Positions 1-33,349 of a DNA stretch of 33,349 nucleotides are shown here, in pieces. A program made the position numbers and the translations under genes. How positions within the stretch are numbered: position 1 is the first letter of the stretch; each line of letters starts with the position of its first letter. Source of the DNA: a virus; the IMG/VR virus record IMGVR_UViG_3300009164_002798, positions 1-33,349 of that record, one strand, 5' to 3'. A model generated the notes under the pieces. The model was not told the origin of the DNA. It did not search any database and saw only the letters and a list, made by a program, of their open reading frames with translations.

Positions 1-1
1 T

Positions 2-175
2 AACTGTGAAAACTTTATCCAGTTTATGATGGATAATTTTGAGGCAGAGATGGTTATTATGGGTGCCCATACAGCACTTAAGAATTACAACTTGCCCTTT
101 GACCACAAGAAGCTTAAGAACTTCCCGGACTTCTTTAAACGCTATGCTCACTTGGTAGTGGATGTATCCAATTAA
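2..175 (+). CDS. C-terminal end of an unknown protein (cut by window edge)
   Basis: An open frame enters from the left edge and ends at a TAA at 173-175, giving the last 57 residues of a protein whose start is outside the window. The visible part is rich in Asn, Phe and Lys and ends in VVDVSN. I recognise no motif. The next gene starts inside it with a 14-base overlap, a spacing seen repeatedly in this window, which supports it being a real coding end. Because a DUF2201/VWA protein follows, a MoxR-type ATPase partner would be a reasonable guess for an upstream gene, but nothing in these 57 residues shows that. Confidence 0.6.
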   Translation, partial: NCENFIQFMMDNFEAEMVIMGAHTALKNYNLPFDHKKLKNFPDFFKRYAHLVVDVSN

Positions 176-542
176 AGAATCTGAGAACAAACGAAAGGCC
201 TTGGAAGTGTTAAACTTCTGGGTGCCTGACGAAGAGAAGAAAGACTTAATTCCTTTTTTGGATGGTACAGTAGACTTAGTATATGGTGGATTGGATTATG
301 CCAGAAGTGTGATAGGTACTGACAAAATTACAAGAAGCATGATCATTGACTACTTTGAACATGCTCAAACTACTTGGCCAAAGACAACTATGCCTATAGG
401 TGTTTCTAGGGCGTTAGTAAAAAGTTGGTGTAAAGAACTAGGCATTAAACCTTTACACTATTATTCTACAATGCATAATAGATATATTTGGTTTAAAGAA
501 GAGCAGGACTCTTTTGCTTTCAAATTAAAATTTGGTTTGTAA
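162..542 (+). CDS. Unknown protein, 126 residues
   Basis: I do not recognise this protein. It is soluble-looking, with no signal peptide or membrane segment. The N-terminal half is acidic and charged, and the C-terminal half is richer in aromatic and basic residues (WCKELG, then an HYYSTMHNRYIW stretch near residues 99-110). The ATG at 162 overlaps the upstream stop by 14 bases. Only a weak purine stretch (GGTAGTG) precedes it, so translation may be coupled to the upstream gene. A strong sigma70-type promoter begins at the base after its stop codon, so this gene closes one transcription unit. Confidence 0.6.
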   Translation: MYPIKESENKRKALEVLNFWVPDEEKKDLIPFLDGTVDLVYGGLDYARSVIGTDKITRSMIIDYFEHAQTTWPKTTMPIGVSRALVKSWCKELGIKPLHYYSTMHNRYIWFKEEQDSFAFKLKFGL

Positions 543-571
543 TTGACACAAATATATTTTGCATATATAAT
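543..571 (+). promoter_or_regulatory. Consensus sigma70 promoter for the HExxH/VWA gene
   Basis: TTGACA at 543-548 and TATAAT at 566-571 are separated by exactly 17 bases, a perfect match to the bacterial housekeeping promoter. It lies 24 bases upstream of the ATG at 595, and an AAGGA ribosome site at 584-588 sits six bases before that ATG. Such a promoter would be read by unmodified host polymerase, as is typical of early or middle phage genes. Confidence 0.85.
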
Positions 572-594
572 ATATACATTAGTAAGGAATACAT

Positions 595-1815
595 ATGAAA
601 CTAGATGTCAGAGACCGTTTAACTAAAGCTCGTGTTAAGATGCTACTAAAGCATCCGTTTTGGGGTAACTTAGCTACCCGCATGAAGATTGTAGAAGCAG
701 GAGACTGGTGCAAGACTGCCGCAACAGATGGTCGCCACTTTTACTACTGTGAAGAATTTATTAACAGCCTAGACGATGATGAACTAGTGTTCCTGTTTGG
801 ACACGAAGTCGGACATTGCGTTTATAACCACATGGGACGTCGCGGAGAACGAGACCCTGCTTTGTGGAACATGGCCGGTGACTATCTTATTAACGACATG
901 CTTATCACAAATAATGTAGGTAAGAAGATTACTAAGGTGCCAATCCTATGGGATCCTAAGTACCGCGACATGACCGCAGAAGAAGTCTATGACGAGCTGT
1001 TTAAGAACGCTGTTAAGATCCAAGTTACTTTGGACATGCACATGGACGGTACTGGAGAAGAAGGCGAAGGCGACGCTGATGGTAACGGCAAGAAAAAAGG
1101 TATAGGCAGTGACGGCAAGAGTGGCAGCTCGGGTATCAAAATTGATGACGAGACAATGAAGAAGATCCGAGATGAGGTCAAGGAAGCTGTTCTTCAAAGT
1201 GCTCAAGCCGCAGGCGCTGGTAACACTCCGGTAGGCATTAAACGCCTTATCCAACAATTTACTGCTCCTAAAATGCGTTGGCAGGATCTGTTACAGATCC
1301 AATTAGAGTCTAGCTTAAAGAATAATTATAGTTTTACACGACCAAGTCGCAAGGGCTGGCATACTGGCGCGGTACTGCCAGGTATGTTGCCAGCAGAACA
1401 TTTGGATGTTGCTATTGCCATTGACATGTCGGGTAGTATTAGTGCAGAGATGGCACAGGACTTTTTGTCAGAAGTTAAGGGCATGATGGATATGTACACA
1501 ACTTACAGTATCCACGTATTTTGCTTTGACACAGAAGTGTACAATCCTGTAACATTTACAGACGACAGTGGAGAAGACATTTACGAATATGAACCACAAG
1601 GTGGTGGTGGTACAGACTTTGACTGTGCGTTTAGGTACATGAAAGATAATGACATTAACCCTAAACAATTTGTAATGTTTACAGATGGATATCCGTTTAA
1701 CAGCTGGGGTGATGAAAACTACTGTGACACAATCTTCATTATACATGGTAATGACCAAATTGAAGCACCATTTGGTGTCACTGCTCACTATGAATTAGAC
1801 AGGGCTACAGCATAA
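595..1815 (+). CDS. DUF2201-type protein: HExxH metallopeptidase-like domain plus VWA domain
   Basis: This 406-residue protein has two parts. Residues 1-140 form a putative metallopeptidase domain with HEVGH at 70-74 (HExxH zinc motif), followed by WNMAGDYLIND near 91-101, the pattern typical of the DUF2201 N-terminal domain. A Gly/Lys/Asp-rich linker covers about 150-180. The C-terminal part is a VWA-like domain whose metal site shows DMSGS at 277-281, a GGGGTD stretch near 337-341 and FTDG near 362-365. Members of this family often pair with MoxR-type AAA ATPases and may act as remodelling or chaperone-like modules; their substrates are unknown. The gene has its own promoter and terminator, so it appears to form a single-gene unit. 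The domain call is firm, but peptidase activity is not shown. Confidence 0.85.
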   Translation: MKLDVRDRLTKARVKMLLKHPFWGNLATRMKIVEAGDWCKTAATDGRHFYYCEEFINSLDDDELVFLFGHEVGHCVYNHMGRRGERDPALWNMAGDYLINDMLITNNVGKKITKVPILWDPKYRDMTAEEVYDELFKNAVKIQVTLDMHMDGTGEEGEGDADGNGKKKGIGSDGKSGSSGIKIDDETMKKIRDEVKEAVLQSAQAAGAGNTPVGIKRLIQQFTAPKMRWQDLLQIQLESSLKNNYSFTRPSRKGWHTGAVLPGMLPAEHLDVAIAIDMSGSISAEMAQDFLSEVKGMMDMYTTYSIHVFCFDTEVYNPVTFTDDSGEDIYEYEPQGGGGTDFDCAFRYMKDNDINPKQFVMFTDGYPFNSWGDENYCDTIFIIHGNDQIEAPFGVTAHYELDRATA

Positions 1816-1829
1816 AAAACTTAGTTTTT

Positions 1830-1855
1830 ATAGACCTTTCGGGGTCTATTTTTTT
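1830..1855 (+). terminator. Rho-independent terminator
   Basis: ATAGACC (1830-1836) pairs with GGTCTAT (1843-1849) across a TTTCGG loop, followed by a run of seven T (1849-1855). It starts 15 bases after the stop of the HExxH/VWA gene. The last T residues are also part of the next promoter's -35 box, so terminator and promoter are fused back to back. Confidence 0.85.
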
Positions 1856-1882
1856 GACTTTATAATTTAATTAGTGTATAAT
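1854..1882 (+). promoter_or_regulatory. Sigma70-type promoter for the next + strand unit
   Basis: TTGACT (1854-1859) and TATAAT (1877-1882) are separated by 17 bases, one mismatch from full consensus. The expected start point near 1889 lies before the ATG at 1934, which has TAGGAG as ribosome site. It would drive the three small unknowns and thyX. Confidence 0.75.
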
Positions 1883-1894
1883 AAGACTATGTAC

Positions 1895-1902
1895 TATAAA
1901 TA
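1895..1902 (+). promoter_or_regulatory. Possible T4-type late promoter (TATAAATA)
   Basis: TATAAATA at 1895-1902 exactly matches the -10 element of T4-type late promoters, which are read by polymerase carrying a phage sigma factor (gp55) and need no -35 box. It lies 32 bases upstream of the ATG at 1934, immediately after the sigma70 promoter, a sensible place for a second, late start site. The region is AT-rich, so a chance match is possible. Confidence 0.45.
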
Positions 1903-1933
1903 TTTATGGTATATTATATAGGAGTTACCGAAC

Positions 1934-2167
1934 ATGAACATTCAAGATTTATCTATTTTACTTGCAGCCGTTGAGTTGGCTGTCAAGCGTGGCACATTCA
2001 GCATTTTTGAAATTGGTGCTGTTGGCCAAACTGCGGACAAACTAGCCGCTTTCCTTAAGGATGCTAACGAGCAAGCCGAAGCTGCCAAAGCTGCCGCTGA
2101 ACAAGCTAGTGCCGAAGGTCAAGCACCTGCTGAAGCCGCTCCAGAAGCCCCGGCCGAGCAAGCCTAA
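1934..2167 (+). CDS. Small Ala-rich unknown protein, 77 residues
   Basis: The first 45 residues look like a short helical domain (IQDLSILLAAVELAVKRGTF and following). From about residue 46 the protein becomes a low-complexity Ala/Glu/Gln/Pro tail ending in APEAPAEQA. The tail is visibly richer in G and C than the surrounding DNA. It resembles small unknown proteins I associate with marine T4-like phages, but I cannot give it a function. The ATG at 1934 has a good ribosome site (TAGGAG at 1919-1924), and the next gene follows after 13 bases. Confidence 0.7.
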   Translation: MNIQDLSILLAAVELAVKRGTFSIFEIGAVGQTADKLAAFLKDANEQAEAAKAAAEQASAEGQAPAEAAPEAPAEQA

Positions 2168-2180
2168 TTAGGAGATTACT

Positions 2181-2786
2181 ATGCCCGAATTTATCAAGCA
2201 TGTTGGGCAGGTAAACAGCACAGGCAAGAAGTGTGTTGTAGTGTTCAGGGAAATCCCTGGCGCTACTGATTCTTGCCTTGTTGTTGAAACTGAAACATTG
2301 CCACAATTATATCATGATGATGTGATCTCTGCTATCGAAAGTGCGGCGGCGCAAGAAGATATGGATTTCTTCAAGTATGCCACACGCAGTACTCTTCATG
2401 ATGGTAGAAATATGCTGGAAGCCATGCACCTAAGTGGTTGGATGAAAAAACTTCCCACCAGTGAAGTCACTATGATGCCCACAAGAGAAATTAAGATTAG
2501 TTTACATGATCTTAATAAACAATTATCATCTTTAAACAAGGACAGTAAATCGACAAGTGGAGATATTTCTGCTGATGAGGGAACAAGCACTCCAGCTGGT
2601 GTACTTGACGATACAAAAATTGCCAATCAAATGCGTAGTCAAGCGTCATTCTTTCACAAAGAATCACAGCGATTATTAGCTGAAGCTGAAGCACTTGATC
2701 CAAGTAAAACTAAAACTACTGTTAAAGAATCTGTTACCGCAGATCCAGAGGTTAAAGTTAAAAGAAAATATACTAAAAAAAAGTAA
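2181..2786 (+). CDS. Conserved-looking unknown protein, 201 residues
   Basis: Residues 1-115 form a compact domain starting MPEFIKHVGQVN, followed by a Ser/Thr/Asp-rich linker around 118-142. A helical segment rich in Gln, Arg, Glu and Ala covers about 145-170, and the very basic end is KVKRKYTKKK. The basic tail could bind nucleic acid, but there is no recognised motif. It sits between two other small unknowns in the unit that ends in thyX. TTAGGAGA precedes the ATG. I considered a RegA-type regulator because of the setting, but the sequence does not support it. Confidence 0.65.
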   Translation: MPEFIKHVGQVNSTGKKCVVVFREIPGATDSCLVVETETLPQLYHDDVISAIESAAAQEDMDFFKYATRSTLHDGRNMLEAMHLSGWMKKLPTSEVTMMPTREIKISLHDLNKQLSSLNKDSKSTSGDISADEGTSTPAGVLDDTKIANQMRSQASFFHKESQRLLAEAEALDPSKTKTTVKESVTADPEVKVKRKYTKKK

Positions 2787-2802
2787 TTAAGGAACCCACG
2801 AC

Positions 2803-3120
2803 ATGGCAATTAGGAGAAAGGATCGAAGTTTTGAAGAGATCCTTAAAGATGTGGTCATGGAAGAAGTTCCAATAGAATACATCACACACATTCAACTAAA
2901 ATTGAATGATGGGAATACTTTAGAATTTAGTCAAGAAGAACTATCGGGCATGAAAGATGCCAGAGAAGTTTTAAAGGCACAGGGACTTGAACATTTAAAA
3001 GAACAGGTACAAGACATTGAAGTTTTTATTGACAGTGCTAAAATCAAAGGCAAAGTTATTCAATATGTAAGAACTTTATTAACTAGCCAATTTGGCGATG
3101 AAAATGACACTAAGAACTGA
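2803..3120 (+). CDS. Unknown protein, 105 residues
   Basis: A small, mostly acidic, soluble protein with a charged N-terminus (MAIRRKDRSF), a beta-type stretch around residues 27-45 (THIQLKLNDGNTLEFSQEEL) and helices after it. No known motif is seen. It begins 16 bases after the previous stop with an AAGGA ribosome site. Its last 17 to 23 bases overlap the start of thyX in another frame, which suggests the two are translated together. Confidence 0.6.
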   Translation: MAIRRKDRSFEEILKDVVMEEVPIEYITHIQLKLNDGNTLEFSQEELSGMKDAREVLKAQGLEHLKEQVQDIEVFIDSAKIKGKVIQYVRTLLTSQFGDENDTKN

Positions 3121-3988
3121 AATTGATTTTGAAAAAGATACGAACTATGTTCCAGTATTGGATCATGGTTTTGTAGGTCTTGTTGACCATATGGGCAGTG
3201 ATAACGCTATTGTTCAGGCTGCTCGTGTTAGCTATGGTGCTGGCACAAAACAAGTTCAAGACGATAGAAACCTAATCCGTTATCTAATGCGTCATGAACA
3301 CACAACACCATTTGAGATGTGCGAAGTAAAGTTTCACATTAAACTTCCTATCTTCGTTATGCGACAACTTGTACGGCATCGTACTGCCAGCATGAACGAA
3401 TATAGTGCTCGTTATAGTGTGCTTACAGATGAGTTTTACATTCCCGAACTAGAACAAATCCAAAAGCAAAGCACAACTAACAAGCAGGGTCGTGAAGATG
3501 CTGAATGGGGCTTTGAAGAAAAACGCGGTGTACAACATGCCTTCCAACGTAGCTTTCATAATGCTTATAAAGAATATGCAAGTTTGCTAGGAAAAGAAGA
3601 CTCTGGACTGGCTCGTGAGTTGGCTAGAAGTGTGCTTCCAGTAGGCGGATATACAGAATTGTATTGGAAAGCCAACTTGAAGAACTTCTTACACATGGCT
3701 CGCTTGCGTATGGATCCACACGCACAATGGGAAATCCGAGAGTTTGCAGGTGCTATGTATGACTTGGTTAAACCTTTGTTTCCTGAAGCCTGTTCGGCAT
3801 TTGAAGACTACGCTGTTAATACTGTCAAGTTCAGTGCCGGAGAGTATGACTTATTAAAGAATTTAATCAGCTACGAAAAATGGATTACATTAATTGAAAA
3901 ATACGGCAATGACGAAAAAGCCCTGGGACAAGACGCAGGGCTTGGTGTTCGTGAACTAAAAGAATTTAAAGAAAAATTAGGTTTGTAA
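3104..3988 (+). CDS. thyX: Flavin-dependent thymidylate synthase ThyX
   Basis: ThyX makes dTMP from dUMP, using FAD, NADPH and methylene-tetrahydrofolate, and supplies thymidine for DNA synthesis. The signature is plain: RHRTASMNEYSARY near residues 91-106 matches the ThyX motif RHRxxSxNxxSxRY that binds dUMP and FAD. An ARLRMDPHAQWEIR stretch further on also fits the family. Length is about 294 residues. The start is uncertain: ATG codons at 3098 and 3104 are both plausible, neither has a strong ribosome site, and both lie within the previous gene, so coupling is likely. ThyX is common in marine phages and bacteria. Its 3' end overlaps the opposite-strand SDR gene by 12 bases, leaving no room for a terminator. 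Confidence 0.95.
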   Translation: MTLRTEIDFEKDTNYVPVLDHGFVGLVDHMGSDNAIVQAARVSYGAGTKQVQDDRNLIRYLMRHEHTTPFEMCEVKFHIKLPIFVMRQLVRHRTASMNEYSARYSVLTDEFYIPELEQIQKQSTTNKQGREDAEWGFEEKRGVQHAFQRSFHNAYKEYASLLGKEDSGLARELARSVLPVGGYTELYWKANLKNFLHMARLRMDPHAQWEIREFAGAMYDLVKPLFPEACSAFEDYAVNTVKFSAGEYDLLKNLISYEKWITLIEKYGNDEKALGQDAGLGVRELKEFKEKLGL

Positions 3989-4531
3989 CGGATCAATACT
4001 TATCTCATTTATGTGCAGATAAGCTGGTTGTTCAGTTAACCATTTAATATAATTGGCGGCATCCTGAATTGTAATTGTTTTACGTCCAGGATGTTTCTCT
4101 TGCATGTTACTTAAAGTACCGAAGCTAATATAGCTTACTCTAGGTCCTTCATTCCATACTCCGTTAAGACATAGACTATTACAATAGTCACGCAATGCTT
4201 TCTTTTCCGCATTGTATAACCAATCTGTGGCTTTCATTACTCTATCAGTTGTACTACCAATAGCAATAATATGAGTTTTCTTTCCTAATGCTTTTAACTT
4301 TTTGTACGTTGCTTCAAGTAATAGTGTTTGATTAAACTTCCACAATGCGCTACATAATATAACAACATCATATTCATGCGCTGATTCAGAAAACCTCTGT
4401 TGCTGTTCTGCTTTGGTTAAATCATAACCACAGCTTCTACTTATAAAGGTAACGTCGTGTTCTGCTAGAGATTCTTTTAATCCTTCTGCTAGACCATAAT
4501 TGCTATTGCCTGCTATTAATATTTTTTTCAT
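3977..4531 (-). CDS. Short-chain dehydrogenase/reductase-like protein
   Basis: This is a 184-residue Rossmann-fold protein. ILIAGNSNYGLAEGL (residues 4-18) is a glycine-poor version of the SDR dinucleotide-binding loop. The catalytic set is present in order: Ser93 in IAIGS, Tyr106 and Lys110 in YNAEK (YxxxK), then a GPRVSYISFG strand-turn resembling the usual RVNxVxPG. It is shorter than typical SDRs (about 250 residues). It should bind NAD(P) and oxidise or reduce a hydroxyl/carbonyl group; the substrate is unknown. It is the last gene of operon A, and its ATG overlaps the stop of the SGNH gene as ATGA, so it probably acts in the same pathway. Confidence 0.75.
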   Translation of the reverse strand: MKKILIAGNSNYGLAEGLKESLAEHDVTFISRSCGYDLTKAEQQQRFSESAHEYDVVILCSALWKFNQTLLLEATYKKLKALGKKTHIIAIGSTTDRVMKATDWLYNAEKKALRDYCNSLCLNGVWNEGPRVSYISFGTLSNMQEKHPGRKTITIQDAANYIKWLTEQPAYLHINEISIDPLQT

Positions 4532-5241
4532 AATTCTTTCATTTTTTCCATATCATAATATAAATTAGGATCTTCATCCGGACAAGGATTAAAATCACTT
4601 CTATTTATTTTAAATTCTTCTCCATTGATGATTCTGGTTAATAACTTAGCAAACACCAAATTATTTTCATCAGTGATGTGATTTTGTAATCTAAGTCTTT
4701 CTAAATACATACGATTATCTGGAATACCAAAATGCTTTCTTTCTTCAACGTTTACGTAATCAAGAAAGAATTCTAATCCGCTATACTTCATAATTTCTAT
4801 GTTCTTAGATTCACCTAATGACGGTAACATAATTAATTTTTTATCATTTTCAATTGATAATTTAACAATTTTTTCTATTAACGCTATATGAACAAAATTG
4901 TCGAATTTAGAATCTTGTAAATGCAAATAATATTGTATCGCCGCTTTAAATAATTCTTGTTCTTTATGCTGATACGGCTCGCAAGTTTTCAATCTATATT
5001 CTACCGAAGAGAGATTTGGAATTGCTTCTTCGTGGTATAGTCTACCTGGGGCAGTGACTAAAAATACTATAATATCAAAGTTCTTATAATTTTCTATAAA
5101 TTTTAAATAAGAATAAAATAAACTTGTTCCTCTTCTGGCAAAATTTTCAACTTGACATCTGTTCATTGTAGATAGCAATGAACCCCAACTTGTTAGACCA
5201 GTGCTGGCGGCATAGCTATCACCAAATATTGCTATTTTCAT
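4528..5241 (-). CDS. SGNH/GDSL hydrolase-like protein (SGNH1)
   Basis: This 237-residue protein has the GDS nucleophile motif at 7-9 (IFGDSY, Ser9), an ENFARRGTS stretch at 32-40 where family block II falls, and NHITDENN at 187-194 carrying the likely catalytic His188. SGNH enzymes hydrolyse or transfer acyl groups, often on glycans or lipids. It has no signal peptide, so it should work in the cytoplasm. It is clearly paralogous to the protein at 26889-27668: both begin M-x-IAI-x-GDS, and both have a [FL]LxTxxxRLY stretch and an H[IL][ST][DE]ENN end. It overlaps rSAM1 upstream and the SDR downstream by 4 bases each. Confidence 0.75.
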   Translation of the reverse strand: MKIAIFGDSYAASTGLTSWGSLLSTMNRCQVENFARRGTSLFYSYLKFIENYKNFDIIVFLVTAPGRLYHEEAIPNLSSVEYRLKTCEPYQHKEQELFKAAIQYYLHLQDSKFDNFVHIALIEKIVKLSIENDKKLIMLPSLGESKNIEIMKYSGLEFFLDYVNVEERKHFGIPDNRMYLERLRLQNHITDENNLVFAKLLTRIINGEEFKINRSDFNPCPDEDPNLYYDMEKMKEL

Positions 5242-6551
5242 TTAAACAATCTTGTATATTCAGGTACAATGTCTAGTATGCTATGCCCACGTGCATGATC
5301 TAGGTAGTTGGTAAACTTAACAAACTCTGGAAGTTTATCGCTAAAGTCTGCACCCAACATGTATTTTGTAATACTGTTTAAAATATTTTCTGCGTTCTTA
5401 GCAATATCTTCTGGATATTCTGCGTTGAACTCAGTGATACATTTAGCATAGTATTCAACAATCTGTTGTTTCATATCAGCAGGTAATACACGCACATTAA
5501 CACGCTTTGGGCCGTGAGCTACATGATGTGTAATGATGGGACGCTTCTTTGTGCTGTTAATCTTAGTAAATCCGCTACTGTTTAACTTCCACTTCATAAA
5601 ACGTGGTATGTGCCAAATATTATATGCTGTTACTGTACAAGCCAACCAAGCAAGTATGTTTGGATTCTTTTCTGCGTATTCATCTAACTTCTGTAAATTC
5701 TTGTATGCTTGATTCCACTTTAATGGCCAACGCTGATATTCAACTGTTTCGCCCATGCCATCCATACTGGCACCAACACGAACTTGCTTAAACTGTGTCC
5801 ACATATCTAATACACGGTTGGGCAAGTTACTCATATTGGTATTGTATTCAATAATCATCTTCTTACTATGACCTGCATCAATACATTTTTGTAGAAACTC
5901 GTAGTGACGTTCGATCATCATAGGCTCACCGCCTGCCATATAAACGTGCTTGATGTTTGGAATGTTTGCTTCTATCTGTGTCCAGAAACTTTCACTGTTA
6001 TGCCAGTCATAGTCTGTAGTAGACAATCTACCATTATCATTACGAGCTAATTTAACTGTTCCATGCGTATCTTTGTATTCATCACTGCCATGATATTCAG
6101 TCCATTGCTCGTACCAAGTATGACTATCAGTAGGGCCACACATGCGGCAAGCAAGATTACATAAGTTACCAAAACGCAGATCGTAGTATTCTAAGTTTCT
6201 GTCTTTGATACTACCATCTTCTTCTGTGATATAACGAGCATCATCGATGTTAAACTTCCAGTTTTCTAATTCATATTGTCTGCGACTATTAAGACCACTA
6301 GCTTCTTCTTGTTGACAACGTCCGCACTCTTGACTCCACTCACCTACTAACATGTTCTTGCGAACTTCTTTCATTAGTGTAGCATTACGGGCAGTTTCCA
6401 TATTGTCTCTACCAGCATTATACGGAGTTCCATCTTCGTGTCTAACAACACCTTGGTTATCCGTTACGTTGGCTTGACAACAAACTCGAATGTCTCCATT
6501 ATTGCGAACAGCCTGGAAGTTCCAAGGTATTGGGCAAAATGTATTACTCAT
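5238..6551 (-). CDS. Radical SAM protein with N-terminal twitch domain (rSAM1)
   Basis: This 437-residue protein fits the twitch-domain radical SAM group, in which an extra cysteine domain precedes the core. The N-terminal domain has Cys6 (FCPIPW), Cys24-Cys25, Cys76 and Cys79 (CGRC), suited to an auxiliary Fe-S cluster. CNLACRMC at 131-138 is the CxxxCxxC site for the catalytic [4Fe-4S] cluster, and AGGEP at 206-210 binds the SAM amino group. These enzymes cleave SAM to a 5'-deoxyadenosyl radical; the substrate of this group is unknown. Its closest relative in the window is rSAM9, and both are followed directly by an SGNH gene. It overlaps rSAM2 by 8 bases (ATGAGTAA). Confidence 0.9.
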   Translation of the reverse strand: MSNTFCPIPWNFQAVRNNGDIRVCCQANVTDNQGVVRHEDGTPYNAGRDNMETARNATLMKEVRKNMLVGEWSQECGRCQQEEASGLNSRRQYELENWKFNIDDARYITEEDGSIKDRNLEYYDLRFGNLCNLACRMCGPTDSHTWYEQWTEYHGSDEYKDTHGTVKLARNDNGRLSTTDYDWHNSESFWTQIEANIPNIKHVYMAGGEPMMIERHYEFLQKCIDAGHSKKMIIEYNTNMSNLPNRVLDMWTQFKQVRVGASMDGMGETVEYQRWPLKWNQAYKNLQKLDEYAEKNPNILAWLACTVTAYNIWHIPRFMKWKLNSSGFTKINSTKKRPIITHHVAHGPKRVNVRVLPADMKQQIVEYYAKCITEFNAEYPEDIAKNAENILNSITKYMLGADFSDKLPEFVKFTNYLDHARGHSILDIVPEYTRLFK

Positions 6552-7932
6552 TGATTCTTCCTTTATATTCTATCATATCCTCGAATTGTTTCCATAAGTC
6601 AGGTAAGTCTGTTCTAATATCTTGTTTTCTAATCTTGTCAAGATCCGCCGTGTATTGTATAAAAATCGTTATTTGTTCGCTGTTGCATTCTTCGTTAATC
6701 GAACCAATTACTTTGTTATACATAGTATTTAAATCTAATTCAGCTTCATGAATATCTTTTTCGTCAATTACATTTGATTTTAACTCTTCTAGTAAATTAT
6801 TTTTATGCGCTAATAATTTTTCTATATGAACTTTTTTAGAAAACAATGGAAATATTAAAGATGGCTTTAAAAACTTAGGATCGTGTACAATATTAACCAT
6901 ATAATTTTTACTATCCCACCATGGCTTACCTCTAAATTCTTGTTGTAAACCAAACCACCAATCAATCATAATATGAAAATGCCAAACATTATATATACTA
7001 ACGCATGGAACCCATTTTACTATATATTTTCTTGTTAAAAACGGTCCTTCTCCATTTGCTTCATAATACTTTCCTGTATATTGTTTTTCTAACTTTAACC
7101 ATTCACAAACAGACTCATTGACAGTAGACCATTCACTGGGATAACGTATATAGTCATTTACTTTACCTACACCGTCGACACTTAAATTAATATAAACTTT
7201 AAAAAATTGATCTAAACGTGTTAGAACTTTTTCTTTCGGAACCCAACTTGCATTAGTAAAAATGTCTAACGTTATTTGATCAGCCCTGCCTGACTGTATT
7301 AGAATATCTAAGATTTTAATAAAATTTGGATGTAGCATGGGCTCGCCGCCTGTGAACTTAATTTCTTCAATGCTAGAAAAATCTTCTATATTCCATTCTT
7401 TTTCTATATTATTAATTTTAGTTACTTTTCGTTCTTTGTAATAATTACTTAAAATAGCATCATCATCTTCCCAAGTAGTGCTCAAATCAGAGCCACATGT
7501 TCTGCATTTTAAATTACAATAATTACCCATGGTAATTTCTAAATATCTAATTTCTATAGAATTATCTTCTGGAGATGTTAAATTTTTATTGTTACGAGTC
7601 CAGTTTTCTTTTTCTCTAAGACTTTTAATTCTCCTACGAGGATTTTTGTAGTTGTTGTTAAATGCAAATTCTTCTTCTTGATAACATTTTCTGCATCCAG
7701 GAACTTTTTTATCCTTTAACATTGTTTCTCGAATTTCTTGCCATTCAGATGAGCCTAATGCAAAAGTAAATGAAGTATTTTCATCGTTAATATTAAATTT
7801 GTCAAATTTATAAGTTTTATCAGGTAATTGATAATCTACATGTTTGGTATCAAATCTGCAACAAGGTTTTATTTGTCCGTTGGGTTTAGTTTGTGCGTGT
7901 ATCCATGGCAGGACACAAAAAGTTTTACTCAT
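6544..7932 (-). CDS. Radical SAM protein with N-terminal twitch domain (rSAM2)
   Basis: I chose the ATG at 7932, giving 462 residues, because MSKTFCVLPW then aligns with the starts of rSAM1, 5 and 9 and the gene overlaps rSAM3 by the recurrent 8-base ATGAGTAA. A longer frame to 8001 adds 23 unrelated residues inside rSAM3. Twitch cysteines are 6, 24, 25, 80 and 83 (CRKC). The core has CNLKCRTC at 139-146 and GGEP at 195-198. It is most like the rSAM half of the 687-residue fusion (rSAM5): both share LSTTW after the cluster motif, IKFTGGEPM and a VNDY[IV]RY stretch. The reaction and substrate are unknown. Confidence 0.9.
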   Translation of the reverse strand: MSKTFCVLPWIHAQTKPNGQIKPCCRFDTKHVDYQLPDKTYKFDKFNINDENTSFTFALGSSEWQEIRETMLKDKKVPGCRKCYQEEEFAFNNNYKNPRRRIKSLREKENWTRNNKNLTSPEDNSIEIRYLEITMGNYCNLKCRTCGSDLSTTWEDDDAILSNYYKERKVTKINNIEKEWNIEDFSSIEEIKFTGGEPMLHPNFIKILDILIQSGRADQITLDIFTNASWVPKEKVLTRLDQFFKVYINLSVDGVGKVNDYIRYPSEWSTVNESVCEWLKLEKQYTGKYYEANGEGPFLTRKYIVKWVPCVSIYNVWHFHIMIDWWFGLQQEFRGKPWWDSKNYMVNIVHDPKFLKPSLIFPLFSKKVHIEKLLAHKNNLLEELKSNVIDEKDIHEAELDLNTMYNKVIGSINEECNSEQITIFIQYTADLDKIRKQDIRTDLPDLWKQFEDMIEYKGRINE

Positions 7933-9091
7933 AACTCTTGTCCCCAGGGAACAATGGCAACTTGGTGCCTGGCGCACGTTTTGGTATCTTACTGTCGGCA
8001 CTACTCACACAACTTGTTCCACCGCAGGGCATAGGCTTGTCGTACAACTTAAAGCCTGTTTCAATATGCCCTAATGGCACTTCGCTACAGCTATAACTAC
8101 GCTTTACGGTGCCATCTGGCTCACGAATAATAATACTGCGATAGCCACTGCTACATTCCCAGCCGTGAAAGTTGTTAAAGTTAAACGCATTAAAACGTTC
8201 TGCTTGGTCCATGAACCAGGGATTGCCATCTTTATCTACAAATTCAATTTGATAATGCGGATCAATATCCACTTGTTTCTTACGCTGAGTATCTGCTTTG
8301 TCAATCATAAATGTTGGCTTTGGGCGTTTGACTAGTCCAGACTTTAATGCCTTTTCTTCTGTGTAAGCACGTTGTGGCATACCATTGTGTAACTTAGCCA
8401 ACATCTCAGGTGTATACCCATCTACTACTCTGCTTGCGGTTGGATCGCTTTGTGGCTTGAGTGTTACGTTAATACCTCGGTTATGAAAGTATAAACTTAG
8501 ATCATATATCTCATTAAACTGCTCCGGAACCATGACCATGTTGATAGTTATCTGTGTGTCGTATTCTTGGCATAAGACTAGTTTGTCAGCAAACTCTTCT
8601 ACCTTCTTATCTGTATCAACGTGTTCACGATGGCAACTTGCTGTGATGCTAGCACGGTGGAAGTTCTTAACTGCTGGAACATATTGTTCTTCAAACCATT
8701 TAAGAGGGCGACTCATATTACTGGTCATGTGTACGCTGGTATAGTTTGTATTGGCAGCATCATCATTTAAATGATTAAGGATATCAATGTAAGCAGGATG
8801 GAATGTAGGCTCGCCGCCACTTAGACTAAAGTGGAAACTATTAAATCCGTTTTCTCTTGATTGACGTTTAATCTCATCTACTGTGTGTAGCATTAGTGGA
8901 GTAGGACGATGATCCTTTGTATCACTGCGAGCATAGGGCCAGCAATAGCTACAACGATAGTTACAGTAGCGTCCTAAGAGCCAAGATACAGTAAACATAT
9001 CGCGGTATAGCATTGTTCTCTGTCCAACTCTAACTAAGTCACTGTAAGGTATCTTAGTAAAGTCGTATTCACTGGTTTTTAAATCACTCAT
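7925..9091 (-). CDS. Radical SAM protein with C-terminal SPASM-like domain (rSAM3)
   Basis: This 388-residue protein has no N-terminal twitch domain. CNYRCSYC at 43-50 carries the catalytic cluster and SGGEPTFHP begins at 91. From about residue 310 (GWECSSG) there is a C-terminal cysteine domain with Cys313, 335, 356 and 361, suited to an auxiliary cluster. Its tail, about 25 residues after Cys361, is Pro/Lys/Gly-rich. The partner in the window is rSAM12, which has the same GWEC entry, spacing and NGGEP motif. SPASM-type enzymes often modify peptides or sugars. The DNA looks richer in G and C than neighbouring genes. It overlaps the 77-residue gene by 8 bases. Confidence 0.88.
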   Translation of the reverse strand: MSDLKTSEYDFTKIPYSDLVRVGQRTMLYRDMFTVSWLLGRYCNYRCSYCWPYARSDTKDHRPTPLMLHTVDEIKRQSRENGFNSFHFSLSGGEPTFHPAYIDILNHLNDDAANTNYTSVHMTSNMSRPLKWFEEQYVPAVKNFHRASITASCHREHVDTDKKVEEFADKLVLCQEYDTQITINMVMVPEQFNEIYDLSLYFHNRGINVTLKPQSDPTASRVVDGYTPEMLAKLHNGMPQRAYTEEKALKSGLVKRPKPTFMIDKADTQRKKQVDIDPHYQIEFVDKDGNPWFMDQAERFNAFNFNNFHGWECSSGYRSIIIREPDGTVKRSYSCSEVPLGHIETGFKLYDKPMPCGGTSCVSSADSKIPKRAPGTKLPLFPGDKSYE

Positions 9092-9317
9092 TTTGTTCGT
9101 ATATAAATTTTATTTCTTTACCTGGTCCGACTTCACTGGGCAAGCCGCCATATTCTTTTACATACCAAGTTATAGCAGCCTTGTACCATCCGGTACTATC
9201 GTGTCTGCTTTCCTTGTTAAACTTGTATATGTTATCGTTAGTAGCTTCCATACTACTGATAATTCTGGCAGCTTCTAATTGTAGCATTCTTAAAGGCATA
9301 TTGTCAATATCAATCAT
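9084..9317 (-). CDS. Small unknown protein, 77 residues, between two radical SAM genes
   Basis: I do not recognise this protein. It is soluble, has no cysteine, and consists of an N-terminal helix-like part (RMLQLEAARIISSMEATNDN), then a TGWYKAAITWYVKEYGG segment at about 42-58, ending in PGKEIKFIYEQNE. It overlaps rSAM4 upstream (ATGA) and rSAM3 downstream (ATGAGTGA), so it is made together with both. A small protein in this place could be an accessory or recognition subunit, or a peptide substrate. The lack of Cys, of a repeated core and of a clear leader boundary makes the substrate idea weak. Confidence 0.65.
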   Translation of the reverse strand: MIDIDNMPLRMLQLEAARIISSMEATNDNIYKFNKESRHDSTGWYKAAITWYVKEYGGLPSEVGPGKEIKFIYEQNE

Positions 9318-10519
9318 AGGTCTAAATTATTCATCAATCTAATTAATTTGTCAGTTTTCTTTACTGCTTGTTTACGCACCAAAAAATCTTCGGCTATTTG
9401 TTTGTAATCAGGATTATATGCTGCCGCTAGTCGTTGCTTCATTGTGTCGATGAATGTTATAAAATTCTCTTTGAAAACATGTTTGGTATTACCTGCTTCT
9501 TTTAGTATAGCCTGTTCTGCCAGTTCTATATATTTAATATATTCTATCGGCAAATGTGAGATATCCATTTCATCTGGCCAACTGACAAAGTTACCGTACC
9601 ATGTGAATTCTTTTTCTGGAGCATATAATTTGAATTGTTCGTAGACCCATGTAATATACAAGTGAAAACTTTTCAAATTAAAAATATTAATAGTGGGGCT
9701 CATTACAATTAATTCAGTTTTGGGATGTTGAATATATCTTTTAAAGTTTTCTCCGAAACGTTGCCAATCTAAACCATGGCGAAGACCTTCAGCATCTTCG
9801 CCAAACGCTTCATTACTAACTCCGATACCCCATGTTAGTTTACTGGTATCCATTCTAGTAATAACTTTGTCCATTAAGAATTTTTTACTATTAGCATTAG
9901 TACATATTTCAAGTCTAATCTTTTTATCAGTTAATTTAGCTACATCTTCAATGTAATCTACCAACTCATAGAAACGTTCACTGGCTGTGGGTTCGCCACC
10001 TAAAAAGATAAAAATCAATTGAGTAGCAGTGACATCTTCTCGTAATATATAATTTTTAATCCAAGACTTGAAAATAATATAATCATCTTCTTTTGTAGAA
10101 TCCCTAACAGGCAATCCTTCCTCTTGAGCAATTTTACTACTGCTATTTGGACTACAATATAGGCAAGCCAAATCACATGTACTATCTGTTTTAATTTCTA
10201 TATAATGAACAAACTTATCATCGTCATTGACTTTGATTTGATTGTCTTTGAGAAAAATATTATCCCATCTATTGGCCCAATCTCTGTATGCCGAGTTTCC
10301 TTTAGTATAGTCATCCCAACATGCATTACAATCACTGTGCGCGATGTTCTCCAAGCTTTGCTGCCTGCGCTCTTTAATTACATCACTTAGACTAATAAAT
10401 TGTTCTGTTAATTTTTCTGGAAAACTATGTCCTTTTGCTTTACAGCAATGGCGTAGAGTTCTTGATTCGAAATCAATGTTTATATCAGTCCAGCTTTTGG
10501 AGCAGTAAGTTGTATTCAT
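9314..10519 (-). CDS. Radical SAM protein with N-terminal twitch domain (rSAM4)
   Basis: In this 401-residue protein the N-terminal domain has Cys6, Cys25-Cys26, and CNAC at 64-67 followed by W. The core has CDLACLYC at 115-122 (Asp instead of the common Asn after the first Cys) and LGGEP at 173-177. Its best match in the window is rSAM13, which shares the CC-K and C-x-x-C-W spacing, a G-L-x-W-x-x-F-x-x-N-F-K stretch and a TIN segment about 15 residues after it. It starts three bases after the nitroreductase-like gene and overlaps the small gene downstream by ATGA. The reaction is unknown. Confidence 0.88.
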   Translation of the reverse strand: MNTTYCSKSWTDINIDFESRTLRHCCKAKGHSFPEKLTEQFISLSDVIKERRQQSLENIAHSDCNACWDDYTKGNSAYRDWANRWDNIFLKDNQIKVNDDDKFVHYIEIKTDSTCDLACLYCSPNSSSKIAQEEGLPVRDSTKEDDYIIFKSWIKNYILREDVTATQLIFIFLGGEPTASERFYELVDYIEDVAKLTDKKIRLEICTNANSKKFLMDKVITRMDTSKLTWGIGVSNEAFGEDAEGLRHGLDWQRFGENFKRYIQHPKTELIVMSPTINIFNLKSFHLYITWVYEQFKLYAPEKEFTWYGNFVSWPDEMDISHLPIEYIKYIELAEQAILKEAGNTKHVFKENFITFIDTMKQRLAAAYNPDYKQIAEDFLVRKQAVKKTDKLIRLMNNLDL

Positions 10520-10522
10520 ATG

Positions 10523-11266
10523 TTATATGTTAACTATCATTGTTTCTTGTTTTTTATTAATAAAGAAACTTTCTTCTCTACCACTGCGTTTATAATGAGT
10601 CTCACCGTCTAAATATTCTTCTTCTATAGACGAATCTATACCAGCATATATATCTAGAATCTTTTGTTCCTTGGGTCCGATACAAACAGCAACGATTGCT
10701 TCAATTGGCTGTGATTTAAAATCGCTGCCAAACTCTTTGGCCAATAAGCTAGTAAATCTATCATTAAATAAAACATCTTCCATACCACAGGCAACAAATG
10801 CTGTTCCGTATCCCAAATCTTCCGCTGTTAGTTGTGCGTATGTTGCGCTAATCATTGCGTCACGAACTGAGCCTTTGACCATGACATAACGATCAGCTTC
10901 ACTTTTGACTTCACTATAAACTCTGTCGTATACTTCTGTGCCATTGTTTTCTTTAATATCAACCATTTGATGCTCGGGGGCTGGATTAGTTACGTAAAGT
11001 AAAACTAAAGGTGCTTTGGTTTGTAACAGATAAACTTGTTGTCCTTTATCACCTTCACATGAAGTAATGTGATCACACAATTCTAATTTTAGTTGTTTAC
11101 CCAAATCTGATTCCGTTAATGCAAAAACTTTGTAACCATAAATTTTGTTTTTACTAGGAGCACGTCTGGCGCTATCCAAAATTGTTTGTATATCATTTTC
11201 ATCTATACTATTTTTCATTAAACGAGTAGTATGTCTCGCCTTGATTAATTTATTAACTGTTGACAT
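10523..11266 (-). CDS. Nitroreductase-like flavoprotein
   Basis: This 247-residue protein looks like a nitroreductase-family FMN protein. ARHTTRLM at 9-16 is the N-terminal phosphate-binding segment, ILDSARRAPS at about 29-38 is a typical family stretch, and AEDLGYGTAFVACG near 148-161 matches the helix-strand seen in most members. The family uses NAD(P)H to reduce diverse substrates, but some members are dehydrogenases or dehalogenases. It is the first gene of operon A, with an AAGGA ribosome site and a divergent promoter region upstream. Being in one operon with four radical SAM enzymes, it could supply a redox step of the same pathway or electrons to them; both are guesses. Confidence 0.75.
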   Translation of the reverse strand: MSTVNKLIKARHTTRLMKNSIDENDIQTILDSARRAPSKNKIYGYKVFALTESDLGKQLKLELCDHITSCEGDKGQQVYLLQTKAPLVLLYVTNPAPEHQMVDIKENNGTEVYDRVYSEVKSEADRYVMVKGSVRDAMISATYAQLTAEDLGYGTAFVACGMEDVLFNDRFTSLLAKEFGSDFKSQPIEAIVAVCIGPKEQKILDIYAGIDSSIEEEYLDGETHYKRSGREESFFINKKQETMIVNI

Positions 11267-11327
11267 TGTGGATCCTTAAATATTAAATGCTCTGATAAAT
11301 ATTTAGTAAATATAACCTGGATAAATT
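11267..11327. promoter_or_regulatory. Divergent promoter region between operon A and the + strand island
   Basis: This 61-base spacer must hold start signals in both directions. On the + strand, TTGACA at 11260-11265 (inside the first codons of the opposite gene) and TTAAAT at 11283-11288 have 17-base spacing, a plausible sigma70 promoter with a 4/6 -10 box. GATAAATA at 11294-11301 is one base off the T4-type late motif. On the - strand an AAGGA ribosome site precedes the ATG at 11266, but I see no clear -35/-10 pair. Confidence 0.45.
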
Positions 11328-12065
11328 ATGACCGAGCACCTAAATGACTATGGTATCAGTAATGAACCTATAGATAGCTTTTCAAAAAGAAATAGCTACC
11401 CTGCATCTTGCAAATACCCTCAGAATTTAGAAATACCTAGAGATGTCAATATGAATTCTACCATTCCATTTTTACCAATCGACGACTGGAAAGACACTGA
11501 AGATTGGACAGAAATGCATAGAGAAGCGAAGGCATTAGAAAAGCATTTTGTTCCTCACAGACATCATGAAAGTCACAGCGGATGGAGCAGTTTGTGTATA
11601 CACGGTATCACTAGTGTTCACACTGAAAGCCCGCATACATATGGATACACCGACGACAATTGCCCCTGGAGATGGACCGATGTCGCTGATGTATGTCCGA
11701 CTATTACTAAATTTTTTAAAGATAAATTTGACTATAACAAGTATTTTAGAGTTAGAATTATGAAACTTGCACCCGGGGGATATATAATTCCACATCGCGA
11801 TACGTTGGATATTAATCAAAGCCATATTGGTCCTGTTAATCTAGCATTAAATCACCCCGAAAATTGCAAGTTTTACATGGATGATATTGGTATGTTGCCA
11901 TGGACAGCCGGGCGAGCTATCAAATTAAACTTATACAATGTTCATGCTGTAGTTAATCACAGTAATGAGGATAGGTATCATATCATTGTTCACGGTCATA
12001 TGGGCCCCAGTTGGAATGACCGTATATATCAAAATTATTTAAATTGGAAAACTGTATATGCGTAA
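11328..12065 (+). CDS. Aspartyl/asparaginyl beta-hydroxylase-like Fe(II)/2OG dioxygenase
   Basis: This 245-residue protein shows a double-stranded beta-helix iron site: His156 and Asp158 in IIPHRD (HxD), then His206 in NVHAVVNHS, followed by Arg216 in the EDRYHIIVHG strand, which should bind 2-oxoglutarate. This HxD...H...R layout and the H-A-V-x-N-x-S-x-x-x-R-x-H pattern fit the aspartyl/asparaginyl beta-hydroxylase family. Substrates in phages are unknown; peptide side chains or a small molecule are possible. It opens the only + strand operon inside the rSAM region and overlaps the next gene by 8 bases (ATGCGTAA). Confidence 0.82.
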   Translation: MTEHLNDYGISNEPIDSFSKRNSYPASCKYPQNLEIPRDVNMNSTIPFLPIDDWKDTEDWTEMHREAKALEKHFVPHRHHESHSGWSSLCIHGITSVHTESPHTYGYTDDNCPWRWTDVADVCPTITKFFKDKFDYNKYFRVRIMKLAPGGYIIPHRDTLDINQSHIGPVNLALNHPENCKFYMDDIGMLPWTAGRAIKLNLYNVHAVVNHSNEDRYHIIVHGHMGPSWNDRIYQNYLNWKTVYA

Positions 12066-13524
12066 GACTTATGTAAATGCTCTTGTATTTGACAAGAGCG
12101 GGATCGGCGTTGATGAAGTTGTAAGGGATAGCCTACGAACATTTTATAAAAGAAATTTGTATATTGATAAAATCGAAGGAAATCCTTTAGACAGTATTAT
12201 AGAAGACACTGAAGATAAATGTTTAGAAAGAGCATCAGAATCAAATTTTGATTATCTAATTTTAACATGGGAAGGTAATATAATTGATATACATGCCTAT
12301 CATGATGAGTGTATCAACTATATAGATACGTCGGGCGGTGACTGGTTAGTTGCTGGCCATATTATGGATCAATATCAAAATAGACTATTGCATAATGATC
12401 CAAAGGCCGCAGAATGGGCTGACAGCTTTTGGTTGTTTCCTATTACTGCTATTGTAAATGTCAAAATGTGGGAGAAATTAGGAAAACCAAAATGGGGAGA
12501 GGCCATGGGAATTCAAACTGTTACTAAAGGAATTCCAGACGAAAGCTGCGTTCATGATAATTATACTCCTCTGTCATTGACTTTTAGCGATCATACAGTT
12601 TCCGCCAACACTAAAAAAGGCTGGAATATTATCAATACATCATTGTCCAATGGCATAAAAGTAATTAACTTAAACAACGGCATACGAACCAGTCAAACTT
12701 ATTTGTATCCTGAAAACGATGTAGATAGATACAACAAATATTGGCAATCATTGTACATGATGCCAAAGCTAACAGATCAATATAAAAAAGTTTTAGAAAA
12801 GATCTTACCCAGCAAATATCCTAGACGAATCAATGACATAACATGGCAATGTTTCATTCGCAATACAGAAAATTATTTTCCCGAAGAAATAAATTATCCT
12901 GTTAACATTAATTGGGAAGAAATAGATACTATTGCATTGCCTTCCAGCGGATTTAAAGACTTTATCGTCAGCATGAGTAAAAATTCTGCTCGTAAAACAG
13001 TAGATGTAGTACATTTTGATATCATTAAACAATGTACAGAAATTCGTAGAAAAATAATAGAACGTTGGGATGGATCTAGAGAAACATTTTCTGACACATT
13101 ATTAGGTATCGGCAAGGAATATAGAAACGACCCGTTACATGCTTTCCACATGAATTCAATGAAGGATATTATTGAAGCATATGAACACTTATTACCGTTT
13201 TTTAACAGTGAAGAAGATTTAAAAGAGTGCTGGCAAAAATTTAAATCATTTAAACATAGCTATATAGAAGCAGACTTATTAGACGATCCATGGCCAGCTA
13301 TTAAATTAATCAACAATAAAAGACTTTATATTTGTTTAAGTGATATTGCAGGTTGGAGAAATAATATCATTGGTTATGGATATAAAAACTTACGCAATGA
13401 GATTTCAGGCTGTATAGAGAAGTTACAGAATAAAGGTATCACTGGATATATAGATTATAAAGATCCAGGAACAGACTTACAAATGTGGCAAACATTCGAA
13501 GATGCTATCACGCATTTAAAATAA
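12058..13524 (+). CDS. Two-part unknown protein, 488 residues
   Basis: I do not recognise this protein by name. The N-terminal part (1 to about 240) has FDYLILTWEGNIID at 64-77, GGDWLVAGHIMD at 93-104 and a later AIVNVKMWEKLG, a layout that recalls GT-A-type nucleotide-sugar enzymes without a clear DxD. The C-terminal part (about 290-470) has a Rossmann-like strand-helix (VVHFDIIKQ at 317-325), a WDG at 337-339, and an L-K-x-x-W-x-x-F-x-S segment at 388-397. That C-terminal part matches the N-terminal domain of the next protein. One base separates its stop from the next ATG. A glycosyltransferase or methyltransferase role is possible but unproven. Confidence 0.65.
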   Translation: MRKTYVNALVFDKSGIGVDEVVRDSLRTFYKRNLYIDKIEGNPLDSIIEDTEDKCLERASESNFDYLILTWEGNIIDIHAYHDECINYIDTSGGDWLVAGHIMDQYQNRLLHNDPKAAEWADSFWLFPITAIVNVKMWEKLGKPKWGEAMGIQTVTKGIPDESCVHDNYTPLSLTFSDHTVSANTKKGWNIINTSLSNGIKVINLNNGIRTSQTYLYPENDVDRYNKYWQSLYMMPKLTDQYKKVLEKILPSKYPRRINDITWQCFIRNTENYFPEEINYPVNINWEEIDTIALPSSGFKDFIVSMSKNSARKTVDVVHFDIIKQCTEIRRKIIERWDGSRETFSDTLLGIGKEYRNDPLHAFHMNSMKDIIEAYEHLLPFFNSEEDLKECWQKFKSFKHSYIEADLLDDPWPAIKLINNKRLYICLSDIAGWRNNIIGYGYKNLRNEISGCIEKLQNKGITGYIDYKDPGTDLQMWQTFEDAITHLK

Positions 13525-13525
13525 A

Positions 13526-15589
13526 ATGACTAATAAAAAATATAAAATTATTTCCAAAAATATTGTAGCAAAAGGAAAAGGCATTCTTAACAATACTTGT
13601 ATAAGGTACATAGGCCATGCCAGTAGTCTTTTTAGTTTATTTTATAGAGCATATGCAGATCGTCATTTAACATCACTGACTGACGATTTCTATGACAATT
13701 ATAATTTTATTATATATGATAATAATCAAGCCAATATAGAAATGTTTCAAGCCATTCTGAAGTGGGATGGTGTTTTTGATCATGATAACAAATATGATTC
13801 TACAGCATTTCATGCTCACTTAGATATTTTTAAATCTCAGATTGGCATTAGTATAGAAAAGTTTAATTGGCACGAAACGGTTGGATTGAACACAAGACAT
13901 AATTTTTTAGATTTTAAAAAAGCATGGGATCACTTTAGATCTCGTCAGTTTAAATTCGTCAATATTGATATTATTAAAGAAACCAATAGGTTTATAGAAA
14001 TAATAGATAGCCTAAGGCCTATAGGTAAGTCTACGCAATTTTTAAAATTAGATATATCTTATCATGATACACCTGAATACAAAGAAGCGATAGATAATAT
14101 TTTACATAGAGTGTGGCTTAAAAACATTAAAGAATATCTTACTGTGGTAGAGCTATCAGACAAAGATAATAACCCAATCGAAGACTACGCCGGTAAATTA
14201 TATTCTGAACGAAATCCTTCTTTCTGTATTCTGCCATGGATGCATATCCAATATAAACCAACAGGGCAAAGTAAACTTTGCTGTAGATATGATATCGGAA
14301 ATGAAACATACAAAGCTAAACAAGAACCAAATAGCACTGATAAGCTATTACAACTAAGCCATGTTAGAGAAGAGTCAATGATACAGACAACTACCATGGA
14401 AGAAAGCTTCTTTGGAGACTATTGGAGTGCCGCAAGAGAATATACTGAAAATAATACTCCTTTAGTAGGATGTCATAAATGCTATAAAGAAGAACGAGGG
14501 AATAAAGGTGAAGTATCTCAAAGTATGAGACTAGGATCTGCTATCTTATATAACGGTGGACTATTGCACAAGCGATCAGAGTCTGAAAGACCTAAGTTAG
14601 AATTCTTAGAAGTGGGTTTCGGTAACTATTGCAATCTGGCTTGTCTAACATGTAATAGCTCGTTGAGCACGACATGGCATACTGATGAATTAGAATTAAA
14701 TCAAGTTGTAAATAAAAATATTAAACGTCAAGTGTTTAAAAAATTGGATAACTTAAAATTCGTTCCTAACGAAGAAACATTACGTACTCTGCGTGTTATT
14801 AAATTCACCGGCGGCGAGCCTATGATTAATCCGGAGTTTATTAAGTTCATTGACTTAATCTGTGAACAAGGTAAGCCTGAACAAATTAGTCTAGAAATAT
14901 ATACAAATTGTAGCTATATTCCTAGCCCCAAGCTACTGGAAAATTTAGCTAGATTTGAAGCAGTTCAATTAAATCTCAGTATAGATGCGTACGGTCATGT
15001 CAATGATTATGTTCGCTATGGTAGCACATGGGAAGGTGATGCAAAACAAACAGTTAGCAATGCTATCGACCATTGGCTAGCATATGGTAAACAATATGAA
15101 AATATTAGCATCATAATGTCAACTACACTAAGTGTACTAAGCGTATTAGAAATACCCAAGTTAATGACATGGTGGATGGACAAATATAAAGATTCTGGCA
15201 ATAAGATTACTGTCTTTAGATCTGGACTTCTTGCCACAGAATATGATGGTTTCTTTAAATTACAACCAGCACATGATCCTAGTTATATTAATTTGAATAT
15301 ACTTCCCGCAGAATATTATAACAAAGTCCTGGACTGGGTAGAAGAGTATCGCAACAATTTTACTTTAAATTATCCTGATCTAGAAGGTATACCAGAATGT
15401 ATTAGTGCTAGTTTGCTCAAATTGACACAAATTATCAATAAAGCAAAAGGTAATGCTGAAGAAGCAACCAATTTATTAAATTATTTGTCTAACATAGACA
15501 GTATTAGAAAAAATTCATGCGAAGCTAGTATACCTGAAATAGTATCTAAAGTTAAAGAATACTTGCAAGCTCAGGGTACACCAACTTAA
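13526..15589 (+). CDS. Fusion: Rossmann-like unknown domain plus twitch radical SAM enzyme (rSAM5)
   Basis: At 687 residues this is by far the largest rSAM protein here. Residues 1 to about 225 form an extra domain homologous to the C-terminal part of the preceding protein: WDG at 80-82, and F-K-K-A-W-x-x-F-x-S at 130-139 aligns without gaps. From about 230 a complete twitch radical SAM protein follows: Cys234 (FCILPW), Cys252-253, CHKC at 316-319, CNLACLTC at 369-376 and GGEP at 429-432. The rSAM half is closest to rSAM2. The fusion suggests that the extra domain and the rSAM core act on the same substrate. The 3' end overlaps the opposite gene by 38 bases. The function is unknown. Confidence 0.88.
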   Translation: MTNKKYKIISKNIVAKGKGILNNTCIRYIGHASSLFSLFYRAYADRHLTSLTDDFYDNYNFIIYDNNQANIEMFQAILKWDGVFDHDNKYDSTAFHAHLDIFKSQIGISIEKFNWHETVGLNTRHNFLDFKKAWDHFRSRQFKFVNIDIIKETNRFIEIIDSLRPIGKSTQFLKLDISYHDTPEYKEAIDNILHRVWLKNIKEYLTVVELSDKDNNPIEDYAGKLYSERNPSFCILPWMHIQYKPTGQSKLCCRYDIGNETYKAKQEPNSTDKLLQLSHVREESMIQTTTMEESFFGDYWSAAREYTENNTPLVGCHKCYKEERGNKGEVSQSMRLGSAILYNGGLLHKRSESERPKLEFLEVGFGNYCNLACLTCNSSLSTTWHTDELELNQVVNKNIKRQVFKKLDNLKFVPNEETLRTLRVIKFTGGEPMINPEFIKFIDLICEQGKPEQISLEIYTNCSYIPSPKLLENLARFEAVQLNLSIDAYGHVNDYVRYGSTWEGDAKQTVSNAIDHWLAYGKQYENISIIMSTTLSVLSVLEIPKLMTWWMDKYKDSGNKITVFRSGLLATEYDGFFKLQPAHDPSYINLNILPAEYYNKVLDWVEEYRNNFTLNYPDLEGIPECISASLLKLTQIINKAKGNAEEATNLLNYLSNIDSIRKNSCEASIPEIVSKVKEYLQAQGTPT

Positions 15590-16808
15590 AATCTGTGTTA
15601 TTATGCTTGTCCATGAAGTTTATATAATTTGCAGTTTCAATTAATTCTGTCGAGTAATCTTCTGCATTCATATAATTAATCGCATAATCACCGTAGCGAA
15701 TAATCCGCTTCTTTTGTTGGTTAACTAGTCTAGTACTAGACCATTGTGTGTGCGTCCATAGCGTGGGTTCATCTAACGTTAATTTAAACGCTGTCCACTC
15801 AGCAGTAATTTTATCTTTAATGTCTTTTGGTAACACTTTGGGATTGATTGCTTTTGGAAACTGTACTATGCTAGTATGGAACAATCCGCCTGCGTTGTTA
15901 ACAAACTTAACAATATCAACAAGTCTGCTTATATTGTAAATGCTAATAGTTGTAGTCAGACTCATTTCGATATTTTTAAGTTCGTGTAATTTTTGAACAT
16001 TGTCTACTATCTTATTAATATCACCATAGGTTCTAAAGTAACTGAATGTAGTATCATCACCATCGATACTTACACGTAGAATAATCTTTTTAAACTTAGG
16101 CCAATGATCCAATACGTTATAGTAACCCAATCCCAGTGCCACTAGATTACTGTTATAACTTAGTGTTATGTTATGTGCGTGATCAGCCATTGCATCAATC
16201 ATTTCCCAATGACGCTTTTGTTGTAGAGGTTCGCCGCCAGCAATCAATACTTCACGTAGATGCGGGATGGCATTTTTAAACTCTTCAAAGCTACGTTCAG
16301 GCAAACTGATATGTTTCTTTTCTAATCTTCCAGCACCATGCTTGATAAAAAATGTTTTTACTTCAGGATCTTTAAATGCCAATACTTCCCATTGACTACT
16401 GTAAGTAGGACTACAATGTCTACAGCGTAGATTACAAGTATTATCAAAACGTATTTCAATGCTCTGAGGCTCGTAGGGCATTGAATAGTCTTCTGCTACC
16501 TTACTTACTACTTTGTCAAAATCAATATTATAGCTATCTTTATATGTTTCATTACATGTTTGTCTAGTACTAGCAACTCCGCTGTCTTCAAAGTCCCAGC
16601 AACTACGGCATCCAGTAGGACGCTCGTCATTTAATACAGCTCTACGAAGTTCTCGAGTTTCGTTACTGTTCCAAATTTCACTTAATGTTTGACTACGATA
16701 GTCTCCGATACGATCTGGATAACGCCAGCAAGCACCGACTTTGCCCTCGTGCTTGATGTTTTGATGTATAAAAGGCATTATACAGAATGTTTTGCTGTCT
16801 TTGTTCAT
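15552..16808 (-). CDS. Radical SAM protein with N-terminal twitch domain (rSAM6)
   Basis: In this 418-residue protein the N-terminal domain has Cys9 (FCIMPF), Cys27 within ACWRY, and CRSCW at 67-71. Most relatives in this window have a Cys pair at the second position, but this one has a single Cys. The core has CNLRCRHC at 125-132 and AGGEP at 190-194. It is the last gene of operon B and is most like rSAM7, whose stop overlaps its ATG by 4 bases. Its 3' end runs 38 bases into the 3' end of the + strand fusion gene with no room for a terminator. Reaction unknown. Confidence 0.88.
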   Translation of the reverse strand: MNKDSKTFCIMPFIHQNIKHEGKVGACWRYPDRIGDYRSQTLSEIWNSNETRELRRAVLNDERPTGCRSCWDFEDSGVASTRQTCNETYKDSYNIDFDKVVSKVAEDYSMPYEPQSIEIRFDNTCNLRCRHCSPTYSSQWEVLAFKDPEVKTFFIKHGAGRLEKKHISLPERSFEEFKNAIPHLREVLIAGGEPLQQKRHWEMIDAMADHAHNITLSYNSNLVALGLGYYNVLDHWPKFKKIILRVSIDGDDTTFSYFRTYGDINKIVDNVQKLHELKNIEMSLTTTISIYNISRLVDIVKFVNNAGGLFHTSIVQFPKAINPKVLPKDIKDKITAEWTAFKLTLDEPTLWTHTQWSSTRLVNQQKKRIIRYGDYAINYMNAEDYSTELIETANYINFMDKHNNTDFKLVYPELASIL

Positions 16809-18115
16809 AATTTGGCTTGTATGTTATTCCACCATTCTTGTAAAAATGGATAATCTTTTATTACATCTTGTGTTGTTGGATATTGATCAATGGTATCTAT
16901 CTTTTTCGCATATGAGAATGCCCTGCGTATCTGTTTGACTCTATTATCATTTAAATTTGTTAAATCTAATTCACTGATATCTAATGTAGAATGTTGTTTA
17001 ATTAATTCTAACGCAGAATATAAGTCATTGGCTATAGATTCTTTTAACTGCGATTTGTATTCATCTAATATTTTTTTAAATTCATCTACCCATTGTTCTT
17101 TATATTTTCCTAGATAATCAAAGCATAGATACTTATTGTTATTGTTATGTTTAACTAATGTGATATCGTGTGTAGGTAAATCTTGTTCTATAATAAATTC
17201 TAACCATTCTTTAAATCCGCATAAAGTAAAGATTGTTATAGTCAGTCCTGAACCTAAATTCCTGTTTTTACCCTGAGCCTGTGATTGCTTAAAATGTTTA
17301 TTAAGTTCATCAAAATTACTTTTCCATTTCTCCCAATTTAATCCTCTGCGTATATATTCTCCGGCTAGGCCGCCTGCTTCACAACTTGCATGAATATTAA
17401 CATCTGAGAAAGGTTCTAGTAAATCTACTAATCTCGTACCTTTAAATTTAGTTATGCTAAGATTTGTTATGTAAGAAACCGACAAGTTAGTATTGTTAGT
17501 TTCTTTTAAGTAGTTCATAAAATCCCAATGCTGTTGCTCAAACAACGGCTCGCCACCAATCCATTGTAATGTTTTAAGTCTACGCTCATCAGCCGCTAAT
17601 ATTAGTTCTTGATAAAGTAAATTATTTCGTTCATCTGAGTCTTCTATCGAATCATCGTGGCTTGCGTGTTCTAAATTATGTATGCGTTCTTCTAATTCAA
17701 TTTGACTACTAGAACTAGAACTACAATGTCTACATTTAAAATTACAAGTTTTACCAAATCTATAATCATAATAAACAGGTTCAAACGTAGTTGATCCATC
17801 TACTTCTGTTTTTGTCATGGCATCATCATAATATTTAGAATAGTAAGTATTCCAATGGTCTTTAAATAAATTAATTTTATTTGCATCACCTACAGTAACA
17901 TCACATTGATGACAAGCGGCTGGAAATTTATTGTTCATTAGAGATGTTCTGATCTCTTTCATATACGTAGAGTTTTGAAATTCTACAAAAGTTTTTGCTG
18001 TTCTGGTATTCTTATCTGTGGGTATTTCTGCTGTACAGCAAGCCTTTCTGACATACTGACTATCATGCATTGCATGAACCCAGGGTGCCATACAAAAATT
18101 TTCGGGCATTGTCAT
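16805..18115 (-). CDS. Radical SAM protein with N-terminal twitch domain (rSAM7)
   Basis: In this 436-residue protein the twitch-type cysteines are Cys8 (FCMAPW), Cys26-27 and CHQC at 68-71. The catalytic cluster motif is CNFKCRHC at 124-131, followed at once by a run of six Ser (132-137), and IGGEP ends at 190. The ATG at 18115 overlaps the stop of rSAM8 as ATGA; an ATG at 18109 is also possible. It shares the C-R-H-C variant with rSAM6, its neighbour, and the two could be a local duplication. Substrate unknown. Confidence 0.88.
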   Translation of the reverse strand: MTMPENFCMAPWVHAMHDSQYVRKACCTAEIPTDKNTRTAKTFVEFQNSTYMKEIRTSLMNNKFPAACHQCDVTVGDANKINLFKDHWNTYYSKYYDDAMTKTEVDGSTTFEPVYYDYRFGKTCNFKCRHCSSSSSSQIELEERIHNLEHASHDDSIEDSDERNNLLYQELILAADERRLKTLQWIGGEPLFEQQHWDFMNYLKETNNTNLSVSYITNLSITKFKGTRLVDLLEPFSDVNIHASCEAGGLAGEYIRRGLNWEKWKSNFDELNKHFKQSQAQGKNRNLGSGLTITIFTLCGFKEWLEFIIEQDLPTHDITLVKHNNNNKYLCFDYLGKYKEQWVDEFKKILDEYKSQLKESIANDLYSALELIKQHSTLDISELDLTNLNDNRVKQIRRAFSYAKKIDTIDQYPTTQDVIKDYPFLQEWWNNIQAKL

Positions 18116-19173
18116 TGTTTTAAAATATTTTCCTTGTCAAGATTGTTTGAAACATATAGAGTAGTATTTTCTTTACTACCGCAGGTATGCAAACAAGTAA
18201 TAAGATTTCCATCTTCTACAGTATTATTCCATTTAGAACTAATATTATACTGTTTATTTAAAATTTCGTCAACCGAATATATATTCAAATCAAAATCGGC
18301 AAGATTGTAATTCTCATTGAGATTCCAAGAGCCTGGGCTATCATGTGTATGTGTACCTAAATAACAACAAGGCATTAATAAGCCATTGGCTGCCAAATAT
18401 ATTTCTTTACGTTCTAAACTTTTACAAGTAATTTTATTTTCATTTAGCTTTTTATAGTTGTTTATTTCAAATTTAAATAATGTAATCGGTACATGTTCTT
18501 CGATGCCCACATTAGTATGCCTGAATTGTTCATGAGCAGGAGGCTCCAATGTGAACACATGTTTGCCTTCTACCATAACCTTAAAGTCTTTTTTGCCTCT
18601 AAATTTTTGAGTAACTTTAAGTCTAAACTTAACGCCTAAGTCTTTGGCCAACTGTTTGGCCGTTTCAACTTGATGTTCATTGTGTCTGAATACAATAAAG
18701 TTCCATTGAGCATTTCCGCCGGCCGCCACATAGGCTTGTAAGTTAGCATAAACTTTATCATACTTAACACCAATTCTATATTTCTCTAATGATTCATTGT
18801 CTGTGCCATCTAAGGCAAAGTTAATTAGTACATTGGGACGAGCAAGACTGGCCCACCAATCTTCACTGCGGTAGCCGCCATTAGTATCTATGCTAACACT
18901 TTTACAGCCGTTGTCCATTAAGTAGTTAACAAACTCTGGTAATAGTTTGTTTAAGCAAGGATCTCCATAAACCCCGCTGAAGTAGACATGATCCAATTGA
19001 CTAGTAAACTCTGGAGTGAACAGTTTATAAAATACATCTGCTGTTAAATCGCCTTCTGCTAAGTCCGGCTGCACGTAACCATGCCCGGTGTATCTGCTAC
19101 ACATAGGACATTGGCTATTACATCTACTACTAGACTCGACGTGAACTATTTTGATTTCATCGTAGGCAATCAT
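18112..19173 (-). CDS. Radical SAM protein of the GDP-motif group with C-terminal Cys domain (rSAM8)
   Basis: I chose the ATG at 19173 (353 residues, preceded by GGTGA); a GTG at 19182 in frame is possible. CNSQCPMC at 18-25 is the catalytic cluster motif. Where other rSAM proteins have GGEP this one has SGVYGDP (GDP at 70-72). The C-terminal domain has Cys250, Cys269-270 (MPCC) and CLHTC at 327-331, an SPASM-like set for auxiliary cluster binding. Relatives here are rSAM10, 11 and 14. An FxHNEHQVE stretch shared with rSAM14 confirms this. It overlaps the upstream methyltransferase by 17 bases. Confidence 0.87.
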   Translation of the reverse strand: MIAYDEIKIVHVESSSRCNSQCPMCSRYTGHGYVQPDLAEGDLTADVFYKLFTPEFTSQLDHVYFSGVYGDPCLNKLLPEFVNYLMDNGCKSVSIDTNGGYRSEDWWASLARPNVLINFALDGTDNESLEKYRIGVKYDKVYANLQAYVAAGGNAQWNFIVFRHNEHQVETAKQLAKDLGVKFRLKVTQKFRGKKDFKVMVEGKHVFTLEPPAHEQFRHTNVGIEEHVPITLFKFEINNYKKLNENKITCKSLERKEIYLAANGLLMPCCYLGTHTHDSPGSWNLNENYNLADFDLNIYSVDEILNKQYNISSKWNNTVEDGNLITCLHTCGSKENTTLYVSNNLDKENILKQ

Positions 19174-19789
19174 TGAAGTCACCGTTACGTAGTATATAAA
19201 AGAATGAATTAAGGTCTACTGTTAATACTCTATTGTTTCTATTGCCATACTCGATTACTGCTCGAATGACTTCAGGACAATGATAGCCAAAATCATCTCC
19301 GCATATAACTGGAACACCATTAAACTTTATCAATTCCTTTGATACGTTTTCATAAGTATGGTCTCCATCTAAAAATACAATATCATAGTTATCACTGTTC
19401 AGCGTCAGTGATTCTTGCTGAAATATATTTTTAATTAAATTAAAGTTAGCACTTTTAGAGACATGTAGTTCCCATACTTGCCTAATAGTTAATTCTCTTG
19501 TCAATATTTTATCGCGAACATTTAAAATGTTTTCTCTTTGTCCATATAAAGAATCAACTTGCTCAGGATTATTCATAACGTCCCAAAAGAATTGTGCGTC
19601 CCATTTATCGCAAACGTCCAGAGTATGACTTGATTTCATGCCACTTAATATAGACAATGTACTTTTGCCAAAGGCAGCACCCACTTCTAATATTCTGGTA
19701 TTATCTGGTAATAATTTTACTAAGTTAGTAATTTGATCAGACTGTGTTTTGTTTATCCAGCCTGGGATATCATCATTTAATATCATCAT
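19157..19789 (-). CDS. Class I SAM-dependent methyltransferase
   Basis: In this 210-residue protein ILEVGAAFGKST (33-44) is motif I for SAM binding, and DIVFLDGDHTYENVSKEL (134-151) is the acidic motif typical of the Methyltransf_24 group, followed by a conserved GDDFG. Such enzymes methylate sugars or small molecules; relatives include enzymes of O-methyl sugar synthesis and cephalosporin/macrocin-type methylation. It lies between the 2OG oxygenase gene (ATG overlapping its TGA) and rSAM8, so it likely modifies the same product. The ATG at 19786 is an alternative start one codon later. Confidence 0.82.
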   Translation of the reverse strand: MMILNDDIPGWINKTQSDQITNLVKLLPDNTRILEVGAAFGKSTLSILSGMKSSHTLDVCDKWDAQFFWDVMNNPEQVDSLYGQRENILNVRDKILTRELTIRQVWELHVSKSANFNLIKNIFQQESLTLNSDNYDIVFLDGDHTYENVSKELIKFNGVPVICGDDFGYHCPEVIRAVIEYGNRNNRVLTVDLNSFFYILRNGDFNDCLR

Positions 19790-20610
19790 TTTTTAATTGT
19801 GGACATCATCGATAATCCACATTTCATAGTTACACCACTGGCAGGAAAGTTAACGCCTGCATGAGCTTGACAACGATCAAACACAATAATGCCGCCGCGC
19901 TTCCAGTTGTATACACCTTCTAATTCGAATCCTTCTAGCCACTTTTTATTAAAATGTCTAAAATATCTATTGTATATTTCATCGCTGATTGTTTGCCGAT
20001 TCCAATCAACTTCCCAGATACTGCCATCACGTTTGTAGCATACTAAGTTATCATAATTGCGTACTGTATAGAATACATTTGTATCATACTTAGGATCACC
20101 TTTAGCAAAGTTTGTTCCATACATTAGGAATCTGTTTTTAAAGATTGCTGTGCCGCAGTCTAATTCTGTGCTTTCTCCTTTGTTCTTATCACAAACCCAC
20201 AATGGGATAATAAACTGTTTTCCTGGAACACTGTTGCTGTCCTTTAATGTATTAGGATTACCTGTATCGATATGCAAATTATAAGGCGTGGCCGTAATTA
20301 AAAAGTTACCTTCCCAAAGTGAGTCGTTGGTTAGTTCAGGAATAACTTCCTTTAATTTACCAAAAAATTTATCTTGAATGCGTTTATTATCTACATTGAA
20401 ATGTAACGTTCCGTTGCGTTTAACTCTACGACTGCGATGTTCGCGATGCATTAAATCTTCTAACCAGACTAATTCTTCTTCATCAAAAACATTATCTACA
20501 GCATAGCTACTATCACTCCAGGTGCTCATCCACTTGAGATGTTCTGCAGAATCAACAGGGATAAATTCTTTTACTAGATTATCTCCGTGTACGTATTCTA
20601 AATTAACCAT
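19786..20610 (-). CDS. 2OG-Fe(II) oxygenase-like protein
   Basis: In this 274-residue protein ATPYNLHIDTGNP carries His113 and Asp115 (HxD). IIVFDRCQAHAGVN carries His250, and Lys263 further on could bind 2-oxoglutarate. The spacing of 135 residues between HxD and the distal His is long but acceptable for this superfamily, with an extra segment of about 140-230 inserted between them. It would hydroxylate or otherwise oxidise an unknown substrate. Unlike the oxygenase at 11328-12065 it does not show the beta-hydroxylase H-A-V-x-N pattern, so the two are distinct enzymes. It follows SGNH2 by four bases and overlaps the methyltransferase. Confidence 0.75.
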   Translation of the reverse strand: MVNLEYVHGDNLVKEFIPVDSAEHLKWMSTWSDSSYAVDNVFDEEELVWLEDLMHREHRSRRVKRNGTLHFNVDNKRIQDKFFGKLKEVIPELTNDSLWEGNFLITATPYNLHIDTGNPNTLKDSNSVPGKQFIIPLWVCDKNKGESTELDCGTAIFKNRFLMYGTNFAKGDPKYDTNVFYTVRNYDNLVCYKRDGSIWEVDWNRQTISDEIYNRYFRHFNKKWLEGFELEGVYNWKRGGIIVFDRCQAHAGVNFPASGVTMKCGLSMMSTIKK

Positions 20611-20614
20611 GATA

Positions 20615-21370
20615 TTAATGTCCTTTTATGATATTTATTTGTTCTAAGATGTATTCTGCTAAAAATTTATAGGCATGTTCGTCAAAATGCTTGCAGGAAT
20701 ATTGTTTAAAACCCGAATTCAATAAGAGTTGTGTCATGCCGAATGTACTGTCCCATGCATCTGCATATCTAATTATGGGTAATTTTTTTCCTAATAAAGA
20801 CATTTTGGGCAATACCTCTGGGTGTAATACAGTGGAAGTAAAAAAAGATTCTATATTTAAATCGTCTAGCACCGCCTTAAGAGAAAATAAACTGTTGCGT
20901 AAAATTTTTTCACTAAATATATCATCGTTAAAACTTTCGTAATGCATACGTACAAAGTCTGAGAATTTATGGTTAGTAAAGTCCAGGCACCACGAACCAA
21001 TGCCGCCGGCTATAATTTCAGTATGTATAGTATCATAATGTAGTGGATCTTCTGGCACTATAGTCAATGTTCGACCAGTATTATGATTGACTGGCAATTC
21101 AAATCTAGATAATTCTGATCCTGCAAAAATTACTAGATATTTTTCATTATGACTATACTCTTGCTCTAGATATTCATAGAGTACCCTAATTGAACGATAA
21201 TTAGATCCTCCCGGTGCTCCTAAATTCACAGAAGTTTTAAAATTACCCGCTTTTTCTAATTGTCGAACCCAGCTTCTGTTATGGCAAGATTCTGCATTCA
21301 AATCATCTCCTAAATGACCGTATACAAAGCTATCACCAACTACAACAAGGGTTGTGTCATTGAATACCAT
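20615..21370 (-). CDS. SGNH/GDSL hydrolase-like protein (SGNH2)
   Basis: In this 251-residue protein VVGDSFVYG at 11-18 contains the nucleophile Ser14, NLGAPGGSN near 48-56 is block II with its oxyanion glycine, and CKHFDEHAYKFLA near 225-237 supplies the likely catalytic His. No signal peptide is seen. It is more distant from the other two SGNH proteins than they are from each other, so it may act on a different ester or acyl acceptor. The gene starts inside the end of rSAM9 with a 14-base overlap, repeating the rSAM-then-SGNH order. Confidence 0.75.
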   Translation of the reverse strand: MVFNDTTLVVVGDSFVYGHLGDDLNAESCHNRSWVRQLEKAGNFKTSVNLGAPGGSNYRSIRVLYEYLEQEYSHNEKYLVIFAGSELSRFELPVNHNTGRTLTIVPEDPLHYDTIHTEIIAGGIGSWCLDFTNHKFSDFVRMHYESFNDDIFSEKILRNSLFSLKAVLDDLNIESFFTSTVLHPEVLPKMSLLGKKLPIIRYADAWDSTFGMTQLLLNSGFKQYSCKHFDEHAYKFLAEYILEQINIIKGH

Positions 21371-22763
21371 TGAAAATATCTTTCATTTCAGGAAACGTAG
21401 CATAGAAATCCGTGCCTCGCTGTTTATCCAAAAGTTCGATATATTCTTTCATTTCTGGTAAACGTACACTCCAGTCCTCGCTCTTAGCAAACTTGACCAT
21501 ACCGCGCAGACGTTCGATGCCATAGTCAGCGTTTAGCCACATCTCTTCAGTGACTTTGCCCTTATGCCATTCAGGGACACCTAGTTGCCAATTAGCTTTC
21601 CACCATGGAATAAATTCTTCATACTTGCGTTCAATTTCATCTTTAAACCATGCTGGCAATATTTTAACATTTAAGTGCGGTGGATGGTAAACAAAATGAT
21701 AATTGATACCGCCTGCGCCAAATGGCCACATGTTAATCTTCTTAAAGCCGTGTTCAAGTTTCCATTTTAGGAACTCTGGAATATAATAAATGTTTAATGC
21801 TTGTACTGCACAGGCAATAGAAACTTCTGTGTTAGATCCTGTTTCCTGATCTAACTGTCTAAATGCTTCCAAGTTTCTTCCCCATACACTTGGATAACGA
21901 ATGTAATCATTTCTATCTTCGATGGCATCAACACTATAATGATAACGAACCAACTTAAAGTGACTCCACAATTCAAACAAGTCTTCACGCCATTCGACAC
22001 CATTACTGTTGTATCGAATTTCCATGTCCTTGGCATAACCTCGTTTGATACATTCTTCGAGAATCATATAATGTTCTTCAATGATCAATGGTTCGCCACC
22101 TGCAAAATATAACTGTTTCATGTTAGGAATCTGTTCCCATAACTGTGTCCAGAACTCAGGATTGTTTTTATGCCAATTGTAACTGGCACCATTCTCTTTG
22201 CCTTTATTACCCCATTGCATTGTATCTTTGAGAGTTTCGTTTTTAATCTCTGGATACATTGTATTCCATTCAGGGACCCATAAACTGCTATCATGCGGGC
22301 TACACATTACGCAGGCCAGATTACATTTAGTACCAAAGCGCATGTCAATGTAAGCAATGTGCGGAGGAACTGATCCATCTTCTTGTGTGTCTGCTAATAG
22401 CTTGTCAAGGTCGACACGTTCGCTCCAATATTTGGTTTCCCATTCACGCTTAGATTTATGGCCTTCTCGTTCTTCTTTATAACATTTAGTGCAACTAGCA
22501 GGTTCTTCCCCAGCAAGCATCTTAAGTCTAGTGTTTTTCATGTAGTCATTATTCCAACTACTTAGAAAGTCTGTGTGATTTAAGTTAGCAGGTTTGCCGT
22601 CGGCATTTTTCAGAATACCAACTTCTCCGCCATGGACTTTATCATTGGTTGCGCCCACTGAGCTGGCATTAGCAGTACAGCACACACGCATATGGCCATT
22701 GGGACGAGTGCTTAAATGTACCCATGGCAGGATGCAAAACGTTTTACTTATTTCTTTAGTCAT
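21357..22763 (-). CDS. Radical SAM protein with N-terminal twitch domain (rSAM9)
   Basis: In this 468-residue protein the twitch cysteines are Cys10 (FCILPW), Cys28-29 and CTKC at 91-94. The core has CNLACVMC at 147-154 and AGGEP at 221-225. It is closest to rSAM1: both have an [MF]AGGEPxxIExHY stretch, an FxK-W-K-L segment after an NI[WY]xIP turn, and a downstream SGNH gene. The gene looks richer in G and C than many neighbours. It begins 21 bases after the end of the split rSAM10, with a weak GAGT ribosome site well upstream of the ATG. Confidence 0.9.
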   Translation of the reverse strand: MTKEISKTFCILPWVHLSTRPNGHMRVCCTANASSVGATNDKVHGGEVGILKNADGKPANLNHTDFLSSWNNDYMKNTRLKMLAGEEPASCTKCYKEEREGHKSKREWETKYWSERVDLDKLLADTQEDGSVPPHIAYIDMRFGTKCNLACVMCSPHDSSLWVPEWNTMYPEIKNETLKDTMQWGNKGKENGASYNWHKNNPEFWTQLWEQIPNMKQLYFAGGEPLIIEEHYMILEECIKRGYAKDMEIRYNSNGVEWREDLFELWSHFKLVRYHYSVDAIEDRNDYIRYPSVWGRNLEAFRQLDQETGSNTEVSIACAVQALNIYYIPEFLKWKLEHGFKKINMWPFGAGGINYHFVYHPPHLNVKILPAWFKDEIERKYEEFIPWWKANWQLGVPEWHKGKVTEEMWLNADYGIERLRGMVKFAKSEDWSVRLPEMKEYIELLDKQRGTDFYATFPEMKDIFNGIQ

Positions 22764-22784
22764 ATTATTATTTACTCGTATATT

Positions 22785-23087
22785 TTATATATTATTTTTA
22801 TCTGCTCTATTTAATGCACTATCTGGATTTTCTGTACCACAAACCTTTAAACAAGTCTTAAACGGATCATCAGTTACCCAGCTTTGTTCTACTACAGCAT
22901 ACGCAGATTCAATTTGGTCTTGTGGATATGTGATAAACGCATGATCAAATTTGTCTCCCATGAATTCTTTTAGTGCTTCGTAGCGATTCTTGTCAGTGAC
23001 TAACCAACAACACGGGGTTACTAGTCCTGTAAATTCTATAAAGGCACCAGGAAATTTTTTACAGTAAGGATTTATTTTTGTAGTCAT
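22785..23087 (-). CDS. C-terminal Cys domain of split radical SAM protein (rSAM10, second part)
   Basis: A 100-residue frame holding only the C-terminal cysteine domain seen in rSAM8, 11 and 14: Cys9, Cys26-27 (TPCC) and CLKVC at 79-83. Alone it lacks the catalytic cluster site. It starts with an ATG at 23087 that lies within the end of the first part and has no good ribosome site. Either it is a separate small auxiliary-cluster protein, or the two parts are one gene joined by frameshifting, or the gene is broken. Confidence 0.7.
   Translation of the reverse strand: MTTKINPYCKKFPGAFIEFTGLVTPCCWLVTDKNRYEALKEFMGDKFDHAFITYPQDQIESAYAVVEQSWVTDDPFKTCLKVCGTENPDSALNRADKNNI
23059..23087 (-). other. 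Frame junction in rSAM10 (A-rich shift site)
   Basis: On the - strand the first frame reads AAT GAC TAC AAA AAT AAA TCC before its TAA. Dropping one A within the A-rich stretch at about 23071-23079 joins it to the second frame as ...DYKN-NPYCKK, which aligns with the same region of rSAM8 and rSAM14. It fits a one-base insertion, a +1 shift site or a sequencing error. Confidence 0.6.
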
Positions 23088-23730
23088 TGAATTCTTTTTC
23101 TATTTCATTGAATGGTTTAGTGGTTGCCAACCAGGTATTTTCGTTGGTTTCATCTACTAGACTATGCTGTAGGAAAAATAAATCAAACCCCATAGTTTTA
23201 CTTAGCTCATAACTTGATTTAATTGTATCTTGATTATAAGAAAATACCAAGTGTTTCCAATATATTTTTGGACCTGCGCCAAGTTGTTTTTTGTATTCGA
23301 TACAGGTTCTAGCCGCGTTGCTCACATCATCCCATTTAGCGTTTATTCTATATTGGTTAAAATTATCGGGTGTGCCATCTATGCTGAATATTAATGTGTC
23401 GTTGGTATTCATCGACGACATCAATGATTGCCACCATTCAGTGCTTTTGCCACTGCCATTGGTATGTATCATGATTACTAAATTAGCATCATTGTTCTTC
23501 AGTGACTGAATCAAACCCACAAGATCTTTTGAATATATTGGATCTCCCCAATTGCCACAAAATAATATTCTCTCAGGCTTAGCATCTATTAAGAACTTTT
23601 TAAAGTATTCAGTGTCTAGATCAAACATACTTTGAATGTATCTACCACCTACGCTAGTTCTTGCACATTCAGGACATAACAGTCTACATCTGTTAGTTAA
23701 GCCCACATGTAAATCTTTAAAATTAAACAT
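23059..23730 (-). CDS. Radical SAM core of split protein (rSAM10, first part)
   Basis: The ATG at 23730 (TAAGGT ribosome site, one base after the rSAM11 stop) gives 223 residues; a longer frame from a TTG at 23754 is less likely. CRLLCPEC at 15-22 carries the catalytic cluster. The SAM-binding motif is CGNWGDP (GDP at 62-64), the variant of this subgroup. The frame ends at a TAA (23059-23061) just where its relatives continue into a C-terminal cysteine domain. That domain is found in the next frame, 29 bases overlapping. Together the two parts match the length of full relatives (about 350 residues) apart from some loop loss. Confidence 0.75.
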   Translation of the reverse strand: MFNFKDLHVGLTNRCRLLCPECARTSVGGRYIQSMFDLDTEYFKKFLIDAKPERILFCGNWGDPIYSKDLVGLIQSLKNNDANLVIMIHTNGSGKSTEWWQSLMSSMNTNDTLIFSIDGTPDNFNQYRINAKWDDVSNAARTCIEYKKQLGAGPKIYWKHLVFSYNQDTIKSSYELSKTMGFDLFFLQHSLVDETNENTWLATTKPFNEIEKEFNDYKNKSLL

Positions 23731-23731
23731 A

Positions 23732-24796
23732 TTAAAGTACCTTATAATTTCCAATTGGAAGTTTTTCTAAATTCTTAACACTACAAACTTCTGTGCAACG
23801 ATAAATTCTATCTTCTTTACCAAACCCATGTTCGGTTGATTTCCAACTTGCCACTAAATCATTGACATAAAATTCATGTTTCAATATATCACTTATACTG
23901 TTTTCACTGATATCATTCCATTTATCTGATCCATAAACTTCGTACAAACGTTTGAGTAGTATATCCATTTTACCTTGATCATTTGTAATCAAACCATTTT
24001 GCATAAAACAGCAGGGCCATAGTTTGCTGTCAAAACTAATAAAGTACATTTTCTTTTCTTTATTATTACAACATATATCGTTGTTTACTGTGTTTTTTAA
24101 GTTGTTATTAATATCAATCAATGATGACACTGGTATATGCCTATCTGCTATAGCGTTTTTACGCTGTTGCACTACATCCAAGCCCAATGATGTAATCAAA
24201 CTTCTATCATGTCTGCTGGCAAATTGACAAAAACCCATGTTAACACTGAGTTCTTTAGCCTGAGTTATTTGATGCTCATTCCATGGAAATATCAAATATT
24301 GCCAAAACGCTCTACCGCCTTCATTGATAAAAGTTTCTGCATTTTCCATGATCTTAGACCATGTGGTGTTTTGCCTATACAAATGGTTGGTGTCTTCTAA
24401 ACCATCAATGCTGAATTTAAGCATATGATTATAATTCTTTTTTAACACAGCGGCTAATTTTTTCCAATATGCTACATTACGCAAACTGGCATTTGTATGT
24501 ATTATGATGTTATATCTACCAACTGTGCTGGCAAAATCTAAGAACTCTAGAAATTCAGGATGCATCAGCGGATCGTCGATTGTTCCGCAAAACTCTAATT
24601 CTTCTACAGTAGCAAACTCTGGTGCAGTTAAAATCTTTTTAAATACATCAAATGAAATATATTGTTTGTCTGGAATTGAAAACTTCTTATTTAAAAACGT
24701 TCTGGCATCAGTTCTAACACAACCTAAACAAAGAGCATTACACATTGAACTTAGTTCAAATTGAAGTTTTGTTGGGCCTGTTAAATAATTATTCAT
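23732..24796 (-). CDS. Radical SAM protein of the GDP-motif group with C-terminal Cys domain (rSAM11)
   Basis: In this 354-residue protein CNALCLGC at 19-26 is the cluster motif and CGTIDDPLMHP (DDP at 74-76) stands where GGEP is expected. The C-terminal domain has Cys242-243, Cys262-263 (WPCC) and CTEVC at 334-338. A stretch near residue 135, DGLEDTNHLYRQ, is identical in rSAM14, and the flanking 50 residues are also very similar, so these two separated recently or are under strong constraint. It overlaps rSAM12 by ATGA. Substrate unknown. Confidence 0.87.
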   Translation of the reverse strand: MNNYLTGPTKLQFELSSMCNALCLGCVRTDARTFLNKKFSIPDKQYISFDVFKKILTAPEFATVEELEFCGTIDDPLMHPEFLEFLDFASTVGRYNIIIHTNASLRNVAYWKKLAAVLKKNYNHMLKFSIDGLEDTNHLYRQNTTWSKIMENAETFINEGGRAFWQYLIFPWNEHQITQAKELSVNMGFCQFASRHDRSLITSLGLDVVQQRKNAIADRHIPVSSLIDINNNLKNTVNNDICCNNKEKKMYFISFDSKLWPCCFMQNGLITNDQGKMDILLKRLYEVYGSDKWNDISENSISDILKHEFYVNDLVASWKSTEHGFGKEDRIYRCTEVCSVKNLEKLPIGNYKVL

Positions 24797-25743
24797 ATTT
24801 TTACCTTAGGTATCAATACGTCATTGGTACAGGTGCAATATTTAATTGTACATATCTCAGGAACTAACGCTGGCAATCCTTTAAAATCAATGATGTTACC
24901 AATTAGTTCGGCTTGGTTACAAGCACTTTTTCTAATATTTCCATAAGCATCAAGTAAGATGTGATTGATACCCATTGTACATTCCCAACCAGTGAAAGTG
25001 TTCTTTAAATTATTAACATACTCAACTTCATCTAGATGCTCGACATGTCCATTGTCAAATTCTATAGAATTTTCTCCATAATAGTTATTTTCTGGTGGGG
25101 GGAATCCTGTTCCTTTAATTCCTAATCCACTATTAGCTTCTAACCATGCCAATTGTTCATTATTATATTCGTAGCTGGCATCACTTTGCTGACTTTCTCG
25201 TTTAAACACTCTACTAGGTTCTAATGTAATATCTTTAAAAGTTTTGAATCTCTCAAAAGCATCCTGTGATTTAGACCACAGTGGCGGATACATAAGTGTA
25301 AATACTCCTACATTTGTTTGTGTGCCAATGTATTCGACTTTTTCGAATATACTGTCATCTACACTTTCTGGATGGTAACTGATAGTTACTTTGTAAATTT
25401 TTTTAGCATAATCTTTCCACCAATCTAAGCTTCGGCTGCCATTTGTGTTAACATATAAACACCAACCCTTTTCATTACAAAACTCAATGATTGTTTCTAG
25501 ACTAGGACTAATTGTAGGCTCGCCACCATTTAAAAAGATGTGTACGCTACGGCCGTGTAATTGTTCTGCTAATTTAATTAGAAAATCTTTTATAATTTTC
25601 GGATCTTCTAATTTATTTTTTAGAACATTTACTCCACGATGCAACAATTCAGGGCAGTAACTACAGTGATAAGTGCAAAGACTATTAATAGTCCAGTCCA
25701 AGACGAATCGATTGACTTCATTGTATATTTTAATAGGGTTCAT
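24793..25743 (-). CDS. Radical SAM protein with C-terminal SPASM-like domain (rSAM12)
   Basis: The ATG at 25743 gives 316 residues and a 14-base overlap with rSAM13; a TTG two codons upstream is unlikely. CTYHCSYC at 23-30 and NGGEPTISP from 72 form the core. A cysteine domain begins at about 252 with GWECTMG (Cys255, 275, 298, 303, 305). The C-Y-C variant, GWEC entry and order match rSAM3, although this protein is shorter by about 70 residues. It lacks an N-terminal twitch domain. Function unknown; related SPASM enzymes act on peptides or sugars. Confidence 0.87.
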   Translation of the reverse strand: MNPIKIYNEVNRFVLDWTINSLCTYHCSYCPELLHRGVNVLKNKLEDPKIIKDFLIKLAEQLHGRSVHIFLNGGEPTISPSLETIIEFCNEKGWCLYVNTNGSRSLDWWKDYAKKIYKVTISYHPESVDDSIFEKVEYIGTQTNVGVFTLMYPPLWSKSQDAFERFKTFKDITLEPSRVFKRESQQSDASYEYNNEQLAWLEANSGLGIKGTGFPPPENNYYGENSIEFDNGHVEHLDEVEYVNNLKNTFTGWECTMGINHILLDAYGNIRKSACNQAELIGNIIDFKGLPALVPEICTIKYCTCTNDVLIPKVKI

Positions 25744-26902
25744 TATCAAACCATTCTATGTATTCTGGAAAAACTGTTCTCCAGTTCGTATTTCTAATTG
25801 AGTCTATGTTAGTTATTGCTTTTCTAAACAATTTAGCATTAGATGTATCATTGGAAATATTAAATTTTAAATTACTATACCAACCGTTGATAAATTTATG
25901 ACCCACATTACTAGACTTGACATATTCTTCTAACTTAGTTAGTTCTGGTAGAAATCTATGATCTAATATCTCTGTTCTAAAAAACTTTTGATGCGGATAA
26001 TTGTAATCAAACTTTATATTGTAAGATGAAAAGAATTTAACAAAGTCAACTATATTTACTATGCTAAACGGATTTATTGTTAATCTGATGTTATGTTGAT
26101 CTGATTTTGAATTATGTATTTTGAAATTATCGACGAAATTACTCCAAACCAATCCTCCCCTAACATATTCAGCACGTTCTTCTAAATTTTCTACGCTAGT
26201 AGTTATTAGTAATTTAAGATTATATTTGGACTTTAATTCTTTTACCATTTCATAAAAATGAAGTAAATTATGAATATCAACATTTGTGTTCGTTGATATC
26301 GACATTCGTACTGATCTATCTTTGTCTTTTTCACAAAATGTTTGTAATATTGTTTTGATATTTTCATTGAAATTGTCAACAATAAATGGTTCTCCACCAG
26401 TGAGGCCAATCTCCATCACCTTCACTGAGCTAGGGATAGAATCGACGAATTGTATAATATGTTCAAAATTTATTACTGGGTCTATTTTTTCTTTAGCCCA
26501 AGAGAATATTTCTCCAGTATCATTTTTTACCCAGCTACCGTATCTAGCAATAGAACTGCTTAACGTATAAGTGCAATAGTAACAAGTTTGATTGCATAGC
26601 GAGCTGGTTTGTAAATTTAAGTTTATAATGGTAGATGGTATTTGGCGACTAGTTCTCCAGCTAGCTTTTCCGGCTGCCTCTAAATCCCAACAATCTTTAC
26701 ATCTGGCAGTTTTAATTCCCTGTGATAATTCTGTTCTTGCTTTTATTGTTTCAGTGTTATTGCTAAAATAGTTAAAGCCTAATTCTTTTACTTCATTGAT
26801 GTTTAACTGTATGGGTTCAAATTTGCAACAGTGACTCATTTCCCCGCTGATCAGATTTATATCGTAAGAGTTATATAATTCATTGCATTTAATCGCTGCC
26901 AT
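25730..26902 (-). CDS. Radical SAM protein with N-terminal twitch domain (rSAM13)
   Basis: I prefer the ATG at 26902 (390 residues) because GGAAAG lies just upstream and the overlap with SGNH3 becomes the recurrent 14 bases. The ATG at 26923 adds seven residues. The twitch region has Cys6, Cys25-26 and CKDCW at 68-72. The core has CNQTCYYC at 103-110 and TGGEP at 168-172. The N-terminal aromatic/Pro motif seen in other twitch proteins (FCxxPW) is absent: Cys6 is followed by NELY. It is most like rSAM4. This gene is notably AT-rich. Confidence 0.86.
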   Translation of the reverse strand: MAAIKCNELYNSYDINLISGEMSHCCKFEPIQLNINEVKELGFNYFSNNTETIKARTELSQGIKTARCKDCWDLEAAGKASWRTSRQIPSTIINLNLQTSSLCNQTCYYCTYTLSSSIARYGSWVKNDTGEIFSWAKEKIDPVINFEHIIQFVDSIPSSVKVMEIGLTGGEPFIVDNFNENIKTILQTFCEKDKDRSVRMSISTNTNVDIHNLLHFYEMVKELKSKYNLKLLITTSVENLEERAEYVRGGLVWSNFVDNFKIHNSKSDQHNIRLTINPFSIVNIVDFVKFFSSYNIKFDYNYPHQKFFRTEILDHRFLPELTKLEEYVKSSNVGHKFINGWYSNLKFNISNDTSNAKLFRKAITNIDSIRNTNWRTVFPEYIEWFDNEPY

Positions 26903-27668
26903 GGATATCTTTCCATTTGACATAATACTCTATGTCTTTACTGGGCACAACAAAATCTGACAACATCAACGGTAATTCAAATCTGTTATTTTCTATTGTA
27001 TCTATTATTTTATTAGCTAGTATCATATTGTTTTCTTCTGATAAATGACACTTGCGATAGTCAGTGAAGTATTTATCGTCTTTTATGTGACCAAAATTAA
27101 TGTCATTATTTTTATATTTTTCTACAAAACCTAGACTATGCTGTTCCATAAATTGAACTTCTATTAGACTAGTCTCATCGCCAATATCTTCAACTGAATC
27201 GTTGAAACAATTAATAAAAATTGTATTGTTAGTAGATCTCTTAAGTTTGTCAAGCAATGCATAGTGAAATTCTTTTTCTACTTCGTAGTCTTTCCAATAA
27301 GCATAGTATGTTACCAGACTAGAATAAACATTTTTTAACAACTCGTAATTCTCAGGAGGGAATTTTTCATTACGCATTTGAAATGTCAATAGAGATGATA
27401 AGTTATTATAGCCCGCTCTAGACACATTTTCTTCTAAGAATTTAGAATATAATCTATGTGTTTCTGTAATTAAAAATATGTTTACATCGTATTTGTCATG
27501 ATGTTCTTGGAACTTTTTGTAACTCCAATAAAAGCTAGTACCTTGTGCGGCATAATTAGTAACTGTATTATATTTTTCTTTAACTACATCAACCCAAGCA
27601 GGGCCTTGAATATCTCTAGACTCAATTTCATATGAAGCAAAGCTGTCGCCATATATTGCTATTCTCAT
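26889..27668 (-). CDS. SGNH/GDSL hydrolase-like protein (SGNH3)
   Basis: This 259-residue protein is paralogous to SGNH1 over its length. IYGDSF at 5-10 has the nucleophile Ser9, TNYAAQGTSFYWSY at 37-50 fits block II, and CHLSEENN at 207-214 holds the probable catalytic His208. It has no signal peptide or membrane segment, so it should act on a cytoplasmic substrate. It overlaps the stop of rSAM14 upstream as ATGA and the start of rSAM13 downstream. An acyl hydrolase or O-acyltransferase role in the same pathway is likely but not shown. Confidence 0.75.
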   Translation of the reverse strand: MRIAIYGDSFASYEIESRDIQGPAWVDVVKEKYNTVTNYAAQGTSFYWSYKKFQEHHDKYDVNIFLITETHRLYSKFLEENVSRAGYNNLSSLLTFQMRNEKFPPENYELLKNVYSSLVTYYAYWKDYEVEKEFHYALLDKLKRSTNNTIFINCFNDSVEDIGDETSLIEVQFMEQHSLGFVEKYKNNDINFGHIKDDKYFTDYRKCHLSEENNMILANKIIDTIENNRFELPLMLSDFVVPSKDIEYYVKWKDIHGSD

Positions 27669-28840
27669 TTAAACTGTTCCTCAAATGCATCATGTGTAGT
27701 GCCGCAAGTCTTGGCACATACTGCCAGTTTTCCTTCGGCACAGCTATTTTTATTCCAGCTATTAGGGATAATTTCCTGCATAAATTTACCTTCAACAACA
27801 TGCTTAATGCTATGTTGTTTCAAGTCAAGTGAATCTAAGCCAGCTTCATTGATAGCGTTCCATATTTGACCGCCCTTAGCTTTCCAATACCAAACATACA
27901 TTTGACCAGCTGTCCAACAACACGGTTGTAAATATCCTTCAGCTGTGACATAAATGCTTTTCTCTTCTGCTACTTTACATTTGATAGGTACAGTGTCCCA
28001 ATACTTTTCCATGGGCTTTTTCTTTTCTGGATCAGCGGTAAATTTTTGAGCACCAACTCGACCTTTTAATCCATTTACTGTAGTTATGAGATCATTTGGG
28101 TTTGTATTATCCTGTCTTTTAGCAATGTTTTCTAAATCTTTAATAGCGGCATTATGATATTTTGGATCAGTGGGCATTGTCAACAACGTAGTAGCAACTC
28201 CTTTGCGATTGCCAGCCTGATGGTCTTGTTTAACTTCGCCGCGAGTATTACTAAAAAATCTATTACTCTTTTTAATGTTAAACTTTTCAAAGCCCATCTT
28301 AGTTGCTAATGTCTGTGCTTCTTCTACTTGATGTTCATTGTGTGCAAATACAATATAGTCCCAACGTGCTCTGCCGCCCGCATCTATAAATGCCTGAGCA
28401 TTTTCCATTATCTTAGTCCACACAGTTCCTTGACGATATAAATGATTAGTGTCTTCTAATCCATCTACGCCAAATATAACGTAACCTTTTTTTCCTATTA
28501 CACCCGCAAGCTTGGCCCACCATTCAGGCTTTTTCATACTGCCATTTGTATGCATACTAAGATTAAGGCTTGAGTTATGTTCTCTAAAATAAGCAAACGC
28601 TTCTAATGTATCTGCAGCTACGGCGGGATCACCATAGTTGCCGCACATATACAATCTGTTTAACTGTTTAATAAACTCTACAGGGAATATGTGTTTAATG
28701 TCAGCAATGCCGAGTTCTGCGCCGTGTAACAATGGGCTTACTTCGCCCCCATTTAAATTCCTAGCACACATAGGACAAGAGGCATTACATGCTTCTGTCA
28801 TTTCTAAATGCACAGTGGTAATATCACTGTAATTATACAT
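27665..28840 (-). CDS. Radical SAM protein of the GDP-motif group with C-terminal Cys domain (rSAM14)
   Basis: At 391 residues this is the longest of its subgroup. CNASCPMC at 18-25 is the cluster motif, followed by CGNYGDP with GDP at 70-72 instead of GGEP. The C-terminal domain has Cys288, Cys307-308 (QPCC), Cys367 and CAKTC at 375-379. About 35 extra residues between core and C-terminal domain, compared with rSAM8 and 11, are rich in Lys, Asn and Asp. It starts one base into the methyltransferase stop codon (TAATG) and overlaps SGNH3 by ATGA, making it the first rSAM of operon B. Confidence 0.87.
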   Translation of the reverse strand: MYNYSDITTVHLEMTEACNASCPMCARNLNGGEVSPLLHGAELGIADIKHIFPVEFIKQLNRLYMCGNYGDPAVAADTLEAFAYFREHNSSLNLSMHTNGSMKKPEWWAKLAGVIGKKGYVIFGVDGLEDTNHLYRQGTVWTKIMENAQAFIDAGGRARWDYIVFAHNEHQVEEAQTLATKMGFEKFNIKKSNRFFSNTRGEVKQDHQAGNRKGVATTLLTMPTDPKYHNAAIKDLENIAKRQDNTNPNDLITTVNGLKGRVGAQKFTADPEKKKPMEKYWDTVPIKCKVAEEKSIYVTAEGYLQPCCWTAGQMYVWYWKAKGGQIWNAINEAGLDSLDLKQHSIKHVVEGKFMQEIIPNSWNKNSCAEGKLAVCAKTCGTTHDAFEEQFK

Positions 28841-29697
28841 TATTTTACTCCGTAAAGAGCGTACCTTTTATATTTAGGAAATGTAATTTCTCCGCGATAG
28901 TAAATTGTTGTCATTGGATACTTTCTTAAAAAGTCTGGCAACGTTTCGGAGTAATTAATATGCTCTTCAATGGGATCGCTGTTATTTTCGATGAACACAG
29001 TTGTACCTGACTTTAATTTGTTAAACCATTCGGTGTCCATATGTTCACTGCTGGTATTGATAACCAAGTCTGCATCTAGAATCTTATCATAGAAGGTTAG
29101 ATTGTTTTCATGGTCAAAACAATCGTTGATAGATTTATTTTCAACGTAAGCATCTGGATTAATAATTTCTATCAATTCGTTGATACTAGCATCTGGATCA
29201 ATGCTAAACAATTTGTTATAATTAATGTCTTTAAGATATAGGCTATGATGTGTTAGCCAGCCGCCGATTAATAATACGTTTGTAAAATTTAAGTTAAACT
29301 TGGACAAAATTTCAGCCATCCATATCTTACTAAGTACTTGACTTTTAGAAAAAATTATAGGTAATACAACTTCGTAACCTTCATCGATCATTTTAAAAAG
29401 TTTACGAATAAATTCATCTTCTGGCCATATAGAATATAAAGTACCAACAATATCTCTTGTAGTGACTTCGTCTAGTGAACATACATTTGTGTAAAAATTT
29501 AATCGATCTTCACGGAACGCTACTGGATACTTGTTATAGTCATCGGATATTAAATTTTTAAGAGACCATGGCTTTGATTGTTGATCTGCATATTTTAGAT
29601 TTATAATATTTCTTATAAATTGCTTTTTTCTTACATCTTGTGTAAAATGAAAATATTTTTCTATTCCAAAAAGCCACGTGATTTTATCTGTGTCCAT
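28840..29697 (-). CDS. Probable class I SAM-dependent methyltransferase
   Basis: The first 130 residues of this 285-residue protein form a helical domain with no motif I recognise. A Rossmann-type core then begins: NVLLIGGWLTHHSLYL at 140-155 is a motif-I-like strand-loop, SIDPD at 165-169 is the acidic strand end, and DADLVINTSSEHMDTEWF at 208-225 is the motif-IV-like part found in a methyltransferase group seen in marine phages. It probably methylates a small molecule or sugar. It sits between the glycosyltransferase-like genes and rSAM14, with a 14-base overlap upstream and a TAATG junction downstream. Confidence 0.65.
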   Translation of the reverse strand: MDTDKITWLFGIEKYFHFTQDVRKKQFIRNIINLKYADQQSKPWSLKNLISDDYNKYPVAFREDRLNFYTNVCSLDEVTTRDIVGTLYSIWPEDEFIRKLFKMIDEGYEVVLPIIFSKSQVLSKIWMAEILSKFNLNFTNVLLIGGWLTHHSLYLKDINYNKLFSIDPDASINELIEIINPDAYVENKSINDCFDHENNLTFYDKILDADLVINTSSEHMDTEWFNKLKSGTTVFIENNSDPIEEHINYSETLPDFLRKYPMTTIYYRGEITFPKYKRYALYGVK

Positions 29698-30370
29698 TTA
29701 ATCCTATCCATTCTTTAAATTTATCTTCCAACCAAACAAAGTCATTGACTTTCATTGTATCATAGTCTTTGGATGCCCAAAGACATCCTTCTCTGGCGCC
29801 CTGTATCGCAAAATATCCATATTGTGTTTCTAATCCTGCTTCGCACCACATTGTTAAACGATCTTGACTTTCCTGGTCATTGTTGTTTTTATTAATGCCT
29901 GCGCTGAGTTTGACTGCTTCCCTAAATGCTGTGCGCCATGTACTATATGGTGTGTAATTAAAACGATGTTCGCTGGCCAGTATGTTTAGTTTTATATAAC
30001 CATCTGCTAGAGTAGTTGTCATATCTGGCTTGTCTAGTCTCTCAGCACTAAAGCAATCTTTGCTAAACAATTTGATACCACCATGACCATACACTAATCC
30101 ATTAATAGGATTTTTAGCACGAAATACTGCTACATATTTTGGTTTGAGTTCTATTTGTTTATCAAATGTAAATCCGTCTACGATCCAGCAATCGGCATCA
30201 ACTACATAAAATCTGTCAGTACCACATAAATTAGCAACGTGCTTATGACTTTCAAATATTGTACCCACGCTGGCCACTGCTTCGGCCCATGGTGCAATAG
30301 ATTGAAGTCTTTCCCAATTCTCATTAAGGTTGTCTTCGTCTGTGTATAGAAAATATACAGGTATATTCAT
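29684..30370 (-). CDS. GT-A glycosyltransferase-like protein with DxD motif (third of three)
   Basis: The ATG at 30370 (228 residues) makes the N-terminus, MNIPVYFLYTDEDN, line up with the two upstream paralogs; an ATG at 30397 would add nine unrelated residues. FYVVDADCW at 54-62 contains the Asp58-x-Asp60 pair expected to hold a metal and nucleotide sugar. A YGHGGIKLF stretch and a later W-R-x-A-F-R-E-A-V are shared with the two paralogs. It is shorter than most GT-A enzymes. Sugar transfer is inferred from the DxD and fold-like pattern; no activity is known. It begins one base after the previous stop. Confidence 0.6.
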   Translation of the reverse strand: MNIPVYFLYTDEDNLNENWERLQSIAPWAEAVASVGTIFESHKHVANLCGTDRFYVVDADCWIVDGFTFDKQIELKPKYVAVFRAKNPINGLVYGHGGIKLFSKDCFSAERLDKPDMTTTLADGYIKLNILASEHRFNYTPYSTWRTAFREAVKLSAGINKNNNDQESQDRLTMWCEAGLETQYGYFAIQGAREGCLWASKDYDTMKVNDFVWLEDKFKEWIGLNGHR

Positions 30371-30371
30371 A

Positions 30372-31397
30372 TCAGTACTTGGGTAAAGTAAATCCATATA
30401 ATGGCAATGCGCTTTGATTTAATAACGCTGGCCAACCTACACCTTTGCCAGGACTGATATTCACATGTTTAAACCATTCACTTTGTTCAGCATCTAACTC
30501 CGCTAGCGGCAAGCCTAGACTGTCTTTTAAATCTGTTAATAATTTACGATTATGACTTTCTAGGTATTCCCCATGATTTAAAATTTGAGATTGTTGTTCC
30601 CAGAATGTGTTAAACCAATCATAGTCTGCAATTACTGTGTGATCGAAATTTTCTACATATAACTTATATGCCGCTAACCTTGCACCATATATAACCCAGG
30701 CACCATTTTCAATGTCTCGACCCACTGTCATCCATATTAACCAACGAGCATAATTAGCGGGATACATTTTATGTTTGAAATCTTCTAATGGAACTTTGTT
30801 ACCTTGGTCCAGGCCCATCTTAATACCTTCACGGAATCCTGCTCTAAATGATTGCTTGGCACTGGAGTTATTGTGAACAACGCCGTATGTATTATTCATT
30901 TGCTTGTAGTTTTCAGGATCCCAGCAAAAGTCTACATTGTTTGTGCCATCTTCAGGGTTGGCAGCTTCATGACTTTTCATATTCATAACATGTTCAGTAT
31001 ACCATAGTTTAACGCCGCCATTGCCGTATACTAATCCATTGACAATATTACGACTACTCCAACTTAATGTAGCTTCTGCGATATCAGGAGTGAGTTCAAC
31101 GCTTTTAGACCATATAGCTTTGTCTACTTTACAGTCAGCATCTACTGTAAAAAATCTAGGAGCATTTGAAACTCGTCCAGCTTCTTTATGGGCGGCGTCG
31201 AACCCTTTAACACCATGAACCCTGCGTATCTGTTGTGCGTTAGGATGATTGTCTAGCAAATATTGAAAGTTTTCATCTGCATTAGGTTCATCGTAACTTA
31301 AAAAGACTACAGGGATATCTTTTAATTTTAATAAGGGATTTGGTTCCGTCTTATTAACTTTTATAATTTTATTTCCTAGAGAATTTAGTAAACTCAT
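30372..31397 (-). CDS. GT-A glycosyltransferase-like protein with DxD motif (second of three)
   Basis: At 341 residues this is the longest of three tandem paralogs. A 28-residue leader precedes the common start IPVVFLSYDEPNADENF. RFFTVDADCK at 81-90 carries Asp86-x-Asp88, and YGNGGVKLW replaces the YGHGGVKL seen in the others. A second segment of about 100 residues at the C-terminus (ending in FTLPKY) is not present in the shorter copies. GGATG before the ATG supports the start, although it overlaps the upstream gene by 29 bases. A sugar-transfer role on a surface or virion glycan is possible. Confidence 0.6.
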   Translation of the reverse strand: MSLLNSLGNKIIKVNKTEPNPLLKLKDIPVVFLSYDEPNADENFQYLLDNHPNAQQIRRVHGVKGFDAAHKEAGRVSNAPRFFTVDADCKVDKAIWSKSVELTPDIAEATLSWSSRNIVNGLVYGNGGVKLWYTEHVMNMKSHEAANPEDGTNNVDFCWDPENYKQMNNTYGVVHNNSSAKQSFRAGFREGIKMGLDQGNKVPLEDFKHKMYPANYARWLIWMTVGRDIENGAWVIYGARLAAYKLYVENFDHTVIADYDWFNTFWEQQSQILNHGEYLESHNRKLLTDLKDSLGLPLAELDAEQSEWFKHVNISPGKGVGWPALLNQSALPLYGFTLPKY

Positions 31398-32118
31398 TTT
31401 TCATCCATTCTAAATCATTAATAACACGCAAGGCTTCGACCTTGCCTGTATTTTTTAATCCATAGTTCCTGCCTTGTTTTGCACCGGCTATGGCATACTT
31501 ACCAAAAGGTTGTTTTGCACCTTTAGTAGTCCATATTTTAAGACGTTGATTACTTTCTTCTACAACACGATTTATAGCTTCGTCGTTATAGTTTAATTTA
31601 TGCCTTAATTCTTCGTTGGTTAAATTAGAGGCTAGTTTAACACATTCGCGAAAGGCACTGCGCCACGTGCTAAACTCGTCATAGTTAAATTTAGTAATAT
31701 TACTTACTTGATCAAAGACTTTAATATTTAATCCAAATCCAGTGGTAAAGTCAACTGTGTCTGGATTTTTACTCAGTAAAGATTGCTTAGGTAACAGTTT
31801 AACGCCTCCGTGACCGTATGTCAAGTCATTTATAGGATTTATACTATTCCACAAACAGAGACATTCATTTTCTGGAATATCCCACCACTTCTTATATTTA
31901 CTGGGTGTAAAGAAAAAATCAAAGTCATTTAATATAATTGCATCGCTGTCTACTACATAAAAATTGTTAGTAAGACTACGACGAGCACATTCTTGATGTG
32001 CTGCCGTAAAACCAGTTATACCATTGACACGTCGAACATGTGGAACTTTCTCTTTAAGAAGTTCGTAATTTTCGTCAGCGTAAGGTTCGTTGTAACTAAG
32101 AAAGAAAACATCTAGCAT
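31369..32118 (-). CDS. GT-A glycosyltransferase-like protein with DxD motif (first of three)
   Basis: This 249-residue protein starts directly with the family segment VFFLSYNEPYADENYE. FYVVDSDAI at 53-61 has Asp57-x-Asp59, and YGHGGVKLL and STWRSAFRECVKLAS follow in the same order as in the two downstream copies. All three share a G-F-x-A-A-H or similar loop before the DxD. Tandem triplication with different lengths suggests that each adds or recognises a different residue. The gene begins 24 bases after the carbamoyltransferase stop, one of the few true gaps in operon B. Confidence 0.62.
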   Translation of the reverse strand: MLDVFFLSYNEPYADENYELLKEKVPHVRRVNGITGFTAAHQECARRSLTNNFYVVDSDAIILNDFDFFFTPSKYKKWWDIPENECLCLWNSINPINDLTYGHGGVKLLPKQSLLSKNPDTVDFTTGFGLNIKVFDQVSNITKFNYDEFSTWRSAFRECVKLASNLTNEELRHKLNYNDEAINRVVEESNQRLKIWTTKGAKQPFGKYAIAGAKQGRNYGLKNTGKVEALRVINDLEWMKNEFTKFSRK

Positions 32119-32142
32119 TATACGAGTATTTAATATTTTTAC

Positions 32143-33349
32143 TCATGATAATACAGGTACATTGTATTTCTTGTAAAAGTCTTTGGCATCTTTAAGATTG
32201 TTAACCATTGGCTGACCTTTGATGTTCAAGCTGGTATTCAATAACATTGGACAGCCAGTTTCACTGTACCAATTTTCTAATAGTTTACGGAAGCCCGGGC
32301 TGTCATTTTTGCCCACTGTTTGTACACGACTTGTTCCGTCTTTGTGTATGATAGCAGGAAACTCGTCAGGTCGAGTACAACGAGCAACAAACTGCATATA
32401 TGGACTAGCGGTTATATTTGCGGGCATATCGAAATAGTCATGTACATGTTCTTCTAGGATTGCTGGTGCAAATGGTCTGAATTGCTGTCTTCGCTTGATT
32501 GCGTTGACTGTGTCTTTGATTTCGGAACCTCTAGGATCTGCCAATAAGCTTCGGTGCCCAAGAGCACGTGGTCCGAACTCAGCCTTGCCGCTAGCCACTC
32601 CCACAATTTTATCTCTTGTAAGTATACTAATAGTTTCATCAACTGGATATTCCTCGCCTATGTTTGTGCCGAGATATGCTCCTGGCCACGTAACTTGCTC
32701 GCCAAAGAAAGCGGCCACTGCTCCGACACTACTTCCAGCATCTCCGGGGTTTGGCATAATCCAAACTCGGTCCCAGTCTCCTGTGATTTCACTGTTGGCC
32801 ACACAGTTAAGAGCACAACCGCCCATTAATACAATGTTCTTGCTGGGCAAGTTTGCTCTAGCCCAACGACTAATACCTTGTAGTATTTCAGTGTACACTT
32901 GTTGAGTAGCGGCGGCTAAATCAAATGTATCTTGTTCGCTGAGTAAATCTAAACGCCAATCAGGACAGCCACGATGCAAGTTACGTTTAAACTTAATTTC
33001 GGGTCCGTTGATTACACTGAAGAAATCTTCGTATATATCGGCTTTGTATTTGTTGGGGTCACCGTATGCTGCCATGCCCATGAGAATATATTCTTCTTCA
33101 TTGGGTTTTAATCCTATACGTTGTGTCATAGCACTGAACCAAAGTCCTAGACTATCCGGATAACCTTGTGTATAGACTTTCTTTAAGTCATTGCCCTGAC
33201 CTTGCCATACAGTAAGAGTTTCAAACTCGCCAATACTGTCAATAACGACAACTGTAGCATCACTTAATCCGCTGGTATAATATCCTGCGGCAGCATGACT
33301 TTTGTGATGTTCACCGAAGTGTAAAGATTGTGTTAAATTATATTTTGCA
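32143..33349 (-). CDS. NodU/CmcH-type carbamoyltransferase (5' end outside window)
   Basis: The frame stays open to the right edge, so only the last 401 residues are seen; the Met at 33129 is internal. HFGEHHKSHAAAGYY near the edge is the family's His-rich metal/ATP-site segment. VVVIDSIGEFET and GMAAYGDP follow. The C-terminal domain shows VASGKAEFGPRALGHRSLLADPR, typical of enzymes that transfer a carbamoyl group from carbamoyl phosphate through carbamoyl-AMP to a hydroxyl, often on a sugar. Similar genes occur in marine T4-like phages. It is the most upstream gene of operon B that I can see, and suggests an O-carbamoylated product. Confidence 0.9.
   Translation of the reverse strand, partial: AKYNLTQSLHFGEHHKSHAAAGYYTSGLSDATVVVIDSIGEFETLTVWQGQGNDLKKVYTQGYPDSLGLWFSAMTQRIGLKPNEEEYILMGMAAYGDPNKYKADIYEDFFSVINGPEIKFKRNLHRGCPDWRLDLLSEQDTFDLAAATQQVYTEILQGISRWARANLPSKNIVLMGGCALNCVANSEITGDWDRVWIMPNPGDAGSSVGAVAAFFGEQVTWPGAYLGTNIGEEYPVDETISILTRDKIVGVASGKAEFGPRALGHRSLLADPRGSEIKDTVNAIKRRQQFRPFAPAILEEHVHDYFDMPANITASPYMQFVARCTRPDEFPAIIHKDGTSRVQTVGKNDSPGFRKLLENWYSETGCPMLLNTSLNIKGQPMVNNLKDAKDFYKKYNVPVLS

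Follow-up and report, generated by a model that had tools for sequence, protein, structure and literature searches.

Fourteen radical SAM genes in a phage island with a core shared with Bdellovibrionota: a possible tail-linked glycoconjugate pathway

We analysed a 33,349-nucleotide stretch of viral DNA (IMG/VR record IMGVR_UViG_3300009164_002798, positions 1 to 33,349; hereafter the window) and found fourteen radical SAM (rSAM) genes between positions 5238 and 28840. Six genes, encoding the rSAM enzymes R9, R14, R3 and R1, a GT-A-like protein (GT) and the methyltransferase-fold protein X285, form a core that recurs in other phages and in bacterial chromosomes. We tentatively favour the reading that the island encodes a tail-linked glycoconjugate pathway in which the rSAM enzymes would remodel sugars. 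New here are the conserved core, its bacterial counterpart, a split enzyme and the recurrent position of the island.

Gene content and integrity of the island

The window matched part of a 127,886-base (~128 kb) contig with 99.93% identity across all 33,349 bases, and this parent contig carries baseplate wedge and hub genes (PHROGs), which bears out the phage origin given in an earlier note on this DNA. Because of these baseplate genes we take the parent phage to be probably T4-like; the island lies downstream of the tail genes, in a region that varies. No tRNA was found in the window, and a near-DNA search with positions 3977–24900 against phage records gave no match. The fourteen rSAM genes counted in the earlier note were recovered: 14 of the 36 ORFs read carried CxxxCxxC (R1–R9, R10a and R11–R14 in the list below). 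Bits are for NF033640, the 'twitch domain-containing radical SAM protein' model (N_Twi_rSAM; cut-off 170 bits).

3977–4531, −: SDR-like small protein, by eye; no Pfam family; cluster in 15 of 81 loci including the window
4528–5241, −: SGNH-like protein 1, by eye; no Pfam or PHROG match
5238–6551, −: R1, N-twitch rSAM enzyme; NF033640 385 bits; dN/dS 0.03
6544–8001, −: R2, N-twitch rSAM enzyme; NF033640 272 bits; judged by eye, translation probably starts at an internal Met around residue 24
7925–9091, −: R3, rSAM enzyme; rSAM matches below cut-offs; 58–64% identity to Bdellovibrionota proteins
9084–9317, −: X77, small protein conserved among phage loci; 30 of 81 loci; no Pfam match
9314–10519, −: R4, N-twitch rSAM enzyme; NF033640 170.5 bits against the cut-off of 170
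10523–11266, −: nitroreductase-family protein; PF00881
11328–12065, +: aspartyl/asparaginyl hydroxylase-like oxygenase (ASPH); PF05118
12058–13524, +: X488; no Pfam or PHROG match; usually beside ASPH
13526–15589, +: R5, N-twitch rSAM enzyme with an N-terminal extension of ~230 residues; NF033640 239 bits at residues 231–672
15552–16808, −: R6, N-twitch rSAM enzyme; NF033640 321 bits
16805–18115, −: R7, N-twitch rSAM enzyme; NF033640 235 bits
18112–19182, −: R8, rSAM enzyme with C-terminal SPASM-like Cys (alignment); TIGR04317 2.4e-14, below cut-off
19157–19789, −: methyltransferase; PF13578
19786–20610, −: 2OG-oxygenase-like protein, by eye; no Pfam match; directly before R8 in 15 adjacencies
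20615–21370, −: SGNH-like protein 2, by eye; only DUF6071 at 16.8 bits, under the cut-off of 27
21357–22763, −: R9, N-twitch rSAM enzyme, core member; NF033640 420 bits
22785–23087, −: R10b, separate SPASM-like Cys domain; start-overlapping partner of R10a
23059–23754, −: R10a, rSAM core of the split enzyme; rSAM matches; split in 16 of 16 loci
23732–24796, −: R11, rSAM enzyme with SPASM-like C-terminus; NF033640 core match 8.6e-15, below cut-off; no Pfam match
24793–25749, −: R12, rSAM enzyme with STM4011-like core; below cut-offs
25730–26923, −: R13, N-twitch-like rSAM enzyme; NF033640 153.7 bits, under 170
26889–27668, −: SGNH-like protein 3, by eye; no Pfam match
27665–28840, −: R14, rSAM enzyme with SPASM-like C-terminus, core member; in 73 of 81 loci
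28840–29697, −: X285, class I SAM-dependent methyltransferase fold, core member; model pLDDT 92.4
29684–30397, −: GT1, GT-A-like protein, aligned with GT2
30372–31397, −: GT2, GT-A-like protein; fold search with a model of pLDDT 85.5
31369–32118, −: GT3, GT-A-like protein, aligned with GT2
32143–33349, −: Nol/NodU-type carbamoyltransferase; PF02543, PF16861, phrog_1601; cut by the window end, 490 residues in the parent contig

Each of the fourteen proteins had NCBIfam rSAM models among its matches at E≤1e-3. Seven passed the NF033640 cut-off (R1, R2, R4, R5, R6, R7 and R9), R13 fell narrowly short of it, and the remaining six had NCBIfam matches only below cut-offs. At E≤0.001, PF04055 matched the window 12 times, 10 over the cut-off and 2 under; among proteins scanned singly with Pfam, R1, R4, R10a and R13 were under that cut-off and R11 gave no match, so the assignment of these five rests on the motif and NCBIfam, with matches below the NCBIfam cut-offs for R10a and R11. 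Alignment of eight twitch-type paralogues showed seven invariant cysteine residues, including the three of CxxxCxxC. Motif and profile matches thus place all fourteen in the radical SAM superfamily. No protein of the fourteen passed the model cut-off of any known metabolic rSAM enzyme, and a profile search against the PDB returned as solved relatives only NifB for R14 and the peptide maturase SkfB for R9, both weakly. Five of ten proteins scanned matched prokaryotic viperin models weakly, which would favour an antiviral, viperin-like or counter-defence role, but these matches cover the shared rSAM core and reached at most 43 bits for NF038283 against a cut-off of 180; we therefore rejected prokaryotic viperin identity. 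We know of no viperin layout with fourteen different enzymes and GTs, and consider such a role very improbable.

Where measurable, the rSAM genes are under purifying selection, with dN/dS of 0.025–0.17 in 12 of 15 ORFs (the fourteen and R10b), values that are rough because dS approached or exceeded 1 in every pair measured. A value was unobtainable for R7, which lacked an orthologue in the loci, and for R10a and R13, which were saturated. The earlier note had called all but one of the genes intact; intactness stood, and the supposed broken exception, R10a with R10b, proved to be a conserved split. The 16 loci with R10a, which include the window and its near-copy L010, all had the split, with a partner ORF containing CC and CxxxC that started inside the R10a end or one base after it. 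Nine different junctions were seen rather than 16 because some loci are near-copies. The overlap contained an A-run of 5–7 in six loci (the window, L010, L013, L015, L016 and L022), where slippage may yield a fused R10 protein; the longest run was 0–4 in the other ten. The longer partner of R10a was itself divided in two in L074 and L077. The split arrangement was also present in Bdellovibrionota islands and in the genome of the cultured pelagiphage Mosig.

The tailoring enzymes read beside the rSAM genes in the earlier note fared unequally: the nitroreductase, Asp/Arg hydroxylase, methyltransferase and carbamoyltransferase were supported by Pfam, whereas the 'SDR', the three 'SGNH', the second '2OG' and the three GT-like proteins had no Pfam match over cut-off. 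Fourteen of the 15 members of the two X488 clusters adjoin ASPH. On the parent contig, within ~26 kb of the fourteen genes, Pfam identified an FkbM methyltransferase fused to a dTDP-4-dehydrorhamnose epimerase, an NAD epimerase, a UDP-glucose dehydrogenase, a cytidylyltransferase and a transketolase domain; a SAM synthetase gene, present in 7 of 20 records, lies within the same distance. The earlier note was supported in its finding of many intact rSAM genes amid tailoring enzymes in a phage, and the parent contig adds the sugar-nucleotide genes.

Recurrence in phages and comparison with known systems

Relatives were encoded in 443 stretches of viral contigs, and all 20 chosen longer records had 8–19 rSAM matches each. 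The genes co-occurred rather than being found singly: at least five rSAM types were present in 56 of 80 loci, or 33 of 80 when 30% identity was required. At least five types together with the carbamoyltransferase, the combination proposed as a test in the earlier note, were found in 11 of 80 stretches (9 of 80 at 30% identity), lower bounds for stretches of at most 21 kb. Over the 80 loci the carbamoyltransferase preceded GT3 in 27 adjacencies, GT3 preceded GT2 in 30, GT2 preceded GT1 in 33, GT1 preceded X285 in 24 and X285 preceded R14 in 24, giving a recurrent order of carbamoyltransferase, three GT-A-like proteins, methyltransferase-fold protein and then R14. In 17 of 18 records, R9 lay on the same strand as, and 14–40 kb downstream of, the homologue of one virion structural gene; the exception was G010, in which R9 was 96.8 kb away on the other side of that gene. 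In G014 the virion-gene match was short.

The earlier note knew of no described system with this many paralogues, a claim not supported by comparison with excerpts of published phage descriptions. For Campylobacter phages CP220 and CPt10, 11 and 12 rSAM proteins have been reported, of which five belong to an exchangeable cluster (PMC2853527), the 183 kb T4-like genome TARA_ERS488813_N000010 has 12 rSAM genes (PMC5332604), and pelagimyophages carry rSAM cassettes in a host recognition cluster (PMC7029224). Phage modules rich in rSAM genes have thus been published before, and the pathway can be called undescribed only with respect to its product.

CP220 and CPt10 resemble the window in being distantly T4-like, with an exchangeable rSAM cluster and a baseplate gene nearby (excerpts of PMC2853527). 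As in phages of this kind, at least five rSAM genes are clustered here, namely 14 in 24 kb, and in cultured CP220 the rSAM genes accompany two proteins of nucleotide-sugar-transferase fold near the baseplate gene. However, the CP220 match to R14 had only 28% identity over 47% of the length, and searches with R9 and GT2 gave no CP220 match. CP220 also has a putative glycine amidinotransferase, whereas a scan of 26 of the 36 window ORFs gave no such match; with Pfam, the CP220 gene itself matched only below cut-off and a bacterial candidate gave no match.

Like the present island, the pelagimyophage host recognition cluster, in the parts of its description used here, has next to tail genes a set encoding rSAM enzymes, a carbamoyltransferase, hydroxylases, a nitroreductase and a methyltransferase (PMC7029224). 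Between the tail fibre genes and VrlC of Mosig we found a carbamoyltransferase, an X285-like protein, the split rSAM, Asp hydroxylases, a nitroreductase and an ArnB-like aminotransferase; unlike the window, the stretch read had three genes annotated as MoaA-like and no GT-profile match. The pelagimyophage cluster lies between tail genes and VrlC, and the present island downstream of virion structural and baseplate genes. The large virion gene of the parent contig was tried as a VrlC counterpart, and BLASTP against Mosig VrlC gave no meaningful match (best E 1.8). Among Vibrio phages K566 and K567, cultured K566 (255 kb) is similar in having five twitch-type rSAM ORFs in 41 kb, four of them within 7 kb, but had no GT, X285 or X77 profile match in the 41 kb read. 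The GT profile found nothing in the regions of K566, Mosig and CP220.

The Tara phage, likened by its partial description, is a marine T4-like phage of similar rSAM gene number, although its rSAM genes were interpreted there as Fe-S metabolism (PMC5332604). Such auxiliary metabolism, in which the enzymes would aid host iron–sulphur or low-oxygen metabolism during infection, has been proposed for rSAM-rich phages (excerpts of PMC2853527 and PMC5332604). We judge it improbable for this island: an A-type Fe-S carrier (PF01521) occurred in only 3 of 20 rSAM-rich records, which may be fragments, the cut-offs for known metabolic rSAM models were passed by none of the fourteen, and the recurrent order with GTs and the place downstream of tail genes fit it poorly.

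The counterpart in Bdellovibrionota

Homologues of R9, R14, R3, R1, GT and X285 occurred together in three of five large Bdellovibrionota chromosomal contigs; R9 had 54–63% identity to its Bdellovibrionota homologues and R3 58–64% to proteins of all five contigs. These NF033640-rich islands share with the window the core genes, the ASPH–X488 pair and the split rSAM, but they are chromosomal and have an extra B12-type rSAM and SIS and QueC-like genes. In an R9 tree with R1 as the outgroup, the Bdellovibrionota sequences branched before the main phage clade (support 100/99) and four divergent phage rows fell elsewhere. This early branching may suggest transfer from bacteria to phages, but the outgroup branch is very long. 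A quick R3 tree placed nine bacterial rows on one side of a single branch (100), which fits either direction. Short contigs labelled Neisseriaceae, Planctomycetota and Rickettsiales and a 161 kb contig labelled Chloroflexi (L097, L099, L108 and L110) grouped with or beside phages and may be misbinned phage contigs.

The bacterial core also bears on DNA or nucleotide hypermodification, in which rSAM enzymes, carbamoyltransferase and GTs would build a modified base against restriction. Carbamoyltransferases and rSAM enzymes take part in known phage DNA modification, and the parent contig has a QueE-like gene ~20 kb from R1. Presence of the same core in bacterial chromosomes and its location by tail genes in phages argue the other way, as does, weakly because the records are fragments, the absence of PF00303 (thymidylate synthase/dCMP-hydroxymethylase) in 17 of 20 records. 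We hold this explanation to be slightly less probable even than auxiliary metabolism.

A putative glycoconjugate pathway

The GT2 model had a GT-A-like fold (Z up to 11.1, 141 residues, 3.0 Å to B4GALNT1), and the Asp pair D86 and D88 was invariant in an alignment of 27 sequences. Because nucleotidyltransferases, also among the fold matches, share this fold, it is not in itself proof of glycosyl transfer; GT1–GT3 are putative glycosyltransferases. For the X285 model, a fold search gave 460 PDB matches at E≤0.001, and the best 50 of the 460 were all SAM-dependent transferases of the class I methyltransferase fold. GT and X285 profiles matched no PDB sequence, and tblastn with GT2 gave no match in 50,697 phage records.

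The main rival is maturation of a peptide or protein: rSAM/SPASM-type enzymes would modify a phage protein (a tail fibre or X77), with GTs, hydroxylase and methyltransferases adding further marks, as in RiPPs. SPASM/twitch enzymes often act on peptides, SkfB is the only, weak PDB match of the R9 profile, glycocin S-glycosyltransferases are among the weak fold matches of GT2, and X77 lies directly before R14 in 15 adjacencies. However, alignment showed that conservation extends along the entire X77 sequence and leaves no variable core, which does not support X77 as a RiPP precursor, and X77 had no match in the 12 Bdellovibrionota loci searched, although the rSAM core is there. X77 and R10b are the only small ORFs inside the island, and the largest gap between the chosen ORFs is 61 bases, leaving little room for hidden peptide genes. 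Peptide maturation would also leave the nearby sugar-nucleotide enzymes unexplained, and we regard it as rather unlikely.

The glycoconjugate reading is preferred because of the recurrent operon head, the GT2 fold, the nearby sugar-nucleotide genes, the position of R9 and the parallels in Mosig and CP220; the narrow gaps and low dN/dS were also counted for it. Counted against it were the sharing of the GT-A fold with nucleotidyltransferases, the weakness of the NifB and SkfB relatives, the lack of a flippase or polymerase in a Pfam scan of 26 of the 36 window ORFs, the failed VrlC match, the empty GT-profile searches, G010 and the short virion-gene match in G014. The sugar substrate, order of steps, destination and effect that we infer would be as follows. 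GT1–GT3 probably assemble or transfer a sugar unit from nucleotide sugars, and the phage also carries genes for several enzymes of nucleotide-sugar synthesis. The recurrent rSAM core (R14, R9, R1 and R3) and the methyltransferase-like X285 would remodel this unit by C–H chemistry, and exchangeable cassettes of other rSAM enzymes, hydroxylases, carbamoyltransferases and methyltransferases would vary the product. The glycoconjugate would most likely end on virion fibres or the host envelope and alter adsorption or exclusion.

A wider proposal, which we consider rather unlikely, is that a so far undescribed class of glycoconjugate, made by serial rSAM steps on a GT-made scaffold, is common to phages and Bdellovibrionota. 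Its six-gene core would have been exchanged long ago between predatory bacteria and tailed phages. In phages the core would have been placed downstream of tail genes so that its product coats virions or host surfaces, and the rSAM cassettes would be the unit of diversification.

Phage rSAM-rich modules have been in print since 2010 without a product. A recurrent core common to bacterial chromosomes and diverse phages, downstream of tail genes, allows what was a collection of paralogues to be tested as a pathway. If this core does make a new virion or envelope decoration, it would be an unusual case of viruses with genes for much of a natural-product-like pathway, and a large untapped set of radical enzymes.

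Radical SAM genes and layout of the island

The array of fourteen radical SAM (rSAM) genes that the earlier note had described proved to be real: CxxxCxxC was found in 14 of the 36 ORFs read in the window, and all 14 (R1–R14, 5238–28840) matched NCBIfam rSAM models. Seven passed the NF033640 cut-off and one more nearly did so, SPASM-like C-terminal cysteine residues were present in four (18112, 23059 with 22785, 23732 and 27665), and those at 7925 and 24793 had weak viperin/STM4011-like matches under the cut-offs. Alignment of eight twitch-type paralogues revealed seven invariant cysteine residues, including the catalytic three and a CxxC pair. PF04055 by itself matched twelve places in the window, ten of them above its cut-off, and when the proteins were scanned singly five of the 14 rSAMs fell under that cut-off or had no match.

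The island is a single packed unit, in which adjacent ORFs overlap by 1–77 bases or are spaced by ≤24; the sole wider gap, of 61 bases, is divergent and lies at 11,266–11,328. One unit is inverted within it:

11,328–15,589, + strand: ASPH (Asp/Asn hydroxylase-like), X488 (a protein without known family) and R5

ASPH adjoins X488 in 14 of the 15 members of X488's two phage clusters, and the two are also paired in the Bdellovibrionota islands L123, L129 and L131. R5 carries an N-terminal extension of ~230 residues (13526–14215), with no assigned family, ahead of its rSAM part. The 77-residue protein X77 (9084–9317), kept in 30 of 81 phage loci and often immediately ahead of R14, has an H-x-S that never varies and, at its C-terminal end, a conserved LPSxxGPG motif; it matches no known family.

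All 33,349 bases of the window, a virus record, match bases 44,513–77,861 of a 127,886-base viral contig, G001, at 99.93% identity. The PHROG label of 595–1815, 'HNH endonuclease', looks wrong, whereas Pfam gives a DUF2201 metallopeptidase/VWA-like protein; directly upstream of it G001 has an AAA-ATPase-like ORF (by eye).

The split enzyme R10 and selection on the island

R10a (the rSAM core) and R10b (a Cys-rich SPASM-like part) are two distinct, overlapping ORFs at 22785–23754. In all 16 loci having R10a, the window included, R10a runs for 211–241 residues before its stop, and the partner ORF, which contains CC and CxxxC, begins inside the R10a end or one base beyond. As this arrangement is kept in 16/16 loci through nine distinct junctions, we rejected R10a as a 'broken' gene, and the supposed exception to the earlier note's 'all but one intact' is a conserved split. 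Pelagibacter phage Mosig, whose genome is complete, has the same split, and it is also seen in Bdellovibrionota. From these sequences, R10a and R10b apparently form a natural two-subunit rSAM enzyme. Six of the 16 loci, the window among them, have an A-run of 5–7 within the overlap (only 0–4 in the remaining ten), and so may yield an additional slipped, fused R10a–R10b product.

Inactivation of most members, which the same note had named as the finding that would speak against its proposal, goes against the data: dN/dS was 0.025–0.174 in 12 of 15 ORFs (the 14 plus R10b), values that are approximate because every measured pair had a dS close to 1 or higher. The reference was the closest orthologue of <97% identity within the loci; R7 (no orthologue there), R10a and R13 (both saturated) were omitted.

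Relatives in phages and Bdellovibrionota

An R9 and R1 profile matched at least 597 viral-contig stretches, 443 of which encode a relative; the best 80 of the 443 were retained as loci of ≤21 kb, and the ORFs of these loci plus the window, 1,554 in all, were clustered. R9 is in 81/81 loci by construction. The other island members recurred as follows.

Occurrence of ORF clusters in the 81 loci (window included)
R14: 73
GT1/GT3 (GT-A-like proteins): 68
X285 (methyltransferase-fold protein): 56
R1: 48
GT2 (GT-A-like protein): 39
R11: 38
CARB (carbamoyltransferase): 31
R3: 29

At 30% identity, R9 and R14 co-occur in 72 of 80 loci; 68 loci also have a GT, 26 have a GT plus X285, and 15 have R1 besides. 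Adjacent-pair counts gave a recurrent head, CARB–GT3–GT2–GT1–X285–R14. A mannosyltransferase was the only PDB entry that the GT2 model (pLDDT 85.5) matched at E≤0.001; re-alignment to human B4GALNT1 gave Z 11.1 over 141 residues at 3.0 Å, in a list of GT-A enzymes and nucleotidyltransferases. The X285 model (pLDDT 92.4) had 460 matches at E≤0.001, all 50 of those listed being SAM-dependent transferases of class I fold. Both models indicate fold class only.

For whole-record searches, 20 of the 80 records were picked by eye for length (56–383 kb, not strictly the longest). Each had 8–19 PF04055 matches; PF04055 also matched every one of the 14 bacterial and archaeal controls, and therefore count and clustering are informative rather than mere presence. 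A-type Fe-S carriers and PF00303 enzymes were each found in three of the 20. SAM synthetase was present in 7/20 versus 135/50,697 phage records (tblastn), mostly of Streptococcus phages, although the searches are not strictly comparable.

A single genome scan gave 25 loci. Five large contigs (L098, L100, L102, L103 and L105; 103–937 kb) of Bdellovibrionota-type genomes, L102 being labelled only 'bacterium' and drawn with the phylum of G022, carry R9 at 62–63%, R3 at 58–64% and GT homologues; R14 (42–47%) and X285 homologues are each in four and R1 (39–49%) in three. All six occur together in L098, L103 and L105. Nine such genomes had 9–25 NF033640 matches each at E≤1e-10, a threshold also reached in five of 14 controls, none above cut-off. 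When 114 genomes of the G022 phylum were sampled, 30 had matches above cut-off and 84 lacked them, against 0/14 controls. One Bdellovibrionota chromosome has 13 above-cut-off twitch-type rSAM genes in ~30 kb (L122, L123; G022:C1 745–775 kb), and islands L126 and L127 add B12-type rSAM and QueC-like PP-loop proteins.

Exchange between phages and Bdellovibrionota looks old and rare, since few branches separate their main lineages in the R9 and R3 trees. Rooting the R9 tree on R1 suggests the direction from bacteria to phage, but the very long outgroup branch calls for caution. R9 genes on contigs L097, L099, L108 and L110, whose labels are Neisseriaceae, Planctomycetota, Rickettsiales and Chloroflexi, group with or beside phage R9; these contigs may be misbinned phage DNA within public genomes.

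Genomic setting and proposed product

In G001, the large gene block that comes next encodes a 2,844-residue virion structural protein (phrog_10938), baseplate wedge and baseplate hub. The large virion gene was matched in 18 of the 20 chosen records, from near-completely to short and weak, always on the same strand as R9, which lies 14–40 kb downstream in 17; in the exception, G010, R9 is 96.8 kb away on the other side. G016 and G017 share the same distance and are probably near-copies. Further Pfam matches on G001 were SAM synthetase, cytochrome P450 (C-terminal part only), acyl transferase, cytidylyltransferase, a transketolase domain, NAD epimerase, an FkbM methyltransferase fused to dTDP-4-dehydrorhamnose epimerase, UDP-glucose dehydrogenase and two more rSAM proteins, one just below cut-off. 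The SAM synthetase and P450-like protein are encoded at L091:9373–10473 and L091:14307–15494.

Four features combined point to a glycoconjugate as the most likely product: the GT-like operon head, the deoxysugar and nucleotide-sugar enzymes nearby, the carbamoyl- and methyltransferases, and the site downstream of tail genes. The rSAM steps would remodel this glycoconjugate, which would sit on fibres or the host surface. The main rival is peptide maturation by the rSAM enzymes: peptides are often the substrates of SPASM-type enzymes, and SkfB is R9's only solved relative by profile.

Earlier reports give 11 rSAM proteins for CP220 and 12 for CPt10 (PMC2853527), 12 rSAM genes for a T4-like Tara genome (PMC5332604), rSAM cassettes within the host recognition cluster of pelagimyophages (PMC7029224) and rSAM enrichment in Tasman Sea viromes (PMC7150976); further background literature is PMC9301287, PMC3322345 and PMC12398825. 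The literature search, with most subscription papers and bioRxiv preprints outside its scope, found no account of the core or its bacterial counterpart. The rSAM island is real, intact and widespread, and is an enlarged variant of a kind of phage module already reported but unexplained; its core pathway is now defined and testable.
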